From Sphingobacteriales bacterium (GTDB lineage Bacteria; Bacteroidota; Bacteroidia; Chitinophagales; Chitinophagaceae), in the NCBI GenBank assembly GCA_004144185.1, contig SEFP01000001.1:1116001-1180000 (forward strand): 64,000 nt of DNA, read 5' to 3'. The position numbers and the translations under genes were made by a program. Positions 1 through 64,000 of this stretch are shown in pieces. The notes under the pieces were generated by a model. That model saw only the letters and a list, made by a program, of their open reading frames with translations. It was not told the origin of the DNA and did no database searches. Positions within the stretch are counted from its first letter, which is position 1. The number at the start of each line of letters is the position of its first letter.

Positions 1-2
1 AA

Positions 3-362
3 AAAAGCCGTCCGGCGCCTGCGGTGGTAGCACCGCCTCAGGGTTTTGCGCAGTTGCTGCGTGAATTGCAGGCAGAAGGCCTCCCGCAGCGTGGCGAGTA
101 CCGAGCCTACTATACCCGTCTTACCGACATTCTACGGGATGCGCTGGCAATTAAGGGTGGTTTTAAAACGAGAGAGATTACCTCTGCCCAGTTGCTGCGG
201 CGTTCCGGAAAAATCCTGGAACCGATGCCGCTCGAGCAGCTCCGGACTGTCCTGGCAGAAGCCGACGCCGTGAAGTTTGCGAAACTGCATCCCACGCTGG
301 AGCAGCAGGATGGTATTCTGCATACGGCCCTGGCCTTTCTTCAAAACGCCCGTATCCGATGA
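3..362 (+). CDS. C-terminal part of the bat-operon protein preceding batA (partial, 5' end outside window)
   Basis: Only about the last 119 codons are visible; the frame is open through base 3, so the start lies to the left. The segment has no membrane span and carries Y-R-A-Y-Y-T-R-L-T-D-I-L-R. This pattern is seen in the cytoplasmic tail of the small membrane protein (DUF4381-like) that comes just before batA in many Bacteroidota bat operons. Its stop overlaps the batA start by four bases (ATGA), indicating translational coupling. GTG at 24 is open but unlikely to be a true start. The family assignment rests on position plus this short motif; the biochemical role is unknown. Confidence 0.6.
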   Translation, partial: KSRPAPAVVAPPQGFAQLLRELQAEGLPQRGEYRAYYTRLTDILRDALAIKGGFKTREITSAQLLRRSGKILEPMPLEQLRTVLAEADAVKFAKLHPTLEQQDGILHTALAFLQNARIR

Positions 363-1387
363 AGCTGCCGTCGTTTTTGGAAACCATGTCGATCGGGGAG
401 TGGCGGCTGGCCCAACCCGAAGCGTTGCTGCTATTGCTGCTGTTGCCGGTGCTCTGGTGGGTTCATGCGCGACGGTCAGGGACCCAAACGGCGCTACGCC
501 TGCCTGCCACGGCTGTATTCCGGAATCTACGGCCTTCTGCACGGGTCCGGGCCGAAAAAGCCCTCCCGTATCTGCGTACCTTGGCGCTGGTGGCGATGAT
601 TACGGCGTTGGCGCGACCACAGGAACACCACGTGTCGGAGTACATCGAAAGCGAAGGAATTGATATTGTACTGGCAGTGGATGTATCCGGGTCGATGCTG
701 GCTGAAGATTTGCAACCCAACCGGCTGGAAGCGGCCAAGCGTGTGGCAGCCGATTTTATCCGCCGTCGGCCGGCCGACCGGATCGGACTGGTGATTTTTT
801 CGGGCGAAAGCTTTACGCAGGTACCGGCTACCATGGATCACAACGCGCTGCTGCAAAACCTCGAGGTGCTGCGGGCGGGTGGGATGCTGACCGACGGGAC
901 TGCGATCGGTGATGGGCTGGCTACGGCAGTGGATCGGGTGCGGAGCGGCGGCAAAAGCAAGGTGATTGTGTTGATGACCGATGGCGTGAACAACCGGGAA
1001 CACATCTCGCCCGGCACCGCGCTTCAAATCGCCAAAACATTTGGGGTGAAGGTGTATACTATTGGGATTGGTACCACCGGTACGGCCCTGGTAAGTATTC
1101 AGACGCCGTATGGGGTCGAAAAAATGCGGCAGGACGTTCAGATCGATGAGCCTCTGCTGCGCCAGATTGCTTCCGGAACCGGAGGCCGGTATTTCCGTGC
1201 AACCGACAATGCCTCCCTACAGGCCATTTACGGCGACATTGACCGGCTCGAAAAGCAAAAAATCGAAACCACTTCCGAAGAGCATACCCGCGAATGGGCC
1301 TGGCCGTTTTTGGTGGCGGCTGCGGTGTTGCTGCTGGCAGAACTGTTGCTGCGCTGGGCCTGGCTGCAAACTGTAGAGGCGGATTGA
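359..1387 (+). CDS. batA: BatA, membrane-anchored von Willebrand factor A protein
   Basis: A 342-residue Bat (aerotolerance) family protein of the inner membrane. It has hydrophobic segments at about 22-36 and 70-85, a vWA domain at about 101-290, and a C-terminal membrane helix at about 314-336. The metal-ion site is complete: D108-x-S-x-S112, the Thr of L-T-D-G-T near 178-181, and the Asp of M-T-D-G near 208. Family knowledge: Bat proteins assemble with a MoxR ATPase partner and affect stress tolerance; no enzymatic activity is established. The ATG at 359 is chosen over ATG 386 because it overlaps the upstream stop as ATGA. The usual partner batB does not follow here; a batB-batC fusion lies at 24654. 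TTCCGGAA begins two bases after the stop. Confidence 0.92.
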   Translation: MKLPSFLETMSIGEWRLAQPEALLLLLLLPVLWWVHARRSGTQTALRLPATAVFRNLRPSARVRAEKALPYLRTLALVAMITALARPQEHHVSEYIESEGIDIVLAVDVSGSMLAEDLQPNRLEAAKRVAADFIRRRPADRIGLVIFSGESFTQVPATMDHNALLQNLEVLRAGGMLTDGTAIGDGLATAVDRVRSGGKSKVIVLMTDGVNNREHISPGTALQIAKTFGVKVYTIGIGTTGTALVSIQTPYGVEKMRQDVQIDEPLLRQIASGTGGRYFRATDNASLQAIYGDIDRLEKQKIETTSEEHTREWAWPFLVAAAVLLLAELLLRWAWLQTVEAD

Positions 1388-1461
1388 TTTCCGGAAGCCC
1401 TGCACATCCCACAATCTTTTTGCCGCATTCTTATAAGACCGGCAGGCAGTTCTTCCGGCCG

Positions 1462-1469
1462 TAAATTTG
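1462..1469 (+). promoter_or_regulatory. Bacteroidota -7 box TAAATTTG upstream of uvrD
   Basis: TAAATTTG matches the phylum -7 consensus TAnnTTTG exactly and ends seven bases before the ATG at 1477. Transcription would therefore start almost on the start codon. No clear -33 TTG is visible. Confidence 0.5.
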
Positions 1470-1476
1470 CGTCCTT

Positions 1477-3789
1477 ATGCAAGATTATTTGTCGGGGTTG
1501 AATCCGCAGCAGCGCGAAGCAGTAGAACACATAGACGGTCCATTGATGATTGTGGCCGGAGCCGGTTCCGGAAAAACGAAAGTGCTGACCACCCGGATTG
1601 CCCACCTGATGAACAACGGGGTCGATTCCTTCCGGATCCTAGCGCTGACGTTTACCAATAAAGCGGCAGCGGAGATGAAAGAGCGGATCGAGCATATTCT
1701 CGGCACGAGCGAAGCCCGCAACCTGTATATTGGTACGTTTCACTCGGTTTTTGCCCGCATCCTGCGCGCCGAAGCCGACAAGCTGGGCTATCCCCGCAAC
1801 TTCACCATCTACGATACAGATGACGCTAAAAGCGTCATCAAAGACATCGTCAAAGAGCTGTTGCTCGACGATAAGCATTACAAGGCGGCAGGGGTGTATA
1901 ACCGGATTTCGGCGGCCAAAAACTCTTTGATCGACGCGCAGACCTACCGCAGCGACAGTTTTATCCAGCAGGAAGATGCCCGTGCGTCGCGTCCGGCAAT
2001 GGCCGATATTTATACGCGGTACCAAAACCGGTTGCAGCGGAACGGTGCGATGGACTTTGACGATCTGCTGTTTAAAATGTATCAGCTGCTGACCCAGCAT
2101 CCCGATGTACTGGCCAAATACCAGCACCGGTTTCAGTATATCCTGATCGACGAGTATCAGGATACCAATGTAGCGCAGTACCAGATTATTAAGCTGCTGG
2201 GGGCCGTTACAGAGAATATCTGCGTGGTGGGCGATGATGCCCAAAGCATCTATTCGTTCCGCGGGGCCACAGTGCAGAACATTTTACAGTTTGAGCAGGA
2301 TTACGACGATGTCAAAACCATCAAACTGGAGCAGAACTACCGGTCTACGCAAAGCATTCTGAATGTAGCTAACACCATCATCGGCAACAACAAAGGACAG
2401 ATTCCGAAGAATTTGTGGACCGAGAACGCACCCGGCGAGAAGATCAAGCTGGTGCGCACCATGACCGACAATGACGAAGGACGGTTTGTAGCCGATGCGA
2501 TCACCGAGATGCGCCTGCGCGAGCACCGGCAAAACAAAGACTTTGTGGTGTTGTACCGCACCAACGCGCAAAGCCGGTCGTTTGAGGAAAGTCTGCGCCG
2601 GATGAACATTCCGTATAAACTGGTGGGTGGCACGAGCTTCTACCAGCGCAAAGAAATTAAAGATTACCTGGCGTATCTACGCACCATCGTGAACCCGGCC
2701 GATGAAGAAAACCTGAAGCGGATCATCAACTATCCGGCACGGGGCATCGGCAAGACCAGCATCGACAAGATTTCGGTGGTGGCATCGCAGCAGAACAGCA
2801 CCTTCTGGGAAGCGGTTCAAAACCCGGCTGCGGTTGGTATCAAAGGCAGCGGCGGCACGGCGATCGAAACGTTCGTGTACCTGATTAAGAGTGCGCAGAC
2901 GATGCTGGAAACCAGCAATGCCTATGATGTGGCCTTTCACATCGGTAAGCAAAGCGGGCTGGTGCAGGATCTGTACAACGACAAAAGCGTGGAAGGACTG
3001 GCGCGGTACGAAAATGTGCAGGAGCTGCTCAACTCCATCAAGGAATTCACCGAAACACCCGATGCGGAAGGCGAGCTGCGCGATAAGACGCTGGGTGCGT
3101 ATCTGCAACAGATTACGTTGCTGACAGACGCCGACCAGAACAGCGATGCCGATCAGAATGTGGTGCGCCTGATGACCATCCACGCCGCCAAGGGCCTTGA
3201 ATTTGCATGCGTGTTCTCAGTAGGACTGGAAGAAAATCTGTTCCCCAGCCAGATGAGCTTGTACGACCGCGAGCAGCTGGAAGAAGAACGTCGGTTGTTT
3301 TATGTGGCGGTGACGCGGGCGAAGGAAAAATTGTGGGTGACCTATGCCAACTCGCGCTACCGGTTTGGTTCACTGATTCAAAACGAGCCGAGCCGATTTA
3401 TTGACGAGATTCCGGAAGCGCACCTCGACAAAACCTTTACCGGCGCAGCGCACCGGGCCAATGGTTCGGCGGGCGCATTTGGCGGCCGTTCCGGAAGCGG
3501 CGGCGGACGGGGCGAAGACATCCGCGGGGAGAAAACCTCGTTGAAGTCGATTGCCCAGCAGATGCAGAAAAACGCCGCCAAAGCGCATGTGCCATCAGCT
3601 GACTTTAAAGCCGACCATCCGGCGTCATTAGAAACCGGGATGAAGGTGGAACACCAGAAATTCGGCTATGGTGTGATCCAAAGCTTGGAAGGCGGTGCGC
3701 AAAACCGGATTGCGTCCATTGACTTTGAAGGCGGCCACGGCACCAAGAAAATCATGCTGAATTACGCCCGACTGCGGATCGTGGAGTAA
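1477..3789 (+). CDS. uvrD: ATP-dependent DNA helicase, UvrD/PcrA type (SF1A)
   Basis: A 770-residue 3'-5' DNA helicase of the UvrD/PcrA/Rep group, acting in excision repair, replication restart and removal of stalled RNA polymerase. Visible motifs: Q-motif L-N-P-Q-Q-R-E-A; Walker A A-G-A-G-S-G-K-T at 27-34; Walker B D-E-Y-Q-D-T near 223; motif V H-A-A-K-G-L-E-F near 567; motif VI V-A-V-T-R-A-K-E near 609. The C-terminal tail (about 720-770, G-M-K-V-E-H-Q-K-F-G-Y-G-V-I) matches the Tudor-like domain by which PcrA/UvrD contacts RNA polymerase, favouring UvrD/PcrA over Rep. A Gly/Arg-rich linker (about 665-690) precedes it. Transcribed separately from batA, with a -7 box just upstream. Confidence 0.95.
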   Translation: MQDYLSGLNPQQREAVEHIDGPLMIVAGAGSGKTKVLTTRIAHLMNNGVDSFRILALTFTNKAAAEMKERIEHILGTSEARNLYIGTFHSVFARILRAEADKLGYPRNFTIYDTDDAKSVIKDIVKELLLDDKHYKAAGVYNRISAAKNSLIDAQTYRSDSFIQQEDARASRPAMADIYTRYQNRLQRNGAMDFDDLLFKMYQLLTQHPDVLAKYQHRFQYILIDEYQDTNVAQYQIIKLLGAVTENICVVGDDAQSIYSFRGATVQNILQFEQDYDDVKTIKLEQNYRSTQSILNVANTIIGNNKGQIPKNLWTENAPGEKIKLVRTMTDNDEGRFVADAITEMRLREHRQNKDFVVLYRTNAQSRSFEESLRRMNIPYKLVGGTSFYQRKEIKDYLAYLRTIVNPADEENLKRIINYPARGIGKTSIDKISVVASQQNSTFWEAVQNPAAVGIKGSGGTAIETFVYLIKSAQTMLETSNAYDVAFHIGKQSGLVQDLYNDKSVEGLARYENVQELLNSIKEFTETPDAEGELRDKTLGAYLQQITLLTDADQNSDADQNVVRLMTIHAAKGLEFACVFSVGLEENLFPSQMSLYDREQLEEERRLFYVAVTRAKEKLWVTYANSRYRFGSLIQNEPSRFIDEIPEAHLDKTFTGAAHRANGSAGAFGGRSGSGGGRGEDIRGEKTSLKSIAQQMQKNAAKAHVPSADFKADHPASLETGMKVEHQKFGYGVIQSLEGGAQNRIASIDFEGGHGTKKIMLNYARLRIVE

Positions 3790-3819
3790 GGCTTAGGACA
3801 AAAAATAGTATTTTCAATT

Positions 3820-4230
3820 ATGGCTTATACTTCTTTGCGAGTAATTAGAATACCCGCAGATGATGGCAAGGGCGGTTACAATATTTCTAAAATAGATGAT
3901 TTTGAATATGTAAATCCTATTGATTTCTATGAATATTGTATTGTCAATTCATTTGCCAACATGGATTATAATATTTTTTCAGCAAGGTATCCACAAATAT
4001 CTCCTGAGCTTATAAAATTTAATGCTCAAAGAAGTGCAGTGGATACTTGGTTAGAATTACTCAAAAAAATTAGAGGAACGGAAATAACCAAAAACGTATT
4101 ATCTGCTTTTAAAGCAGATAGTAAAAAAGTACAGGTAAAGTCATTAAAAAGTGAATCACTTGGCTATGGGAATCAACTTTTGGCTTTAGCCTTCAAATTA
4201 TGGGAAGATTATGGATATACCCTTAGTTAA
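3820..4230 (+). CDS. Hypothetical protein in AT-rich islet (gene 1)
   Basis: A 136-residue protein that I do not recognise. No signal peptide or membrane span. A short strand-like N-terminus (S-L-R-V-I-R-I-P) leads into a mixed acidic/aromatic segment (K-I-D-D-F-E-Y-V) and a helical C-terminal half ending A-F-K-L-W-E-D-Y-G. GC is roughly one third, far below the genes on either side, and codon choice is AT-biased, so recent acquisition is likely. It starts 30 bases after uvrD and is followed 42 bases later by another AT-rich gene on the same strand; the two are probably one unit. The islet has no TTCCGGAA. It could be a small defence or toxin-antitoxin pair, but nothing in the sequence proves that. 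Confidence 0.6.
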   Translation: MAYTSLRVIRIPADDGKGGYNISKIDDFEYVNPIDFYEYCIVNSFANMDYNIFSARYPQISPELIKFNAQRSAVDTWLELLKKIRGTEITKNVLSAFKADSKKVQVKSLKSESLGYGNQLLALAFKLWEDYGYTLS

Positions 4231-4272
4231 TATACCTCTGAACATTTACATAACGGACTTGAGGAATCTAAA

Positions 4273-4515
4273 ATGCCACTTCTTGTAGAAGCAAGAGGCA
4301 ATTATATAAATAAGGTTGGCGACACTGATTTAACGGATGGTCAACTTAGGCAGGCTATTGATCATAGAAAGGTAATAGTTGCAAAATTCTTTGACAACGG
4401 CGATCAATGGCATTGTTTATTTTTTACTTATGAAAGTTTGGGAGGAAAGGAAAGCTGGAATGACGGCCAACCTCATTATCATTATATATATGATAAATTT
4501 GGACTGTCAAGATAG
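4273..4515 (+). CDS. Hypothetical protein in AT-rich islet (gene 2)
   Basis: An 80-residue protein without signal peptide or membrane span; not assigned to a named family. It opens with P-L-L-V-E-A-R-G-N-Y and contains a dense aromatic/His stretch, W-H-C-L-F-F-T-Y-E-S-L near residues 42-52, then W-N-D-G-Q-P-H-Y-H-Y near 59-68, then D-K-F-G. I believe similar small proteins with G-Q-P-H-[YF]-H-Y and D-K-[FW] motifs exist in Bacteroidota, but I cannot name a function. AT-rich like the preceding gene and probably co-acquired with it. The clustered His/Trp residues could be a binding or catalytic site; this is inference. Confidence 0.6.
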   Translation: MPLLVEARGNYINKVGDTDLTDGQLRQAIDHRKVIVAKFFDNGDQWHCLFFTYESLGGKESWNDGQPHYHYIYDKFGLSR

Positions 4516-4687
4516 TATGTATTAACACAACTAAAAAGCAGAAAATATAATTTAGGCACCTTACCTCATATCGCGATGATTGTATAATAAGTGCATGGGT
4601 GCAAATTTATCATATGAAATTTATGTACTTTAGAGAGCTGAATCTGGCACGCTCTTGCTAGCCTAAAGAGGCTAAACCCTACCTTTT
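4516..4687 (+). other. AT-rich intergenic tail of the islet
   Basis: 172 bases without a gene. Composition stays AT-rich until about 4640 and then returns to the chromosomal average. AGCCTaaagAGGCT near 4660-4673 is a short inverted repeat just upstream of the next gene and marks the right edge of the islet; it has no T-run. No attachment-site duplication could be recognised. Confidence 0.4.
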
Positions 4688-4921
4688 ATGACCTACCGTG
4701 CCACTTTTGTTGATAAAAAACTCGTTGCCTTAGATCCTGCTCAAAACGGTGAAGCCGATCCGACCCGCGATACCATTCTGGAAGAACGCATCGGCGAAAC
4801 GCTCTACGCAACCGTAGAAGGTGCGACTGAAGCCGAAGCCCGCGAAAAAGCCGAACGCCTCGAAACCGAACTGCAAACGGGCCTCACTAAGCGCGCTCTC
4901 GAAGGCAACGACCCGCTCTAG
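4688..4921 (+). CDS. Small acidic hypothetical protein
   Basis: A 77-residue soluble protein with many Glu/Ala residues (T-E-A-E-A-R-E-K-A-E-R-L-E-T-E) in the second half, predicted to form one long amphipathic helix, after a short strand-rich N-terminus (T-Y-R-A-T-F-V-D-K-K-L-V-A-L). No cysteines, no signal peptide and no recognised family. Normal GC and codon use, and a strong terminator directly downstream, support a real single-gene unit. The start ATG follows C-C-T-T-T-T with no Shine-Dalgarno signal, as is usual in this window. Confidence 0.6.
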   Translation: MTYRATFVDKKLVALDPAQNGEADPTRDTILEERIGETLYATVEGATEAEAREKAERLETELQTGLTKRALEGNDPL

Positions 4922-4945
4922 TCCGTTCCGGAACGATTGAAGACC

Positions 4946-4991
4946 CTGTTCCCCACGGTGTTGCAACACACACGTGGGGAACAGTCTTTTT
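4946..4991 (+). terminator. Strong intrinsic terminator after the acidic hypothetical gene
   Basis: A perfect 12-bp stem, CTGTTCCCCACG (4946-4957) with CGTGGGGAACAG (4973-4984), followed by TCTTTTT. The loop itself contains the perfect palindrome GTGTTGCAACAC (4958-4969). Confidence 0.85.
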
Positions 4992-5017
4992 GAGCCGATA
5001 GGTTCAATCTAAACGCT

Positions 5018-5776
5018 ATGAAACGTATCCGTAACTGCTTCCGCTGGATCGCTGCCGGGTTGATCCTGGGGCTGTCGGCACCCACACAGGCCCAGGACTG
5101 GATCGGTATGAGTCCGATGGATTACGCCAACCAGACTACCTCCTGGACCAACACGCTGATCATGAACAACGTGATTGAGAATCAGGTCCGGGACCGGTCC
5201 GGAAAAACGAATACCAGCCGCAACCCAACCGTTCGTTCCAAAACTACCCGGACGGCTGTACCCACCGCGTATGGCTACAGCGTCACGCCGGCGTATCAGG
5301 CTTCGATCCGGGATCAGTATTTGGCCCGGGTAGCCAAGAAAAATCCACAACTCGCGGCCCGGCTCAAAACTCAGCTGTACCAGTCTAGCTACGACGGTAT
5401 TTATGCCGGACTGCTTTCCGGAACTGGTCTTTCCAACAACAATCTGGCGGATGTGATGACCTCCTTTACCGTTATGGGCTGGATGATCGTTAACAACCAA
5501 CAGACAGATCCGCCGCTAGCGCAGATTGCAGGCGTACGTCAGCAGTGGGCCAATGCCCTGGCCAGTACCAAGGCCGCTGGCGATGTGGCGGCCCGTCGCC
5601 AGACTGCAGAAGAAATGAAACTGCGAACTGTGCTGCTCAATTCCGGTTGGAAGGACGCTGTAAAGGCCGGTGCTACAACTGATTTTGCTCAGATTGTGAG
5701 CAACACCCTACGCACTGAATTTAAGCTTGATATGGCCCGGACGAATTTGACGAATGCCGGCTTTCAGACCCGCTAA
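5018..5776 (+). CDS. Secreted protein resembling DUF6683
   Basis: A 252-residue exported protein. Residues 1-26 form a signal peptide (basic R-I-R-N, hydrophobic A-A-G-L-I-L-G-L-S-A, cleavage after A-Q). The mature protein has a low-complexity Arg/Thr linker (about 60-80), then S-V-T-P-A-Y-Q-A-S-I-R-D-Q-Y and G-L-S-N-N-N-L-A-D-V-M-T-S-F near 140. The N-N-x-A-D pattern followed by a V-M-G-W-M segment resembles DUF6683, a family of unknown function. No catalytic motif is visible. It stands alone between a terminator and the thioredoxin-like gene. Family call moderate; secretion is clear. Confidence 0.65.
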   Translation: MKRIRNCFRWIAAGLILGLSAPTQAQDWIGMSPMDYANQTTSWTNTLIMNNVIENQVRDRSGKTNTSRNPTVRSKTTRTAVPTAYGYSVTPAYQASIRDQYLARVAKKNPQLAARLKTQLYQSSYDGIYAGLLSGTGLSNNNLADVMTSFTVMGWMIVNNQQTDPPLAQIAGVRQQWANALASTKAAGDVAARRQTAEEMKLRTVLLNSGWKDAVKAGATTDFAQIVSNTLRTEFKLDMARTNLTNAGFQTR

Positions 5777-5875
5777 AACAGCTCCCGTCCTGTATGAATG
5801 AGGGTATGTAAGAATTCCGGAAGGAATGCATTCCGGAAAACAAACCTCCTGTTATCTTTAACTAAACCAATTCGT

Positions 5876-6376
5876 ATGCGGGGCTACTGGTGTGCATTCA
5901 TTCTTCTCCTGACGGTCTGGGCTGCGTCTGCACAAAATCCCAAGCGACCGGATTTTAAAAAGCAGCAGGCTCCGATGCCGGCGTTCCGGATCCGCCAGAT
6001 GAATGGTGCGTTTTTCAATAGCACACAGCTCCGGAAAGGAACCCCGACCGTTTTGTTTATCTTCTCACCGGTTTGCGACCACTGCGAGCAGGTGCTCAAC
6101 GAACTGAATACGCGTACTGCAGACTTCAACGGAACTCAGTTTGTCTTTATTCTGGAAGAGCGCCAGAAGCCGTACCTGAAAGCGTTTTTAGCCCGGACCA
6201 AGCTTCAGCAAAATCCGTTTTTCCGGAATCTGGGCACCGACGCCTCCAATCTGATCTACGATATTTATACCTATCAGGCCCTGCCACAGGTAACTGTCTA
6301 TGACCGCCGGGGCCGGTTGGCACACACGTTTACCTCCACTATTTCGCTCGATAGTGTGCAGGCATTGGTAAAGTGA
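5876..6376 (+). CDS. Secreted thioredoxin-like redox protein
   Basis: A 166-residue protein from the ATG at 5876. The upstream GTG at 5798 would add an unlikely 26-residue basic extension, whereas 5876 gives a clean signal peptide (W-C-A-F-I-L-L-L-T-V-W-A-A-S-A-Q). A thioredoxin-fold domain follows, with the redox motif S-P-V-C-D-H-C-E near residues 66-73 and the cis-Pro region Q-A-L-P-Q-V-T-V near 138. It belongs to the AhpC/TSA-TlpA-like group and is expected to handle thiol-disulfide exchange in the periplasm. Two TTCCGGAA copies (5815-5822 and 5831-5838) lie upstream. TTCCGGAA also follows the stop by two bases. Confidence 0.8.
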   Translation: MRGYWCAFILLLTVWAASAQNPKRPDFKKQQAPMPAFRIRQMNGAFFNSTQLRKGTPTVLFIFSPVCDHCEQVLNELNTRTADFNGTQFVFILEERQKPYLKAFLARTKLQQNPFFRNLGTDASNLIYDIYTYQALPQVTVYDRRGRLAHTFTSTISLDSVQALVK

Positions 6377-6439
6377 GATTCCGGAAGAACGCCGCCTGAG
6401 AAGGCTGAAAGCTAAACTTTAAATACTTTTAGAGTGCTT

Positions 6440-6937
6440 ATGAACCCAGCTTCGTATACCCTTCCGAAACAGACCCGCATCGGGCATGTGCATCTTAAAG
6501 TGTCCGACCTCGACCGGGCGCTGGGATTTTATCAGGAGTTGCTGGGCTTTGAGATCACCGCCCGCTATGGCAGTCAGGCCGTGTTTATATCGGCTGGTGG
6601 CTACCACCATCATATCGGCCTCAACACCTGGCACAGCAAAGGGGCGCCGCCGGCTCCGGTAAATGGTGTCGGACTCTATCATACCGCTATCCTGTACCCA
6701 ACCCGCAAAGATTTGGCGGCGATCCTCCAACGACTGCTGAAAGCCAAGTATCCGCTAACGGGTGCATCCGATCACGGCGTTTCGGAGGCCATTTACCTGA
6801 ACGATCCGGATGGAAACGGTGTCGAACTGTACTGGGACCGCCCGCGTACCGAATGGCCAATAGCTGAAGACGGTTCGCTGAAAATGTACACCCGTGCACT
6901 GGATGTAGACGGCCTGCTGAATGAACTAAAGGCCTGA
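6440..6937 (+). CDS. VOC-family dioxygenase/glyoxalase-like protein (CatE-like)
   Basis: A 165-residue cytosolic protein of the vicinal oxygen chelate fold. The ATG at 6440 is preferred to the GTG at 6434. The first beta-alpha-beta-beta-beta module is visible as I-G-H-V-H-L-K-V-S-D-L with a candidate metal His, then G-F-Y-Q-E-L-L-G-F-E. The second part gives Y-H-T-A-I-L-Y and D-P-D-G-N-G-V-E-L-Y-W with the usual metal Glu. These features and the G-G-Y-H-H-H-I-G-L-N-T-W segment recall the catechol-2,3-dioxygenase CatE/YfiE group. The substrate cannot be told from sequence. The protein is half the length of two-domain extradiol enzymes, so a smaller glyoxalase-type role is also possible. Confidence 0.8.
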   Translation: MNPASYTLPKQTRIGHVHLKVSDLDRALGFYQELLGFEITARYGSQAVFISAGGYHHHIGLNTWHSKGAPPAPVNGVGLYHTAILYPTRKDLAAILQRLLKAKYPLTGASDHGVSEAIYLNDPDGNGVELYWDRPRTEWPIAEDGSLKMYTRALDVDGLLNELKA

Positions 6938-7002
6938 TTGGTAGCGCCTCTGAAATCCAACCCATATCCGGAAAGTTTGAAGCCCCTCACCAAACGCTTC
7001 TG

Positions 7003-7404
7003 TTATAAAGGGTCGCTGCCGTTTTGAGCCTTTTCAGCGACCCCGGTTTCGTGTTCGGTTATAGATCGTTCTTCCTTCATCTCGCGGCTTAAAAAGAAGT
7101 TGAGTCCGGTCCGGATTACGGCGATGGCGCCCAGTTTACCGATCTCCTGCCAGCCCGGTGCTACGGCAGTCGATAAAATATCTGCACCCAACTGAAACTC
7201 TAGCGCCAGCGCTAAGTAACGGGCCAGAATCAACCGGATCGCGTTGAAATCCGCTTCCTGTTGGGTTACCAGTGCCCGCAGAAAGCGGCCCAGGGCAATT
7301 GCTGCCCCGATGCCGATGGTACAGGCACCAATGATTTCTACAATAAAGCGCAACCACTGCACCAGGCCCTGCACAAAGGCTTCGACTTCAAGAGATGGAT
7401 TCAT
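7003..7404 (-). CDS. DUF1622 family inner-membrane protein
   Basis: A 133-residue membrane protein with hydrophobic segments at about 15-40 (F-I-V-E-I-I-G-A-C-T-I-G-I-G-A-A-I) and about 90-108 (I-G-K-L-G-A-I-A-V-I-R-T-G-L-N-F-F-L). Between them is R-L-I-L-A-R-Y-L-A-L-A-L-E-F-Q-L-G-A-D-I-L, the signature of DUF1622. The C-terminal 25 residues are charged and cytoplasmic. Function unknown. A short possible ORF on the same strand overlaps its start by 17 bases, which would put the two genes in one unit. Confidence 0.85.
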   Translation of the reverse strand: MNPSLEVEAFVQGLVQWLRFIVEIIGACTIGIGAAIALGRFLRALVTQQEADFNAIRLILARYLALALEFQLGADILSTAVAPGWQEIGKLGAIAVIRTGLNFFLSREMKEERSITEHETGVAEKAQNGSDPL

Positions 7405-7564
7405 AAAAAATCAGAGAGTCTGATGGGAAAAAGAAACGCTTAAGGCGGTCAGGAATGTTGAACTCATACGCATCCGTTGGCCGGATACCCCACCAGTAGC
7501 TCCCGTTCCGGATACGGCCGACCCACGCAGTGGGTTGAATACGCCAGCCGCGCTTAATCTTCAT
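7388..7564 (-). CDS. Possible small aromatic-rich protein
   Basis: A 58-codon frame reading M-K-I-K-R-G-W-R-I-Q-P-T-A-W-V and then S-Y-W-W-G-I-R-P-T-D-A-Y-E. It is unusually rich in Trp, Tyr, Phe and Arg, has no signal peptide and no recognised family. Codon choice resembles real genes here, and its end overlaps the start of the DUF1622 gene on the same strand. Against it: it is the tail of a much longer frame running antisense to kmo, so it could be an accidental extension. It fills an otherwise empty gap. Confidence 0.35.
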   Translation of the reverse strand: MKIKRGWRIQPTAWVGRIRNGSYWWGIRPTDAYEFNIPDRLKRFFFPSDSLIFYESIS

Positions 7565-7628
7565 GCCGCAGCCGCTTCCGGAACCCTTGCCGGCGAGAAC
7601 CGTGCTGCTGCGGGTCTTTTTTTCGGTA

Positions 7629-7636
7629 TACTTTCG
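7629..7636 (+). promoter_or_regulatory. Candidate -7 box TACTTTCG upstream of kmo
   Basis: TACTTTCG differs from TAnnTTTG at one base and is the same variant found upstream of serS and of the GT2 gene at 35308. It ends 21 bases before the kmo ATG. Confidence 0.4.
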
Positions 7637-7657
7637 TAGCCTGCAACAACAAGAAAA

Positions 7658-8995
7658 ATGAACAGAAAGATAACGCTCCTCGGTGCCGGTCTGGTGGGTT
7701 CGCTCCTGGCCGTCGTCCTGCGTAAAAGAGGCTACGAAGTAACCGTTTATGAACGCCGTCCCGACATGCGTACGGCCACCGGTCCTGCCGGTCGCAGTAT
7801 CAACCTGGCGATGAGTGTCCGGGGCTGGGCCGCACTCGATCTGGCCGGGCTCCGCACCGACATTGAAGATCTGGCCTTGCCGATGCCCGGTCGCTTTTTG
7901 CACCAGGCCGATGGTACCACAGCCTTTCAGCCATACGGCTCCAAGGGCGAAGCCATTTACTCCGTAAGCCGGGGCGAACTCAACAAGCGCCTGATGACGC
8001 TGGCCGAGCAGGAAGGCGTTCAGATTCACTTCAACAAGCGGTGCAACCACGTAGATGTGCGCACCAATCAATTGCAGTTTGAAGACGGCGAAACCGTCAC
8101 GGCCGATCTGTTGATTGGAGCAGACGGTGCCTTCTCCGCGCTTCGTACGGCGTACACCCATCTCGATCGGGTTAATGCCTCGCAGATGTACATCGATCAG
8201 GGCTATAAAGAGCTGGTGATTCCGCCGGCCGAGGATGGGTCGTTCCGGATGCAGCCTACGGATGCGCTTCATATCTGGCCCCGTCGTCAGTTTATGATGA
8301 TTGCCCTGCCCAACCCGGACGGTTCGTTTACCTGTACGCTCTTTATGCCCTTTGAAGGCGAAGAGTCTTTTGACGCATTGCAAACGCCGGAAGCCGTTAC
8401 AGCGTTCTTCCAAAAGCATTTTCCGGATGCCGTGCCCATGATGCCGACGCTGCTGGACGATTTCTTTACCAACCCGACAGCCTCCCTGATTACCACCCGG
8501 ATTGATCCCTGGCATTACCAGGACAAAAATCTGGTGATTGGAGATTCGGCACACGCCATTGTACCGTTTTACGGACAAGGGATGAACGCCGGTTTTGAAG
8601 ATGTACGGGTGCTCAGCGAACTGCTGGACCAGTATCAGGATGACTGGACTACGCTGCTTCCGGAATACAACCGGCTGCGTAAGCCCAACGGTGATGCCGT
8701 AGGCGCACTGGCGCTGCAAAACTTTATAGAGATGCGCGACAAGGTGGCCGATCCCGACTTCCTGGCCCGTAAAAAACGCGAGAAAGAACTGACGCTTCAG
8801 TTTCCGGATCAGTTCAAATCCGTGTACGAGATGGTGTCGTTCTCGCACACGCCGTACGATACCGCGATCAAGTGTACCGAGGCGCAGGACCGCCTTTGGG
8901 AAGGCATCCGCCACCTGAGCACCGGAGATCCTAAAATTCAAACCCATCTGGCCGACTACGATGAAGCCGTCAAAAATCTCGACTTCGGCGTATGA
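7658..8995 (+). CDS. kmo: Kynurenine 3-monooxygenase
   Basis: A 445-residue FAD-dependent hydroxylase that converts L-kynurenine to 3-hydroxykynurenine with NADPH and O2. This is the entry to the eukaryote-like NAD synthesis branch from tryptophan. Visible: the FAD dinucleotide motif G-A-G-L-V-G-S near 8-14 with Y-E-R-R at the end of the second strand; the family signature G-R-S-I-N-L-A-M-S near 47-55; D-G near 155; and the second FAD motif G-D-S-A-H-A-I-V-P-F-Y-G-Q-G-M-N-A-G-F-E-D near 300. Length is normal for KMO. No other kynurenine-pathway gene is in the window. The stop overlaps recJ by four bases (ATGA), so the two are co-translated despite unrelated functions. Confidence 0.95.
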   Translation: MNRKITLLGAGLVGSLLAVVLRKRGYEVTVYERRPDMRTATGPAGRSINLAMSVRGWAALDLAGLRTDIEDLALPMPGRFLHQADGTTAFQPYGSKGEAIYSVSRGELNKRLMTLAEQEGVQIHFNKRCNHVDVRTNQLQFEDGETVTADLLIGADGAFSALRTAYTHLDRVNASQMYIDQGYKELVIPPAEDGSFRMQPTDALHIWPRRQFMMIALPNPDGSFTCTLFMPFEGEESFDALQTPEAVTAFFQKHFPDAVPMMPTLLDDFFTNPTASLITTRIDPWHYQDKNLVIGDSAHAIVPFYGQGMNAGFEDVRVLSELLDQYQDDWTTLLPEYNRLRKPNGDAVGALALQNFIEMRDKVADPDFLARKKREKELTLQFPDQFKSVYEMVSFSHTPYDTAIKCTEAQDRLWEGIRHLSTGDPKIQTHLADYDEAVKNLDFGV

Positions 8996-10737
8996 ACCCT
9001 TCTCTTGTAATCAGCACACCGGGCGCTAAGCGCTGGACGGTGCAGAAACCCGACGAAACCATCGTCGCACATCTGTGCGAAGCGCTGAAAGTCAGCCGGC
9101 CGATCTGCCAGTTGCTGGCGCTGCGCGGCATCACCACGTACGAGGAAGCCAAGACGTTTTTTCGCCCGCAACTGGAACAGCTACATGATCCCTTTGTGAT
9201 GAAAGGCATGACGGAAGCCGTGTCCCGGATTGCCGAAGCAGTCGAATGGCATGAGCGCATTCTGGTGTATGGCGATTATGATGTGGATGGTACTACGGCC
9301 GTATCGGTGGTCTATGACTACCTGCGCCGCCACTATCCCGATCTGCGCGATGATTCGCTGGCCTACTACATTCCGCACCGCTACCGCGAAGGCTATGGCG
9401 TGAGTAAAGACGGGATCGATTATGCCAGAGAACATGGCTACAACCTGATCATCACCCTCGACTGCGGCATCAAAAGTGCAGAGCTGGTGCGGTATGCCCA
9501 GAGCTTCGGGATTGATGTGATCATCTGCGACCACCACCTTCCGGACGAAGAACTGCCTAAGGCCTTTGCAATCCTCAATCCCAAGCAGCCCGGCTGCCCC
9601 TATCCGTTTAAAGAGCTGTCCGGATGCGGAATCGGCTTTAAGCTGGTGCAGGCGATGTGTATGCACTGGAAGCAGCCGCTCGAAAATGCCTATCGGTATC
9701 TCGACCTCGTAGCGACCAGTATTGCTGCCGATATCGTACCCATTGACGGAGAAAACCGTGTGCTGGCCTTTTATGGCCTGAAACAGGCGGCCGAAAATCC
9801 GTCGATTGCTATCCAGACCCTCAAAAAGATGGCCGGCGTAACCCGTGCCATGACCATCTCTGATCTGGTATTTGTCATTGGCCCGCGCGTCAATGCCGCC
9901 GGCCGGATGGATGATGCCAAAAAAGCGGTGGCGCTGTTTACGACCGAAGATCCGGTTGAAGTGCAGCGGATTGCCGACGAGCTGCAAAGCGACAACACCG
10001 ACCGCCGCGAGAAAGACCGGGAAACGACCGAGCAGGCCATGGAAATGCTTCGAAACGATGCCACCCGTGAGTCCCGGAAAAGTACCGTCGTCTATGACCC
10101 CGACTGGCACAAAGGCGTTGTGGGGATTGTAGCCTCGCGCCTGGTGGAAAAATTTTATCGTCCGACCATCGTTCTGACCCAAAGTAACGGAAAGGTTAGT
10201 GGCTCGGCCAGGTCGGTAATGGGCTTCAATATTTATGAAGCACTTCACGCCTGCCGCGATTTGCTGGAAGCGTACGGCGGTCACTTTTACGCGGCCGGGA
10301 TGACCTTGCTTCCGGAAAAGGTAGAGACGTTCCGGAACCGGTTTGAAGAAGTCGTTGCCGGGTCCATCGCTCCGGAACTGCTGACGCCTGAAATCAACAT
10401 CGATGCCGTCCTTCCGTTGTCGGCGATCAAACCGGCATTTTTCAATCTGTTGCACCAGTTCGAGCCCTTTGGACCCGGAAATTCCCGTCCGGTATTTCTG
10501 AGCCGGGGCGTTCACGATTACCGCGGGTTAAGCCGCGTGGTTAAAGACGCCCACATCCGGTTTGTGGTCCATGACAAAAACGGTGTCTCGATGGATGGCA
10601 TTGGCTTCGGGCTGGCGGAGAAGTTTCCGTATGTGCAGACCGGGCCGTTTGACATGGTGTACAGCGTTGAGGAAAACGAATTCCAGGGCGCGGTACGGTT
10701 GCAATTGAAAGTGCTGGACGTGCGACCATCGTATTAA
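8992..10737 (+). CDS. recJ: Single-stranded-DNA-specific exonuclease RecJ
   Basis: A 581-residue 5'-3' ssDNA exonuclease used in RecF-pathway recombination, mismatch and base-excision repair. DHH-family motifs are clear: motif I Y-G-D-Y-D-V-D-G at 93-100; D-C-G near 158; motif III I-I-C-D-H-H near 176-181; and an Asp after N-A-A-G-R-M near 303. The DHHA1 substrate-binding part carries G-G-H-F-Y-A-A-G-M near 428. The last ~100 residues form the OB domain found in bacterial RecJ. Length is normal. The start codon lies inside the end of kmo (ATGA). Confidence 0.95.
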   Translation: MNPSLVISTPGAKRWTVQKPDETIVAHLCEALKVSRPICQLLALRGITTYEEAKTFFRPQLEQLHDPFVMKGMTEAVSRIAEAVEWHERILVYGDYDVDGTTAVSVVYDYLRRHYPDLRDDSLAYYIPHRYREGYGVSKDGIDYAREHGYNLIITLDCGIKSAELVRYAQSFGIDVIICDHHLPDEELPKAFAILNPKQPGCPYPFKELSGCGIGFKLVQAMCMHWKQPLENAYRYLDLVATSIAADIVPIDGENRVLAFYGLKQAAENPSIAIQTLKKMAGVTRAMTISDLVFVIGPRVNAAGRMDDAKKAVALFTTEDPVEVQRIADELQSDNTDRREKDRETTEQAMEMLRNDATRESRKSTVVYDPDWHKGVVGIVASRLVEKFYRPTIVLTQSNGKVSGSARSVMGFNIYEALHACRDLLEAYGGHFYAAGMTLLPEKVETFRNRFEEVVAGSIAPELLTPEINIDAVLPLSAIKPAFFNLLHQFEPFGPGNSRPVFLSRGVHDYRGLSRVVKDAHIRFVVHDKNGVSMDGIGFGLAEKFPYVQTGPFDMVYSVEENEFQGAVRLQLKVLDVRPSY

Positions 10738-10798
10738 CAGGTCTACCGGATGGATCCGGTGCCGGCTTTGAACGGGCTTTCCGGACGAGTATCTTCCT

Positions 10799-10806
10799 TA
10801 TCTTTC
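10799..10806 (+). promoter_or_regulatory. Candidate -7 box TATCTTTC before the lipoprotein gene
   Basis: TATCTTTC is one base off TAnnTTTG and ends nine bases before the ATG at 10816. That spacing implies a leader of only a few bases. Confidence 0.35.
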
Positions 10807-10815
10807 TGCTTTAGC

Positions 10816-11472
10816 ATGAAGATTCGATCCGGAAGAATCCTGTTAGGGGGTGCCTTGTTGGCAGCCTCTTCCTGCATGCCTACGGCGGGTCTGCAAAGCG
10901 GACGGAGCCTCGGAAAAGGTAATGGGGTGATTACACCCTACATCCACGGCGGGGACATGTATCTGCCCAGAGATGACTCGGAAGCGTACGCACGGTTTTT
11001 GCCCAGTGCGGGTGCTCAGTTTGCCACCGGAAGTACCGATCGGCTGGATTTGGGTGGCAAAGTAGACCTAAGCAGCTTTCTGACGGCTCAGGTCAGGTAC
11101 CAGCTTCTTGGAAACCGGCAATCCACCTGGGCGGTAGGAGCAGGTGCTGAATTCGGTCTGATGCTGGCTCCGGTACTTATCGGAGGTACTTTTTATTATT
11201 ACAGCGTTCCGGTGATCGTTTCCTATCATCCTACCGAGCGCCTGTGTGTCTATGCGAATCCCAGATACACATTTGGGCAACGACGAGTGGTTGAAAATGC
11301 CAACGGCTCCGGTAGGGATGCATTCAGACAAAACCGACAGCAATCCGGATTTGCATACGGCGTTTTGATGGGAAGCAAAAACAAGTTCTCGCTCGAGGTA
11401 GGCCACTTTAGCGATAACCTTTATCAGCCCACTCAGGTAGCACTAAGCTATACCATATGGTTTGATAAGTAA
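10816..11472 (+). CDS. Outer-membrane lipoprotein, beta-barrel-like
   Basis: A 218-residue exported protein from the ATG at 10816. The longer frame from 10750 adds a non-signal prefix, whereas 10816 gives a signal peptide ending A-L-L-A-A-S-S-C with a probable lipidated Cys20. The rest alternates polar and hydrophobic residues in strand-length stretches (V-D-L-S-S-F-L-T-A-Q-V-R-Y, G-T-F-Y-Y-Y-S-V-P-V-I-V-S-Y, L-C-V-Y-A-N-P-R-Y) and ends with an aromatic I-W-F-D-K, as outer-membrane barrels do. No named family recognised. The lipobox is loose (Ser at -1, Ala at -3), which this phylum tolerates. Confidence 0.65.
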   Translation: MKIRSGRILLGGALLAASSCMPTAGLQSGRSLGKGNGVITPYIHGGDMYLPRDDSEAYARFLPSAGAQFATGSTDRLDLGGKVDLSSFLTAQVRYQLLGNRQSTWAVGAGAEFGLMLAPVLIGGTFYYYSVPVIVSYHPTERLCVYANPRYTFGQRRVVENANGSGRDAFRQNRQQSGFAYGVLMGSKNKFSLEVGHFSDNLYQPTQVALSYTIWFDK

Positions 11473-11595
11473 ATCCCCATGAGAGGTCAAAAGCCGACCT
11501 TCTACCAGAAAGCCTTTGGCGTCCGGGACAGCCGGTTGAATCCGGAATCGCGGCTCTTGTTTGAAACAGCTTTTGTCGTTTGGTAATTGGCTCTC

Positions 11596-11603
11596 TACTT
11601 TCG
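11596..11603 (+). promoter_or_regulatory. Candidate -7 box TACTTTCG upstream of serS
   Basis: TACTTTCG ends nine bases before the chosen serS ATG. This supports that start over upstream TTG codons, which would fall before the transcription start. Confidence 0.45.
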
Positions 11604-11612
11604 CTTCTGCTT

Positions 11613-12884
11613 ATGCTGACCCTTCAACTGCTTCGTACCGAAAAAGACCGCGTGCTGGCCGGCCTCCGGAAAAAACATTTTGCTGATGCCGCCATCGTAG
11701 ATCAGATCCTGGAACTCGATGCCGAGCGCCGCAAAGTACAGGGCATCAATGATGCCCTTTCGGCACAGGTCAATGCCGCTTCCAAAAGCATTGGCGCATT
11801 GATGGCCCAGGGCCGGAAAGAAGAAGCTGAACAATCCAAAGCCGCTGTAGCTTCTTTCAAGGAAGAATCCAAAAACCTGTCGCAGCAACTGGATGGGATT
11901 GAAAAGCGCCAGCAGGAACTGCTGGTACAGCTTCCTAATATCCCACATGATTCGGTTCCGGAAGGCCGTACCCCTGAAGACAATGAAGTGGTGCGCACGG
12001 GTGGTGAACGGATGCCGGTTGCAGCAGATACGGTCCCACACTGGGACCTGGTGAGTAAGTACAAGCTCATCGATTTTGAATTGGGCAATAAGATTACCGG
12101 AGCCGGATTTCCGGTGTATACCGGCATGGGTGCCAAATTGCAGCGCGCACTCATCAGCTATTTTCTTGATTACAATGCCGAAGCCGGTTACCAGGAAATA
12201 CAGCCACCACACATGGTGAATGCAGCTTCGGCCTATGGTACCGGACAGCTGCCCGATAAGGAAGGCCAGATGTACCACGCAACCGTCGACGATCTGTATC
12301 TGATCCCGACTGCTGAAGTGCCGGTGACCAATATATACCGCGATACCATCACCGACCCGAAAGAGCTGCCCATCCGGATGACGGCCTATACGCCCTGTTT
12401 CCGGAGAGAAGCTGGCTCGTATGGCAAGGACGTACGCGGCCTCAACCGGCTGCACCAGTTTGATAAAGTAGAGATCGTTCAGTTCACCACGCCGGAAACG
12501 TCTTACGAAGCGCTGGAACAAATGGTGTTGCATGTCGAAAAGCTGATTCAAAGCCTGGGACTGCACTACCGGATTCTGCGACTCTGCGGCGGCGATATGT
12601 CGTTCACATCAGCTCTTACCTACGATTTTGAGGTGTGGAGCGGTGCCCAGGAACGCTGGCTGGAAGTGAGCTCGGTGTCCAACTTTGAAACGTTCCAGAC
12701 GGGCCGCCTCAAAGCACGCACCCGCGATGAAAGCGGCAAAACCCTCCTATTGCACTCTCTCAACGGTTCCTCGCTGGCGCTGCCGCGTATCGTGGCCGCT
12801 TTGCTGGAGCAGTACCAAACTCCTGAAGGCATCCGGGTTCCGGACGTCCTGCAACCGTATCTGCGAACCGACTGGATTTGCTAA
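11613..12884 (+). CDS. serS: Seryl-tRNA synthetase
   Basis: A 423-residue class II aminoacyl-tRNA synthetase that charges tRNA-Ser (and tRNA-Sec where present). Residues about 25-100 form the long coiled-coil arm that grips the tRNA variable loop. The catalytic core shows the TxE serine-binding motif I-P-T-A-E-V-P near 230; motif 2 F-R-R-E-A-G-S-Y-G-K-D near 264; R-L-H-Q-F-D-K-V-E; and motif 3 G-S-S-L-A-L-P-R near 387. The ATG at 11613 is chosen over the TTG at 11580, which would add ten hydrophobic residues and lie upstream of the promoter box. Length is typical. TTCCGGAA follows the stop by four bases. Confidence 0.95.
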   Translation: MLTLQLLRTEKDRVLAGLRKKHFADAAIVDQILELDAERRKVQGINDALSAQVNAASKSIGALMAQGRKEEAEQSKAAVASFKEESKNLSQQLDGIEKRQQELLVQLPNIPHDSVPEGRTPEDNEVVRTGGERMPVAADTVPHWDLVSKYKLIDFELGNKITGAGFPVYTGMGAKLQRALISYFLDYNAEAGYQEIQPPHMVNAASAYGTGQLPDKEGQMYHATVDDLYLIPTAEVPVTNIYRDTITDPKELPIRMTAYTPCFRREAGSYGKDVRGLNRLHQFDKVEIVQFTTPETSYEALEQMVLHVEKLIQSLGLHYRILRLCGGDMSFTSALTYDFEVWSGAQERWLEVSSVSNFETFQTGRLKARTRDESGKTLLLHSLNGSSLALPRIVAALLEQYQTPEGIRVPDVLQPYLRTDWIC

Positions 12885-12933
12885 AAAATTCCGGAACATG
12901 TTCCGGCATCTCAACTTCTAACCTCTGATTTTT

Positions 12934-13380
12934 ATGATTCAACGCATCCAAAGCCTGTGGCTGTTTCTGGCCTCCATGATCAGCGGTCTGCTGTTTATGC
13001 CTTCCACCGTTTTGTACAAATGGGCCGTACCAGCCCTGCCGATTGTACAAACCGAAACGCTTACTGCAACCAAGTTTTACCCGCTGCTGATCATCGCGGC
13101 TTTTATGACGATACTGCCGCTGGTAACGATTTTCTTTTTTAAAGACCGTCCCCGGCAGCGCGGACTGGCTACACTGAGCATCCTGGCTTCACTGGCATTC
13201 GCGATCGTCATGTTTATGAAAATCACCGCGATCCGCAGCAGTGGCATTTCAAAGGTGGGCGAGCAATATGGCATCTTGGGCGCACTGGTTCCGGTGATCT
13301 CGATTGTGTTTCTGATCCTGGCGGTTCGTGGCATTCGTAAAGACGAAAAAATCATCAAAAGCCTCGACCGGTTGCGATAA
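12934..13380 (+). CDS. DUF4293 family membrane protein
   Basis: A 148-residue inner-membrane protein with four hydrophobic helices at about 8-28, 48-68, 76-97 and 112-132. The start M-I-Q-R-I-Q-S-L-W-L and the cytoplasmic end R-G-I-R-K-D-E-K-I-I-K-S-L-D-R-L-R are the hallmarks of DUF4293, a Bacteroidota family of unknown function. It follows serS by about 50 bases on the same strand and ends at a strong terminator, so it may be the last gene of a serS unit. Confidence 0.85.
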   Translation: MIQRIQSLWLFLASMISGLLFMPSTVLYKWAVPALPIVQTETLTATKFYPLLIIAAFMTILPLVTIFFFKDRPRQRGLATLSILASLAFAIVMFMKITAIRSSGISKVGEQYGILGALVPVISIVFLILAVRGIRKDEKIIKSLDRLR

Positions 13381-13402
13381 CCGCTTCAATCTTCTAAGTA
13401 CC

Positions 13403-13433
13403 AAAAGACAGTTCTCCGGAACTGTCTTTTTTT
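13403..13433 (+). terminator. Intrinsic terminator after the DUF4293 gene
   Basis: A 12-bp perfect stem, AAAAGACAGTTC (13403-13414) with GAACTGTCTTTT (13419-13430), loop TCCG, then more T. The apex reads TTCTCCGGAA, one base more than the iterated palindrome. Confidence 0.85.
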
Positions 13434-13455
13434 ATGGCCGGCTAAGGGTATTTCC

Positions 13456-13485
13456 GGAATCCGGACGGGTCTGGAATCCGGACGG
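13456..13485 (+). repeat. 13-bp direct repeat GGAATCCGGACGG
   Basis: Two exact copies, 13456-13468 and 13473-13485, offset by 17 bases, in a GC-rich leader before the methyltransferase gene. The first overlaps a TTCCGGAA copy. It could be a duplicated protein-binding site or simple expansion of CCGG-rich sequence. Confidence 0.5.
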
Positions 13486-13557
13486 TTCCGGACCCGGCGC
13501 ACCGGCCAACCGCCGAACCGGGTTTGCGGCTAACTTAGCGACTCTTTTCTCTGCTTC

Positions 13558-14307
13558 ATGTCTGCTTTCGTCCGTAAACTCAATACGCTTGTCAAAGACC
13601 TGCTGCTCGGTAGCCGCATTGGGTTGCTGGTGCGCCCGTTGTCGGGTGCCCTTCGATTCGGGGCCAACTTCGGGTACCTGGCCGATTGGATCCGGACCCG
13701 GGGCCGGGAAGCGGCCTTCAGCGATTTTTTTACGCTTCAGCGCGATTATCCCAAGCGGGTAAAGCTGCATGAGTTTGTAGCCGACCGGTTTCAGCTCGAT
13801 ACGCAGAAAATCCATTATCTGGAGTTTGGCGTAGCCAGTGCCACCTCGTTTAAATGGTGGTTGGCCCGCAACGAAAACGAAGCCTCTTCATTTTTTGGAT
13901 TCGATACGTTTGAAGGGCTTCCGGAAGCGTGGGGCACCTATGATAAAGGTGCCATGAGCTTTGGATTGCCGGATATTACCGATCCCCGCGCGCACTTCTA
14001 CAAAGGGCTGTTTCAGGATACGCTGCATTCGTTTCTACAAACCTATCAGCAGGATCCAACCGCTCTGCGGGTGATTCATTTAGACGCCGATCTGTACTCC
14101 TCTACGCTGTTTGCCCTGACCATGCTGGCGCCATATTTACAGCCGGGCGATTTGTTGTTTTTCGATGAATTCAACGTACCCAATCACGAGTTTGCCGCCT
14201 GGGAAGCGTTTATCAAAAGCTTTTATTTCGAGTACGAAGTCATTGGCGGGGTCAATAATTTTTACCAGACCTGCTTCCGGCTGACCCGTACCCTGACGCG
14301 AAACTGA
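13558..14307 (+). CDS. TylF/MycF-type class I methyltransferase
   Basis: A 249-residue protein with a SAM-dependent methyltransferase core. The SAM motif is H-Y-L-E-F-G-V-A-S-A-T-S near 91-102, followed by F-F-G-F-D-T-F-E-G-L-P-E near 116-127, a hallmark of the TylF/MycF sugar O-methyltransferase group. The acidic R-V-I-H-L-D-A-D-L-Y-S-S near 180 corresponds to the metal-binding Asp region, and L-L-F-F-D-E-F follows near 206. It precedes a glycosyltransferase on the same strand, which suggests methylation of a surface glycan. The substrate cannot be told. The first ~60 residues are basic and lack a signal peptide. Confidence 0.8.
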   Translation: MSAFVRKLNTLVKDLLLGSRIGLLVRPLSGALRFGANFGYLADWIRTRGREAAFSDFFTLQRDYPKRVKLHEFVADRFQLDTQKIHYLEFGVASATSFKWWLARNENEASSFFGFDTFEGLPEAWGTYDKGAMSFGLPDITDPRAHFYKGLFQDTLHSFLQTYQQDPTALRVIHLDADLYSSTLFALTMLAPYLQPGDLLFFDEFNVPNHEFAAWEAFIKSFYFEYEVIGGVNNFYQTCFRLTRTLTRN

Positions 14308-14347
14308 TTGTTGGCGTTTTTCGATTTCAAACTTATTCAGACCGTAC

Positions 14348-15481
14348 GTGGCTCGCATTGTAATCATTGGGACAGCGCATCCGTTGCGGGGTGGACTGGC
14401 TGCTTTTAACCAGCGCTTGGCTGAAGCGCTGCAACAGGAAGGCCATCAGGTACGGATCGAGTCGTTCTCGCTTCAGTATCCCGGTATCCTGTTTCCCGGC
14501 AAATCGCAGTACACCGATGAACCAGCTCCGGAAGGGTTGTCCATCCGGTCGCGCATCAATTCGATCCATCCGCTGAGCTGGATTCGGGTGGGGCGGGCCT
14601 TGCAACAGGAAAAGCCTGACCTGATTATTATCAAGTTCTGGCTGCCCTTTATGGGACCGGCGTTTGGCACCATCCTGCGACTGGCGAAAAAAAACCGGCA
14701 TACGCGGGTGGTGGCCATCCTCGACAATTTTATTCCGCACGAAGCCCGGCCCGGTGATGCCGCCTTTACCCGCTATTTTTCCGGCCCGGTAGATGCCTTT
14801 GTAACCATGAGCCGGCAGGTGCTGGGCGAGGTGGAAAAAGCGCTTCCGCAAAAGCCTGCTACCTACACGCCGCACCCGATCTATGATCTGTATGGCGAGG
14901 CCGTTTCAAAGGAAGACGCCTGTCGGAAGCTGGGATTAGACGTGACCCGGAACTACCTGCTTTTTTTTGGCTTTATCCGGGCCTACAAAGGCTTGGATTT
15001 ACTGCTACAGGCGCTGCCGCAGGTCACAGACGGAACCATCGATCTGATTATTGCCGGCGAATATTATGGCGATCCGGCTCCGTACGAACAGTTGATTGTC
15101 GCCAACGGACTGGAAGGCCGGGTGCACCGCTTTACCGATTTTATTCCCACCGATGAGGTCCGGTATTTTTTCTCGGCTGCGGATCTGGTGGTACAACCAT
15201 ACAAATCGGCCACCAACAGCGGGATTACCCAAGTGGCGTATCACTTTGAAAAGCCAATGGTCGTCACCAACGTGGGCGGACTTCCGGAAGTGGTGCCCGA
15301 CGGGAAAGCCGGTTTTGTCGTAGCGCCGGACCCTGCAGCGATTGCAGACGGCATCAACCGGTTTTTTGAAGGCCATTACAGCACTGTATTTCAGGCCGGA
15401 CTGCGCGAGGAGAAAGCAAAGTACAGCTGGAAAACATTTGTGGATGTGATCTTGCAACTGGCTGGCAGGCCAACAACATAA
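14348..15481 (+). CDS. Glycosyltransferase family 4 (GT-B fold)
   Basis: A 377-residue GT-B glycosyltransferase with a GTG start (V-A-R-I-V-I-I-G-T-A). The N-terminal acceptor domain has H-P-L-R-G-G-L-A-A-F-N at 11-21, the glycine-rich loop contacting the donor phosphate. The C-terminal donor domain has F-F-G-F-I-R-A-Y-K-G-L near 205 and V-V-Q-P-Y-K-S-A-T-N-S-G-I near 283. This last corresponds to the E-x7-E donor site, here with fewer acidic residues than usual. G-G-L-P-E-V-V-P-D-G-K-A-G-F follows. Sits 40 bases after the methyltransferase; the pair probably decorates a surface polysaccharide. Donor and acceptor unknown. Confidence 0.85.
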   Translation: MARIVIIGTAHPLRGGLAAFNQRLAEALQQEGHQVRIESFSLQYPGILFPGKSQYTDEPAPEGLSIRSRINSIHPLSWIRVGRALQQEKPDLIIIKFWLPFMGPAFGTILRLAKKNRHTRVVAILDNFIPHEARPGDAAFTRYFSGPVDAFVTMSRQVLGEVEKALPQKPATYTPHPIYDLYGEAVSKEDACRKLGLDVTRNYLLFFGFIRAYKGLDLLLQALPQVTDGTIDLIIAGEYYGDPAPYEQLIVANGLEGRVHRFTDFIPTDEVRYFFSAADLVVQPYKSATNSGITQVAYHFEKPMVVTNVGGLPEVVPDGKAGFVVAPDPAAIADGINRFFEGHYSTVFQAGLREEKAKYSWKTFVDVILQLAGRPTT

Positions 15482-15513
15482 GCTCCGGAAAAGGATGTTC
15501 TTCCGGAACCGGG

Positions 15514-16236
15514 TTACTTATTCGTGCGCTGCTTAAAGAATTTACGTCCGCGGGAGGAACCGCTGTTGCCGTACGCGTTCTTTTGCGGGGTACCTCCGGT
15601 ATTGGCAGGCCTAAAACTGCCTCTTCCGTTGACAGGGGCCTGTGTTGGTTTGCTGGAAAGCCGGTTGCTGCCTTGTTGCCCTTTGGTGGTCAGCGGCATA
15701 AACGGTACAAAGACGCCGCCTGGTTCGTAAGCCAGCATCCCGTCGGAAAGGCGCTCCAGTTCGTTACGAACCGCTTCGTCAGAAGGCTGTTCCTTGTGCC
15801 AGGTAGAATACGCCAGCTTCATGTAGTAGCCCAGTGTTTGTGTAAACGCCTGCTTTTTTTGCGGGTCTTCTTCAGCAAGCGCCCGCTTCAACAGTTCGTC
15901 GAAGCGTTTTCCAAATTGCCGGTGACGCATTTTGTTTTGTGGGTATGCTAGCCGTTCCGGAGCAACCAGCACATCGGGCGCTGCCGGTTTCGGGTACGGG
16001 CATTCGCAATTCAGTTCGCCGCCTGTCATCAGGTGCAGCTGATCCCAGAGCTTCTGGCGGTAGTCGTCCAGCGATTTTGCAGCCGGATGCAAGGCCGCCA
16101 TCGCATCGATTACAACATCGGCTTGTTTACGGCAAATTTCCGGATCGGTGATTGTAAGCAGGTACGCAGCCATTTCCTGAATGCCGCGTCCATATTCCAG
16201 CATCTGCACCGGAGTGCGCGTGGTATTGTATTGCAT
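15514..16236 (-). CDS. DUF4290 family protein
   Basis: A 240-residue cytosolic protein from the ATG at 16236 (M-Q-Y-N-T-T-R-T-P-V-Q-M-L-E-Y-G-R-G-I-Q), which is the conserved family beginning; the longer frame to 16305 adds an unrelated prefix. The conserved helical domain covers about 1-175, with C-E-C-P-Y-P near 86 and Y-Y-M-K-L-A-Y near 140. The last ~65 residues are a disordered basic tail rich in Gly, Ser, Asn and Arg, ending R-K-F-F-K-Q-R-T-N-K. Function unknown; the basic tail suggests contact with nucleic acid or ribosomes, which is inference. Confidence 0.85.
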   Translation of the reverse strand: MQYNTTRTPVQMLEYGRGIQEMAAYLLTITDPEICRKQADVVIDAMAALHPAAKSLDDYRQKLWDQLHLMTGGELNCECPYPKPAAPDVLVAPERLAYPQNKMRHRQFGKRFDELLKRALAEEDPQKKQAFTQTLGYYMKLAYSTWHKEQPSDEAVRNELERLSDGMLAYEPGGVFVPFMPLTTKGQQGSNRLSSKPTQAPVNGRGSFRPANTGGTPQKNAYGNSGSSRGRKFFKQRTNK

Positions 16237-16395
16237 GAAACGTATTGAGAACAGACGCGGCGGAAACAAAGCAGTTCCGGAAAGCACCCTGGTAGGGACT
16301 TGCATGTTGGCTGTTTACAGGCATAAAAAATTACCTGAAGCCTGCCGCGTTCTTGAATGGGTTAAAGATACGGGGGAAATAGATTCCGGACTACA

Positions 16396-17517
16396 TCAGG
16401 ACGCTTCCGGAGCCTCCGGTTCTACCGGCGGCGTGGGCTCATTCAGCAGGTCACCTTCGGCAGGCGCATCTGTTTCGGTACCCATCACCATTGCCCAGGG
16501 TTGAAGGGCTTCCACATGAGAAAAGACCACTTTCATGATGGCCGTAAATGGGATGGCCAGAAACAGCCCCGGAATGCCCCAGATCAGTCCGCCGATAAAA
16601 AGACCGACCAGGGTAGCAAACGGATTCATCCGTACCCGTCCGCCAATCACACGGGGTGCCAGCACATTGGCATCCAGCAAATGGATTCCGAAAAGAACGC
16701 CGCAAACGGTCAGGGCCATCACCGGAGAATGATGCACCAGGGTAACCAGGCCGGCCAGGGTCAGCGCACTGATAAAGCCCAGATATGGAATGATGTTGAG
16801 CACCCCGGCCAGCAGTCCCAGCAGAAAGGCATACCGGACCCCCAGCACCAGCAACGCAATGGTAGACGCAGCGGTTACAATCACCAGCTCCGTAATCAAT
16901 CCCAGTACATAGCCATTGATGACCCGGCGGGTTTCCATGATGGAATGCCGGACTGCCAGGCGGTGCTGTGCCGGAAACAGGGCCGCCAGAAAACGAACCA
17001 GCAGCCGCCGGTGACTAAGGATAAAGAAGCTGTAAATAAAAACAATTGCGGTCCAGAATAAAAAATGGCTCAGGCTCAACACCAGCGCTCCTACGGTTGC
17101 TGCCACACCCGACATCAGCGTACCGGACACTTTCTGTAAGTAGCTGGCCTGATCGCGGACGGTCAGGTGATAGCGCCGTTCTGCCCAGTTCTGAAGACTG
17201 GCAGACCAGCCCATCAGTTTTTGCTGAAGTACCGGAAAATCCTGGGAGAAATCGGCTACCTGAAAGGATAATACATACACGAGACCAACCAGCAACAGCA
17301 AAAAGCCAAATACGGAGATGCCGATGGCCAGCAGTTCCGGGACATGAAGTCTCCGGTTTAAAAATCCAACCACCGGATGCAGAATGAGGGCCACCAGAAA
17401 TGCAAAGGCAATCGGAATCAGTACACTGCTACCCACCGAAAGGATGAGATATGACAGTACAATGCACAATAAAATAAACGCTAGGCGTGCATAGTACGGC
17501 TGTTGGGTAATCTTCAT
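16396..17517 (-). CDS. AI-2E family membrane exporter (PerM/YdiK-like)
   Basis: A 373-residue polytopic inner-membrane protein with about eight helices. The layout fits the family: paired helices at about 10-50, another at about 65-88, a soluble segment (about 90-145), then further helices from about 150. The conserved region includes G-V-L-N-I-I-P-Y-L-G near 252, H-L-L-D-A-N-V-L-A-P-R-V-I-G near 295 and W-G-I-P-G-L-F-L-A-I-P near 330. The family is annotated for autoinducer-2 export, but several members carry other ions or solutes, so the substrate is open. The C-terminal 30 residues are acidic and Pro-rich. Single-gene unit. Confidence 0.85.
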   Translation of the reverse strand: MKITQQPYYARLAFILLCIVLSYLILSVGSSVLIPIAFAFLVALILHPVVGFLNRRLHVPELLAIGISVFGFLLLLVGLVYVLSFQVADFSQDFPVLQQKLMGWSASLQNWAERRYHLTVRDQASYLQKVSGTLMSGVAATVGALVLSLSHFLFWTAIVFIYSFFILSHRRLLVRFLAALFPAQHRLAVRHSIMETRRVINGYVLGLITELVIVTAASTIALLVLGVRYAFLLGLLAGVLNIIPYLGFISALTLAGLVTLVHHSPVMALTVCGVLFGIHLLDANVLAPRVIGGRVRMNPFATLVGLFIGGLIWGIPGLFLAIPFTAIMKVVFSHVEALQPWAMVMGTETDAPAEGDLLNEPTPPVEPEAPEAS

Positions 17518-17649
17518 AAAAAGAATTGAATGGGCGCAGTGAAAGCAGTCCTGGGCTTCTGTTCAAAGTTCAGGCCAGAGGCTGTTATTTTGCAGTCAGC
17601 AATGTGGCTCCGATGCCGGTACACCACCTCCAAGTTGCTGTTTGTCTGT

Positions 17650-18525
17650 ATGAAGCGCCTGTTGTTGGTACTGTTGCTGTGGGGGGGCATGATCGATGCG
17701 CCGCTGGTGTTGCATGCCCAGCAACCGTCCGATTCTGTCAGGACAATGCCTGCCAGGACAGCGGTGCAGCTGGCCCCGCAGCGTGCATTGGCGCAACGGA
17801 TGCGCCAGCATCCGATGTTGAAGCCGGCACCGCAGCCGTCCGTGCAGGTCCGCTCGCATCCGTATCAGGATCGTACAATCGAGTTTCTGGTGCTGTTGCT
17901 GTTTACATTGCTGCTGGGAGGCATCCGGTTTGTCAATCCCCGGTACTTCGGACTGCTGTGGCGGGCCTTCTATCATCCGACCCACACGTCGCAGGCACTC
18001 CGGGATCAGCTGGAAGCCGATCCGGTTCCCAACAGCCTGATGAATGGGCTTTTCGCCTGCGTGGTCGGATCGTACCTGTACAGCCTGTTGCACCTTTACC
18101 ACCCGCAGGGTGCCTATACCCGTTTTCCGGAAGGCGCCCTGATCGGCATTTTTATAGCCGGCGTCGGACTGATTTATGGATTTAAATGGGTCGCTATCCG
18201 GTTGAGCGGCTGGTCTTTTGGCGTATCGGCGCTCACCAGCGAATACCTGTTCAACGTATTCCTGATCAACAAAGTACTCGCAATCTTCCTGTTGCCTTTT
18301 ACCATTGTGCTGGCCTTTGCCGATGCCGGATGGGCGCAACTGGCTGTGGTGCTGTCCTGGCTGATGATTGCCATTCTGATTGCCATGCGCTATACCAGGA
18401 GCTGGCTGGCCCTGCGCAGTTTCTTCTCAAATAGTCGTTTTCACTTTTTGACGTACTTTTGCGCCTCGGAAATCCTGCCGTTGGCAGTATTAACCAAGCT
18501 GGTAGTTCGTGCCTTAGCAGTCTAG
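17650..18525 (+). CDS. DUF4271 family membrane protein
   Basis: A 291-residue protein from the ATG at 17650, which gives a signal peptide (R-L-L-L-V-L-L-L-W-G-G-M) ending near H-A-Q; the frame is open further upstream but without a good start. A periplasmic Pro/Gln linker (about 25-75) leads to a DUF4271 domain with six or so helices between about 80 and 285. Conserved-looking elements are F-N-V-F-L-I-N-K-V-L-A-I-F-L-L-P-F and F-H-F-L-T-Y-F-C-A-S-E-I-L-P-L. The family is typical of Bacteroidota and regularly sits beside uroporphyrinogen-III synthase, as here (52 bases to hemD). Function unknown. Confidence 0.85.
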   Translation: MKRLLLVLLLWGGMIDAPLVLHAQQPSDSVRTMPARTAVQLAPQRALAQRMRQHPMLKPAPQPSVQVRSHPYQDRTIEFLVLLLFTLLLGGIRFVNPRYFGLLWRAFYHPTHTSQALRDQLEADPVPNSLMNGLFACVVGSYLYSLLHLYHPQGAYTRFPEGALIGIFIAGVGLIYGFKWVAIRLSGWSFGVSALTSEYLFNVFLINKVLAIFLLPFTIVLAFADAGWAQLAVVLSWLMIAILIAMRYTRSWLALRSFFSNSRFHFLTYFCASEILPLAVLTKLVVRALAV

Positions 18526-18576
18526 AGGCCGTCCGGACCGGTTTCAAATTAGCTTCTCTCCCGAGTCTTTCCAAAC

Positions 18577-19431
18577 ATGGCCAAAGCTGTTCGTACCTCT
18601 ACCGCACAGGTAAAAAAGGAGAAGCCTGCTGTGGCGGTTTCCACTCCGGCCAAGCCCTCCCGCATTCTGATTACCCAGTCCCGTCCGGAAGGTGATAAGT
18701 CCCCGTATTTCGACCTGGCAAAGAAGTTTGACCTGGAGCTTGATTTTCATCCGTTCATCCGGGTGGAAGGGCTTTCCGGAAAAGAATTTCGCCGGCAGCG
18801 GGTCGATCTGAACGACTACACGGCCATTGTATTTACCAGCCGGCTGGCCGTCGATCACTTCTTCCGGATCATGGAAGAAATGAAAGTGAAAGTCAGCCAG
18901 GAACTGAAGTATTTCTGCATTACCGAAGCCGTGGCGCTGTACCTGCAGAAATTTATTCTGTACCGGAAGCGTAAAGTGTTTTTCTCGGCCGATGGCTCTA
19001 CTCAGGGCTTGCTCGACGTTATCGGCAAGCACAAAAATGAGAAGTACATCGTACCGATGACCGACAGCACCAAGAAAGATATTCCGGTGTTCATGACGAA
19101 GTACAAAATCCCGTTTGCCGAGGCCTCGCTGTACCGGACCGTATCCAACGACCTGGCTCCGGTGCTCGACCAGCAGACGTACGATATGATTGTGTTCTTC
19201 TCGCCGTTCAGCATTCAGGCCTTGATGGAGTACAACGACGCGTATCTGCAAAACGGGACTGTTATTGGTGCCTTTGGTCCCACTACGACCAAAGCAGCGG
19301 AAGACGCCGGTCTGCGCCTGGACATTAAAGCGCCGGCCCCACAGGCGCCGAGCATGGTCAGTGCCATGGAACAGTTTCTGGCTGCCCAGGCCCAGGCTGC
19401 GCCGGTCAAAAAGAAAGCTGTAAAGAAGTAA
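18577..19431 (+). CDS. hemD: Uroporphyrinogen-III synthase
   Basis: A 284-residue enzyme that cyclises hydroxymethylbilane with inversion of ring D, giving uroporphyrinogen III for haem and siroheme. The two-domain HemD fold is recognisable: I-L-I-T-Q-S-R-P-E near 30, I-V-F-T-S-R-L-A-V-D-H-F near 83, I-V-P-M-T-D-S near 152, M-I-V-F-F-S-P-F-S-I-Q near 207, and V-I-G-A-F-G-P-T-T-T-K-A-A near 228. The ends are unusual: about 28 Lys/Ala-rich residues before the domain and a tail ending K-K-K-A-V-K-K. Sequence is poorly conserved in this family; the DUF4271 neighbour adds support. Confidence 0.88.
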   Translation: MAKAVRTSTAQVKKEKPAVAVSTPAKPSRILITQSRPEGDKSPYFDLAKKFDLELDFHPFIRVEGLSGKEFRRQRVDLNDYTAIVFTSRLAVDHFFRIMEEMKVKVSQELKYFCITEAVALYLQKFILYRKRKVFFSADGSTQGLLDVIGKHKNEKYIVPMTDSTKKDIPVFMTKYKIPFAEASLYRTVSNDLAPVLDQQTYDMIVFFSPFSIQALMEYNDAYLQNGTVIGAFGPTTTKAAEDAGLRLDIKAPAPQAPSMVSAMEQFLAAQAQAAPVKKKAVKK

Positions 19432-19575
19432 GGAAACGCTACCAACCGGGACTTTTCCGGAAGCGTATTTCAACGCGTACTGGCAGGCGTCTCATTCGGT
19501 TGCCGTTAGATCGCTGCGGGACTCATACACCGAAGACTCTTTTTCGGTGAGCATGCCTGACCTTTGTGGCCTTCC

Positions 19576-21963
19576 ATGAAATACCTGTTTACACTTTGTC
19601 TGCTGTGGCTGGCTGGTGCCGTCTCCGCTCAAAGTCAGATTCCCGTTTACATCCGCCTCATCAACGGGGTGGATACAACGGAAAGCGTGAATGCTGTAGT
19701 AACCATCAAAGATGCACAGGGCCGGCAGGTGTTTGCCGAAAATGTGTATGTGCAGGACACCTTTTTCGCGACCGAAAATACCCGGTATATCCTCAGCACC
19801 ACTGCGCTGGGCCTGAAGCCGGTGCAGACAGATCTCTCCGTGAAACAGGTGCCCGTGAACCTCGACGTGCGGCTGCAATCCACCAGCAATGAGCTGAAAA
19901 GTGTAGTGATCGTAGCCCGGAAGCCATTTGTGCGCCTGGAAGACGATAAAGAAATTGTGGATGCTGAGCCGTTGGCCGCCGCTTCGTCCAGTGCCTATGA
20001 AGTGCTGGAAAAAACGCCCGGTGTGGTTGCCATCGACGGGAATGTGTATCTCAACAGCAGTACGCCTGCCGTCATTCAGATCAACGGCCGCGATATTAAG
20101 CTGCGGGGCGAAGAACTGAGCGCCCTGCTCAAAAGCCTGCCCGCCAATTCTATTATACGGGTGGAAGTGCTTCGAACACCGTCCGCCAAATACGATGCGT
20201 CCAGCTCTGGCGGTATTCTCAACATTGTGCTGCGCAAGGGCGTTCGCCTCGGCCGGAGCGGTTCGGTGAATGTGAGCAGCCAACAAGGTGTGTACAATAC
20301 CAGCAGCGCGGGGGTAAGCCTGAGTCAGACGGAAGGAGAAAACACCAGCTATATCGGCTATCAGTATTCGCTCCGCAACAACTATCAGCGACTCAACACC
20401 CTGCGTTCGGCCAGCAGCCAGGTACAGATCGATCAGGAAGCTTTTACCCGGTATAAATCCCAGAACCATAACCTGCGGGGCGGTGTTGATTATGCCTTGA
20501 CGCCCAACGTAAACCTGGCGTACGACGGCATTCTGAGCTATACGCCCGGGGGCAACGATGCCGACAATATTAACCGCATCCTGCTGTCCGGAAATGAAGT
20601 GAGCCGGATCGCCTCACCCAGCGATAACCGCAACAACACCGTGTATTTCTCCAACGTGCTGTCCAGCAAGTGGAAGCTCGACAGTGCCGGCAGCGTCTGG
20701 GACAATATTGCCGAGTACAAGCTATATGCCGATGACGGCACCCAGCACTACCGCAACCAGATCGAATCGCCTTCCGGAAATTATACGCTCGGACAGGGCA
20801 CGCGCAACAGCATCAGCCACATCATCACGTTGCAAACTGACTACACTGGTCAGCTGCGCCACGACTGGAAGGTAGAACTGGGTGCACGCTTTGATATGAC
20901 CCTCGGACGGACCCGCGCCGATTTTGAAACCGATACCAACGGCAATGGTTTTGAGACCAACCTGTTTCAGAGCAGCCACTTCAACTTTCAGCAACGGATT
21001 ACCGCAGCCTACGCACAGATTTCTAAAACGATTTGGGGGATTACCATCAAACCCGGCCTGCGGGTGGAAAACACGTTTATGGATGGACTTCAGACCTATC
21101 CGCAGCGAAGCGATTTTACCATTGCCCGGACCGATCTGTTTCCGTACCTCTACCTGCGGCGCAACCTGTGGAAGATGTTCAAGACCTCGCTGGTGGCCAA
21201 TCTTACCTACCGCCGCAGCATTGAGCGTCCGGGCTTCGACCTGCTCAATCCGGCTCCGCGCTACATCGATCAGTTTCTGTATGAAGTCGGCAATCCATCC
21301 CTGTTGCCGCAGCTGACCGACAAATACGAGCTGAACGTCACCTTATTTGATTTTCCGGTATTTGCACTGGGCTACCGCGACAATAAAAATCTGTTTACCA
21401 ATGTGTCGTATCAGGATGCAGCCAATGGCGTTGCATATCGCACCTATGACAACCTGGGCAACCAGAAGGAATACTTCCTGCGGCTGGTAGCGGGCATTCC
21501 ACCGACTCTGGGCAAGTACTTTTTCTTCGCCAGTGCCGAGTATACGTACCGCAAGTATGACGGACAGTACCAGGGCGAACCTTTCAAGTTTGAGCGCGGA
21601 AGCTGGGTCGCGTTTACCTACCACCAGCTCAAAATCAACAAAACCTGCAACTTGAGTGCGTATGGCTTCTGGCTGTTCAAGGGCTTTGAGCGATTTTATG
21701 AATTGCAGGATTTTGGCGCGATCAATGCTTCGCTGACCAAGACATTTCTCCAAGGCAAGCTCAGCGTAGTCGCCAGCATCAACGACATTCTGCGCACCAA
21801 CCGGCAGACGTTTGTATTGAGTCAGCCCGGCATTTACGCCACCGGCAACCGTGCCGAAGACACCCGTCGTTTCGGATTGACGCTGCGTTATAATTTCGGC
21901 ATCAAAGAGAAGGCCAAGCCTTCAACCAGCCCGTTTGGGGATATGGACGGAGCCGGGCAATAA
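19576..21963 (+). CDS. TonB-dependent-receptor-like outer-membrane beta-barrel protein
   Basis: A 795-residue outer-membrane protein from the ATG at 19576. It has a signal peptide (F-T-L-C-L-L-W-L-A-G-A-V-S-A-Q), then a carboxypeptidase-regulatory-like Ig domain (about 25-115). A plug-like region follows (about 125-225) with V-L-E-K-T-P-G-V, I-N-G-R-D-I-K-L-R-G-E-E-L and P-S-A-K-Y-D-A-S-S-S-G-G-I-L-N-I-V. The last ~560 residues are a beta-barrel of the Bacteroidota OMP_b-brl_3 type. No SusD partner is adjacent, so it is not a polysaccharide-utilisation locus. The ligand is unknown; siderophore, peptide or metal are all possible. A TTCCGGAA copy begins three bases after the stop. Confidence 0.88.
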   Translation: MKYLFTLCLLWLAGAVSAQSQIPVYIRLINGVDTTESVNAVVTIKDAQGRQVFAENVYVQDTFFATENTRYILSTTALGLKPVQTDLSVKQVPVNLDVRLQSTSNELKSVVIVARKPFVRLEDDKEIVDAEPLAAASSSAYEVLEKTPGVVAIDGNVYLNSSTPAVIQINGRDIKLRGEELSALLKSLPANSIIRVEVLRTPSAKYDASSSGGILNIVLRKGVRLGRSGSVNVSSQQGVYNTSSAGVSLSQTEGENTSYIGYQYSLRNNYQRLNTLRSASSQVQIDQEAFTRYKSQNHNLRGGVDYALTPNVNLAYDGILSYTPGGNDADNINRILLSGNEVSRIASPSDNRNNTVYFSNVLSSKWKLDSAGSVWDNIAEYKLYADDGTQHYRNQIESPSGNYTLGQGTRNSISHIITLQTDYTGQLRHDWKVELGARFDMTLGRTRADFETDTNGNGFETNLFQSSHFNFQQRITAAYAQISKTIWGITIKPGLRVENTFMDGLQTYPQRSDFTIARTDLFPYLYLRRNLWKMFKTSLVANLTYRRSIERPGFDLLNPAPRYIDQFLYEVGNPSLLPQLTDKYELNVTLFDFPVFALGYRDNKNLFTNVSYQDAANGVAYRTYDNLGNQKEYFLRLVAGIPPTLGKYFFFASAEYTYRKYDGQYQGEPFKFERGSWVAFTYHQLKINKTCNLSAYGFWLFKGFERFYELQDFGAINASLTKTFLQGKLSVVASINDILRTNRQTFVLSQPGIYATGNRAEDTRRFGLTLRYNFGIKEKAKPSTSPFGDMDGAGQ

Positions 21964-21991
21964 GCGTTCCGGAACTCCATTGCCTTTGGGC

Positions 21992-22780
21992 TTACAGCAG
22001 TGAAAAGGAATCGGCGTCCCGGAGAAACGGAAACTGATCCCGGAATGCCTGAAGCATAGCGCCATCCAGTACAATGCTGTGAATTTGTTCGGAACCGCCG
22101 ACCTGCCACATCGGGCTGCCATCCGGACCATACACGGCACTGTCGCCGGCATACGCAATTTCGTTGCCATCCGGTCCGGTGCGGTTTACACCAATGACAA
22201 ACGCCTGGTTCTCGATGGCACGTGCCGGAAGCAAGGTGTTCCAGGCCAGTGCACGGCGGGCCGGCCAGGATGCGATGTACACCAGGACATCGTACTGAGA
22301 CGGACCGGGCACGTTCCGGCTCCAGACCGGGAAGCGCAGGTCATAACAGATTTGCAAACAGATTTTCCAGCCCATCACCTGTACAATCACCCGGCGGTCG
22401 CCCGCGGTATAGTGGGCGTCTTCGCCGGCATAGGCAAACAAATGTCGCTTGTCGTAGGTATGGCACAGTCCATCTGGCTGCATCCAGATAAAACGGTTGT
22501 AAATGCGGTCGTCTTCCCGGATCATCACGGAGCCGCTCAGGATGCAGCGGTGCTGCCGGGCCATGCTTCGCATCCAGTCGACTGTAGGGCCTTTCATGGG
22601 CTCAGCCAGCGCCGTGTTCATACTGAATCCGGTAGCAAATAATTCCGGAAGCAGCACGACCTGAAGCGGATATTGGGTGACTTCCTGCGCCAGTAAGGCT
22701 TCGTAGTGGCGAAAATTAAGCTCCGGTGCTTCCCAGGAAATATCAGACTGAACAATCGTAAAGCGAAGCGGCTGCGTCAT
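21992..22780 (-). CDS. Nitrilase-superfamily amidohydrolase (omega-amidase/YafV-like)
   Basis: A 262-residue cytosolic C-N hydrolase. The ATG at 22780 (M-T-Q-P-L-R-F-T-I-V-Q) is preferred over 22810. The Glu-Lys-Cys triad is visible: Glu in L-L-P-E-L-F-A-T-G-F near 48, Lys in Y-D-K-R-H-L-F near 111, and Cys in Q-I-C-Y-D-L-R-F-P near 146. These motifs and the F-S-M-N segment match the YafV/omega-amidase branch, which hydrolyses 2-oxoglutaramate-type amides in methionine salvage or glutamine transamination. Other C-N hydrolase substrates cannot be excluded. It is convergent with the receptor gene, 28 bases away. Confidence 0.88.
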   Translation of the reverse strand: MTQPLRFTIVQSDISWEAPELNFRHYEALLAQEVTQYPLQVVLLPELFATGFSMNTALAEPMKGPTVDWMRSMARQHRCILSGSVMIREDDRIYNRFIWMQPDGLCHTYDKRHLFAYAGEDAHYTAGDRRVIVQVMGWKICLQICYDLRFPVWSRNVPGPSQYDVLVYIASWPARRALAWNTLLPARAIENQAFVIGVNRTGPDGNEIAYAGDSAVYGPDGSPMWQVGGSEQIHSIVLDGAMLQAFRDQFPFLRDADSFSLL

Positions 22781-22955
22781 GGGTACCAGACAGTTGATGG
22801 TAAACCTCAAAGGTGCGGGTAAAAGAAAGAAATCCCTGTGCTATATGATTCTCCGGTACCCAATCCTGCACGCAGCATACATGCGGCAGCAGATAGCCGT
22901 AGAACGAACCGTGCTTGCTTTATAGTTCCGTAAGCAACAATTGACGAGCTTCCAA
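22781..22955 (-). other. Gap between the GT39 and nitrilase genes
   Basis: 175 bases without a convincing gene. On the minus strand a frame is open from a TAA at 22920-22922 into the nitrilase gene, but it has no ATG. No hairpin or promoter box seen. Confidence 0.3.
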
Positions 22956-24608
22956 TCACCGAACTTTCACCAGCCAGTAAGATGTCAGTGCTTCCGACCG
23001 CGCTTTGACCGACAAAAACGTGGGCGTCAGTTCGCTGACTTTAAAGCGTTCAAACCGTTTCAGCGTATCCGGAACCACACCGGCCCGTTGCATTTCGGCC
23101 AGTCCGGCCGCTCCGGTCAATACATACGGAAACCGCTGCTGGGTCGCCATACCGGAATCAAAGGTCGTCTTAATGATGCTTAGACTGTAAAACGGCAGGC
23201 TGTTCATCGGATCCTCGACCCGGTATGCCAGCACCTGGTCTCTGGGTATCTGGTGGGCAAGCAGATAGCGTCCTACCTGTCCGCCCAGCTGGTAGCGGAG
23301 CAGCGGGCGGTAAAAGAAATTGGTGAGAAACAGGTTGGTAATGAGAATCGCGGTTACGCTGGTCCACAGCATCCGGGCCGTTCCTTTCGAAACGCGGGTA
23401 ACAAGCAGCCAGACCACCACACAGTCCAACCAGATCATCAGCACCCACCAGGGCTGCGGAAAAACAATCGTTAGAATCAGCAGCACACCCAGCAGCAGCA
23501 GTGCACCCATTCCGGTTTGTATTTTGACAAAGGCGGATTTCCATTTGGGGTACTGGCCTTCGGCAAAATCCCGGAACAGACAAGCCACCAGAATGGCTGC
23601 CAGCGGAAACACCACGAAGATATAATGCGGCAACTGGTAGCGACTCATGCACAGCGACAGATACGTAAGCGTAAACCCACCCAGCACCAGTCCTTCGCTT
23701 TGCTTGGGAAGCTTGAATTTCTGTTTGATAAGCTTTCGGAAACCCGCGCCAAAAGCCAACAGAAACAGTAAAATCCAAGGCAGAAACGCCCAGAGCATCC
23801 CGACCAGCAAAAACTCCGGTCCGGCACCGTTGTCCCAGTCGCTGGCACCGGTAATCCGTCCAAAGCTCTGCGTCCAGAAGAAAAACGTAAGTCCGGAAAC
23901 ACCCTGCTTCCCGTCTACCAGGGCTTCTGGATGCAGATCGTACTGATAATACAGGCCCAACGCCATGGGTAGCAGCAATACGGCGATTACCAGGACGGCC
24001 ACCAGATACTTTGGATCGAAAATAAGGTTCCAGTCGCGGCGCAGCAGCGCATCGGCCCCGATCGCAAACACCGGCACAAACAGCGCAATCGGTCCTTTGG
24101 TCATCAGGCCCAGCGCCACGGCTACGGCGGTCAGCAACAACCAACCCCAGCGTTTTCCGGAGCGGTATTCCGCCCAGCCCCACAATGCAGTAGCCACCCA
24201 ACCCATCAGCATGGTATCAGTGCGCACATCATTGATCATCAGAAACAGTCCCTGGCAGGTGGCCAGAATCAGTGCAGCGAGTCGGCCCACCGCTTCGCCA
24301 TGCAGCCTGCGGCCCAGCCGGTGGGTGGCATACACTGCCAGCAGTGCCACCAGAAACGACGGCAGTTTATAGGCAAAATTGCTTACGCCCAGCACCTTCA
24401 TACTCAGGGCCGACAGCCAGAACAACAGCGGGGGTTTATCCAGATAGTTGCTGCCCCGGTCGTACAGAAACGTCCAGTTATTCGAAAAGCGCAGTTCGCG
24501 GGACATCTCGGCGTACTGCGCCGCATCTATATCCATCACATCGATAAACAAAGCGGGTAGGTGCAACAACAGCACCACCCAAAAGATCCAGGTAGGAATG
24601 CGGGGCAT
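22956..24608 (-). CDS. ArnT-like glycosyltransferase, family 39 (GT-C fold)
   Basis: A 550-residue polytopic membrane protein from the ATG at 24608; the longer frame to 24671 would run into batB. About 11-12 helices follow. The first periplasmic loop has D-I-D-A-A-Q-Y-A-E-M near 28-37 with the catalytic-type acidic pair, then Y-L-D-K-P-P-L-L-F-W near 58, the classic ArnT/PMT-related motif, and N-D-V-R-T-D-T near 130. GT39/83 enzymes take sugars from polyprenyl-phosphate donors on the outer face of the inner membrane to modify lipid A, proteins or glycans. The acceptor is unknown. Divergent from batB with 45 bases between start codons. Confidence 0.85.
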   Translation of the reverse strand: MPRIPTWIFWVVLLLHLPALFIDVMDIDAAQYAEMSRELRFSNNWTFLYDRGSNYLDKPPLLFWLSALSMKVLGVSNFAYKLPSFLVALLAVYATHRLGRRLHGEAVGRLAALILATCQGLFLMINDVRTDTMLMGWVATALWGWAEYRSGKRWGWLLLTAVAVALGLMTKGPIALFVPVFAIGADALLRRDWNLIFDPKYLVAVLVIAVLLLPMALGLYYQYDLHPEALVDGKQGVSGLTFFFWTQSFGRITGASDWDNGAGPEFLLVGMLWAFLPWILLFLLAFGAGFRKLIKQKFKLPKQSEGLVLGGFTLTYLSLCMSRYQLPHYIFVVFPLAAILVACLFRDFAEGQYPKWKSAFVKIQTGMGALLLLGVLLILTIVFPQPWWVLMIWLDCVVVWLLVTRVSKGTARMLWTSVTAILITNLFLTNFFYRPLLRYQLGGQVGRYLLAHQIPRDQVLAYRVEDPMNSLPFYSLSIIKTTFDSGMATQQRFPYVLTGAAGLAEMQRAGVVPDTLKRFERFKVSELTPTFLSVKARSEALTSYWLVKVR

Positions 24609-24614
24609 GGGATT

Positions 24615-24622
24615 CAAAGGTA
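24615..24622 (-). promoter_or_regulatory. -7 box TACCTTTG for the GT39 gene
   Basis: On the minus strand TACCTTTG matches TAnnTTTG exactly and ends six bases before the ATG at 24608. It lies 19 bases from the opposed batB box. Confidence 0.5.
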
Positions 24623-24641
24623 GTCTGCCGGCCGAAGGTTT

Positions 24642-24649
24642 TATTTTTG
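24642..24649 (+). promoter_or_regulatory. -7 box TATTTTTG for batB-batC
   Basis: TATTTTTG matches TAnnTTTG exactly and ends four bases before the ATG at 24654, so the transcript probably starts at or next to the start codon. Confidence 0.5.
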
Positions 24650-24653
24650 CATC

Positions 24654-26282
24654 ATGCTGTCTTTTCATCATCCACAGTGGCTATGGGGTTTGTTGCTTGT
24701 GCTTTTGGCCGGTGTGATCTGGATCGGTCACCGACGCTGGCAGCAAACCAGGCTGAAAACGCTTGCTGATGCCTCTCTGCAGGGAAGCCTGTGGGCGTCC
24801 GGATCCATGCCTTCTGGAACAAACCCGATTGCCGGTCTACTGCCTCTGCTGGCGTTGGCCTGTCTGGTCGTAGCGGCCGCTGGCCTATATCTGCCTAAAG
24901 GGCAACGCAATCAGCCGGCCAAAGGCACCGATGTAATGGTGGTGCTGGATGCCAGTCGGTCGATGAATGCCCGCGACGTGCAGCCCGATAGGATGCGCCG
25001 CGCCCGTTCATTTGTAACCCGGCTGGCCGAACAGTTGCAGGGCGACCGGATGGGACTGGTCGTATTTGCCGGCCGACCGTATTTACAGGTGCCGCTAACG
25101 ACCGATCGGGGTGCTTTCCGGCTGGCCCTGCAAGCCGTTTCACCGGAGGCCATTCCTACGCAGGGAACCATTCTTTCAACGGCGCTTACAATGGCTGCCG
25201 GAAGTTTTTCGGAACACCTGCGCCGCTCCCGGGTTCTCGTTTTGATTACCGATGGGGAAGACCACGATGAAGCTTCCGGAACAGCGGTGGCGGATTTGAA
25301 AAAAACCGGTGTGCAACTGATTGCGCTGGGCGTGGGCACGCCTGAAGGCATCGGGTTGCAGGAAGCAGACGGATCACCTAAGACCGACCTGACCGGCGCA
25401 CCAGTCATCACCCGGCTGGGCGAAGCGTCTTTACGCCGCCTGACTGAGGATGCCGGCGGCCGCTACCTGCGTCTGCGCGATGCGACGGCCAATGCGGCTG
25501 AAGTAGCACAGTTTATCCGAACACTGCCGGCGGCCTACCTGCCTAAAGATGCGGAACAGCCTTCCGAAAAAGAATACTTTCCGTATCTGGCGGCGGCGGC
25601 ATTGGTGCTGCTGGTGCTGCAGCGGTTGCTTCAGTCGGCGCGTTCCCGGAAGGCGGTTTCCGGAATAGGGATAGCAGGTGTGCTGTTGCTATGCAGTGTC
25701 CAGTACGCACAGGCGCAGAACAGGGGCTGGCAGGAAGGGACGCGCCTGTACCGCGAAGGTAAATTTCCGGAAGCCGCAGCCGCCTTTCAGCAGGCGCTGA
25801 GTGATTCCGTTACCCGTGCGGCAGCGCAGTACAACCTGGGCAATGCGCTGTACAAAAAGAAGGATTTCGCTGGTGCTGCCAAAGCCTTTGAGCAGGCTGC
25901 ACAGTCGCCGGGTGCTCCGGATGCAGCGTATAATCTGGGCAACAGCTATGCGGAGCAGAAGCAATGGAAACAGGCCATGGAAGCCTATAAAGAGGCGCTT
26001 CGATCGCAGCCGGGTACTGCAGATGCCCAGCGTAACTATGCCAAGGCTCGTAAGCATTATCTGCAGGAACAACAGCAGCAGCAGCAACAACAGCGTCAGC
26101 AACCCCAACCGAAGGACGATTCCCGTGAAGATCCTCGTGCGCAGAAAGAGGCTACCCCTTCTGATCTGAACAAAGAACAAGCCGAAAAACTGTTGCAGGC
26201 CCTCCGCCAGGAAGAGCAGAAAATAAACGATCGCAAACGCGAGGGGCAGGACACGCCCACGCCACCGGAAAAAGATTGGTAA
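24654..26282 (+). CDS. batB: BatB-BatC fusion: vWA membrane domain joined to TPR domain
   Basis: A 542-residue protein that joins two proteins usually encoded separately. Residues 1-330 are BatB: hydrophobic segments near 8-24 and 60-80, a vWA domain with MIDAS D-A-S-R-S near 98-102 and I-T-D-G-E-D near 196, then a helix near 305-322. A second hydrophobic segment near 335-352 (G-I-A-G-V-L-L-L-C-S-V-Q-Y-A-Q-A-Q) looks like the old BatC signal peptide. It leads into three TPR units (about 355-465; A-A-A-Q-Y-N-L-G-N-A-L-Y-K-K-K-D-F). A Gln run (near 475-485) and an acidic/charged tail finish it. It lies 23 kb from batA, under its own promoter box. Partner choice in the Bat complex is inferred. 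Confidence 0.88.
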   Translation: MLSFHHPQWLWGLLLVLLAGVIWIGHRRWQQTRLKTLADASLQGSLWASGSMPSGTNPIAGLLPLLALACLVVAAAGLYLPKGQRNQPAKGTDVMVVLDASRSMNARDVQPDRMRRARSFVTRLAEQLQGDRMGLVVFAGRPYLQVPLTTDRGAFRLALQAVSPEAIPTQGTILSTALTMAAGSFSEHLRRSRVLVLITDGEDHDEASGTAVADLKKTGVQLIALGVGTPEGIGLQEADGSPKTDLTGAPVITRLGEASLRRLTEDAGGRYLRLRDATANAAEVAQFIRTLPAAYLPKDAEQPSEKEYFPYLAAAALVLLVLQRLLQSARSRKAVSGIGIAGVLLLCSVQYAQAQNRGWQEGTRLYREGKFPEAAAAFQQALSDSVTRAAAQYNLGNALYKKKDFAGAAKAFEQAAQSPGAPDAAYNLGNSYAEQKQWKQAMEAYKEALRSQPGTADAQRNYAKARKHYLQEQQQQQQQQRQQPQPKDDSREDPRAQKEATPSDLNKEQAEKLLQALRQEEQKINDRKREGQDTPTPPEKDW

Positions 26283-26339
26283 TCCGAAGCAGCGCTAAAA
26301 TTTTTTTGAAAGAAAAGTTTCGTTGCCCTTCTTTTTCGC

Positions 26340-26428
26340 TTTAATATTGTGGTGCAGGAACTGCACTTACTAACCCATTTCCTGATATAGAAGCCCGATG
26401 CCCCACACAACAGCATCGGGCTTTTCTT
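26340..26428 (+). ncRNA. Possible small RNA between batB-batC and rluE
   Basis: In the 185-base gap a TAATATTG box (26342-26349, one base off TAnnTTTG) is followed at once by the inverted repeat GTGCAG-GAA-CTGCAC (26352-26366), about 24 unpaired bases, and a strong terminator. The layout of box, 5' hairpin and terminator in about 80 bases fits a short independent transcript. The hairpins could equally be a 3' trailer of batB-batC. No known RNA family recognised. Confidence 0.3.
26391..26428 (+). terminator. Intrinsic terminator
   Basis: An 11-bp perfect stem, AAGCCCGATGC (26391-26401) with GCATCGGGCTT (26413-26423), an 11-base loop, then TTCTTTT. Confidence 0.85.
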
Positions 26429-26467
26429 TTGTCGCTTCAGATTCATAGCCAGTAAGGCTTTCAGCCG

Positions 26468-27046
26468 ATGAAGACTTCCTACCGCTACCTGCTTTTCCAC
26501 AAGCCTTTTGAGGTGCTGTCACAGTTTTCTGAAGACGGCAACAAGCGTACGCTGGCTGCTTTTTTTCCGGACCTGCAAAAAGATGTGTACCCTGTGGGTC
26601 GTCTCGATTACGACAGTGAAGGACTGCTGCTGCTAACTAATGACAAACGGCTGACGCACCGGCTGCTCGATCCGTCTCAGGTGCATCCACGTACCTACTG
26701 GGTGCAGGTTGAAGGTGTCCCTTCAGAAGCTGCTCTGAAGCAGTTGCGTGCAGGTGTTGGGATCTCCATCAATGGTAAAAAGCACCAGACACTTCCGGCA
26801 GGTGCAACGCTGCTTCCGGAACCCATCGTTCCGGAACGGAACCCGCCTATCCGGTACCGCGCAGCCATCCCGACCAGTTGGATCGAACTAACCCTGACGG
26901 AAGGTAAAAACCGGCAGGTACGACGCATGACGGCTGCTGTCGGTTTTCCTACTCTGCGGCTGATCCGCGTGGCGATCGGCAACCTTCAGGTCGGAACCTT
27001 GCAACCCGGTGACTGGCGGGAGGTTGCGGCGGCCGACCTTTTCTAA
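26468..27046 (+). CDS. rluE: 23S rRNA pseudouridine synthase, RluE-like
   Basis: A 192-residue RsuA-family pseudouridine synthase. The catalytic Asp is D47 in G-R-L-D-Y-D-S-E-G-L-L-L-L-T-N-D (44-59). K-x-F-E-V-L-S near the start and E-G-K-N-R-Q-V-R-R-M-T near 145-155 are the other family motifs. There is no N-terminal S4 domain, as in RluE, which modifies U2457 of 23S rRNA in E. coli; RsuA and RluB/F carry S4. The exact uridine in this organism is inferred. TTCCGGAA occurs twice within 20 bases inside the gene (near 26813 and 26830), encoding different dipeptides. Confidence 0.9.
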   Translation: MKTSYRYLLFHKPFEVLSQFSEDGNKRTLAAFFPDLQKDVYPVGRLDYDSEGLLLLTNDKRLTHRLLDPSQVHPRTYWVQVEGVPSEAALKQLRAGVGISINGKKHQTLPAGATLLPEPIVPERNPPIRYRAAIPTSWIELTLTEGKNRQVRRMTAAVGFPTLRLIRVAIGNLQVGTLQPGDWREVAAADLF

Positions 27047-27107
27047 ATTGCCGAAACGATATCGATAGGGCACGATCCTAGTAGTGGGCAGGCATACAAA
27101 CTCCCCT

Positions 27108-28247
27108 ATGAAAACCTCATCCCAAGAACAAAACTTTCCGACGCAGTTTCCGGAAGGACAAACTTTTAAAACGCCTGCGTACGGCGCATCGGGCGGCCTG
27201 ATCGGTGGCAAATCGATGAAGCGCATAGACGTAGAACGCCAAGGCCCTAAAGCCGATGAAGTCGTTATTGAAGTGTTGTACTGCGGCGTCTGTCACAGCG
27301 ATATTCACCAGGTCGCCAACGACTGGAAAAATACCATTTATCCCTGCGTGCCCGGCCACGAAATCATCGGCAAAATCGTAGCTGCCGGCAGCACTGTATC
27401 TGCGTTTAAAACCGGCGATACGGTTGGCGTGGGCTGCATGATCGACTCCTGCCACACCTGCGCGCCCTGCCGCGAAGGCGAAGAGCAATTCTGCGAAGGA
27501 CCCCATGGCATGACGATGACGTACAACGGGTACTGGAAGCCCGACGGTACCGACTTCAACACCTTTGGCGGCTACTCGACTCATATCGTTGTCAACAAAG
27601 ATTTTCTGCTGCGCATCCCGGAAAATCTGGACCTCGCCAAAGTAGCGCCGATCCTCTGTGCCGGGATCACGACCTACTCACCACTCAACCACTGGAAGGT
27701 CCAGGAAGGCGATAAAGTAGCCATCGTGGGTATTGGCGGACTGGGTCATATGGGCGTGATGCTGGCCAAAGCCATGGGCGCACACGTAACGGCGGTCACC
27801 CGCAAAGAAGAAAAGAAACAGGCTGCGTTGGAACTAGGCGCAGATGCGGTACTGATTTCGGATGATGCAGACGCGATGAACGCGCACGAAGCGAAATTTG
27901 ACTACGTGCTCATTACCATTCCGGAAAGCTTTGACGTGAACGACTACGTGAAGCTGGTAAAGCGGCGTGGCAGCCTGGTGACGGTGGGCCTGATCGGACC
28001 GTACGAAAAACCGACGGACAACATGGAAGTAGCCAAGTTGTGCCGGACCGTAGGTGGCTCACTGATTGGCGGGATTGCCGAAACCCAGGAGGTACTTGAT
28101 TTCTGCGCGAAACACGACATCCTGCCGCAGGTAGAGATGATCCAAATGCAGGACATCGAGAAGGCGTTTGACACCATTAAAGATGAAGAAATCCGCTTCC
28201 GTTACGTGATCGATATGGCATCCCTGAAACAGGAAGAGGCAGGATAA
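27108..28247 (+). CDS. Zinc-dependent alcohol/cinnamyl-alcohol-type dehydrogenase, NAD(P)-linked
   Basis: A 379-residue medium-chain dehydrogenase from the ATG at 27108, preferred over the GTG at 27084. Catalytic zinc ligands: Cys in Y-C-G-V-C-H-S-D near 56-63 and His in P-G-H-E-I-I-G near 80. The structural-zinc lobe is C-H-T-C-A-P-C with a fourth Cys after E-E-Q-F. The Rossmann motif is G-I-G-G-L-G-H-M-G near 205. These place it in the YahK/CAD branch that reduces a broad range of aldehydes with NADPH. The ~35-residue N-terminal extension is hydrophilic. Stands alone, ended by a terminator. Confidence 0.9.
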   Translation: MKTSSQEQNFPTQFPEGQTFKTPAYGASGGLIGGKSMKRIDVERQGPKADEVVIEVLYCGVCHSDIHQVANDWKNTIYPCVPGHEIIGKIVAAGSTVSAFKTGDTVGVGCMIDSCHTCAPCREGEEQFCEGPHGMTMTYNGYWKPDGTDFNTFGGYSTHIVVNKDFLLRIPENLDLAKVAPILCAGITTYSPLNHWKVQEGDKVAIVGIGGLGHMGVMLAKAMGAHVTAVTRKEEKKQAALELGADAVLISDDADAMNAHEAKFDYVLITIPESFDVNDYVKLVKRRGSLVTVGLIGPYEKPTDNMEVAKLCRTVGGSLIGGIAETQEVLDFCAKHDILPQVEMIQMQDIEKAFDTIKDEEIRFRYVIDMASLKQEEAG

Positions 28248-28270
28248 AATGTTCTGATAGTTTTGACTAG

Positions 28271-28306
28271 AAGGGTGACTCACCGATTCCGTGAGCCACC
28301 CTTTTT
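28271..28306 (+). terminator. Intrinsic terminator after the alcohol dehydrogenase
   Basis: AAGGGTGACTCAC (28271-28283) pairs with GTGAGCCACCCTT (28291-28303), one internal mismatch, seven-base loop, then a T-run. Confidence 0.8.
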
Positions 28307-28333
28307 GGCATTCAATCCAATCCGGAAACGCCG

Positions 28334-29701
28334 CTATAGTTGTTGCAGTACTTCCTGCCTTAAAGACCCTTTGGCAAGGACCACATACAGCCAGCTCTGA
28401 TCGGCCAGCCGGAACTTGGTAAACCCTTTCGTACGCAGTTCCGGATGCTTTTTTAGCATTGGAAAATACGCTTCGGCCTGCCGGAGTTGCGCGGGCTTTT
28501 CGGCCTCCAGCACCAAGATTTTGGTAAGGGTACTGCTGCGCATTTTCTCCAGGCCGGCGGGTGTTACCGGTGTCATTGTATAGCTCTGCGCCGTTACCGG
28601 AAATTGCTGCGAAAACAGGGCTGCATCGGCATCGCTGGATGCGATCAGAAACCGGTTGGTAAACAAATGCGCGGCTTCGTTTTCCCATTGCGGAAACTTA
28701 CTAGCATACAGACGACAGTAGTCCGCTACAAAGGCGCTGTCAATGGTTTTGTTCTGAGCGAGGTATTCGGCGACCGTCGGGTAGATGGCTTTGGCCATTT
28801 CATTCCGGTATTTGTTGTTGTACCAGGAGCCGGCGTCCAGTTCGCCGGTCAGTGCCAGGAAGGCCGCACCGTTTCCAAGGGCTGTTGCCTGCGCTTCGTT
28901 GAGAAGCAGGTACGCATTCCAGGCGCCGGGTACTGGATTTTTCCGGAAAGCCGCCTGAAGTTGTTCTTTCAAAGTGATTGGTTGCTCATCATACAGGATA
29001 TGCGCCATCTCGTGGAGCGTGACCGAGAGTAGCATTTCATAATCGCGCTCGCCTTCCGGAAGGGCACTGACGCTGCAATCGGCAAAAGCAGTGGCCCGGA
29101 ACTGGCGGCTTTTAGGCAATGGATAAAAGGCTACCTGAAACGTATCGGTTCCGGAATCAGACTGTCCGTGGAAGACACTCATTTTCCGGAAAAAATCGAC
29201 CACGACCGGTCTGTGAAGCGCTTGTGTACAGGCCTGGAGTTGCTGATTAAATTGGGCTTCCAAAGGTGCGTACACCAGTGTGTCGTATACCGGTGCAAAC
29301 AGTTCTAAGGTGCGTACCAACCGGGCCAGATCCAGCTTGGGCAGCAGGCCGGTCGACCGCTGTTTGAAATCGGTCAGATCCGCTGAAAGCAGCAGGTTGC
29401 GCTGCAACAGGTCCCGCGTCTGCATCGGGATTTTACTGAGCTCCGGATACTGTGGAAACTCATAGGTATAGTCGAGCTGCAGACTATCCAGATCCGTCAG
29501 TGCCGCGGCCCGTTCGGGCGTGTCGAAGCGGGAGCCCGTATACAACTTCTGAAACGAGTTGCCGGGCCGCCCGTTTCCGGAAAGCTGCTGCACAAATAAA
29601 TGCACCGCCAGCGGACGCGAAAACCGGACGTTAAAGTAAGGCGTTGCACCAGCCGTATGCCCAATAAGTCCGGCGAGAAGTAGGAAGAGAAGCGTCCGCA
29701 T
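28334..29701 (-). CDS. Secreted HExxH protein, putative metalloprotease
   Basis: A 455-residue exported protein from the ATG at 29701, which gives a signal peptide (T-L-L-F-L-L-L-A-G-L-I-G-H-T-A-G-A); the frame open to 29785 crosses a terminator. A zinc-protease-type L-H-E-M-A-H-I-L-Y-D-E lies near residues 225-235. A downstream Glu for the third ligand may be in L-N-E-A-Q-A-T-A near 265, which would give a gluzincin-like layout. The rest is helical with no named domain recognised. Substrate unknown; the HExxH motif alone does not prove proteolysis. A candidate -7 box TATCTTTC ends four bases before the ATG, and a TTCCGGAA copy overlaps the start codon. Confidence 0.7.
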   Translation of the reverse strand: MRTLLFLLLAGLIGHTAGATPYFNVRFSRPLAVHLFVQQLSGNGRPGNSFQKLYTGSRFDTPERAAALTDLDSLQLDYTYEFPQYPELSKIPMQTRDLLQRNLLLSADLTDFKQRSTGLLPKLDLARLVRTLELFAPVYDTLVYAPLEAQFNQQLQACTQALHRPVVVDFFRKMSVFHGQSDSGTDTFQVAFYPLPKSRQFRATAFADCSVSALPEGERDYEMLLSVTLHEMAHILYDEQPITLKEQLQAAFRKNPVPGAWNAYLLLNEAQATALGNGAAFLALTGELDAGSWYNNKYRNEMAKAIYPTVAEYLAQNKTIDSAFVADYCRLYASKFPQWENEAAHLFTNRFLIASSDADAALFSQQFPVTAQSYTMTPVTPAGLEKMRSSTLTKILVLEAEKPAQLRQAEAYFPMLKKHPELRTKGFTKFRLADQSWLYVVLAKGSLRQEVLQQL

Positions 29702-29705
29702 TCCG

Positions 29706-29713
29706 GAAAGATA
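29706..29713 (-). promoter_or_regulatory. Candidate -7 box TATCTTTC
   Basis: On the minus strand TATCTTTC, one base off TAnnTTTG, ends four bases before the ATG at 29701. The first C of the spacer belongs to a TTCCGGAA copy. Confidence 0.35.
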
Positions 29714-29733
29714 GTCCACTTTAAAACGCATCA

Positions 29734-29765
29734 AAAAGGGGATCTCGAATAGAGATCCCCTTTTA
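29734..29765 (-). terminator. Intrinsic terminator after the aminopeptidase P gene
   Basis: AAAAGGGGATCTC pairs with GAGATCCCCTTTT around a five-base loop; it reads as a terminator in both directions. It serves the minus-strand aminopeptidase gene ending at 29789. Confidence 0.85.
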
Positions 29766-29788
29766 AATTTTGGTATTAATAGCACTTC

Positions 29789-31078
29789 TTATCGGGCCAT
29801 CACGGTTTCGATTTCGTCTACGGTAATCGGAATGCCTTTAAACAGATCGACGCTACCGTTTTTGGTGAGCCAATAGTTGTTTTCAATCCGGATGCCCATG
29901 CCTTCTTCTTCAATGTAAATGCCCGGCTCGATGGTGAACAGCATGCCTTCTTTAACCGGCTCGTTGCGGGTGCCCAGATCATGCACATCCAACCCCAGGT
30001 GGTGGCCGATGCCGTGATAGAAATACTTCCGGAACGCAGGCTCTTCCTGGCCGCCGTTCTTGATATCAGCTTTGGTGATCAGGCCAATTTTCACAAGCTG
30101 CTTTTCCATCTCCTTGTTCACCTTCTCGATATAATCGGCATAGTTGATGCCCGGTTTCAGGATGGCCGCGCAGTAGTTGTGTACGTTCAGACAGGCGTTG
30201 TAAACCTCGCGCTGCCGGGGCGTAAACACGCCATCTACCGGAATGGTCCGCGACAGATCGGCTGCATAATTGCCATACTCTGCGCCGAAGTCCATCAACA
30301 GCAGTTCGCCGTCTTTACACTCCTGGTTGTTGTCGACGTAGTGGAGCACACGTGCGCGGTCGCCGGAAGCAATGATGCAGCCGTATGCGTGACGAGTAGC
30401 GCGATTGCGTATGAACTCGTGCGTGATTTCGGCTTCGATCTCGTACTCCATCACACCCGGCGCGACAAACTTCAGCACGCGGTCAAACGCCTTGCCCGTA
30501 ATAGCTATAGCCTTTTTTACGACCTCAATTTCTTCTTTGGTTTTGATCGAACGCAGGTCTTTCAGGATGCGGGCCGCCCGCTCGTAGCGGTGCAGCGGAT
30601 AGCGCTCCATCAGCTGATGCACAAACGTGAGATCGGTGCGGGGACTATCAGCGCCCAGACGGTCATTTTCGTTGGTCGCCAGATATACGGTATCCGCGTG
30701 GTGCATCCAGACCTGGAGCTGGGCATCAATCGAATCGACGTACTGCACATTCGCGATTCCGGAAAGGGCTGTGGCTTCGTCTTTGCGCAGCAGGTGACCG
30801 TTCCATTTTTCCAGCATTGCATTGGGCCGCTGCACGACCAACACTTCACGGCCGTTGGGATCGGCATTATCCGGATACAGAATCACCATCGTTTTTTCCT
30901 GCACTACACCGGAAAGCCAGACCACTGTGCTGTTGGCCTTGTACGCGTAGGTGGCGTCTCCATTTTCCGGAAACACAGGATTGGCGTGGAAGATGGCGAT
31001 GCTGTTGGGCGCCATACGTTTCATAAACCGCTGCCGGTTTTTAGTGTAGAGCGAAGACGGAATACCGGAATATTTCAT
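29789..31078 (-). CDS. pepP: Xaa-Pro aminopeptidase (aminopeptidase P)
   Basis: A 429-residue dinuclear-metal peptidase that removes an N-terminal residue preceding proline. The N-terminal domain (about 1-165) has the A-P-N-S-I-A-I-F opening common to bacterial PepP. The pita-bread catalytic domain shows the five metal ligands: Asp in L-M-D-F-G-A-E near 266, Asp in A-A-D-L-S-R-T near 277, His in H-G-I-G-H-H-L-G near 358, and Glu in E-P-G-I-Y-I and in R-I-E-N. The gene starts four bases after a TACCTTTA box and is divergent from the GNAT gene. Cytosolic, no signal peptide. Confidence 0.93.
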   Translation of the reverse strand: MKYSGIPSSLYTKNRQRFMKRMAPNSIAIFHANPVFPENGDATYAYKANSTVVWLSGVVQEKTMVILYPDNADPNGREVLVVQRPNAMLEKWNGHLLRKDEATALSGIANVQYVDSIDAQLQVWMHHADTVYLATNENDRLGADSPRTDLTFVHQLMERYPLHRYERAARILKDLRSIKTKEEIEVVKKAIAITGKAFDRVLKFVAPGVMEYEIEAEITHEFIRNRATRHAYGCIIASGDRARVLHYVDNNQECKDGELLLMDFGAEYGNYAADLSRTIPVDGVFTPRQREVYNACLNVHNYCAAILKPGINYADYIEKVNKEMEKQLVKIGLITKADIKNGGQEEPAFRKYFYHGIGHHLGLDVHDLGTRNEPVKEGMLFTIEPGIYIEEEGMGIRIENNYWLTKNGSVDLFKGIPITVDEIETVMAR

Positions 31079-31082
31079 GCGC

Positions 31083-31090
31083 TAAAGGTA
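31083..31090 (-). promoter_or_regulatory. Candidate -7 box TACCTTTA for pepP
   Basis: On the minus strand TACCTTTA (one base off TAnnTTTG) ends four bases before the pepP ATG, predicting a leaderless message. It is opposed to the GNAT box 17 bases away. Confidence 0.4.
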
Positions 31091-31107
31091 GCGCCCATCC
31101 CAAACAC

Positions 31108-31115
31108 TATTTTTG
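31108..31115 (+). promoter_or_regulatory. -7 box TATTTTTG for the GNAT gene
   Basis: TATTTTTG, an exact TAnnTTTG match, lies 42 bases before the ATG at 31158. Confidence 0.45.
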
Positions 31116-31157
31116 AGGCGAACGCCATCCACAGCAGTGCTTTTCTGAACCACGTCT

Positions 31158-31637
31158 ATGTCCCTGGAACTGCCTACTCCATCCACCCGGATCCGACCCT
31201 ATGATATTGTGGATCTGGAGGCTTGTATGGACTGTTTTGAAAGCAATACCCCGCCAGCTTTTACCGTCGAAGAGATCACGCTGTTCCGGACCTTTCTGGA
31301 GCGGATCGGTCGGGAGCGCCCGGCCACGCTTCCGTATTGGGTGCTGGAGGCTGAAGGTCGTCTGATCGGTTGCGGCGGATTGGGACTGAACGAAAACGAA
31401 ACGGTTTCGCTGACCTGGGGATTGGTGCACAGCGCTTTTCACAAACAAGGATTCGGGCAGCAGTTGCTGGCCTATCGGTTGCAACAATCGGCTGTTTTGT
31501 TTCCCCAATCTCCACTCCGGCTGGATACCACGCAGTATGCGGTTACCTTCTTCGAAAAGTATGGCTTCCGGACTGTGGACTACAAACCAGATGGATACGG
31601 TCCCGGCCTGCATCGGTACGATATGGAATTCGGATAA
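31158..31637 (+). CDS. GNAT-family N-acetyltransferase
   Basis: A 159-residue acetyltransferase of the GNAT fold. Strand beta-4 and the pyrophosphate loop read L-T-W-G-L-V-H-S-A-F-H-K-Q-G-F-G-Q-Q-L-L near 83-102, where Q-G-F-G-Q-Q replaces the usual Q/R-x-x-G-x-G/A. G-C-G-G-L-G-L-N precedes it, and the C-terminal F-F-E-K-Y-G-F-R-T motif is at about 135-143. The acceptor (small molecule or protein N-terminus) is unknown. Convergent with the next gene, four bases apart. Confidence 0.85.
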   Translation: MSLELPTPSTRIRPYDIVDLEACMDCFESNTPPAFTVEEITLFRTFLERIGRERPATLPYWVLEAEGRLIGCGGLGLNENETVSLTWGLVHSAFHKQGFGQQLLAYRLQQSAVLFPQSPLRLDTTQYAVTFFEKYGFRTVDYKPDGYGPGLHRYDMEFG

Positions 31638-31641
31638 GGGA

Positions 31642-32097
31642 CTACTGGCCAACTGGAAGCATTCGTTGCCGCAGGTATTGTTTTTCCCGGATCTCGGGGG
31701 TGTGCAGCAGCAAACCGCAGTCGAAACAGTCGATGGCAAGCGTCACGCGTGCATCGGCGCAGGCCTGAAGCCACCGGGCACGGTCAGAAAGCAGATCTGG
31801 TACCCACAGGGCACTCCGGGGCTCTTCCGGAAACGAGGGAAGTGCTTCGGAGAGCTGCGCAACCGGCACCCTATGGAACGTCGTATCCGGAAGGGCTTCT
31901 TGCAGACGGGTGGCGATTGGTTGCGAACCGGGCTTCATGAACACGTCGGTAGCCAGCCGGTAGGCGAGGGGCGAGTGAACGCCGTGAATGCCTTTGGCTT
32001 TCCGGAAAAACAAATAGCGTTGCAGCCACTGCGGCCACCGGAGCTGGCTGACTTCTTTCTGAAGCGCCCGTAGCGAGGTGTCGGCTACCGTTCCCAT
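31642..32097 (-). CDS. Shrunken methyltransferase-like protein lacking the SAM-binding core
   Basis: A 151-residue protein whose two ends look like the ends of a longer (about 230-260 residue) Bacteroidota class I methyltransferase family. The N-terminus has G-I-H-G-V-H-S-P-L-A-Y-R-L-A-T-D near 36-51. The C-terminus has R-V-T-L-A-I-D-C-F-D-C-G-L-L-L near 118-132 and R-E-K-Q-Y-L near 137. The intervening glycine-rich SAM motif, acidic loop and catalytic segment are missing; only about 65 residues separate the parts. The frame is intact, so the protein may still be made and have another role. The family assignment is from memory of the motif pattern. Overlaps folA by 13 bases on the same strand. 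Confidence 0.55.
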   Translation of the reverse strand: MGTVADTSLRALQKEVSQLRWPQWLQRYLFFRKAKGIHGVHSPLAYRLATDVFMKPGSQPIATRLQEALPDTTFHRVPVAQLSEALPSFPEEPRSALWVPDLLSDRARWLQACADARVTLAIDCFDCGLLLHTPEIREKQYLRQRMLPVGQ

Positions 32098-32579
32098 TGT
32101 TCAAACGTAAACGGAAACGGATGCCGGTCATCGGCTTCATGCCGTTCATCCCGGACCTTTTTCCACTCCGAGGGCGACCATTCCGGAAAAAACGTATCGG
32201 CATTCGGTACGCGGGTATGCAGGCGTGTCAGGTAGAGCCGGTCGGCTTGGGGCAATAAGGCTTCAAATAACACGCCGCCGCCGATGACAAAGCCTTCATC
32301 TGCCTCATACCCACGTAAGGCCTCCAGTGCGGCGTCCACGGACGTAAAGGATTGTACGCCTTCCGGAAGGTTTGGAATGGGTTGCGAAGACACGACCAGA
32401 TGAGGCCGGCCTGGCAGCACACCCCGGAGCGATTCCCAGGTTTTGCGACCCATCAGCATGGGTTTGCCCATCGTCGTCCGCTTAAAAAATTTCAGATCGT
32501 CGGGCAGGTGCCAGGGCATGGTGCCGCCAAAGCCAATCGCATGGGCTTCATCCAGCGCCGCAATAAAAGAAAGCGTCAT
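32085..32579 (-). CDS. folA: Dihydrofolate reductase
   Basis: A 164-residue enzyme reducing dihydrofolate to tetrahydrofolate with NADPH, needed to recycle the product of thymidylate synthase. Motifs: F-I-A-A-L-D-E-A-H-A-I-G near the start; M-P-W-H-L-P-D-D-L-K-F-F-K-R-T-T-M near 21-37 with the catalytic Asp; G-R-K-T-W-E-S-L near 44; and the NADPH motif V-I-G-G-G-V-L-F near 97. Length normal. thyA lies upstream on the same strand but is separated by about 400 bases holding a decayed gene on the other strand. The 3' end overlaps the next gene. Confidence 0.95.
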   Translation of the reverse strand: MTLSFIAALDEAHAIGFGGTMPWHLPDDLKFFKRTTMGKPMLMGRKTWESLRGVLPGRPHLVVSSQPIPNLPEGVQSFTSVDAALEALRGYEADEGFVIGGGVLFEALLPQADRLYLTRLHTRVPNADTFFPEWSPSEWKKVRDERHEADDRHPFPFTFEQWER

Positions 32580-32608
32580 TTTTTAGTGAATAGTAAATAA
32601 TTTGGCAG

Positions 32609-32987
32609 ATGAAAGAGAGCATTCTCAAGGAGAAGAGTCTATGATTTGCTATCCGCGTCGTTAACTTATATAAACATCTGGTTGAGGTTCATAAAGAGTT
32701 TGTTCTGAGTAAGCAGTTGTTACGTTCCGGAGCAGCGATTGGCGCGTTGGTTCGTGAGGCTGAGCATGCAGAATCAAAGTCGGATTTTATCCACAAGCTT
32801 TCCATATCCCTGAAAGACGCAAACGAAACGGCCTATTAGTTGATTCTTTTAAAGGAAACAGGTTGACCCCTACGAAAGTATCTCCAGTGATGGAATAGAG
32901 CTTATTAAAATTCTCACCGCCAGTCTGAACACTGCTAAAAGAAGTAAACTATCCATTATCAACTATCCACTAGCAGTTATCCATTAG
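32609..32987 (+). pseudogene. Decayed four-helix-bundle (S23/IVP-type) protein gene
   Basis: Conceptual translation from the ATG at 32609 gives M-K-E-S-I-L-K-E-K-S-L-stop-F-A-I-R-V-V-N-L-Y-K-H-L. It continues F-V-L-S-K-Q-L-L-R-S-G, V-R-E-A-E-H-A-E-S-K and F-I-H-K-L-S-I-S-L-K-D-A-N-E-T, an unmistakable four-helix-bundle protein of the 23S rRNA intervening-sequence type (about 120 residues). Lesions: TGA at codon 12, with a nearby insertion and compensating deletion; TAG after A-N-E-T-A-Y; TGA after K-E-T-G; then a frameshift, after which Y-E-S-I-S-S-D-G-I-E-L-I-K-I-L resumes to a stop at 32985-32987. AT-rich, no TTCCGGAA. It overlaps the thyA 3' end antisense by four bases. Confidence 0.85.
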
Positions 32988-33778
32988 ATTGCTACCGGTG
33001 CTTTGATCGCCGGGTGGCTTTGGTAGTTTTCGAGGGTGAAGTCTTCGTATTGGAACGCAAACAGATCGTTGATGGCCGGATTGAGGCGCATGGTGGGATA
33101 CGGGAAGGGCTCCCGGCTCAGTTGCAAGCGCGCCTGCTCCACGTGGTTGCTGTACAGATGCACATCGCCAAACGTATGGATAAACTCACCGGATTCGAGG
33201 CCACAGACCTGCGCCATCATCATGGTCAGCAAGGCATACGAAGCGATATTGAATGGGACACCCAGAAATACATCCGCACTGCGCTGGTACAACTGACAAC
33301 TGAGTTTACCATTGGCGACATAAAACTGAAATAAGGCGTGACAGGGCATCAGCGCCATCTGCTTCAGCTCACCGACATTCCAGGCGCTGACGATCATACG
33401 CCGGCTGTCGGGATTGGTTTGAATCTGGTGCAACACGTCTTTGATCTGATCGTGGGTTATGCCGTCGGCACCCGTCCATGAGCGCCATTGGTGTCCATAG
33501 ACCGGTCCTAGATCGCCGTTGGCATCCGCCCATTCATCCCAGATGCGTACGCCGTGTTCGTTGAGATAGGCAATATTGGTATCACCTTTCAAAAACCACA
33601 ACAGCTCGTAGATAATGCTTTTGAGATGCACTTTTTTGGTCGTTACCAGCGGAAACCCTTCGGAAAGGTCAAAGCGGATCTGGCGGCCAAACAGGGATCG
33701 GGTGCCGGTGCCGGTCCGGTCACTTTTATCGGTTCCGGTCTCTAGGATTTCCTGAAGCAGCTGGAGGTACGGTTGCAT
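32984..33778 (-). CDS. thyA: Thymidylate synthase
   Basis: A 264-residue enzyme, the same length as E. coli ThyA, converting dUMP to dTMP with methylene-tetrahydrofolate. Motifs: [10 protein letters not shown] near 18-27 with the phosphate-binding Arg; the catalytic Cys in M-P-C-H-A-L-F-Q-F near 144-152; [13 protein letters not shown] near 164-176; and H-x-Y near 207. The C-terminal A-P-V-A-I closes the active site. The gene is complete although the pseudogene tail abuts its stop. Confidence 0.97.
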
Positions 33779-33787
33779 CGGGTGAAA

Positions 33788-35194
33788 TTATTGTTTGCTT
33801 CGGAAATGTTGGGTAATTGTGGCAGCCGTCAGGAAAATAAACACCGTTTCAAGTTGCAGCACCGGGATAATATGCCTGGGAACCACCTGGGTTATATACA
33901 GCACGGCAGCGTAATAGAAGCCGATAAACAACGCCAGGAACAGCAGCACCAACTGATTGGAACGAGGCAGTCTGCGCCCGTACGCGATGACCAGGGGTCC
34001 TGCGAGCACCATGAGCAACAGCCGGAGCTGATGCCATCTCAGTTGCACCCCATTGATAGACTCTTTAAAAAGCTGAATCCGGCAGTGGAAATTATCTGAT
34101 ACGCCGTACCTGCTTTGAAAAGTAGCATCAGGGTGCGGCATGAGGTAATAGTCTGTCATCTCCCCGTTGTGAGGCACCCACAGGCTGCTTAGATTGGGCA
34201 TGATGAAGTATTGAAAATATGCCAGTGGGTATTGTTTCTGAAACGCGCTGCCATACCGGGAAAACCGATCGGCCAGTGCATACCAGCCGCCCCATTCTTC
34301 CGGATGATTAGGAGCATAGGCCCGTTCCAGTTGAACCATAGGGCTTTTTTCAGTCCACAAGAAATCGGTGGTCACAGGCAACGGCTGAAAACTCATAGTG
34401 TCCAGGTACTCGTAAAAATACCGGTGCAGACTGTCCAGTTCCGGACCGGCATTCAACGATTCAAAAGGACGACCTTCCTGTTGCAGGCCCATCACTGCAA
34501 ACAGCGAGTTGTTGGTTTGGGTCCAGCCGGAAAACGGTGTTTGCACCGCCACATTGTAATGCCGGATGTTTCGCCAGATATCGAATCGGTACAATCCGAC
34601 TGTGAGCAGCGTGAGGGCGCCTATCTGAATCAGTTTCCTGGTTACAGGGGTGGTGATCAACAGCAGGATCACGATACTCGGCACGGGGTAAAACAGGGCT
34701 ATGTGACGCAGTTGCAGGCACGCTGCCAGCGCCGCCAGGTGCAGGTAAAACCAGTGGCTTTTACGGGTGCGGATAAACGCAATCAGGCTGGAAACGTAGC
34801 ACAGGGTACACCCGCTGAACAAACAATCGCTCAGAATATTGATGCAGCTGTACAGACCCGCCGGTTCCAACAAAACCAACATGAGAAGAACATATATCCA
34901 GGAGCGTCGTACCCAGTTCAAACCTGCCAGGGTGTAGATTAGCAGCAGGCCACTTCCGGAATACAATAGGAATTGCAGCGCTTCGATCAGGTAAATGCTG
35001 GTTGAAAAGGCGTATACAATCCTCAGAAACAAGGCATATCCAATCGGGCGTACACTGGGTGGAAGGTGTACACTCTGCCAAACATAATAGTTGCTGTCCC
35101 AGCTAATCTGAGGCATCGGATAGCAATACAGCATTCCGGCTATGGCCGCGAACAGAACGGTCAGTGGCAGAACGATAGATCGGCTTCGGAACAT
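33788..35194 (-). CDS. Polytopic membrane protein, GT-C-like, unknown
   Basis: A 468-residue integral membrane protein from the ATG at 35194; the frame upstream to 35272 adds a polar prefix. About ten hydrophobic helices, the first at about 7-25, are interrupted by a large hydrophilic periplasmic loop (about 215-360). The early loop I-S-W-D-S-N-Y-Y-V-W near 30-39 has the single acidic residue and aromatics typical of the first loop of GT-C glycosyltransferases, but no D-K-P-P motif follows. A lipid-linked sugar transferase is plausible, not shown. It lies next to a DPM-like GT2 gene in divergent orientation, which supports a glycan role. No named family recognised. Confidence 0.65.
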   Translation of the reverse strand: MFRSRSIVLPLTVLFAAIAGMLYCYPMPQISWDSNYYVWQSVHLPPSVRPIGYALFLRIVYAFSTSIYLIEALQFLLYSGSGLLLIYTLAGLNWVRRSWIYVLLMLVLLEPAGLYSCINILSDCLFSGCTLCYVSSLIAFIRTRKSHWFYLHLAALAACLQLRHIALFYPVPSIVILLLITTPVTRKLIQIGALTLLTVGLYRFDIWRNIRHYNVAVQTPFSGWTQTNNSLFAVMGLQQEGRPFESLNAGPELDSLHRYFYEYLDTMSFQPLPVTTDFLWTEKSPMVQLERAYAPNHPEEWGGWYALADRFSRYGSAFQKQYPLAYFQYFIMPNLSSLWVPHNGEMTDYYLMPHPDATFQSRYGVSDNFHCRIQLFKESINGVQLRWHQLRLLLMVLAGPLVIAYGRRLPRSNQLVLLFLALFIGFYYAAVLYITQVVPRHIIPVLQLETVFIFLTAATITQHFRSKQ

Positions 35195-35293
35195 GTAAAA
35201 ACTGGCTTTGCAGGCACAAGGTAAGGCGGTGAGAAGCCCGTTTCCCGACGACTGCTTCTGATCCGGAACCAACCGGATGGTTTCTAAAAATCA

Positions 35294-35301
35294 TACTTTC
35301 G
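35294..35301 (+). promoter_or_regulatory. Candidate -7 box TACTTTCG for the GT2 gene
   Basis: TACTTTCG, same variant as before serS and kmo, ends six bases before the ATG at 35308. Confidence 0.45.
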
Positions 35302-35307
35302 CGATTC

Positions 35308-36033
35308 ATGATTCCGTTCAGTACCCTTTCCATTGTCATCCCTGCTTATAACGAAGGGGCTACCATCCACCGCATTCTCGATAAGGTGCGGGCAGTAGTG
35401 CTTTTGGAGAACATCGGTAAGGAAATCATTATTGTCAACGATGCCTCCAAAGACAACACGGAAGAGGCGATTCTGAGCTACGCAGCCGCTTTTCCGGATC
35501 TGGGCATCCGGTACGTGCGTCATGAGGTCAATCAAGGCAAAGGTGCTGCCCTGCATACCGGTATTCGTACCGCTACCGGCGAGTTTGTTATCATCCAGGA
35601 TGCCGACTTGGAGTACGATCCGCAGGAATACAATATCCTGCTGCAACCGGTTCTCAACGGCTTTGCAGATGTGGTGTACGGGTCCCGGTTTATGGGCGGC
35701 AAACCGCACCGCGTCCTGTTTTTCTGGCATTCGATCGGCAACCGCTGGCTCACGACCATGAGCAATATGCTTACCAACCTGAACCTTACCGACATGGAAA
35801 CCTGCTACAAGCTGTTTCGGCGGGAGATGGTCCAGTCGCTGAAGCTGGTGGAAAACCGCTTTGGCTTTGAGCCGGAAGTGACCGCCAAGATCAGCCGGGT
35901 GCCCAATGTGCGCATCTACGAGGTCGGAATCTCCTACTATGGCCGTACCTACGAAGAAGGCAAAAAAATCGGCTGGCGCGATGGCTTCCGGGCTATTTGG
36001 TGCATTCTGAGATATAACCTCTGGGCCAAGTAA
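35308..36033 (+). CDS. Glycosyltransferase family 2, dolichyl-phosphate-mannose-synthase-like
   Basis: A 241-residue GT-A enzyme. Motifs in order: [10 protein letters not shown] near 8-17, V-N-D-A-S-K-D-N-T near 43-51, N-Q-G-K-G-A-A near 74-80, and the metal motif D-A-D-L-E near 96-100. Then Y-G-S-R-F near 124 and D-M-E-T-C-Y-K-L-F near 161. The pattern is that of DPM1-type polyprenyl-phosphate hexosyltransferases, without the C-terminal membrane helices of some bacterial members. It would charge a lipid carrier used by GT-C enzymes such as the GT39 protein here or the divergent neighbour. The sugar is unknown. Confidence 0.88.
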
Positions 36034-36039
36034 GACCTA

Positions 36040-36867
36040 TCAGTTTTTAAAGGGAGGCTGGAGGTAGGGAGCCAGTTGCTGCCAGGTCAGCAGCAATTCC
36101 GGAACCCCGGCTGCACCGGCGGCTATCCGGTATTTCTCGATATAGAAAGTAATGCCCTGGTTTGAAACACTGAATGTGTTTAAGGTGTTCCGGAACACAT
36201 CCGCCTCGCAATGACAGGCTGCGGTATCCAGCGTCCGGCCATCCGGTTGCAGATACGCCAGTCCAAGCCCTTCAGACACCTGCTGCCGCTCGAAAGGCGT
36301 TTCCGACTTGGGATCGGTGGCTTTATCAGCCAAAAGCCGGTTGATTGAAACCGCATTTACTCCGGATAAATTAAGCAGATCGGTGATCCGGATAAGGCCG
36401 GTTTGGGTAAACGTAAAGGTTTGAACCCGGCCGTCGCCGTGTGCGCCGCCCAGGTATTCATAGATATCCAATACATAACTGGTGGCGCCTTTCACCGGTC
36501 CTGCGGGTTTGCGTGGTTCCAGGCTGTATTCGTACTTGATCAGCGGAAAATCAGGGTTCTGCCGGTGGTCTGCCTGTGCTGCTTCGTATTCGGTACCTCC
36601 CGGCGACCAGTCGTTCCGGTGAGAGGCGACCTCTGCTTTAATAAACGTTTCAATGGCGTTCTGCCGGTCTGGCGGAGCCGCAGGCACATGCGCATACAGG
36701 CGGTAGAAATCCGTGCTGTCCTGGATCACGTAGCCGGTATCTACCGGTGTTGATGCAACACCAGACATCGGATCGGTGGATGCGGAGTTCTCAGATGGGT
36801 CGGATGCTGACGGAGCGGTGCAACTGCCCACGGCGAGGAGCGCCACGAAGAAAAAATTCCGGAACAT
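36040..36867 (-). CDS. Lipoprotein with DUF3298/RsiV-like domain
   Basis: A 275-residue lipoprotein from the ATG at 36867 (M-F-R-N-F-F-F-V-A-L-L-A-V-G-S-C, lipidated Cys16). The frame continues open to 37215, but that part lacks signal features. A Ser/Thr/Pro linker (17-45) is followed by the domain. I-K-Y-E-Y-S-L-E-P-R and Y-L-G-G-A-H-G-D-G-R-V near 155 match the G-G-A-H signature of DUF3298 (PdaC/RsiV-type), then I-R-I-T-D-L-L near 175. RsiV binds lysozyme in Firmicutes; here a role in the envelope is likely but the ligand is unknown. A TTCCGGAA copy spans the start region. Confidence 0.8.
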   Translation of the reverse strand: MFRNFFFVALLAVGSCTAPSASDPSENSASTDPMSGVASTPVDTGYVIQDSTDFYRLYAHVPAAPPDRQNAIETFIKAEVASHRNDWSPGGTEYEAAQADHRQNPDFPLIKYEYSLEPRKPAGPVKGATSYVLDIYEYLGGAHGDGRVQTFTFTQTGLIRITDLLNLSGVNAVSINRLLADKATDPKSETPFERQQVSEGLGLAYLQPDGRTLDTAACHCEADVFRNTLNTFSVSNQGITFYIEKYRIAAGAAGVPELLLTWQQLAPYLQPPFKN

Positions 36868-37042
36868 AAGCGGTAACAGCCGGTTAGCCGGCAGTGGACG
36901 GGTATAAAAATCAATCCGGGTTACGGCTGTTGAATACATCCGGACGAATCCAACTCCCAGCGCCGACCTTTGACCTCTCCGGACCAGTTCCGGAAGCCGA
37001 CCGGTTTCAATTATCTCAATCGCTTCATTAGCACTCTGCCAT

Positions 37043-37591
37043 ATGTCTTTCATTTTGCCTGTTAAGGGGATTTTTTCCCAACTTCCGGAAAGTTGTTTTA
37101 TAGCGCCCAATGCTACGATTGTTGGCGACGTGACTGCCGGTGAGGAATGCTCGTTCTGGTTTAATGCCGTAGTACGTGGCGACGTCAATACGATTACGCT
37201 GGGCAACCGGGTCAACGTACAGGATGGTGCCTGTATTCACTGTACCTATCAGAAAACGAAAACCGTGATTGGAGACGACGTTTCGATTGGCCACAATGCA
37301 ATCGTTCATGGCTGTACAGTCGAAGCCAAGGTGCTGATTGGTATGGGTGCCATTGTGATGGACAACGCATACATCGGTACCGGATCGGTGATTGCGGCAG
37401 GGGCGGTTATACTGGAAGGAACGGTGGTGCCACCCGGAACAATTTGGGCAGGCGTGCCCGCCAAACAGGTTAAAACTGTGTCGCCGGAACTAATGGCCGG
37501 TGAAGTCGAACGCATTGCTAAAAACTACCTGTTCTACAGCGGATGGTTTAAAGATTTGCCAAAAGAACCGTCTGATGCCGTTGGGCAGTAG
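37043..37591 (+). CDS. Gamma carbonic anhydrase family protein (left-handed beta-helix)
   Basis: A 182-residue hexapeptide-repeat protein. Repeats of the form [LIV]-G-x-x-x-x run from about 20 to 145 (A-T-I-V-G-D-V, V-V-R-G-D-V, I-G-D-D-V-S-I-G-H-N-A-I-V-H-G-C). Candidate zinc ligands are His in C-I-H-C near 66, I-G-H-N near 85 and V-H-G-C near 90, the spacing expected for gamma-CA. The C-terminal helix (about 150-175) packs on the trimer. Family members hydrate CO2 or are inactive assembly proteins (YrdA/PaaY); activity here is not certain. Stand-alone gene. Confidence 0.88.
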   Translation: MSFILPVKGIFSQLPESCFIAPNATIVGDVTAGEECSFWFNAVVRGDVNTITLGNRVNVQDGACIHCTYQKTKTVIGDDVSIGHNAIVHGCTVEAKVLIGMGAIVMDNAYIGTGSVIAAGAVILEGTVVPPGTIWAGVPAKQVKTVSPELMAGEVERIAKNYLFYSGWFKDLPKEPSDAVGQ

Positions 37592-37667
37592 GGGCTTTTA
37601 GGAATGATTTCGTTTCTGAGACAGCGCACCCTAATTTGCACAAACTTTTTTCTCACATTCTTCTTTT

Positions 37668-38438
37668 ATGAAAAAGATTTTCCTCTCCCTGGCAGCCATC
37701 GCCTCTTTTGGCGCTGCCAACGCCCAGAAAATGGGCGACGTATTTGTATACGGTAACATCGGCTATACCGATGTTAAAAACGAAGTTTCGGGTTCCGGAA
37801 TTCCTACAACTACTACTTCACATGAGCGTACATTTAACTTCGCTCCGGGTATTGGTTACCAATTTGACCGTAACTGGGCGATTGGTCTTTCCGGAAACTT
37901 CGAAGCAATGAAGAATACCGTTCCGGCTACCGGCGGTGAAACAGGTACCAAGCAGAGCCTTACCTATGTAGGACCTTTCGTGCGTTACACGCAGCCGTTG
38001 TCTCCTATGTTCTTCCTGTATGGTCAGCTGAATGCCCAATATGTACGCGCTAATTACACCGAACTGACAGCAGGCGTTAAAACCGGCGAGCTGGAAGGCA
38101 ATGGCTTTGCTGTGAATGTAATGCCAGCTCTTGGTATCAACGTAAGCCGCTCGATCGCTGTTGTCGGTAGCTTTGGTAAACTGGGCTATTCCCGTGTAAA
38201 GTTGAATGCCCCTACTGGTGGTTCAGATCTTATTGCTTCTGGTATCGACGCCACTTTCGGTAGCAACTTTACCCTCGGGATTCAATGGAACCTCGGTGGC
38301 CGTGGCCGGATGCGTACCCGTCGCGAGCCAATGGGTGAAACCCGCAGCATGGACCGCTATCGTGATAACGAAGGCGATACCAAAGAGGAAATGCCAACTC
38401 CTCCGCCAGCTCCACGCCGTCGGATGCGTCGCAACTAA
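37668..38438 (+). CDS. Outer-membrane porin-like beta-barrel protein
   Basis: A 256-residue outer-membrane protein with signal peptide K-K-I-F-L-S-L-A-A-I-A-S-F-G-A-A-N-A-Q. The mature barrel (about 20-215) has alternating strands, for example V-F-V-Y-G-N-I-G-Y, N-F-A-P-G-I-G-Y-Q-F, W-A-I-G-L-S-G-N-F and F-F-L-Y-G-Q-L-N-A-Q-Y-V. It ends with F-T-L-G-I-Q-W-N-L. Beyond it is a charged, Arg-rich tail of about 45 residues ending P-P-P-A-P-R-R-R-M-R-R-N, unusual because barrels normally end on an aromatic strand. AT-leaning codons differ from neighbours, as expected of a highly expressed protein. Followed by a strong terminator. Confidence 0.8.
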   Translation: MKKIFLSLAAIASFGAANAQKMGDVFVYGNIGYTDVKNEVSGSGIPTTTTSHERTFNFAPGIGYQFDRNWAIGLSGNFEAMKNTVPATGGETGTKQSLTYVGPFVRYTQPLSPMFFLYGQLNAQYVRANYTELTAGVKTGELEGNGFAVNVMPALGINVSRSIAVVGSFGKLGYSRVKLNAPTGGSDLIASGIDATFGSNFTLGIQWNLGGRGRMRTRREPMGETRSMDRYRDNEGDTKEEMPTPPPAPRRRMRRN

Positions 38439-38481
38439 GCTTTCCGGAACGGACCATTTACCGTTCTTACAATCAACTTAC

Positions 38482-38515
38482 AACCGCCTGTCACGAAAAA
38501 TGACAGGCGGTTTTT
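38482..38515 (+). terminator. Intrinsic terminator after the porin-like gene
   Basis: AACCGCCTGTCA (38482-38493) pairs perfectly with TGACAGGCGGTT (38501-38512); loop CGAAAAA; more T follows. Confidence 0.88.
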
Positions 38516-38638
38516 GCATGCCGGAACCTTTCCGGAACGCACTCATCCCTTATTCTTGGGTGGAAAACAGGTTGCCTGCTGCGGTTCAGGACTCATAAAT
38601 CACGCATTCAGGCGATAGGCCGCCGCTGGCGTTGAAAA

Positions 38639-38646
38639 TAGCTTTG
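38639..38646 (+). promoter_or_regulatory. -7 box TAGCTTTG before the Thr-Pro lipoprotein gene
   Basis: TAGCTTTG matches TAnnTTTG exactly and ends 27 bases before the ATG at 38674, supporting that start over the TTG at 38632. Confidence 0.45.
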
Positions 38647-38673
38647 GGGTACTTAAAAAACCCCCATTTTGTT

Positions 38674-39408
38674 ATGCGCCTCCCCAAACTCACAATTGGT
38701 CTCCTGCTGGCAGTTGCAACACTTGCTGCCTGTAAAAAAGAAAGCTCAACCACACCGACGCCCACTCCCACACCAACACCGACTCCCATAACGCCCAAGC
38801 GCTGGGTTAAAACCTACCGCGATGTGATTTTGTACGATGACAGCGCGGTAAACGGTGCTCAGTTTCTGGATACCCGGAACGGCATGACCTATAAAATGCG
38901 GGAGGTTCCGGATACCCTGCGCAAACATCTTTCGCTGTGCTATTCCGTCACGCAAACCGGCAGCTATCGTTACCTCAGTACCACCGGATCGATCAGCAAC
39001 TCGGCCAGCGGTGCCAGCAACAGCCTGCTGTGGACGGGCAATCCTTACGGGTTAAATTATTGGTCGGCTGCCGATCTCAATACCTTTGAAATCCGGAATG
39101 CGGCTTATGGATCTCCCGAGCTGACCGCACAGGAATTTGATGCAATTGCAGCTTCCGGCGACTGGAATCAGTTCAATACCAAATACAAAGAGAAAAACAG
39201 CGGTGGCGAGTATATCGGGTTCGTTTCCGGATCGGACGGACTGGGCAAGCAGGCCTATCTGGGCGAAATCAACAATGCGCTGCGCATGATCATCTACGTA
39301 AAATCGGTGAGCGACAATCCGACCAATGGCTTTGTAAAACTCGACATCATTGTAGAAGGTCGCACCGATGCGCCTTCCGGAGCCGCCAATGTAATGCCAC
39401 CGATGTAA
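38674..39408 (+). CDS. Lipoprotein with Thr-Pro repeat linker
   Basis: A 244-residue lipoprotein from the ATG at 38674. The signal peptide ends L-A-V-A-T-L-A-A-C with Cys20 as the lipidation site. Immediately after K-K-E-S-S-T comes a (Thr-Pro)6 linker, encoded by a 6-bp-type tandem repeat near 38756-38790. The rest (about 45-244) has strand-forming stretches (Y-R-Y-L-S-T-T-G-S-I-S-N-S, K-V-R... absent) and no recognised domain or catalytic motif. Probably outer-membrane anchored, function unknown. The repeat could vary in length between strains without changing frame. Confidence 0.7.
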   Translation: MRLPKLTIGLLLAVATLAACKKESSTTPTPTPTPTPTPITPKRWVKTYRDVILYDDSAVNGAQFLDTRNGMTYKMREVPDTLRKHLSLCYSVTQTGSYRYLSTTGSISNSASGASNSLLWTGNPYGLNYWSAADLNTFEIRNAAYGSPELTAQEFDAIAASGDWNQFNTKYKEKNSGGEYIGFVSGSDGLGKQAYLGEINNALRMIIYVKSVSDNPTNGFVKLDIIVEGRTDAPSGAANVMPPM

Positions 39409-39430
39409 AAACCAGTTTGAAGAATCTGGC

Positions 39431-39475
39431 TTCATACAAAATGCCCGCTTACGATAAGCGGGCATTTTGTATGAA
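39431..39475. terminator. Bidirectional terminator, 21-bp perfect inverted repeat
   Basis: Bases 39431-39451 are the exact reverse complement of 39455-39475, loop CGA. The core GCCCGCTTA/TAAGCGGGC is flanked by AAAAT/ATTTT, so it works both ways between the convergent lipoprotein and OmpA genes. Confidence 0.9.
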
Positions 39476-39497
39476 GTGTAGTGATAGCTCCGGATAA

Positions 39498-40268
39498 TTA
39501 CTGTCCGGCAGGCGCGCCTTCGATCAGCCGCATCAGTTCATCGAGTCTTGGCGCCAGGATGATTTCGGTCCGACGGTTAAGTGCCCGGCCTTCCGGCGTG
39601 CTGTTGGGAGCCAGTGGTTCGTAGGAACTGCGACCGGAGGCCGTCACCCGGGTTGGGGCTACGCTGTAATCGGCCGTCAGAATGCGCACGATTTCGGTGC
39701 TACGGGCCACACTCAGCGCCCAGTTGTCCGGAAAGCGCTTGGTGATGGGAATGCTATCGGTATGACCTTCTACCAATACGTTGATATCCGGGTTTTGATT
39801 CAAAGCGGCTGCCAGCGTACCCAGGGCTTCTTTACCCTTGGCATTGACTTCTGCACTTCCGGACGGAAACAGCAGGCTTTCGGCCAGACTCACATATACT
39901 TTGCCGTTTTTCATGGAAACGGTCAGCTGATCGGAGGTAAAGGAATTGAGAGCTTCGGCAATTTTAGCCCGCAGTCCTTCGGTAGCTTGTCGCTGTCGGT
40001 CAATCAGTCCCTGAAGTTGCTGGAGCCGTTGTTGCTGATTCAGCACTTCTTCCTGGGTCTGGTTGAGGCGGTTGGCCGTGCTTTGGTTGGCGGCATCGAG
40101 CAGGTTGACACGGCTTTGCAGGTCTTCGCCTTCCCGCACCAGCCGCATGCTGTCCCGTTGCAGCATACCAATCCGGTTTTGAGCATCTACATATTTACGC
40201 TTGGCTACGCAAGACGACAATCCGGAAAGGATCAGGGCAGCACCGCCCAGAAGCAAAGGCATTCTCAT
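39498..40268 (-). CDS. OmpA-family peptidoglycan-binding lipoprotein with coiled coil
   Basis: A 256-residue envelope protein from the ATG at 40268 (40262 is also possible). The signal ends L-I-L-S-G-L-S-S-C, a lipobox. A long heptad-rich coiled coil (about 25-105, Gln/Leu/Arg-rich) leads to an OmpA C-terminal domain (about 125-240). Visible motifs there: L-L-F-P-S-G-S-A-E-V, V-L-V-E-G-H-T-D-S, N-W-A-L-S-V-A-R-S and L-N-R-R-T-E-I-I-L, which hold the Asp and Arg that bind diaminopimelate. It should tether the outer membrane to peptidoglycan. Single-gene unit. Confidence 0.9.
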   Translation of the reverse strand: MRMPLLLGGAALILSGLSSCVAKRKYVDAQNRIGMLQRDSMRLVREGEDLQSRVNLLDAANQSTANRLNQTQEEVLNQQQRLQQLQGLIDRQRQATEGLRAKIAEALNSFTSDQLTVSMKNGKVYVSLAESLLFPSGSAEVNAKGKEALGTLAAALNQNPDINVLVEGHTDSIPITKRFPDNWALSVARSTEIVRILTADYSVAPTRVTASGRSSYEPLAPNSTPEGRALNRRTEIILAPRLDELMRLIEGAPAGQ

Positions 40269-40576
40269 AACAGAAAAGGGGTTTTGAAGAGGATGGAAGA
40301 GATACAAGTGTAGTGTTTTTGTTGCAAACATCTTGCCTCCTATCCCGGATTTATGGCCCGAAACAGGCCATAAACAAGAAAGTCTCTGCCTGAGCAGAGA
40401 CTTTCGATTTTTAAAAGACGTGTCTTAACCGGTTACTTCTCCCCTTTCACCGGAAAGGCTATCGTGCTTTTATAGCTCAAAGGTGATCGAAAGAGTTCAA
40501 CTACTCAATAGGTGAGCATAGAATTGAGCACGAGATTGAGCACGAACGGTCGATTTTAGAGTGCGAACGGTCAATT
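40269..40576. other. 308-base gap between ompA-like and GlcD-type genes
   Basis: Holds two adjacent hairpins and a short direct repeat. TTTATGGCC (40350-40358) pairs with GGCCATAAA (40366-40374), loop seven bases, upstream of the OmpA start. It could be an operator or part of a terminator. The second hairpin (40378-40405) and the repeat near 40523-40580 are listed separately. No ORF is supported. Confidence 0.5.
40378..40412. terminator. Hairpin, probable terminator
   Basis: GAAAGTCTCTGC (40378-40389) pairs perfectly with GCAGAGACTTTC (40394-40405), loop CTGA, then GATTTTT on the plus strand. It may end minus-strand transcription from the oxidase gene; the T-run favours the plus direction. 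Confidence 0.6.
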
Positions 40577-40580
40577 TTAG
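40523..40580 (+). repeat. Short tandem direct repeats downstream of the GlcD-type oxidase
   Basis: ATTGAGCACGA occurs at 40523-40533 and 40535-40545. An overlapping 19-base unit CACGAACGGTCGATTTTAG (40541-40559) recurs with three changes at 40562-40580, the second copy running into the oxidase stop region. Confidence 0.6.
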
Positions 40581-41998
40581 GCCATTTTGGGCTCATTTTC
40601 TATAAATATTTTGTCAGGATTTAATATGTTATGAGGGTCAAAAACTGTTTTGAGACGTTTTTGAAGGGTCAGGGCGGCTTCTGAAAAGGCAAGGGGCAGG
40701 TAGTTTTTCTGTGAATACCCGATACCGTGCTCTCCGGAAATTGTTCCGCCCAGTCTCACTACTTCTTCAAACAACAGCGTGATGGCCTGGGGAAGCGTTT
40801 CCTGCCAGTCGGCATCGCTCATCGAAGCCTTCACGATATTGACGTGCAGATTCCCATCGCCGGCATGACCGTAGCACACCGACTTAAATCCAAACTGCCG
40901 GCCCAGTTCCTTGACCTTTTGCAACAGCAGCGGCAGCCGGGCACGGGGCACGACCGTATCTTCTTCTTTGTACACACTGTGACTTTTGACAGCTTCACCC
41001 ACCTTGCGGCGAAGCTGCCAGAGGGTTTCTTTCTGCGCCGCATCGGTCGCCAACAACACCTCCTGCGCGCCAAACTGCTCTTCAAGCAGCAGGGCAATCG
41101 CTTCGGCATCCTGCAACAGCTGTTCCGGATGGTTGCCGTCCAGCTCTACGAGCAGGTGTGCGGAAACGGCGTCCGGAAGCACCATCGTAGCACCGGTGTA
41201 TTGCAAGGCCCAGTCCAGTGCATCCCGCTCCATAAACTCCAAAGCGCAGGGCGAAAAGCCGGCCAGAAAAATACCGTTCACGGCCCGGCAGGCATCCGTT
41301 GCCGAACCAAAAGGAGCCAGCAGGGTCAGCGTGTGTCGCACCGCCGGAATCAGCCGCAACACAATTTTGGTAATCACGGCCAAGGTGCCTTCAGAGCCGA
41401 CCAAAAGTCCGGTCAGGTTGTAGCCGGTTGCATTTTTAAGCGTATTGGCGCCGGTCCAGAGAATCTCACCGGTGGGCAACACGACTTCCAGATTCAGCAC
41501 GTAATCTTTTACCACGCCATATTTCAACGCGCGGGGACCACCGCTATTTTCGCTCACATTTCCACCGATAAAGCAGGAGCCCTTAGACGCCGGATCCGGT
41601 GGATAAAACAACCCGTGTGCCGCGACTGCTTCCTGCAACACCTGGGTAATCACGCCCGGCTCGGTCGTGACCTGAAAGTTTTCGACGTCGATGTCCAGAA
41701 TCCGGTTCATTCGCTGCAAATCCAGTACTACACCGGCCTGAACGGGCAGGGCCCCACCGCTGAGTCCGGTACCGGCGCCCCGCGGCGTTACGGGAATGCG
41801 GTGTTCGTGGCAATAGCGCAGGATGGTGCTAATCTCTTCCGGACTGATGGGCTGAAGTACAACCTCGGGCAGAAACCGGAAATCCTCGGTCTGGTCGGCC
41901 GCACAGCGCTGTCGGTTTTCGGCATCGGTTAGAATCCGATCCGGAGGCAAGACCGTTTCAAAAAAATGCAGATCGGCTTCGGTAACAGGGCGCAGCAT
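40577..41998 (-). CDS. FAD-linked oxidase, GlcD/D-lactate dehydrogenase type
   Basis: A 473-residue flavoprotein of the vanillyl-alcohol-oxidase fold. The FAD-binding half (about 45-220) shows V-T-P-R-G-A-G-T-G-L-S-G-G near 69-81 and G-G-N-V-S-E-N-S-G-G-P near 144-154. The cap domain (about 225-465) has Y-G-H-A-G-D-G-N-L-H near 382-391 with the catalytic/metal His residues, and S-G-E-H-G-I-G near 426. The pattern fits GlcD (glycolate oxidase subunit) and quinone-linked D-lactate/2-hydroxyacid dehydrogenases. No glcE/glcF is nearby, so a stand-alone D-2-hydroxyacid dehydrogenase is more likely than glycolate oxidase. Confidence 0.88.
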   Translation of the reverse strand: MLRPVTEADLHFFETVLPPDRILTDAENRQRCAADQTEDFRFLPEVVLQPISPEEISTILRYCHEHRIPVTPRGAGTGLSGGALPVQAGVVLDLQRMNRILDIDVENFQVTTEPGVITQVLQEAVAAHGLFYPPDPASKGSCFIGGNVSENSGGPRALKYGVVKDYVLNLEVVLPTGEILWTGANTLKNATGYNLTGLLVGSEGTLAVITKIVLRLIPAVRHTLTLLAPFGSATDACRAVNGIFLAGFSPCALEFMERDALDWALQYTGATMVLPDAVSAHLLVELDGNHPEQLLQDAEAIALLLEEQFGAQEVLLATDAAQKETLWQLRRKVGEAVKSHSVYKEEDTVVPRARLPLLLQKVKELGRQFGFKSVCYGHAGDGNLHVNIVKASMSDADWQETLPQAITLLFEEVVRLGGTISGEHGIGYSQKNYLPLAFSEAALTLQKRLKTVFDPHNILNPDKIFIENEPKMA

Positions 41999-42120
41999 AA
42001 AGTAAGGTCAGGATCGTTTTGAAACACACAGGCAAGACCGGTTGAGCCGGTCTTCGGTATGAGCTGTTGTCAAGCAATAGTACTTCCGGAAAACAACCGG
42101 CATCGCTTCCGGCTACCCGG

Positions 42121-43386
42121 TTATTTGTAAACACACTGTAGGGTATGCCGTGTTTTTTGTTCCAGCAAAATGTGCCGGTTGTGGGTCAGGGTACTGACGA
42201 CTTCCGGAGTGTAATGACGTACGGTCAGCAGGGTTACCTCTTCGTTGCGCAGCAGCCGGTAGTGCGGCCTTAATACTTCGATGAGGTGTTGAAGCTTTTC
42301 CGGATCGTTATCGATGCAGGCCACAAAGGAAATGGCCGCATTCTGCAACAGGTTAATCTTCAAACGCAGCTCGGAGAAAATGCGGTACAGCTTACTTAAA
42401 TTCTCTTCAGTGATAAACGAAAAATCCAGGGTCGTTACCTGCAGCAATACCTGGTTGCGCTTCAGGATAATCAGGGGCGGATAAAACAGACTGCTCGCTT
42501 CCTGGTCGATCACGGTTCCGGATGCCTCCGGTTTCAAGAAACAGCGCACATGCAGAGGAATGCCTTTGTTCTGGAGTGGCTGGATCGTTTTGGGGTGAAT
42601 GACCTGTGCACCGTAGTACGCCATTTCGATCACTTCGGCATAGGTAATCGCTTCGATTTTTACGGTATGATCAAACAAGCGGGGATCGGCGTTCTGCAAC
42701 CCATCTACATCTTTCCAGATGGTCAGCGATTGGGCATCCAGTGCCGCAGCCAGCAATGCAGCACTATAATCAGAACCTTCGCGCCCCAGCGTCGTGGAGG
42801 CATTGTCGGGCGTGGCCCCGATAAAACCTTGGGTTAACAGGATAGTTCCGGCCTGCAAAAGCGGTTCGGCTGTTTTCCGGATCTGCACGAAGCTGTAATC
42901 CAGGTCTACTTTGGCTTCCCGGAACTGATCATCGGTACGGATCAGGTCACGCGCGTCTGCCCACTGCGCAGCAAGGCCCCGATCGGACAGAAAAGCAGCG
43001 AAAATGCGGGTTGACAACAGCTCGCCCGTACAGACAATCTGATCGTAGTGATAATCCGGGTTCCGCTCCCCACATCCATCAATCGCCCATTGCAGTTCGG
43101 TAAAGGTTTCAGCCATTTGCTGCCACGCTTTTTGAAACGCAGCCGGCGACAGAACCGTTTCGGCATAGGCCCGGTGAGACGCTTCCAGCGCAAGCGCTTT
43201 TTCGTGGGCGTCGGCTTTTTGTCCGTTGAGGGCTGCAAACACAATGGCTTCCAGCGCATTAGTGGTTTTACCCATCGCAGAGACTACCACTACCAGAGGG
43301 GCACTTGCTTTTGACAGAATGGGCAACAAGGCCTCCATGCGTTCGGGGCGTTCAATAGAAGCCCCACCGAATTTATAAACAAGCAT
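42121..43386 (-). CDS. lysC: Aspartate kinase (monofunctional)
   Basis: A 421-residue enzyme phosphorylating aspartate, the first step to lysine, threonine, methionine and diaminopimelate. The kinase domain has V-Y-K-F-G-G-A-S at 3-10 (usual form K-F-G-G-T-S, so Ala replaces Thr), V-V-S-A-M-G-K-T-T near 35-43, G-E-L-L-S near 122, and T-L-G-R-E-G-S-D-Y-S-A near 200-210. Two ACT domains follow (about 300-420) for feedback control. The C-terminus is not fused to homoserine dehydrogenase. Effector specificity cannot be read from sequence. Followed downstream by a weak hairpin (42034-42054). Confidence 0.92.
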   Translation of the reverse strand: MLVYKFGGASIERPERMEALLPILSKASAPLVVVVSAMGKTTNALEAIVFAALNGQKADAHEKALALEASHRAYAETVLSPAAFQKAWQQMAETFTELQWAIDGCGERNPDYHYDQIVCTGELLSTRIFAAFLSDRGLAAQWADARDLIRTDDQFREAKVDLDYSFVQIRKTAEPLLQAGTILLTQGFIGATPDNASTTLGREGSDYSAALLAAALDAQSLTIWKDVDGLQNADPRLFDHTVKIEAITYAEVIEMAYYGAQVIHPKTIQPLQNKGIPLHVRCFLKPEASGTVIDQEASSLFYPPLIILKRNQVLLQVTTLDFSFITEENLSKLYRIFSELRLKINLLQNAAISFVACIDNDPEKLQHLIEVLRPHYRLLRNEEVTLLTVRHYTPEVVSTLTHNRHILLEQKTRHTLQCVYK

Positions 43387-43486
43387 AACCGGCTGCGAAG
43401 CTACTAGGCATTGAAGAATTGAAACGAGGTATAGCGGTTTCGGATTTTCAAAGAAGAACCTGGCGCGGCCAATCCGGAAATCGCCG

Positions 43487-45166
43487 TTACTTAAAAATCT
43501 CGGCTACACTGAGCGGGCGCTCGTCTTCCCGCCAGATAAAGCGCGACAACCGCATCTCGGCCAGGTTGACCTGTGTAATTGGGTACATCTTCTGTTTGAT
43601 GTCCTGCTCCAGCAAAATATTTTGCAGGGCTTGATCGCCGAAAAAGACCGTCATGCGTTCACTGCTGACCCGGTTGACGCCCAGATACGCACCACTATCG
43701 TCTTTGGGATAGTAAATGCTTTCGGCCTGCGGCCAGACCACCATATGCGAAAGCTGACTGCCTTTAAAATATCCGGTTAGGGTTTTGCCCTGGACCTGAT
43801 CGAAGATAGCGGCTTGTTCCGGACCGGTGCGAGAGGCTACAAACGCATTGTTGGGAATGAAAATCCGCTTGATGCGGCCGCTGTCGTTTTGCAGCAACAG
43901 GGTATCACCGGTTACCTGCGATTGGCGTGCCCAAGCCACCGGCTGTTTCATCAAACGCAGGGTAGAGTCGCGGCGGGTATACGAAAGACTGTCGGCGCGT
44001 GCCTGTAAGGAGTCGGAAAATACAATCACATGGCGAAAGCCTATGAAAGCCTGCGACGTGTCTTCCGGAACCGGATTGGATGCGACCACCACAGTCGTAT
44101 CCGGTGCTCGGTTGCGGGTGGTCCGCCGACGGGTACTTCCGGAATCGGCCCGGACCGGGCGTTCGGTCAATAGGCGTGTTTTTTGCCACTGCAATAAAGC
44201 CGAATAGGTGGCACTAAAAAAGGTATCGGCGCGCATGTACAGCGTGTCCAGTCCTTCGGCCTTGCGCAGCACAGGTTTGCGGGTGGCCAAAAGGGTTTTG
44301 AGCTTTTCGTTGACAATGGCATGATCGCTCCAAAGCGTAATGTGCTGCACCGTATCCATTGCCCGGACTTTACCGACCGCAATGCCATTGCCGGTGTGGC
44401 GGTTGTAATCGAGCTGGTCGCCTTCTACGTACTGCGAACGGTTCCAGATCGACGAGCGTTTGGTAAAATGCGCAATCTCCGCTTTGGAATCGTAGGTGCC
44501 GGCCGTAGTACGGAGTTCGCTTTTGTCATTCCGGACAATTGATGCGGCAAAAAACTGCACCAGTTTCGACTCGGTATTATAGCCCAGATCGTCTGAGATG
44601 ATATTGTAAGCCGAATCGGATACCAGCACATCGCCGGTGAAGCGGGAGTCTTTGTTGCGCACATTGTACCAGCCACTAGTGCTGGTAAGCGTTGTACTGG
44701 CCGTTTGCAGCGTACCCCCGTTGGTATAAGTGCCTATTTTAGTGTCGGTGCGATAGGTGAGATTTTCACACCAGAGGTTATCGGTACTATTAAGCAGGTG
44801 CACATTGCCGCGCAGAAATGCTTCTTTCTGATTGCCGGTATACTTCAGGTAATCCGACGAGACCTCGGTGCCGCCGGGTTGCAGAATGCGGACGTTACCA
44901 AAGGCTTCCAGGTTGTTGGCTGCCAGATCGATGTAGGCACTGTCGCAATAAAACAAGGTGCCGTTCTGTTCGAGCTGCACATCGCCGATCAGCTTGTTGA
45001 GCGGACGGCCGTTGAGCTGAATCGATTCAAAGACACGGGCATTGGTGATGGTGACCGGTACCTGGTTGCCCGTTCCGGTCTGGGTCATACCGGAAAGACT
45101 CCACAGCAGTAAAATCCCGCAGAGCAGCCAACAGCGATTCCGGAAATGCAGCCGCCTCATAAGCAT
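43487..45166 (-). CDS. OstA/LptA-like periplasmic protein
   Basis: A 559-residue exported protein with a signal peptide (C-W-L-L-C-G-I-L-L-L-W-S-L-S-G-M). The body is built of short repeating beta-strands of the OstA (LptA/LptD N-terminal) type: V-Q-L-E-Q-N-G-T-L-F-Y-C-D-S-A-Y near 62-77, F-G-N-V-R-I near 90, Y-L-K-Y-T-G near 106, F-L-R-G-N-V-H-L near 118 and similar units to about 330. A charged Arg/Thr linker (about 345-365) and a second beta-rich half follow. Family knowledge links the fold to LPS transport across the periplasm. It overlaps mlaD by one base (TAATG), so the two are co-translated. Confidence 0.82.
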   Translation of the reverse strand: MLMRRLHFRNRCWLLCGILLLWSLSGMTQTGTGNQVPVTITNARVFESIQLNGRPLNKLIGDVQLEQNGTLFYCDSAYIDLAANNLEAFGNVRILQPGGTEVSSDYLKYTGNQKEAFLRGNVHLLNSTDNLWCENLTYRTDTKIGTYTNGGTLQTASTTLTSTSGWYNVRNKDSRFTGDVLVSDSAYNIISDDLGYNTESKLVQFFAASIVRNDKSELRTTAGTYDSKAEIAHFTKRSSIWNRSQYVEGDQLDYNRHTGNGIAVGKVRAMDTVQHITLWSDHAIVNEKLKTLLATRKPVLRKAEGLDTLYMRADTFFSATYSALLQWQKTRLLTERPVRADSGSTRRRTTRNRAPDTTVVVASNPVPEDTSQAFIGFRHVIVFSDSLQARADSLSYTRRDSTLRLMKQPVAWARQSQVTGDTLLLQNDSGRIKRIFIPNNAFVASRTGPEQAAIFDQVQGKTLTGYFKGSQLSHMVVWPQAESIYYPKDDSGAYLGVNRVSSERMTVFFGDQALQNILLEQDIKQKMYPITQVNLAEMRLSRFIWREDERPLSVAEIFK

Positions 45167-46116
45167 TACGGCGCAACGGTTTGAGCCCGCCGGCCAAAAA
45201 TGTTCACGTTGATATACCGGCTTGGATGTTTGCGCAGGTCTTCGGCCAGTTGGGAAAATTCCTGGGCGGTCTGGCTAAGGCTGTTGTATAGCTTGGGATC
45301 GTTGATCAGCAATCCCAGCGAGCCGTTTCCGGAATCCATTTTTTGAAGCAGGCCATTGACATTGCCGGCTACCGCCTGTAGATTCTGAACCGTTTCTTCG
45401 ATTGGAGCGGCTTTGAGGCGGTTGCTGACCTGTGCCAGATTGCTCAGCGTAGCGTCGATATTGGCGCGGTTGCCAGCCAGCATCGCGCTGGTTTTTTCAG
45501 CATTGTCGATGGTCCGTCCCAACGCGGCATTCTTACTTTGCAGGTTCTGAGACACCGATGCAAAGTTTTGCAGCGTCGCGTCGAGCGAGGCAACAGCATG
45601 ATCCAGCTGCCGGCGGGTACCGGCATCAAACACGCTGTTGACACCCGCCAGCAGCGTATCCAGGCGAAGCGTGATGTGCTGTACGTTCTGAAGAATCGGT
45701 CTCAACTCTTCCGATAAGGCATCCAGTTTACCCGGCTCCAGGGTTGCAGGCAGGATGGCCCCGTCCTCCAGCGGTTCCCGGCTTTGACCCAGTTCCAGCC
45801 GGATGGCTTTGGCCCCCATCAGATCGGCTGAATACAGCTGAGCAACCGTGCCTTTGGGCAGGGTGTATTGATTTTTGACCGTCAGGGCGACCCGAACGCC
45901 GTCTTCGCCATCCAGCTCAATTTTTTTGACCCGGCCGACCATCATACCCCGGATTGTAACGACCGAGGACGGCTGAAGACCTTGTACGCCGTCGAAATGG
46001 GCATAATAGGTGTTGGTGCTGGAGAATACACTGGCTCCCCGCAGGTAGTAAAAGCCTACGAAAAACACAATCACGGTGATGCTCACGAGCAACCCAATAC
46101 GAACTTCCTTGGTCAT
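45166..46116 (-). CDS. MlaD/MCE-domain lipid-transport protein
   Basis: A 316-residue protein with one N-terminal membrane helix (I-G-L-L-V-S-I-T-V-I-V-F-F-V-G-F-Y, 7-23) and a single MCE domain (about 37-115). Visible there: V-Q-G-L-Q-P-S-S-V-V-T-I-R-G near 44-57 and G-V-R-V-A-L-T-V near 72. A long helical tail (about 125-300) rich in Asn/Gln/Leu heptads follows, likely forming the hexameric periplasmic tube. MlaD-type proteins work with MlaE/MlaF ABC components, which are not in this window; in Bacteroidota they often lie upstream. Coupled to the OstA-like gene, a plausible envelope-lipid operon. Confidence 0.9.
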   Translation of the reverse strand: MTKEVRIGLLVSITVIVFFVGFYYLRGASVFSSTNTYYAHFDGVQGLQPSSVVTIRGMMVGRVKKIELDGEDGVRVALTVKNQYTLPKGTVAQLYSADLMGAKAIRLELGQSREPLEDGAILPATLEPGKLDALSEELRPILQNVQHITLRLDTLLAGVNSVFDAGTRRQLDHAVASLDATLQNFASVSQNLQSKNAALGRTIDNAEKTSAMLAGNRANIDATLSNLAQVSNRLKAAPIEETVQNLQAVAGNVNGLLQKMDSGNGSLGLLINDPKLYNSLSQTAQEFSQLAEDLRKHPSRYINVNIFGRRAQTVAP

Positions 46117-46153
46117 GTTCCGGAACAGGCGTCTTCGCCGCTGGATAAAACGG

Positions 46154-46161
46154 CAAAATTA
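46154..46161 (-). promoter_or_regulatory. -7 box TAATTTTG upstream of mlaD-like gene
   Basis: On the minus strand TAATTTTG matches TAnnTTTG exactly, 37 bases before the ATG. A TTCCGGAA copy (46118-46125) lies between box and start. Confidence 0.45.
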
Positions 46162-46277
46162 ACCGATGCATTCCACCTTCCATCATTCAAAACATTAAAG
46201 CTGCGGATAGACAGAGGCATTGTACTTTTAAGGCCTACCCCTACTCTCAATTTTTCTTTCGAACGCACCTTTATCTT

Positions 46278-47042
46278 ATGCAGTACGAACTCCGTCAGTC
46301 CGGTAAGTTTCAATTTGTGGAAGAAGGCGAGGGCGAGTCCCTGGTATTGTTGCACGGTTTGTTTGGCGCGCTCAGCAACTTCCGTGATCTGGTGGAACAT
46401 TTCCGGCAATCGTATCGGGTGATCATCCCGATCCTGCCGTTATTTGATCTGGGACTGCTGGATACGAGCGTAGGCGGACTGGCTAAGTATGTAACCCGTT
46501 TTATTGAGGCCCGTGGCTTGGGCAAGGTGCATCTACTGGGCAACTCGCTGGGCGGGCATGTAGCATTGGTCTACACGCTGAAACATCCGGATAAAGTCGC
46601 AACGCTGACGCTCACCGGTTCTTCCGGACTGTTCGAAAATGGCATGGGCGAAACCTATCCGAAGCGGGGCGATTATGAATACATCCGGAACAAAACCGCC
46701 CTCACCTTTTACGATCCGGCGATGGCCACTAAAGAACTGGTGGATGAAGTGTATGGCATTACCAATAACCGGGTAAAAGTGCTCAAGATTATCGCCTTGG
46801 CCAAGAGCGCCATTCGTCACAATCTGGGCGATGAACTGAAGGATATCAGTGCGCCCACCTGCCTGATCTGGGGGAAGAACGATACGATTACCCCACCGAT
46901 GGTAGCCGAAGAGTTTCAGAAGCTGATTCCAAATTCGGAACTGCATTGGATCGATCAGTGCGGCCATGCGCCGATGATGGAAGTACCGGGAGAGTTTAAC
47001 AACATCCTAACCGGCTTTCTGGCGAAGCATCCCGTACCTTAA
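46278..47042 (+). CDS. Alpha/beta-hydrolase
   Basis: A 254-residue alpha/beta-hydrolase without signal peptide. The oxyanion loop L-L-H-G-L-F-G at 24-30 precedes the nucleophile elbow L-G-N-S-L-G-G at 87-93 (Ser90). The acid is likely Asp in W-G-K-N-D-T near 200 and the base His in C-G-H-A-P near 229. A lid of helices lies at about 115-175. Esterase, lipase or MhpC-like C-C hydrolase activity are all possible; the substrate cannot be told. In Flavobacteria this hydrolase type is found near the CBS gene, as here. Confidence 0.85.
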   Translation: MQYELRQSGKFQFVEEGEGESLVLLHGLFGALSNFRDLVEHFRQSYRVIIPILPLFDLGLLDTSVGGLAKYVTRFIEARGLGKVHLLGNSLGGHVALVYTLKHPDKVATLTLTGSSGLFENGMGETYPKRGDYEYIRNKTALTFYDPAMATKELVDEVYGITNNRVKVLKIIALAKSAIRHNLGDELKDISAPTCLIWGKNDTITPPMVAEEFQKLIPNSELHWIDQCGHAPMMEVPGEFNNILTGFLAKHPVP

Positions 47043-47054
47043 TGAGGTAAAAGC

Positions 47055-47092
47055 GTTCCGGATACTCGTCCCGGCACGGACTTTTCCGGAAC
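47055..47092 (+). repeat. Inverted pair of CCGG octamers able to form a hairpin
   Basis: GTTCCGGA (47055-47062) and TCCGGAAC (47085-47092) are exact inverted copies with a 22-base loop, just after the hydrolase stop. The right arm lies in a TTCCGGAA. There is no T-run, so this is not a standard terminator. Confidence 0.5.
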
Positions 47093-47114
47093 CGCTTAAA
47101 GACAAGATTTTATT

Positions 47115-47783
47115 TTGACTTCTCTGGAACAACTGCTTGCACCTTCAGTGCCTACGCTGCAACGCAGCGATACGGGCAATGATGCGCTGCAACTTATGGA
47201 TGACGTTCACCTGGCGGAGATTCCGCTGGTGGAAGAAGGAACGTATGTGGCGCTGATCCGGGAGCAGGATGTGCTGGAGTGGAAGATGCCCGGCGAACCG
47301 CTGAGCGAATCGGAAGAACTGCTGACCTACAAACCGGCGGTGTCTATGCGCAGCCATCCCTATGATGTGCTGAAAGTATTGCACTCGCAGGATCTGGCGG
47401 TAATTCCGGTGGTAGATACCGAAAACCATTATCAGGGGGCCATTACCCGCGCCGACTTACTGGATTATCTTGTCGAGACGTCCGGAATTGATCAGCCCGG
47501 TGCGCTGCTGGTACTGGAGATGGACCCGCGCAATTACAGCCTGAGCCAGATTGCACGGATCTGCGAGCAGGAAGATGTAACGGTGCTGTCGAGCCAGCTG
47601 TTTAACAATCCGGATACCCAGATGCTGGAAGTCACGCTGAAAACCAACCGGATGGGTCTGGGTGGACTGGTACAGTCGTTTGAGCGCCACAACTTCCTGG
47701 TGAAGGACGTGCATGGCGACCGAAGTGACGATGATGACCTTTCCGACCGGTACGACAACCTGATGGCGTATCTAAACGTATAG
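47115..47783 (+). CDS. CBS-domain-pair protein with C-terminal ACT-like region
   Basis: A 222-residue cytosolic protein that begins at TTG (T-S-L-E-Q-L-L). No ATG is available upstream, and the next in-frame Met falls inside the domain. Two CBS motifs span about 1-120: the first with L-M-D-D-V-H-L-A-E-I-P-L-V, the second with D-L-A-V-I-P-V-V-D near 97-105 and G-A-I-T-R-A-D-L near 111-118. CBS pairs bind adenosyl ligands and act as energy or nucleotide sensors. The last ~85 residues look like a degenerate ACT fold. In related genomes this gene usually precedes NAD kinase; here DUF3109 follows instead. Confidence 0.82.
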   Translation: MTSLEQLLAPSVPTLQRSDTGNDALQLMDDVHLAEIPLVEEGTYVALIREQDVLEWKMPGEPLSESEELLTYKPAVSMRSHPYDVLKVLHSQDLAVIPVVDTENHYQGAITRADLLDYLVETSGIDQPGALLVLEMDPRNYSLSQIARICEQEDVTVLSSQLFNNPDTQMLEVTLKTNRMGLGGLVQSFERHNFLVKDVHGDRSDDDDLSDRYDNLMAYLNV

Positions 47784-47858
47784 GAACCGCACGGACCGGA
47801 CGATTTGAAGCATCTTTGCCCCGTTGTTGGTATTCCTAAAACCTAATTTTTACAGACG

Positions 47859-48434
47859 TTGATTGCGATTGACAATGTGCTGCTCTCGGATGAGGTGATC
47901 GAAGCGCAGTTTGTGTGCGACCTGGACCGCTGCCTCGGCGGCTGCTGTGTAGATGGCGACTGTGGTGCGCCGCTGACTGAAGCGGAAGCACAGGTGATGC
48001 CTGAGGTATTTGCCGATATTCAATCCATGCTTCCGGAAACGCATCTGCAGGCCATTGCCGAGCAGGGTGTGGTGGTCTGGGATGCCGAGCATGGGCAGGT
48101 AACGCCTACCGTGCATGGCGGGATCTGCGTGTATGCGCTGACCGATGAGAAAGGTATTGTGAAATGTGCCATTGAGCGGGCGTATGTAGCCGGACAAACG
48201 GGGCATCAGAAACCAATCTCCTGCCATTTGTTTCCGATCCGGATTACGCAGAGCGAAGGCTTTGAAGCCGTAAATTACGAGCCGCGCAAAAAGCTGTGTC
48301 GCCCGGCCTGTAAACTGGGCAAAAAGTTGAAGATTCCGGTGTACAAATTTCTCAAAGACGCCCTGGTTCGCAAATACGGACTGGAGTTTTACGAAACGCT
48401 CGACGCAGTAGCCAACCGGAACGTCGAAGGCTAG
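47859..48434 (+). CDS. DUF3109 family cysteine-rich protein
   Basis: A 191-residue cytosolic protein with a TTG start (I-A-I-D-N-V-L-L-S). Cysteines cluster as F-V-C-D-L-D-R-C-L-G-G-C-C-V-D-G-D-C near 19-36. More follow in G-G-I-C-V-Y near 89, V-K-C-A-I near 101, I-S-C-H-L-F-P near 121 and L-C-R-P-A-C near 146-151. This spacing is that of DUF3109, related to YkgJ-type proteins thought to hold a zinc or iron-sulfur site; cofactor and role are not established. It follows the CBS gene by 75 bases. TTCCGGAA begins two bases after its stop. Confidence 0.85.
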   Translation: MIAIDNVLLSDEVIEAQFVCDLDRCLGGCCVDGDCGAPLTEAEAQVMPEVFADIQSMLPETHLQAIAEQGVVVWDAEHGQVTPTVHGGICVYALTDEKGIVKCAIERAYVAGQTGHQKPISCHLFPIRITQSEGFEAVNYEPRKKLCRPACKLGKKLKIPVYKFLKDALVRKYGLEFYETLDAVANRNVEG

Positions 48435-48449
48435 GCTTCCGGAACCGTC

Positions 48450-48890
48450 TTAAACCGGAAAATTCTTGTCTTCGCCGGCCGGGTAATCGTGGTTAAGCAT
48501 CCACTGAATGCCAAAGGCATCGGTCAGCATGGCAAAGTGGGCACCCCAGAAGGTATCCTGCGGCGGCATGGTTGCTTCACCGCCTTTCGCCAGCGTATGA
48601 AATACCTGCGTCAGTTCTGCAACACTATCAAAATTGAGCGACAGGCTCACCTGATTGCCACTGACGGCGTTCATGCCCGGCGGCAGATCGGAAACCATCA
48701 GGGTAAGATCACCGGCCTTAAACGTAGCATGCAACACGCCATCAGCCGGCAAGGGCTGCTTCCCTTGCTGCGGCGGCAGTTCGCCAAACCGCTGCATCGC
48801 TACAATCTCGCCGTTAAATGCCTGAGCGTAGCGGTCCAAGGCCTGTTGGGCGTTTCCGGCAAAATTGAGGTAAGGGGTGATCGGTTGCAT
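48450..48890 (-). CDS. VOC-family protein, PhnB-like
   Basis: A 146-residue glyoxalase/bleomycin-resistance fold protein of the PhnB (YjdN) type. Typical features are I-T-P-Y-L-N-F-A-G-N-A-Q-Q-A at 4-17, A-F-N-G-E near 24-28, L-M-V-S-D near 64 and W-G-A-H-F-A-M-L-T-D-A-F-G near 115-127, ending W-M-L-N-H. Many members lack the full metal triad and have no known substrate. Soluble, no signal peptide. It lies 52 bases from the DUF1801 gene on the same strand; the two are commonly found together as small orphan proteins. Confidence 0.88.
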   Translation of the reverse strand: MQPITPYLNFAGNAQQALDRYAQAFNGEIVAMQRFGELPPQQGKQPLPADGVLHATFKAGDLTLMVSDLPPGMNAVSGNQVSLSLNFDSVAELTQVFHTLAKGGEATMPPQDTFWGAHFAMLTDAFGIQWMLNHDYPAGEDKNFPV

Positions 48891-48942
48891 AATGGACTAC
48901 GAAGAAACGGCATCTGGATTGAAGACGCGTTCCGGAAGGCCG

Positions 48943-49398
48943 TTATTTTTTCAGGCCTGATTCATAGATCGAAATCCACTGTTGCGGGGTCAGTTTCTGA
49001 GCCAGTTTTCCGACCAGCTCGTATGGAATGGCTTCGGGCTTTTTGAAGCGTACGCAGCCTTTGCCCATGTCGAGCTTCGCCGTTGTAGTGGCGGCCCATT
49101 CAGCCGTAAACCAGTCCAGTAATTCCGGGCTCATATACAGCCCCACGTGGTGGAGCGCGATGTAATTTTTCTGGGATGCAATTGAAATAAACGGCAGCGG
49201 CTCGTTGGCCTTGCAATGATAGCCCGCCGGATACAGGCTGTATGGCACCACGAAGGCCGGCATGCCATAACTCATGGCTTCTTCAAATCCTTCCGGCAGA
49301 TGCTGGCGCAACGTTTGGCGCAACTGCTGCATCGCAGCCTGCCGGTCCTCCGGAAGCGCATCAAAATAAGCGTTGGTTGAAGGAGCGGTTGCGGTCAT
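48943..49398 (-). CDS. DUF1801 (YdhG-like) family protein
   Basis: A 151-residue cytosolic protein with the DUF1801 pattern: Y-F-D-A-L-P-E-D-R near 11-19, E-A-M-S-Y-G-M-P-A-F near 40-49, I-A-L-H-H-V-G-L-Y near 79-87, M-G-K-G-C-V-R-F near 110-117. The fold resembles the frataxin/IDI-associated YdhG group; the biochemical role is unknown. Length is typical and the gene sits in a short same-strand run with the PhnB-like gene. Confidence 0.88.
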   Translation of the reverse strand: MTATAPSTNAYFDALPEDRQAAMQQLRQTLRQHLPEGFEEAMSYGMPAFVVPYSLYPAGYHCKANEPLPFISIASQKNYIALHHVGLYMSPELLDWFTAEWAATTTAKLDMGKGCVRFKKPEAIPYELVGKLAQKLTPQQWISIYESGLKK

Positions 49399-49494
49399 GA
49401 GATTTTGTTTTGGATAAACTACTGGTTAGGGAGCGTAGTGCGTCTGGGAGCCCAAACGGTTCCCTCCTGCCTAAAGTTATTTGAGCGGGCGAAT

Positions 49495-50064
49495 CTAATC
49501 CTCATTGCGCCGATACACAACCAAGTCTGTCGTATCGTACATGGATAGCTCTTGCCTCGTAGGGAACGTATCAAGACGCAGATATGCTCTCCGTATGTAA
49601 GATGCCGGATACCTAAGGTTATAAACAATTCCAAGCTCTCCAAGCTCTCCAAGCTCAGGATAGTCATTTGTGTAAACCTTCAATATGCCCTGCTCATCTA
49701 CCAGGGATCTAAAATTATCGGAACTTACAATGCTTCTTATCAGGGCTGCCTTGTCGCGTTGAGAAACCCGGATTTGGGTTTTTTGATAGCGCTCCGGAAA
49801 TCCTGTTACCTCATTATCCGTGATTTCGAAATCATCTCTTAACTCAATATTTATATGTTTTAAATATTTAGCGACATCTTTTTTGGAGATAGTAAGCTGG
49901 TCTATAGTGTTGACAAACAGGCAACAAATGACCAATGAAATAACTAGTAGAGAAACAATTAATCCAATTATAGATTTTTTCTTTCTGGAATAAATGAATA
50001 GTCTAACTCCGATGAACGAAAGGCCCAGCAGAATAAGCAGCCCATAGATCAGAAGCATTCCCAT
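49495..50064 (-). CDS. AT-rich hypothetical membrane protein
   Basis: A 189-residue protein with two N-terminal membrane helices (about 4-22, I-Y-G-L-L-I-L-L-G-L-S-F-I-G-V; about 33-52, I-G-L-I-V-S-L-L-V-I-S-L-V-I-C-C). A hydrophilic 135-residue domain follows, with S-K-K-D-V-A-K-Y-L-K-H-I near 60 and V-Y-N-L-R-Y near 146. No family recognised. GC is clearly lower than its neighbours, and codon use is AT-biased, suggesting acquisition. A run of three G-E-L repeats is encoded by a 9-bp tandem repeat. Confidence 0.65.
   Translation of the reverse strand: MGMLLIYGLLILLGLSFIGVRLFIYSRKKKSIIGLIVSLLVISLVICCLFVNTIDQLTISKKDVAKYLKHINIELRDDFEITDNEVTGFPERYQKTQIRVSQRDKAALIRSIVSSDNFRSLVDEQGILKVYTNDYPELGELGELGIVYNLRYPASYIRRAYLRLDTFPTRQELSMYDTTDLVVYRRNED
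49630..49656 (+). repeat. 9-bp tandem repeat TCCAAGCTC, three copies
   Basis: Three perfect contiguous copies inside the AT-rich hypothetical gene, encoding repeated Gly-Glu-Leu on the minus strand. Length change would add or remove three residues without a frameshift. Confidence 0.8.
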
Positions 50065-50091
50065 TTCAGATCATTTTGCCTGATAAAAGTA

Positions 50092-50134
50092 CTGCCATCC
50101 AAGCTGCCGGTGATAGAGGCAGTCTGGATGGCAG
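50092..50134 (-). terminator. Hairpin downstream of nuoE, probable terminator of the nuo operon
   Basis: CTGCCATCCA (50092-50101) pairs perfectly with TGGATGGCAG (50125-50134), with a smaller CTGCC/GGCAG stem inside. Read on the minus strand, ACTTTTAT follows. Confidence 0.65.
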
Positions 50135-50190
50135 CGCTAAAAAAACAATAGTTCTGTTTGCGGTACGGTACTTACTTCCGGAAGAAGAGC

Positions 50191-50691
50191 CTATGCTGTT
50201 TGCAGTGTGCCGGCCCGCAGTTCGTCGAGAATGCGGTCCATCTTTTCCGGCGTCAGGTTTTCCTGGTAGAATTTACCCAACTGCATCATCGGTGCATAGC
50301 CACAGGCACCCAGACATTCGGCCGGCTTCAGCGTAAACATCCCGTCGGCAGTCGTCTGGCCCGCTTCGATGCCCAACCGGTTTTTGACATGGTCCATGAG
50401 CTGATCGCTGCCCCGCAGCATACAGGGCCCGGTGTGGCAAATCTCAAGCACGTATTTACCAATCGGCTTCAGATGAAACATCGTGTAGAACGACGCTACT
50501 TCATACACCTCAATCGGACTCAGGCCCAACAGCGAGGCTACATAATCCATCGTCGGTACGTCGAGCCAGTGCCATTCTTCCTGCGCCAGATGCAGCACCG
50601 GAATCAATGCACTTTTCTTCTTGTCTTCAGGATAACGGGCTATGATTTCCCGGAACCGAGCCATCCGGGCATCAGAAAATTGAATACTCAT
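50191..50691 (-). CDS. nuoE: NADH-quinone oxidoreductase subunit E
   Basis: A 166-residue thioredoxin-fold [2Fe-2S] subunit of respiratory complex I (24-kDa type), part of the NADH-dehydrogenase module on the cytoplasmic side. The four cluster ligands are visible in C-H-T-G-P-C near 86-91 and C-L-G-A-C near 126-130. Upstream H-L-A-Q-E-E-W-H-W-L and V-Y-E-V-A-S-F-Y-T-M-F match the family. It is the last nuo gene here: no nuoF follows, although NuoE works with NuoF. TTCCGGAA lies seven bases past the stop. Confidence 0.95.
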   Translation of the reverse strand: MSIQFSDARMARFREIIARYPEDKKKSALIPVLHLAQEEWHWLDVPTMDYVASLLGLSPIEVYEVASFYTMFHLKPIGKYVLEICHTGPCMLRGSDQLMDHVKNRLGIEAGQTTADGMFTLKPAECLGACGYAPMMQLGKFYQENLTPEKMDRILDELRAGTLQTA

Positions 50692-50731
50692 TTAAATGCT
50701 TTAATTCGTTGTGTATAGTTCCGGAATCAGG

Positions 50732-51985
50732 TTATCCGTCCAGTTCACCGGCAATCAGGTTCAGCGACGACATGGTCAGAACCGCATCGCTCAGCAAACC
50801 GCCTTTAATAATTTCCGGAAAAATCTGGTAGTAGATAAAGCAGGGCCGGCGGAAGTGCAGCCGGTACGGGGTGCGTCCGCCATCCGAAATCAGGTAATAC
50901 CCCAGTTCGCCATTGCCGCCTTCGACTGCATGATACACTTCACCAGCCGGGATTTCCGTCTCGCCCATGATGATCTTGAAGTGATAAATCAACGCTTCCA
51001 TCTTGGTATAGACATCCGGCTTTTCAGGCAGGTAATATTCCGGAACATCGGCGTGGTAGATATTCGGGTCCAGATCTTTCAGCTTTTCGACGGCCTGCTT
51101 GATGATGCTGTGGCTTTCCCACATCTCGGCGTTGCGTACCTGGAAGCGGTCGTATACATCGCCCGTGCTGCCTACCGGAATAGCAAAATCAAAATCCTGA
51201 TACGAGCAATACGGCGACGCTACCCGCACATCGTAATCGACGCCGGCGGCCCGCAGATTGGGTCCGGTAACCGAATACGCCAGGGCCATTTCCGGAGTAA
51301 TCGGACCGGCACCCTGACAGCGCTCCATAAAGATGCGGTTGCGCGTCAGCAGGCTTTCAAATTCCTTCTGCACTTTCGGGAACACCTCAATGAAGCGGTG
51401 AATCTTCTGCCAGGCCGTTTCGTTGAAGTTGCGCTCAAAGCCGCCAAACCGTCCGATATTGGTGGTCAGGCGCGAGCCACAGATTTCTTCATAAATCTCA
51501 TAGATGCTTTCCCGCAGCTGGAATACATACGTAAACGGCGTCAGCGCTCCGGCATCCACTCCGATCACCGAGTTGCACACCAGGTGATCGGCAATCCGGG
51601 CCAGCTCCATAATGATGACGCGCAGATAGTCAACGCGTTTCGGAACCGTAATGCCCGTGAGCTTTTCAAAGCAGGTTTGCCAGCCGATGTTATTGATCGG
51701 CGAGGAACAGTAGTTGAGCCGGTCGGTGAGCGGCTGTACCTGGTAAAACGGCCGGCGTTCCGCGATTTTTTCAAAGGCGCGGTGAATATAGCCGACGGTA
51801 GGCGTCGCTTCTACAATCCGTTCGCCATCCAGTTCCACGATGTTCTGGAACACCCCGTGCGTGGCCGGGTGCGTAGGACCGAGGTTGATGGTCGTCGTCT
51901 TGGATACCAGCGCATCTTCGGCGAGGTGGCTGTAGTGCTCCTGTACGTCGGAAACCGGAATGTTGGTTGGAATATCAGCGGGCAT
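50732..51985 (-). CDS. nuoD: NADH-quinone oxidoreductase subunit D
   Basis: A 417-residue 49-kDa-type subunit that, with NuoB, forms the quinone-binding site of complex I. Motifs: L-G-P-T-H-P-A-T-H-G-V near 35-45, G-Y-I-H-R-A-F-E-K near 64-72, Y-C-S-P-I-N-N near 92, and the C-terminal E-A-L-I-Y-H-F-K and V-E-G-G-N-G-E-L-G-Y segments. It is not fused to NuoC. Spaced 65 bases after nuoC. Confidence 0.96.
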   Translation of the reverse strand: MPADIPTNIPVSDVQEHYSHLAEDALVSKTTTINLGPTHPATHGVFQNIVELDGERIVEATPTVGYIHRAFEKIAERRPFYQVQPLTDRLNYCSSPINNIGWQTCFEKLTGITVPKRVDYLRVIIMELARIADHLVCNSVIGVDAGALTPFTYVFQLRESIYEIYEEICGSRLTTNIGRFGGFERNFNETAWQKIHRFIEVFPKVQKEFESLLTRNRIFMERCQGAGPITPEMALAYSVTGPNLRAAGVDYDVRVASPYCSYQDFDFAIPVGSTGDVYDRFQVRNAEMWESHSIIKQAVEKLKDLDPNIYHADVPEYYLPEKPDVYTKMEALIYHFKIIMGETEIPAGEVYHAVEGGNGELGYYLISDGGRTPYRLHFRRPCFIYYQIFPEIIKGGLLSDAVLTMSSLNLIAGELDG

Positions 51986-52050
51986 GAAAAATCGTTTTGT
52001 TTAAATCACCGAAACCGGTGGCCGGAACTTTCGTTCCGGAAGCGTATGGA

Positions 52051-52602
52051 TCAGAAACTACCGCCCCGGCCAAACATCTCATCGTCTTTGTCGCGGCGGG
52101 TCGGGTCTTCCATCGGAAACTCTTTGCGCATCGGGAAGTAATCCATCTCGTCTACGTTCAGAATCCGGCGCAGGTTGGGATGGCCTACAAAGTTGACCCC
52201 GAAATAATCATAGGTTTCGCGCTCCATCCAGTTGGCTCCCGGAAACAGTTGCGTGGCCGTAAAGACATCCGGCTTGTCAGACGGCACATACGTTTTGACC
52301 CGCAGCCGCTTGTTTTCCGGAAGATTGTGCAGGTGATACACCACGCACAACTCTTCGCCGGCACGTTCCGGATAATGCACCGCAGCGATATCGGTCAAAA
52401 ACTGAAACCCGTACATATCATACAGATGTTGCAGCAGCCTGAGGCTATCGGTGTTTGTAACAACCGCTGTCAGCAAACCATAACTTTCTTCAAATCCTTG
52501 CAATGAATCGCCAAATGAGTCTTGCAACTGCTGTTGCAAGACAGCGTTGGCAGAAGGGGGGGCAGCTGCGGTGTTTTCCGGAAGAATCTCAGGCGTCGTC
52601 AT
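52051..52602 (-). CDS. nuoC: NADH-quinone oxidoreductase subunit C
   Basis: A 183-residue 30-kDa-type subunit of the complex I connecting arm. After a variable, low-complexity N-terminus (about 1-45) the domain shows F-L-T-D-I-A-A-V-H-Y-P near 76 and L-F-P-G-A-N-W-M-E-R-E-T-Y-D-Y-F-G-V near 122-139, the hallmark of NuoC, then R-R-I-L near 149 and F-P-M-R-K-E-F-P near 160. Separate from nuoD, unlike the E. coli NuoCD fusion. Confidence 0.95.
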   Translation of the reverse strand: MTTPEILPENTAAAPPSANAVLQQQLQDSFGDSLQGFEESYGLLTAVVTNTDSLRLLQHLYDMYGFQFLTDIAAVHYPERAGEELCVVYHLHNLPENKRLRVKTYVPSDKPDVFTATQLFPGANWMERETYDYFGVNFVGHPNLRRILNVDEMDYFPMRKEFPMEDPTRRDKDDEMFGRGGSF

Positions 52603-52670
52603 GCGTTAGGATACAAACCGCTTGGCGGTTGGAAGTAAATACTGAAATGAAGGGTACTGGTACGCGCGTG

Positions 52671-53234
52671 TTACTGGATGCCGTAGCTTTCGAGCAGCGA
52701 CTGGTATTGATCCGAAGACCGGCGGCGTAGGCTTTCGGTACCGATCAGATCCTGAATGCGCATCACGCCTTCAATAATGCCTTCCGGACGGGGCGGGCAA
52801 CCGGGCACGTATACATCCACCGGAATGATCTGGTCGATGCCCTGCAAAACGGAATACGAGTCAAAAATACCACCCGAGCAGGCACAGGCACCGACGGCAA
52901 TCACCCAGCGCGGCTCGGCCATTTGCAGGTAGACCTGCTTCACGACCGGAGCCATTTTCTTGGCAATCGTGCCCATCACCATCAGCAGATCACACTGGCG
53001 GGGCGTAAAGCCCATCCGCTCCGAGCCAAAGCGTGCCAGATCGTAGTTGGCTCCCATCGTAGCCATAAACTCGATGCCGCAGCAGGAGGTAGCAAAAGGA
53101 AGCGGCCAGATGGAATTTTTGCGGGCCAGGCCCACCACTTCCGAAAGTTTGGTGGCCATAAAGCCTTCGCCCATTACGCCTTGCGGCATCTGAGGCACTT
53201 TCGGATGGGGATTATGTGTTACCGGACGAGCCAT
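52671..53234 (-). CDS. nuoB: NADH-quinone oxidoreductase subunit B
   Basis: A 187-residue subunit that carries the terminal [4Fe-4S] cluster N2, which passes electrons to quinone. Ligands: the adjacent pair in T-S-C-C-G-I-E near 49-55, Cys in G-A-C-A-C-S-G-G near 113-120, and V-P-G-C-P-P-R-P-E near 144-152. The extra Cys in A-C-A-C is common. The start M-A-R-P-V follows 160 bases of intergenic DNA after nuoA that contains a TTCCGGAA. Confidence 0.96.
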   Translation of the reverse strand: MARPVTHNPHPKVPQMPQGVMGEGFMATKLSEVVGLARKNSIWPLPFATSCCGIEFMATMGANYDLARFGSERMGFTPRQCDLLMVMGTIAKKMAPVVKQVYLQMAEPRWVIAVGACACSGGIFDSYSVLQGIDQIIPVDVYVPGCPPRPEGIIEGVMRIQDLIGTESLRRRSSDQYQSLLESYGIQ

Positions 53235-53394
53235 AATATAAAAGTTGATGCCGCCCGAAGGCGACCGAATGATTTAGAAAAAGCGACCGTCTGTCAGAAC
53301 GGAGCGACTGGGTAAAACAAGAACCGAGCCTTAAAAGTTTTGAAAAAACAACCGGTTTTCCGGAAATCGGCGGACCGGAGTGCTTTTCAGCACT

Positions 53395-53787
53395 TTAATC
53401 TTCCCACTTCAGCGCGCCTTTTTTAAGAATGTAGATAAACCCGCAGAAAAAGAACGCCACAAACATCACTACCGCCAGAAAGCCTTCGGTGCCCAGCGCC
53501 CGGAAGTTGACCGCATACGGGTAAAAGAAAATGACCTCCACATCAAACAACACAAACAGAATGGCTACCAAAAAGTATTTAATTGCCATTGGCTGGCGCG
53601 CGTTGCCGACCGATGGAATCCCGCTCTCGAAGTTTTCGAGCTTATCATGCGTACGGCGCTTAGGCCCCAGCAGCGACGAGCCAAACAAGGTAAGGACTAC
53701 AAAGCCGATGCCTACCAGCAGCTGCAAGACAATCGGCAGGTAATTGATAGGCGTGTTGGCAACAGCCTGAAACAGCATCGGAAACAT
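53395..53787 (-). CDS. nuoA: NADH-quinone oxidoreductase subunit A
   Basis: A 130-residue membrane subunit of complex I with three helices (about 15-40, 75-95, 100-122). The start is set at 53787 (M-F-P-M-L-F-Q); 53778 is an alternative, and the frame upstream to 53916 crosses the promoter box. Motifs: F-E-S-G-I-P near 57 and K-Y-F-L-V-A-I-L-F-V-L-F-D-V-E-V near 69-84, with the conserved acidic D-x-E. First gene of the nuoABCDE block. Confidence 0.93.
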   Translation of the reverse strand: MFPMLFQAVANTPINYLPIVLQLLVGIGFVVLTLFGSSLLGPKRRTHDKLENFESGIPSVGNARQPMAIKYFLVAILFVLFDVEVIFFYPYAVNFRALGTEGFLAVVMFVAFFFCGFIYILKKGALKWED

Positions 53788-53812
53788 AACGGGTATTAAA
53801 ACAAGGACGCTG

Positions 53813-53820
53813 CAAAAGTA
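53813..53820 (-). promoter_or_regulatory. -7 box TACTTTTG for the nuo operon
   Basis: On the minus strand TACTTTTG matches TAnnTTTG exactly, ending 25 bases before the nuoA ATG at 53787. Confidence 0.5.
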
Positions 53821-53989
53821 GGCTGCCCGTCCGGAATTGCCGGTGTCTGTAACGGTCTTTCCGGAAACGAGCCTGTCAGATCTTTTTTCCGGGAAGCTGC
53901 TGTCCTCCAAAAGCAATTCTGGTCGTTTAAAAGGGTTGCTTGTTATCAGCAGGTAAAATCACTATGATCTCTGGATTACCTTCGCCTGT

Positions 53990-55969
53990 TTGCCAAAATC
54001 AATCGGTCTTTTGTCCAGTTCATCTGTCGCTTCCCCTTCCGGAACGGCCGTTAAAGCGGTCTCGCCACAATCACGACTTTGGTTGCTGCTATCCCGGCTG
54101 GGACTGCTGGTAGGGCTGTATGCGCTGTGCCGGATTCTCTTTGTTTACTGCAACAGCAAGGCCTGGCAACCGGACGTTTCGGTAGCCTCCCTGCTTTGGA
54201 ACGGACTGCGCTTCGATCTGTCGGCGATCGCCATGACCAATATCTTATTTGTGGTCCTAAGCCTGATTCCGGCGCCGTTTGCAGATCGCCGGGGCTGGCA
54301 GCGGTTGTTGCAGGTGCTTTTCGTGGTTGTCAATGCCATTGCACTGCTGGCCAATTTTGTAGACATCGCGTACTTCCCGTTCAGCCACAAGCGGATGCAG
54401 TTTGATGCCCTTCGTTTTGTAACCGGCCAGAAAGGAACGGAATTTTATACGCTCCTGCCGCAGTTTCTGACGCAGTACTGGTATTTGTTGCTGCTGTATG
54501 CGTTGGTAGTGGTAGTGTTGGTCTGGGGCTACCGGCGTTCGCGGCGGCTTCGGTTGACGTATGTCGTTCCCAAAGCGCGTTATTACCTGCTACAGGGTTT
54601 GCTGTTCATTTTCGGGGCCGGTCTCAGCATCCTGATGATCCGCGGCGGACTGCAATACATTCCGATCAACGTAGCCAATGCCGGGGAACAGGTAGGAGCA
54701 CAACATGCGCCTGCGGTGCTGAATACTCCGTTTTCGGTGATTGTTACAGCCGAGCGCACCGAGCTGCCGCCCTATCAGTATTTCGATGACAAAGCTATTG
54801 AACCTGCATTCCGGGGCATCCATACGCCGGCTTCGCAGGCGCCCTTCCGGAAGAAAAATGTGCTGGTAATAATCGTAGAAAGTTTGTCCAAGCGGTATGT
54901 GCATGGATTAGGCGGCACCATTCCCACACCGTTTCTGGATTCGCTGCTGGCACAGAGTCTTGTATTCACCAATGGGTTTGCCAATGGTGAAGAATCGATT
55001 CAGGGGATTCCAGCCGTGCTGGCGTCAATTCCGTCCTGGCATACCGAACCGTATATCTATTCCTCGTACGCCAACAACCGGATTTCGTCGCTGGCCGATC
55101 TGCTGGTGCCGCAGGGCTATAGCACCGCATTTTTTCATGGCGGACAAAACGGTACGATGGGATTTGATTTATTCAGCGGCATGGCCGGCTACCAGTCGTA
55201 CTACGGACGCAGCGAATACGCCAATGACAGCGACTATGATGGGCACTGGGGCATCTGGGACGAACCGTTTTTGCAGTTTACGGCCCGCAAACTCACCAGC
55301 CTGTCCCAACCGTTCTCTGCGGCGGTGTTTACGCTCAATCCGCACCATCCGTTTAAGATTCCGGAAGCCTACCGAAGCCGTTTTGCCGAGACTGGTCATC
55401 CGGTGCGCAGTGCCGTCCGGTATGTGGACTATGCCCTGTCGCAGTTCTTCAATACGGCCCGGCAGCAACCGTGGTTCCGGAATACCCTTTTTGTACTGGT
55501 GGCTGATCATGGCTCGCACCGGCTTGAGGACATGCCGTATACACCGCTCGACGATTACCGGATTCCGATTGCCTTTTACACACCAGACGGTTCCCTGGCA
55601 CCCCGTCAGGACAGCACCGTAGCGGCCCAGATTGACATCCTGCCGACGGTGCTGGATCTGTTGCAGTATCCAAAACCTTATTTTTCGTTGGGCCACAGCC
55701 TGGTAACACCTGAATCCGGCTGGCAATCGCAGTCGATCAGCTTTCTGAATGGTATTTACCGTCGGGTCGACCCGGCCTACAGCTATGAGTTTGATGTGAC
55801 CAAAGGGCTGGCACTGTATCAGTGGCATACCGATCCGTTCTGTACCCAAAACCTGATCGCAGATCCGGCGCATGCGGCTGCGCGCGAACGGGCTGACAGT
55901 GCGCTCAAAAAAACGCTTCAGATCTATGCCGAAGCGCTTCGGGGCAACCGGATGTACGTACAGCCATAA
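53990..55969 (+). CDS. LtaS-like membrane sulfatase/phosphoglycerol-transferase family protein
   Basis: A 659-residue protein with about five N-terminal membrane helices (about 30-230) and an extracytoplasmic alkaline-phosphatase/sulfatase domain (about 285-600). Metal and catalytic elements: Glu in V-I-I-V-E-S-L-S near 296, a Ser in G-E-E-S-I-Q-G-I-P near 338 at the nucleophile position, H-H-P-F near 456 and D-H-G-S-H near 507. Family members transfer phosphoglycerol or phosphoethanolamine; a Gram-negative member more likely modifies a glycan or lipid than makes lipoteichoic acid. The start is TTG at 53990 with no better codon nearby, so the N-terminus is uncertain. Confidence 0.85.
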   Translation: MPKSIGLLSSSSVASPSGTAVKAVSPQSRLWLLLSRLGLLVGLYALCRILFVYCNSKAWQPDVSVASLLWNGLRFDLSAIAMTNILFVVLSLIPAPFADRRGWQRLLQVLFVVVNAIALLANFVDIAYFPFSHKRMQFDALRFVTGQKGTEFYTLLPQFLTQYWYLLLLYALVVVVLVWGYRRSRRLRLTYVVPKARYYLLQGLLFIFGAGLSILMIRGGLQYIPINVANAGEQVGAQHAPAVLNTPFSVIVTAERTELPPYQYFDDKAIEPAFRGIHTPASQAPFRKKNVLVIIVESLSKRYVHGLGGTIPTPFLDSLLAQSLVFTNGFANGEESIQGIPAVLASIPSWHTEPYIYSSYANNRISSLADLLVPQGYSTAFFHGGQNGTMGFDLFSGMAGYQSYYGRSEYANDSDYDGHWGIWDEPFLQFTARKLTSLSQPFSAAVFTLNPHHPFKIPEAYRSRFAETGHPVRSAVRYVDYALSQFFNTARQQPWFRNTLFVLVADHGSHRLEDMPYTPLDDYRIPIAFYTPDGSLAPRQDSTVAAQIDILPTVLDLLQYPKPYFSLGHSLVTPESGWQSQSISFLNGIYRRVDPAYSYEFDVTKGLALYQWHTDPFCTQNLIADPAHAAARERADSALKKTLQIYAEALRGNRMYVQP

Positions 55970-55972
55970 GCC

Positions 55973-55980
55973 TACCTTTG
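55973..55980 (+). promoter_or_regulatory. -7 box TACCTTTG before the thioesterase gene
   Basis: TACCTTTG matches TAnnTTTG exactly, four bases after the upstream stop and 41 bases before the ATG at 56022. Confidence 0.45.
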
Positions 55981-56021
55981 CGGCCACTTCCAGAACTGGA
56001 TTCCGGAACCCAACTTTATAT

Positions 56022-56549
56022 ATGAAAAAGCATCCCAAGGACAGTCACAATGTGATGAGTGAACTAGTGCTACCCAATGATACCAATACACTTGGCAATC
56101 TGATGGGTGGGCGGCTGATGCACTGGATGGATATTGCAGCGGCGGTATCCGCGATGAAACACTGTAATTGTCCGGTCGTGACTGCCTCGGTAGATAATGT
56201 ATCGTTCTCCAATCCGATTAAACTGGGCAATCTGCTGACCATCGAAAGCCGCGTAACCCGTGCCTTCAACTCCAGCATGGAAGTTTATCTGAACGTCTGG
56301 GGGGAAGACCTGAGTGCGCAGTACCGGTATTTGTCCAACGAGGCGTACCTCACCTTTGTAGCGCTGGACCCGAATGGCCGACCGCGGATCGTTCCGGAAC
56401 TGGAGCCGCAGACCGAAGATGAGCAGCAGCGGTGGGAGGGCGCCTTGCGCCGGCGTCAGATCCGGCTGGTATTGGGTGGCAAGATGAAGCCCAACGATGC
56501 CGGGGAACTTAAAGCCTTGTTTGTGGACCCGAATAAGCCTATAGTCTAA
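56022..56549 (+). CDS. Acyl-CoA thioesterase, hotdog fold (YciA/BFIT-like)
   Basis: A 175-residue enzyme from the ATG at 56022; the frame open to 55872 overlaps the sulfatase gene. The signature P-N-D-T-N-T-L-G-N-L-M-G-G-R-L-M-H-W-M-D near 18-37 holds the catalytic Asn/Asp, followed by V-D-N-V-S-F near 61 and the strand I-E-S-R-V-T-R near 77. Such proteins hydrolyse acyl-CoA thioesters in the cytosol; chain-length preference is unknown. Ended by a strong bidirectional terminator. Confidence 0.9.
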   Translation: MKKHPKDSHNVMSELVLPNDTNTLGNLMGGRLMHWMDIAAAVSAMKHCNCPVVTASVDNVSFSNPIKLGNLLTIESRVTRAFNSSMEVYLNVWGEDLSAQYRYLSNEAYLTFVALDPNGRPRIVPELEPQTEDEQQRWEGALRRRQIRLVLGGKMKPNDAGELKALFVDPNKPIV

Positions 56550-56589
56550 AAAAAGAAGCCGCGCTGTAACTACAGCGCGGCTTCTTTTT
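56550..56589. terminator. Bidirectional terminator
   Basis: AAGAAGCCGCGCTGTA and TACAGCGCGGCTTCTT pair perfectly around a two-base loop, with A- and T-runs on both flanks, between the convergent thioesterase and ferritin-like genes. Confidence 0.9.
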
Positions 56590-56618
56590 GGAATAGTTCC
56601 AAAAGGGTTCCGGAATCC

Positions 56619-57500
56619 TTAGGAGATGATAAACGGCTTCACGATATCGAGTACCGCAGTCATGTCCAGTGGTTCGTCGAAGGACTGCGTACCGAGGTCG
56701 GCACCGATGAAACCAGCAATGTCCACACCAGCCTGGTTGGTTACATTTTCGCCGGCATACGACTTTTGAATCAAGGCATCCACTCCTGCATTACCAGTTG
56801 TAATATTGGATTGGGCCTGAGTAATCCATGGACGAATGACACCTACATTGGTGGCACTGCTGCGGTTGGAACGCATGTACCGGATGTGAGCTGCGTGACG
56901 TGCTTCTACCGAGTGAATCTGCAGTGCGGCCTGAAGAATGCCATTGTAGGCATCGCTGATGATGCGGGGTGCCTGACCTTTGTAGGCCCGGACACCGGTG
57001 TCTTCAAAGGTCTGCGCTACTGCCAGGAACACATCATAGCTACTGAAAACAGTTGCAAACGGACCCGTACCCGGACCACCCGCAGAACCAACGCCGCCGG
57101 AAAAATCAAAGTTGGCCGCTGTTTTGGAGATTGGGGTACCACCGGCATTTCTGATAGTTGTGGTCAGGAACGCCACGTGGGCAACTTCGTGATCACGGAT
57201 CGTAGTGATCGCTCCTTGTGGTGCGCCACTCGGAACACCGATGTTACTAAAGTTGTTGACACCGGCTTTGTAGAATTCGGCTTCCAGGTGTTCAAGAGTC
57301 AGCGCGTAGTTGAGGATGTCGACTGCTTCGGTGGCAGACTGCCCGTAAGCTTTCTTAAGCAACCCGCCCAGAGCAAGCGGAGCAGCGGTAAGGGCTACAC
57401 CCTTCATAAAGGTGCGGATGGCCGACCGGCGCTCAGAGGTCCGCTCGTAAAATTCCGGATCTTCTGAGTGAAGATGGTTGAAGATATTTTGGAGATTCAT
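56619..57500 (-). CDS. Ferritin-like domain protein (exported, gene 2 of pair)
   Basis: A 293-residue protein. Its N-terminus has R-R-S-A-I-R-T-F-M-K-G-V-A near 25-37, similar to but weaker than a twin-arginine signal, followed by a hydrophobic A-L-T-A-A-P-L-A-L-G-G. The four-helix Ferritin_2-type domain (about 60-200) shows the expected iron-type residues: L-E-H-L-E-A-E-F-Y near 69-77, D-H-E-V-A-H near 103-108, E-D-T-G near 165 and V-E-A-R-H-A-A-H-I near 198-206. The last ~90 residues are a loop-rich tail. Iron binding is likely; enzymatic role unknown. A TTCCGGAA copy lies three bases past the stop. Confidence 0.82.
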   Translation of the reverse strand: MNLQNIFNHLHSEDPEFYERTSERRSAIRTFMKGVALTAAPLALGGLLKKAYGQSATEAVDILNYALTLEHLEAEFYKAGVNNFSNIGVPSGAPQGAITTIRDHEVAHVAFLTTTIRNAGGTPISKTAANFDFSGGVGSAGGPGTGPFATVFSSYDVFLAVAQTFEDTGVRAYKGQAPRIISDAYNGILQAALQIHSVEARHAAHIRYMRSNRSSATNVGVIRPWITQAQSNITTGNAGVDALIQKSYAGENVTNQAGVDIAGFIGADLGTQSFDEPLDMTAVLDIVKPFIIS

Positions 57501-57520
57501 GATTAAATCGAGCTGGGAGT

Positions 57521-58267
57521 TTAGGAAGTAGGGAGATAGGAAGCGTTCAGGCTCTCATTAATATACATACCGGCCAGTTTGAGCACCTCGGAAGGAGGCA
57601 ACGCACCATCCAGTCCCTTGGAATTATCTGCGCCAAACGTAGCAAGCGTGCTCAGGTTGGCAAACGAGCCGTTGCTGAGCAGGTCACGAATCAAAGCCGC
57701 ATGGCGTGCTTCTACACTCACAATTTTACCGGCAATCGCCAGATAATCCGGATTTTTAATCAGATTGCCTGCTCCATTGTAGGCAGCTACACCCAGATCT
57801 TCAAAGGTCTGTGCAGTCGTTAGGACGCTGGTCCGGTCTGAGAAGTTAATAGCACCAAACTTGGGCGTCAGATCCTGGATTGGATTTGCTTTAGCTGCAG
57901 TAATAGCCGCTTTAAAGAACTTGGCATGGCCTTCTTCGTGCTTGGCGATCTCTTTTAGTAGATCCATTTCACCGGTAGTGAAAGCGCTTCCGGAAGAAGC
58001 TACCACCTGTGCATAAAACGCTGCTTCCAGCTGCTCCAGCGCATAGGCGTAGTTCAGAATGCCTACATCACCGCTTCCAAGATTTAAACCGCCACTAACG
58101 CTGGCTCCGTTATTGTCATCGTCCTTGTTACAGGAAGCCAGGCTAGCCATGCCCAGACCTGCGCCCGCCAACAGACCAGCGGTGCCCAGAAAGCGCCGAC
58201 GGCTGTAACCGGTGCCCGAGTTGGTAAGAAGCCCTTCGGCCGGAAGGGTTTTGTTTTGTTCGCTCAT
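57521..58267 (-). CDS. Ferritin-like domain protein (Tat-type lipoprotein, gene 1 of pair)
   Basis: A 248-residue protein with a twin-arginine-like signal S-R-R-R-F-L-G-T-A-G near 22-31 that ends at a lipobox, M-A-S-L-A-S-C near 40-46. The Ferritin_2-type four-helix domain (about 65-215) has A-L-E-Q-L-E-A-A-F-Y near 76-85, K-H-E-E-G-H-A-K-F near 109-117, E-D-L-G near 157 and V-E-A-R-H-A-A-L near 183. The motif set matches that of the next gene, 20 bases downstream, so the two are paralogs in one operon. Export in folded form by Tat would fit a metal-loaded protein. Confidence 0.85.
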   Translation of the reverse strand: MSEQNKTLPAEGLLTNSGTGYSRRRFLGTAGLLAGAGLGMASLASCNKDDDNNGASVSGGLNLGSGDVGILNYAYALEQLEAAFYAQVVASSGSAFTTGEMDLLKEIAKHEEGHAKFFKAAITAAKANPIQDLTPKFGAINFSDRTSVLTTAQTFEDLGVAAYNGAGNLIKNPDYLAIAGKIVSVEARHAALIRDLLSNGSFANLSTLATFGADNSKGLDGALPPSEVLKLAGMYINESLNASYLPTS

Positions 58268-58440
58268 AATGAAGCTGATTTAAGGGGATGAAAAGGGTAC
58301 GTTAAAACTATTATGCCATATGATGATCTGAATACTAAAGCATTCACATGGAAAAGCACTACATGAAGCAGTACTTCTGTAGATACGAACTTTCTTCACA
58401 GTCGGTTTTGGATTCCGGTCAGAAATACGTTGGAAGTATT

Positions 58441-59535
58441 CTAGGAGTGGAGCAGCGCCCGCAGGTAGGCATCCCAGTCCGGGCGCTCCAGCCCATATTC
58501 GTGCCGGAATAAAGACTCCAGATCGGGATAGCGCAGCAAACGCTTAACACCTGTTACGCCTTCCTTCCGGAAAACCTGGGCGCAAAGTAATCCGTTGACT
58601 ACGTGATCAATATGAAGAAATTTATCGTCCGATAATACCTGATCGTATTGCGAAAGATTTACGTCCGGATGCGCAAGCAAATAGGTTCGTAACCGTGCTA
58701 ACTGGTCTTTGAAAGGCACCCCCAGACTACCGCCGAGGTAGTAAATGAGCCCATGATTTATGGGTGAATGACCGTACACCGGATTGAGGTAGAGGTGCAA
58801 TACTTCATGGAAATATGCTTCACCCAGCCCCTGACAATAAATAATCCGGCTTTCATCATCGGCATAGCCGGAAGGATTATTTTCATCGCTGCCCACCACA
58901 TAATCCAGTCCTTTCATTCGGGCCAGTTCAGCCGCAGTCGCCGCGTAGAAATACCGAAACGGTTTTGTGGCAGGAAATCCCCACTCGTTCTCAAACGACC
59001 TCATCCGTTGAAGCAGTGAATCGCTGCGATTTTTATTGAATGCAATCGTTTCCGGAAACGTGTAATAAATAGGTCCGTTTACGACGGTCCGGTACCGGTC
59101 GGCGTGGTGCTCGGTTTCGGTGTGGAACCGCTGCCGGCCGGAGTCGGCATACACGTAATGATTGACCAATGCGAACGGTGTCAGCACCTCATTCGTTTGC
59201 CAGGCCAGCAGCGTTTTCAGGTGTACGTACTTTCCGGACGGTTTTGCATAGAAAATCGTGGCCAGATCCGCCATCAGGTAGGTGTTGCCATCGGAGGCAA
59301 TCGCGTGGAGGAGGGGGTCGGGAATCAACGCCGACCGGCACTGAGCAGGCGTAAAATACTGACTGAAATCAGGCGTCTTTCCGTTCTGAAAAGCGCCTGT
59401 GTAGGTTTGGAGAAATTGCACGGCCTCCCGGATGGGCGCCTGAGCCGTATCTATAAACGGGCTGATGGCCAACCGCTGTGCCTGACTTTGATAAGCGGCG
59501 AGCAGTGCAGCAAAAACAAGAAACAGAGAACGCAT
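58441..59535 (-). CDS. Secreted HExxH protein, putative metalloprotease
   Basis: A 364-residue exported protein from the ATG at 59535 (the GTG at 59544 is weaker). Signal peptide: S-L-F-L-V-F-A-A-L-L-A-A-Y-Q-S-Q-A-Q. A zinc-type motif Y-F-H-E-V-L-H-L-Y lies near residues 248-256, followed by N-H-G-L-I-Y-Y-L-G-G-S near 268-278. That layout resembles the peptidase-MA-like group of secreted proteins. Function and substrate unknown. The 5' end is duplicated as a decayed fragment about 950 bases away. Confidence 0.7.
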   Translation of the reverse strand: MRSLFLVFAALLAAYQSQAQRLAISPFIDTAQAPIREAVQFLQTYTGAFQNGKTPDFSQYFTPAQCRSALIPDPLLHAIASDGNTYLMADLATIFYAKPSGKYVHLKTLLAWQTNEVLTPFALVNHYVYADSGRQRFHTETEHHADRYRTVVNGPIYYTFPETIAFNKNRSDSLLQRMRSFENEWGFPATKPFRYFYAATAAELARMKGLDYVVGSDENNPSGYADDESRIIYCQGLGEAYFHEVLHLYLNPVYGHSPINHGLIYYLGGSLGVPFKDQLARLRTYLLAHPDVNLSQYDQVLSDDKFLHIDHVVNGLLCAQVFRKEGVTGVKRLLRYPDLESLFRHEYGLERPDWDAYLRALLHS

Positions 59536-59575
59536 AGGATGCACTCAAGATAATCGCTTTCCGGAAACAGAAAAG
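59511..59575. repeat. Imperfect 65-bp repeat, copy A
   Basis: About 89% identical to 60456-60521 (six substitutions and one indel). Copy A covers the first codons of the secreted HExxH gene plus its upstream TTCCGGAA. Confidence 0.8.
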
Positions 59576-59610
59576 CAAAAGTGAATTACCAGTTCCTCTT
59601 GATGGCAACA

Positions 59611-60366
59611 TCAATCCGGATCGTTGATTCCTGATGACCAGACCGGGACGGCTTCTTCCGGAATACTGTAAAGAATGGGTTCATCCCCATTGATACCGTT
59701 TAGCAGTGGTTCTACTCGGGCATAGGTCCTGATTACTTGTACTGCTGCAATCGCAGCCGGAATCCCGAACAGATTTGCTACCATATTGAGTGAAGTGACT
59801 ACCAGATAATCATTCAGATCTTTTGGGATTCCTACGAAAGTATAAGGTAGATAGCTTGCCAGATTATTAAGTATCCAGATCGTCCACCAGATGCCCACTT
59901 TCCGGGAATGAAGCGAAGTCGGAACCTCCACCTCTTCTGTATCCAGAAGCCTCTTGCTTTCTATGTATAGCTCCTGCATAATGTGATAAGGCCGGCCCAG
60001 GTTGAGAAGCGGTACAAACCAGGCACCCGCTGCCCAACCTTCAGAAAACGAAAGATTATCGGCTTTCTGATGGAGGTTATAATAGGATCTTCTGAACCAA
60101 CGGATAAAGAGAATGCCGGCACTAATAAGCGCAACTGACTGTAAGAAACGGATGATTTTTTCTCTAAGATCGTTGAGCTGCGCCGTAAAGGCGGGAATTT
60201 CCTCTCCTCTGCTGATATCTTTCAAAAGATTGTATTGCAGTAAAGAAGATCCAAAGCCTAGAATATCCAATGTCATGACAATCCAGATCATCATGATTGC
60301 ATAATCTGCTCGTTTATTGTTACTGCGAAGTGTACTAATAGGAGTCATTCCGGACTGGTGCGCCAT
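59611..60366 (-). CDS. DUF4328 family membrane protein
   Basis: A 251-residue inner-membrane protein with about five helices (about 22-45, 75-92, 110-125, 155-175, 190-210). G-A-W-F-V-P-L-L-N-L-G-R-P-Y-H-I-M-Q-E-L near 114-133 is the signature of DUF4328, a family of unknown function. The charged C-terminus ends N-D-P-D. AT-richer than the genes around it. It is flanked on both sides by the two copies of a 65-bp repeat, so it may have been inserted between a gene and a duplicate of that gene's 5' end. Confidence 0.82.
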   Translation of the reverse strand: MAHQSGMTPISTLRSNNKRADYAIMMIWIVMTLDILGFGSSLLQYNLLKDISRGEEIPAFTAQLNDLREKIIRFLQSVALISAGILFIRWFRRSYYNLHQKADNLSFSEGWAAGAWFVPLLNLGRPYHIMQELYIESKRLLDTEEVEVPTSLHSRKVGIWWTIWILNNLASYLPYTFVGIPKDLNDYLVVTSLNMVANLFGIPAAIAAVQVIRTYARVEPLLNGINGDEPILYSIPEEAVPVWSSGINDPD

Positions 60367-60748
60367 TTAAAAAATATCCTTTCTACAATGATACTGTTTA
60401 CGAAAGACAGGTACAAGCCGCCAGGGATAAAAAGCTCTTTCCCCAAACTTGAGAACAAAAAACAAGAAACAGAAAACGTATAGAATGAACTCAGGGTAAT
60501 CGCTTTCCGGAAACAGAAAAGATCATTTTCCAAAATAGAAAAATATAAAGTACTATAATAAGAAGGCGTTTTACAGGCGCATGGATTTCTGCTAATAGTA
60601 TCGGGTTCAAACTATTAAGTATATTAAAATAAATTTCTAAATCAAGTTGGTAATCGCATAAGGAAGCTCAAGCGCCTGTAGGCCTCTTTAAAGGGGTTCA
60701 TCTGGTCTTCGATTTGTATGGGTGGCGATTCACCCTTTTTCGTTTTAT
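60367..60748. other. 382-base AT-rich gap holding a decayed gene start
   Basis: Left part (to about 60530) contains repeat copy B, a broken copy of the 5' end of the HExxH gene. The rest is AT-rich, with no ORF and no clear promoter box. ACAGGCGC near 60572 and GCGCCTGT near 60672 are a distant inverted pair of uncertain meaning. Confidence 0.5.
60456..60521 (-). pseudogene. Decayed 5' fragment of the HExxH gene (repeat copy B)
   Basis: On the minus strand this segment repeats the upstream TTCCGGAA, the spacer and the signal-peptide start of the gene at 59535, but the start codon is ATA instead of ATG. The similarity stops after about eight codons. It is best explained as a remnant of a local duplication. 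Confidence 0.6.
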
Positions 60749-61945
60749 ATGAACACCTTTAAAAATTACCTTCTCTTAACCACAACCGGACTCTTACTGG
60801 CTACCGGTTGTAAAAAAGACGACACGTCCGGCACCCCTTCAACGGGCGGGGGCGGTGGCGCTACGGCCTCCATCGGAAATGTCGAGTCTGCTCCCATTCC
60901 CAACCAGTACATTTTTGTGATGAACATGACGCCTCAGGGAAGCACCCACCAACAACGTCTCAACAATGTGATGAGCTCTATAAACGGGTTGCTTTCTACT
61001 GTGGGAATCCCACTGCTCACAGATGTCAAAGCGGTTTTCTCAGATGCACTAACCGGCTTTGTGGCCAATGTATCGGCTGCCCAGGCCGCTGTAATCGCTC
61101 AAAACGGTATGATTAAATACTACGAGCAGGACCAGATTCTGGGCTATAAGCCGTTCAACATCCTGTTTCCAACCCCGGTTACGCAACCTGCCCAAACAGT
61201 TGGATACGGTGTGCAACGAACCGGCCGGGCCGACGGTACCGGAAAGCGTGCGTGGATTATCGATACCGGCATCGACTTCGATCACGCCGATCTGAATGTC
61301 AATCAATCGCTGAGCCGTAGCTTCAGCACTTCGCTGTCGGCCAATGATGATAACGGCCACGGTACCCACGTCGCGGGGATCGTAGGTGCCAAAGACAATA
61401 CCATCGGAGTGGTAGGGGTTGCACCAAATGCCACGCTGATTGCCGTGAAGGTTTTGGCGTCCAACGGCAGTGGCCAGACCTCAGATGTGATTCGTGGGGT
61501 TGACTATACGGCTGCCAATGCCACGGCAGGCGATGCGGCCAATATCAGCCTTGGCGGTGGGCTCAGCGTTGCGTTAGATGATGCGGTTCTGGCACTGGGT
61601 GCCAAAGGTGTCCGGGTGGCGATTGCTGCGGGTAATTCCGGTCAACCGGTCAGTACCACCAGTCCGGCCCGCGTAGATGCCCCGAATGTGTATTCGGTCA
61701 GTGCCTGTGATGCCAACGACAATCTGGCTTCGTTTTCAAATTACGGTCCGTCAGTAGATTTTGCCGAGCCGGGCGTTCAGATTCTGTCAACGTACAATGA
61801 CGGCATGTACCGGACGCTGAGCGGAACGTCGATGGCAAGTCCACACCTGTGTGGCCTGCTGCTGATTATCAACGGTTCACCCCGAAACGGCGGTACCGTC
61901 AGAGGCGATAAAGACAGCAGTCCGGATGTGATCGGCATTAAATAG
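60749..61945 (+). CDS. S8-family subtilisin-like serine peptidase, lipoprotein
   Basis: A 398-residue exported peptidase from the ATG at 60749 (M-N-T-F-K-N-Y). The signal ends L-L-L-A-T-G-C, giving a lipidated Cys21. A Gly/Ser linker and an inhibitor-I9-like propeptide (about 48-128) precede the catalytic domain. The triad is complete: Asp in I-I-D-T-G-I-D near 172, His in N-G-H-G-T-H-V-A-G near 204, and Ser in S-G-T-S-M-A-S-P-H near 362. Only about 33 residues follow the Ser motif, so it lacks the C-terminal sorting or P domains of many Bacteroidota members. It is likely held at the outer membrane. Confidence 0.92.
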   Translation: MNTFKNYLLLTTTGLLLATGCKKDDTSGTPSTGGGGGATASIGNVESAPIPNQYIFVMNMTPQGSTHQQRLNNVMSSINGLLSTVGIPLLTDVKAVFSDALTGFVANVSAAQAAVIAQNGMIKYYEQDQILGYKPFNILFPTPVTQPAQTVGYGVQRTGRADGTGKRAWIIDTGIDFDHADLNVNQSLSRSFSTSLSANDDNGHGTHVAGIVGAKDNTIGVVGVAPNATLIAVKVLASNGSGQTSDVIRGVDYTAANATAGDAANISLGGGLSVALDDAVLALGAKGVRVAIAAGNSGQPVSTTSPARVDAPNVYSVSACDANDNLASFSNYGPSVDFAEPGVQILSTYNDGMYRTLSGTSMASPHLCGLLLIINGSPRNGGTVRGDKDSSPDVIGIK

Positions 61946-61966
61946 CCGATCTCACCAAAGACCATA

Positions 61967-62005
61967 AAAAATCCCGTTTCCGGAACTTCCGGAAACGGGA
62001 TTTTT
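61967..62005. terminator. Bidirectional terminator built from paired TTCCGGAA
   Basis: AAAAATCCCGTTTCCGG (61967-61983) pairs perfectly with CCGGAAACGGGATTTTT (61989-62005), loop AACTT. Two overlapping-arm copies of TTCCGGAA (61978-61985 and 61987-61994) form the top of the stem. It separates the convergent peptidase and rpsB genes. Confidence 0.92.
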
Positions 62006-62024
62006 ACAATTAAAAGGTTGTTGC

Positions 62025-62975
62025 TTAGACGCGACGACCAGCGTTCGGTCCGCCTACACCACGGCTCGGGCGACCTGCACCTTGTTTAGGCCGGCCATTG
62101 TTGCCACCGCCGGGTCCACGGCCACCGCCGCCACCACGGTTACCAGGTCCACGACCGCCGCCTTCACCGCGCTCGTTACGGCCTTCGTTGCTGCCGCCCT
62201 CGTTCCCATCTTCATCAGCGGTCATCATGTTATCATCAGCACCTTCGTCGGTAGCGTCTTCTTCACCGGCTTCTTTGGCCTGTGCACGCTCGTCGAGGCC
62301 TTCCATGATGGCTGCAATGAGATAGTTGGTAATGATTGCAATCGACTTGGTTGCGTCATCGTTGGCAGGAACTGCGAAGTCTACTTTCGAAGGATCCGAG
62401 TTGGTATCTACCATCGCGAAGGTGGTAATACCCAAACGCTTGGCTTCGGCCAGTGCAATGTGCTCGTGCATGATGTCTACCATGAAGATAGCAGCAGGCG
62501 TACGGCCCATCTGAGCGATACCGCCCAGCACTTTGTCCATTTTATCGCGGCTGCGCGTCAGCGTCAGGCGCTCTTTCTTGGTTACAGAGTCCATCGTGCC
62601 GTCGGCCAGCATCTTGTCGATAGTCTGCATTTTCTTCACCGAGCGGCGAATGGTATTGAAGTTGGTCAGCATACCACCCAACCAACGGTCGGTCACGTAG
62701 GGCATACCCGCTTTTTGAGCGGCTTCGGCTACGATTTCTTTCGCCTGCTTTTTGGTAGCGACAAACATGATTTTCTTACCGCTCTTGGCAATTTGCTTCA
62801 GGGCAGCAGCGCTCTCTTCAAGGCCTTCGATGGTCTTGTTGAGATCAATGATGTGAATGCCGTTTTTCTCCGCGAAGATGTAAGGCAACATCTTCGGGTT
62901 CCATTTTTTCTTCAGGTGACCAAAGTGGACACCGGCTTCCAGCAACTGCTGGTGAAGGCTTTTATTTTCTTCCAT
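62025..62975 (-). CDS. rpsB: 30S ribosomal protein S2 with long Gly/Arg-rich C-terminal extension
   Basis: A 316-residue S2, about 60-90 residues longer than usual. The core (1-230) is standard: L-L-E-A-G-V-H-F-G-H near 11-20, W-N-P-K-M near 26, I-D-L-N-K-T near 43, V-G-T-K-K-Q-A near 71, R-W-L-G-G-M-L-T-N near 97 and D-T-N-S-D-P near 187. The extension begins with an acidic segment (E-E-D-A-T-D-E-G-A-D-D) and then becomes Gly/Arg/Asn-rich with R-G-P-G-N-R-G-G-G-G-G type repeats, ending A-G-R-R-V. The usual downstream partner tsf is missing; a terminator follows. Confidence 0.95.
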   Translation of the reverse strand: MEENKSLHQQLLEAGVHFGHLKKKWNPKMLPYIFAEKNGIHIIDLNKTIEGLEESAAALKQIAKSGKKIMFVATKKQAKEIVAEAAQKAGMPYVTDRWLGGMLTNFNTIRRSVKKMQTIDKMLADGTMDSVTKKERLTLTRSRDKMDKVLGGIAQMGRTPAAIFMVDIMHEHIALAEAKRLGITTFAMVDTNSDPSKVDFAVPANDDATKSIAIITNYLIAAIMEGLDERAQAKEAGEEDATDEGADDNMMTADEDGNEGGSNEGRNERGEGGGRGPGNRGGGGGRGPGGGNNGRPKQGAGRPSRGVGGPNAGRRV

Positions 62976-63111
62976 GATAATGGTAGACAGAAGTCGGTTT
63001 GAGAAGCATCAAGCAGAAAGAACCAGGGCGCGGACTGATGCGTAAAAACGCGGATAAACAGATTCCGGAAAACTCCTGATACTTACTACTAAATACCTGA
63101 TACTTAAAAAA

Positions 63112-63504
63112 TTAGCGTTTAGAGAACTGGAACGAACGACGGGCTTTGCGCTTACCGAATTTCTTGCGCTCTACCATCCGCGGATCGCGGCGCATGAGGC
63201 CTTCTTTCTTCAGCATCGGACGATAGGTTTCGTCTACCTGCGTCAGTGCGCGGGCAATAGCCAGCTTAATAGCTTCTGCCTGACCTTTCTGACCACCACC
63301 TTTTACGGTAGCTACGATGTCAAAACCAGTGGTAGCGCCTTCGATGGTTTTCAACGGCAGCTCAACCTGATTTTGCAGGTACATAATCGGGAAGTAGTCT
63401 CTGTACTCTTTGCCATTCACCGTGACAGTGCCGGTGCCTTTGGACAGATAAACCCGGGCAACCGCATTCTTACGGCGACCCACGGCGTTTTTTTGCTTTT
63501 CCAT
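63112..63504 (-). CDS. rpsI: 30S ribosomal protein S9
   Basis: A 130-residue S9 of normal length. It starts M-E-K-Q-K-N-A-V-G-R-R-K-N-A-V-A-R-V and ends with the conserved tail R-K-F-G-K-R-K-A-R-R-S-F-Q-F-S-K-R, whose last residues contact P-site tRNA. G-G-G-Q-K-G-Q-A near 70-77 is also conserved. It lies 41 bases after rplM and 136 before rpsB on the same strand. A TTCCGGAA copy overlaps its start codon region. Confidence 0.97.
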   Translation of the reverse strand: MEKQKNAVGRRKNAVARVYLSKGTGTVTVNGKEYRDYFPIMYLQNQVELPLKTIEGATTGFDIVATVKGGGQKGQAEAIKLAIARALTQVDETYRPMLKKEGLMRRDPRMVERKKFGKRKARRSFQFSKR

Positions 63505-63545
63505 TCCGGAAGATTAAAATACGGGGTATAAAAGGAAAAGAAGGA

Positions 63546-64000
63546 TTAAGCCTGTTGCTTGGATTTAATGCCTTCGATAGTCATTGTCTGTGGCTGCTGC
63601 GCCGTGTGCGGATGCTCGGCGCCTTCATACACAAACAATTTTTTGAACATGGCGCGACCCAGACGGTTTTTAGGCAACATGCCTTTGACCGCACGCTCAA
63701 TCGCTACGTTCGGACGACGGGCCAGCAGTTTTTTGGCGGTTTCGCCTTTCTGGCCTCCCGGATAACCGGAATACGTCAGGTATTCTTTGTCTTCCAGTTT
63801 GTTGCCGGTGAAGGTCACTTTGCCGGAGTTGACTACGATTACATAATCGCCGCAATCAAAGTGAGGCGTGTAATACGCCTTGTTTTTGCCACGCAGCACA
63901 TGGGCAATTTTGGTGGCCATGCGTCCCATGGTCTGGTTGGTGGCATCTACCACATGCCATTTGCGCTCCACGATCTTCTCGTTGGCGCTCTGGGTTTTAA
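63546..64000 (-). CDS. rplM: 50S ribosomal protein L13 (partial, 5' end outside window)
   Basis: The frame remains open to the right edge: upstream of the internal GTG at 63971 it reads K-T-Q-S-A-N-E-K-I, which matches the conserved L13 N-terminus, so the true start lies beyond 64000. The visible part has W-H-V-V-D-A-T-N-Q-T-M-G-R-M, H-F-D-C-G-D-Y-V-I-V-V-N near the middle, and V-K-G-M-L-P-K-N-R-L-G-R, all typical. At least 150 residues are present; only a few N-terminal residues should be missing. First gene of the rplM-rpsI-rpsB unit. Confidence 0.96.
   Translation of the reverse strand, partial: KTQSANEKIVERKWHVVDATNQTMGRMATKIAHVLRGKNKAYYTPHFDCGDYVIVVNSGKVTFTGNKLEDKEYLTYSGYPGGQKGETAKKLLARRPNVAIERAVKGMLPKNRLGRAMFKKLFVYEGAEHPHTAQQPQTMTIEGIKSKQQA

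Follow-up and report, generated by a model that had tools for sequence, protein, structure and literature searches.

According to our analysis, some promoters of the Chitinophagales bacterium studied here and of its relatives abut the start codon so closely that the first base of the mRNA probably coincides with this codon or is only a few letters away. The TAnnTTTG boxes found there are best read as genuine −7 elements of the primary sigma factor of Bacteroidota, and a sizeable minority of transcription units would be leaderless or nearly so, a reading to which we assign a probability of about 0.8. It is built on five observations, i.e., the boxes themselves, their excess over chance, a spacing preference across the family, the dependence of this preference on ATG, and the footprint that the box has left upstream of uvrD.

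Boxes adjacent to start codons and their excess over chance

The window is the whole stretch of 64,000 nucleotides that was analysed. An earlier note on it had listed eight boxes separated from an ATG by gaps of 4 to 9 bases, and all eight were located, three with the exact sequence TAnnTTTG and five with one mismatch. The exact boxes are TAAATTTG (1462..1469, + strand), at gap 7 from the ATG at 1477 of the uvrD/pcrA helicase gene (1477..3789, + strand; Pfam UvrD-helicase, 3.2e-90), which is predicted to be leaderless or near-leaderless; TACCTTTG (24615..24622, − strand), at gap 6 from the ATG at 24608 of a GT39/PMT-like gene (Pfam PMT_2); and TATTTTTG (24642..24649, + strand), at gap 4 from the ATG at 24654 of a batB-like VWA/TPR gene. 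The latter two form a divergent pair, both lying inside 45 bp.

The one-mismatch boxes comprise TATCTTTC, present both at 10799..10806 (+ strand), gap 9 from the lipoprotein ATG at 10816, and at 29706..29713 (− strand), gap 4 from the ATG at 29701 of an HExxH gene; TACTTTCG, present both at 11596..11603 (+ strand), gap 9 from the ATG at 11613 of serS (seryl-tRNA synthetase according to Pfam), and at 35294..35301 (+ strand), gap 6 from the ATG at 35308 of a GT2 gene (Glycos_transf_2); and TACCTTTA at 31083..31090 (− strand), gap 4 from the ATG at 31078 of pepP (Peptidase_M24 and AMP_N). The description of several of them as TAnnTTTC applies to two of these five, the others being two TAnnTTCG and one TAnnTTTA. 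The variant TAnnTTTC is unsupported and TAnnTTCG is supported: in the window's own genome the former (G8C) was found 4 times versus 2.5 in shuffles, hardly above chance, and the latter (T7C) 9 times versus 1.1, while G8A (7 versus 2.0), T7A (5 versus 0.7) and T1G (4 versus 1.0) also exceeded shuffles. The boxes of the lipoprotein and HExxH genes, neither of which has a Pfam match at 0.01, are weak since TAnnTTTC barely exceeds chance. Two further boxes came to light, namely the variant TAGCTTCG (43396..43403, − strand; gap 9, ATG 43386), absent from the earlier list, and the exact TACGTTTG (32102..32109, − strand; gap 4, ATG 32097), which falls within an upstream ORF (32085-32579). Scans of the window with Rfam at the gathering threshold and for tRNAs found nothing.

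Exact boxes at gaps 4 to 9 precede 4 of the 60 window genes (0.15 in shuffles, maximum 2), and boxes within one mismatch precede 13 of them (3.0, maximum 9, in 300 shuffles). Three of the 60 starts (10816, 24654 and 29701) were taken from the earlier note in place of those of the gene finder, a choice that favours the claim; leaving these three genes out, 10 near-box genes remain, 3 of them with an exact box. The earlier note had also suggested profiling box positions against start codons genome-wide, and this profile, computed on an 864 kb sample of the own genome with the gene finder's starts only, yielded an excess: 27 exact boxes at gaps 4 to 9 among 544 unit-start-like genes, with a shuffle mean of 1.56 and a maximum of 5 (200 shuffles). 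The best of the 29 other arrangements of the same letters reached 5 at these gaps. When no C was required behind the box, a count across the whole own genome showed nothing remarkable (38 versus 34 at gap 6). Chance matches in AT-rich intergenic DNA could be invoked, the six-letter box being short and shuffles accounting for 29 of the 68 own-genome matches within one mismatch; however, the count of exact boxes, the gap-4 excess over control in every one of the 79 family genomes surveyed below and the conservation at uvrD make this practically negligible as an explanation.

Of the exact boxes in excess, about 27% occupy the near position (gaps 4 to 9), the remaining larger share lying further upstream, and about 5% of the unit-start-like genes of the own genome have an exact box there. 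With transcription units assigned from spacing and orientation only, near boxes were commoner at unit starts (56/1158) than at operon-internal genes (6/323), a modest difference (p=0.018). The real message of a near-box gene might instead come from a second promoter further upstream and carry an ordinary leader, and another TAnnTTYG indeed lies within 92 bases in 3 of 37 near-box genes; yet this share is smaller than the 119/544 among all unit-start genes, which renders such an origin very improbable as far as TAnnTTYG promoters are concerned.

Spacing, start-codon preference and conservation among relatives

We surveyed 79 genomes of the family for TANNTTTGC followed, after a gap of 4 to 7 bases, by ATG, with the reversed pattern as the sole control. 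At gap 4 the pattern occurred 2915 times versus 1061 for the control and was above control in 79/79 genomes; the corresponding figures are 1762/949 (70/79 genomes) at gap 5, 1759/1043 (68/79) at gap 6 and 1462/896 (63/79) at gap 7, although, with this single control, part of the excess at gaps 5 to 7 may be background. With GTG (539/680) or TTG (1177/1265) in place of ATG, gap 4 showed no excess in the family genomes, the ratios to control being 2.75 for ATG, 0.79 for GTG and 0.93 for TTG. Likewise, five relatives (550 genes) had 16 exact boxes at gap 4 and 9 at gaps 5 to 9 combined. Two large Bacteroidota families were at or near control, and one genome (G070) displayed the gap-4 pattern excess, yet no near box among its 74 unit starts.

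In the own genome the pattern count at gap 4 was barely over control (12 versus 8), gaps 7 and 8 are favoured as well as gap 4, and, counter to the ATG rule of the family, 3 of 9 gap-4 genes were called with GTG. The gap 7-8 class reflects either leaders of 3 to 4 bases or, possibly, a start site displaced downstream by about 3 bases. In the own genus (the window genome and G207), purines occupied the last three bases at gaps 7 and 8 in 10/63 versus 680/1926 (p=0.0005); a second set of relatives gave no clean fit to a start-site shift, and the base-composition evidence is mixed.

A conserved case is uvrD: relatives provided 80 distinct upstreams, of which 69 retain a promoter box next to the start codon. 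The exact box stands at gap 3 to 9 in 48 of the 80 (26 at gap 4, 17 at gap 5), versus 0 or 1 of 80 in each of six equal-width windows further up, and TAnnTTGC takes its place in 10/80 by our own count. Among named isolates, Flavipsychrobacter stenotrophus (L077) has the exact box and Taibaiella soli (L039) has TAATTTCG, both at gap 4; in Chitinophaga, an exact near box is missing from ten uvrD upstreams. Over the 45 bases preceding the box the DNA has diverged (mean identity 0.29), and in most relatives the protein shows conservation starting at residue 1. These data bear on the possibility that translation really starts at codons further downstream, with ordinary leaders and the upstream ATG unused. 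Start calls are imperfect, as the gene finder placed the starts of batB (24807) and of the lipoprotein gene (10876) downstream of those in the earlier note; still, the conservation of UvrD from its first residue below diverged DNA, and a gap-4 excess that requires ATG rather than GTG or TTG, make downstream starts unlikely.

The short gap of batB is not common to most relatives: in the 24 that could be resolved, the box was at gap 16-24 in 8, at gap 5 in 1, at gap 10 in 1 (of the same genus), further up in 1 and absent in 13. The serS box of one relative (G115) is at gap 17. Among 98 orthologue pairs the near box was common to 1, present in the own genome alone in 8 and in the other alone in 3 (p=0.32), too few common cases to extend the conservation seen at uvrD to other genes. 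The earlier proposal of widespread leaderless mRNAs thus stands as to the existence of a leaderless or near-leaderless class, well supported by the gap-4 peak, its restriction to ATG, its presence in all 79 genomes and the uvrD footprint, while "widespread" needs qualifying in view of the shares of boxes and genes given above.

Other signals and proposed mode of expression

No TTG peak that would mark a −33 element was found above 59 near boxes; in F. johnsoniae (Flavobacterium johnsoniae), too, this element is described as weak or far less evident (PMC6847099). At uvrD an AT-rich −18 element was detected at offsets −7 to −5; a set of 124 leadered boxes showed it at offset −6, and the 59 pooled near boxes did not show it. 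Shine-Dalgarno-like 5-mers were at chance (8 of 699 genes versus 10.4 in shuffles, all genes together). The absence that the earlier note had regarded as fitting leaderless messages is real, but as a trait of the phylum it is, taken alone, no sign of leaderlessness: Shine-Dalgarno scarcity is reported phylum-wide (PMC6847099, PMC3155529), Chitinophagia are described as Shine-Dalgarno-scarce with a conserved anti-Shine-Dalgarno core (PMC10783764), and StartLink+ assigns AT-rich non-canonical ribosome-binding sites to the FCB group (PMC9581028).

Alternatively, the box might serve translation, as a signal or as an AT-rich docking site for ribosomes, and be no promoter at all, given that bases upstream of the start codon are reported to tune initiation in F. 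johnsoniae (PMC6847099) and that the near box also occurs at 6/323 operon-internal genes. We deem this quite improbable, as the sequence of the box matches the sigma consensus exactly, the 29 other letter arrangements are without effect, its excess extends to leadered distances, it is commoner at unit starts, and at uvrD it alternates with TAnnTTGC, fitting the SM5 motif TAnnTTGY reported for F. psychrophilum (PMC9723704).

From these sequences we infer, as follows, where the 5′ ends lie, how long the leaders are, which sigma factor is at work and how the messages are translated. The primary sigma factor of Bacteroidota would bind the boxes as −7 elements, and in a minority of units RNA polymerase would start on the A of the ATG or up to about 5 bases earlier. 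The resulting messages would be leaderless or near-leaderless, and recognition of the 5′-terminal AUG, extrapolating from work in other bacteria, presumably drives their translation. A bolder version, which we consider doubtful, holds that Chitinophagales and several other Bacteroidota lineages use leaderless transcription as a standard route under selection, with single-base precision in the placement of the ATG on the start site, while it is near background in two large families, and that in the window's genus the start site moved about 3 bases downstream and the start codons with it (gap 7-8, not 4).

Significance and comparison with known systems

Bacteroidota do without Shine-Dalgarno sequences, and their choice of start codons is only partly understood. 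The start-site studies consulted, from Bacteroides and Flavobacterium, describe mostly leadered messages and uncommon leader-free expression; should leaderless messages arise from one-quarter of the recognisable promoters in other lineages, this conclusion would fail to extend phylum-wide. The promoter box could aid gene-start prediction in such lineages, and uvrD offers one conserved, testable case among named isolates. In the open-access papers searched, we recognised no description of leaderless gene expression in Chitinophagales.

The box matches the −7 box of sigma-ABfr promoters (TTTG / TAnnTTTG), and the spacing fits the box-to-start-site distance of 4-5 bases mapped in F. johnsoniae (PMC6847099). 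Unlike in these promoters, about one-quarter of the excess boxes here have the ATG on or close to the predicted start site, and no −33 element was found. Phylum and −7 box are shared with the leaderless mRNAs of B. thetaiotaomicron, where about 3.7% of 5′ UTRs are under 10 nt (PMC7366714), of F. psychrophilum, with 5.5% leaderless (PMC9723704), and of F. johnsoniae, with 13% having leaders not over 10 nt (PMC6847099); the leaderless class is small in those species, and our figure of about 27% of excess boxes is a different measure, not directly comparable. The SM5 promoters of F. psychrophilum, ascribed to an alternative sigma factor, carry TAnnTTGY at −12 to −5 (PMC9723704), the same place at which TAnnTTGC is found in 10/80 uvrD upstreams. 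Finally, the arrangement resembles that of the leaderless genes of Deinococcus-Thermus and Actinobacteria, on average 39.4% and 19.2%, respectively (PMC3160421), in having a promoter box shortly before the start codon and no Shine-Dalgarno sequence, and differs from it in the sigma box, in the smaller share of genes and, according to the family-wide test, in its restriction to ATG.

Boxes just before start codons in the window and its genome

The genome consists of 3.3 Mb in 47 contigs, and the window covers bases 1116001-1180000 of contig C1, with a G+C content of 53%. Its uvrD (ATG at 1477, plus strand) is closest to those of Bacteroidetes MAGs, Flavipsychrobacter, and Taibaiella, at about 69-77% identity; judged by this one gene, the organism is most likely a member of the Chitinophagales. 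Two stretches of the window (3820-4515 and 49495-50064) hold open reading frames whose third-position G+C is low, at 0.21-0.41 where most genes have about 0.6, and have possibly been acquired recently.

An earlier note had listed eight TAnnTTTG-like -7 promoter boxes at gaps (bases between box and start codon) of 4-9 and read them as signs of widespread leaderless messages. All eight were re-read at the claimed gaps, three being exact and five, of three kinds of variant, carrying one mismatch. The listed genes called lipoprotein (10816-11472, plus strand) and HExxH (28334-29701, minus strand) have no Pfam match at 0.01, and these names are those of the note. Of the window's genes, 60 have an upstream region; exact boxes at gaps 4-9 precede 4 of these, against 0.15 in 300 dinucleotide shuffles (maximum, 2), and boxes with at most one mismatch precede 13 (shuffles, 3.0; maximum, 9), 3 of which rest on starts set to the note's choice and 10 of which are independent of it. 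Only 45 bp (24609-24653), containing one box per strand, separate the divergent start codons of the GT39-like gene (ATG at 24608, minus strand) and the batB-like gene (ATG at 24654, plus strand), which leaves scant room for leaders, provided that the starts are correct.

A larger sample of 864 kb from the same genome (800 kb plus the window) was processed with a motif-free gene finder, giving about 700 genes, of which 544 were classed as unit-start-like by orientation and distance. These have 27 exact boxes at gaps 4-9 against 1.56 in 200 shuffles (maximum, 5), together with 54 at gaps 10-39 and 31 at gaps 40-89; the means over the 29 other arrangements of the box letters, used as a second control, were 1.6, 7.3, and 10.7, respectively. 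Near boxes (gaps 4-9) are rarer in operon-internal genes (6/323) than at unit starts (56/1158; seven genomes, P = 0.018). Once control means are removed, gaps 4-9 hold 27% of the excess exact boxes, the own genome and five relatives being alike in this respect. The note's observation is correct. Its interpretation as leaderless messages very probably holds for the near-box class as a whole but is less certain for any single gene, and "widespread" has to be reduced to a sizeable minority.

Spacing preference and distribution across the Bacteroidota

Pooling four relatives (family, order, and class together) gives 2, 17, 1, 1, 3, 0, and 2 exact or TTCG boxes at successive gaps from 3 to 9, with the peak at gap 4. 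Across 79 genomes of the family, there are 2915 instances of TANNTTTGC with an ATG at gap 4 and 1061 of the reversed pattern, and all 79 exceed the control. The pattern/control ratios before ATG are 1.86, 1.69, and 1.63 at gaps 5, 6, and 7, and at gap 4 the ratio is 0.79 when GTG replaces ATG and 0.93 when TTG does. Probable promoters of F. johnsoniae place the start site 4 or 5 bases past the box (PMC6847099), so that gap 4 would put it on the A of the ATG.

The gap-4 pattern was compared with its control in 198 Bacteroidota genomes, with families numbered as in our survey. It is in excess in the own class (1545 versus 664; 48/49 genomes above control), f23 (178 versus 28; 8/8), f33 (96 versus 42; 6/6), and f15 (249 versus 162; 11/15). 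There is hardly any excess in f16 (149 versus 127; 21/43) and none in f22 (264 versus 262; 9/25). The other 52 genomes, from 24 families, gave 461 versus 308, with 27 above and 19 below; among these families the excess is strong in f31 (62 versus 19; 3/3) and the single genome of f35 (19 versus 1) and absent in f12 (10 versus 23; 0/5). In sampled stretches of one genome each, near boxes were found at 4/64 unit starts in f23 and at 0/288 in f16, f22, and f15 together.

Retention at uvrD and apparent turnover elsewhere

For uvrD, 90 loci were collected (the best 80 of 576 confirmed, plus 10 from a second search), of which 84 were usable, 6 being left out for truncation, an unclear start, or a short upstream; these yielded 80 distinct upstreams. 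Exact TAnnTTTG lies at gaps 3-9 in 48 of them (26 at gap 4, 17 at gap 5, 4 at gap 6, and 1 at gap 7), and by manual count TAnnTTCG occupies the near place in 11 and TAnnTTGC in 10, so that 69/80 carry one of three forms, the chance level having been computed for the exact form alone. Six equally wide windows further upstream contain an exact box in 0 or 1 of the 80 each. Since the 45-base stretches just upstream of the exact boxes have a mean identity of 0.29, the position of the box is kept and its surroundings are not. The TAnnTTGC form (loci L084, L086, L091, L093, L101, L103, L105, L108, L243, and L246) sits where TAnnTTTG does elsewhere; at uvrD, the promoter class seems to switch between species while the spacing stays. 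The 11 exceptions are ten Chitinophaga-titled records, one with a one-mismatch box and all seven of those read lacking an exact near box, and G207, a relative of the own genus, with GAAATTTG at gap 5. In the window itself the uvrD gap is 7.

The gap of 4 at batB is not conserved among the 24 relatives, out of 29 fetched, with a resolvable start: the box lies at gap 16-24 in eight, at 5 in one, at 10 in G207, and at both 29 and 43 in one, and none was recognised in 13. A near box is present in both members of 1/98 orthologue pairs. Leaderlessness therefore seems to be readily gained and lost at most genes, and uvrD is the sole long-held case found, uvrD and batB being the only genes traced through the family.

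Own-genus spacing and comparison with known systems

Exact or TTCG boxes at gaps 4 to 9 number 8, 3, 3, 12, 6, and 4 in the own genome and 3, 1, 5, 2, 1, and 0 in G207. In the two genomes together, the last three bases before the start are purine-poor at gaps 7-8 (10/63 versus 680/1926, P = 0.0005) and not at gap 4 (11/33). After leadered boxes (those further upstream) of the own genome, the frequency of A is 0.13 at the fifth base (background, 0.22) and 0.32 at the eighth; in four relatives (background, 0.30) the fifth and sixth bases are A at frequencies of 0.38 and 0.44, but another set of loci from relatives gives 0.20, 0.42, and 0.48 at the fifth, sixth, and eighth. One reading is that the start site has moved about three bases downstream in the own genus, and another is that leaders of 3-4 bases are made; the signal comes from small counts and was sought after the fact.

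Leaderless messages in the Bacteroidota are already known and suspected, as published figures and surveys indicate. 5' UTRs under 10 nt make up about 3.7% in B. thetaiotaomicron (PMC7366714), leaderless messages 5.5% in F. psychrophilum (PMC9723704), and leaders over 10 nt 87% in F. johnsoniae (PMC6847099). In a 2011 survey that recognised only Pribnow-like boxes, 1 of 37 Bacteroidetes/Chlorobi genomes had leaderless genes, which the survey itself considered possibly underestimated in this group (PMC3160421), and a 2017 survey of base frequencies suggested leaderless mRNA and/or S1 for Bacteroidetes (PMC5397173). In the literature searched, we found no earlier report of the lineage pattern, the ATG-dependent peak at gap 4, or the uvrD case.

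Leadered boxes of the own genome and G207 tend to be followed by C, purine, G/C, C, C and then by A/T-rich sequence, a tendency that resembles a discriminator element. The TAnnTTGC form in ten relatives' uvrD upstreams has the form of TAnnTTGY, which in F. psychrophilum is the SM5 promoter motif and was put to the test by mutagenesis at one operon (PMC9723704).
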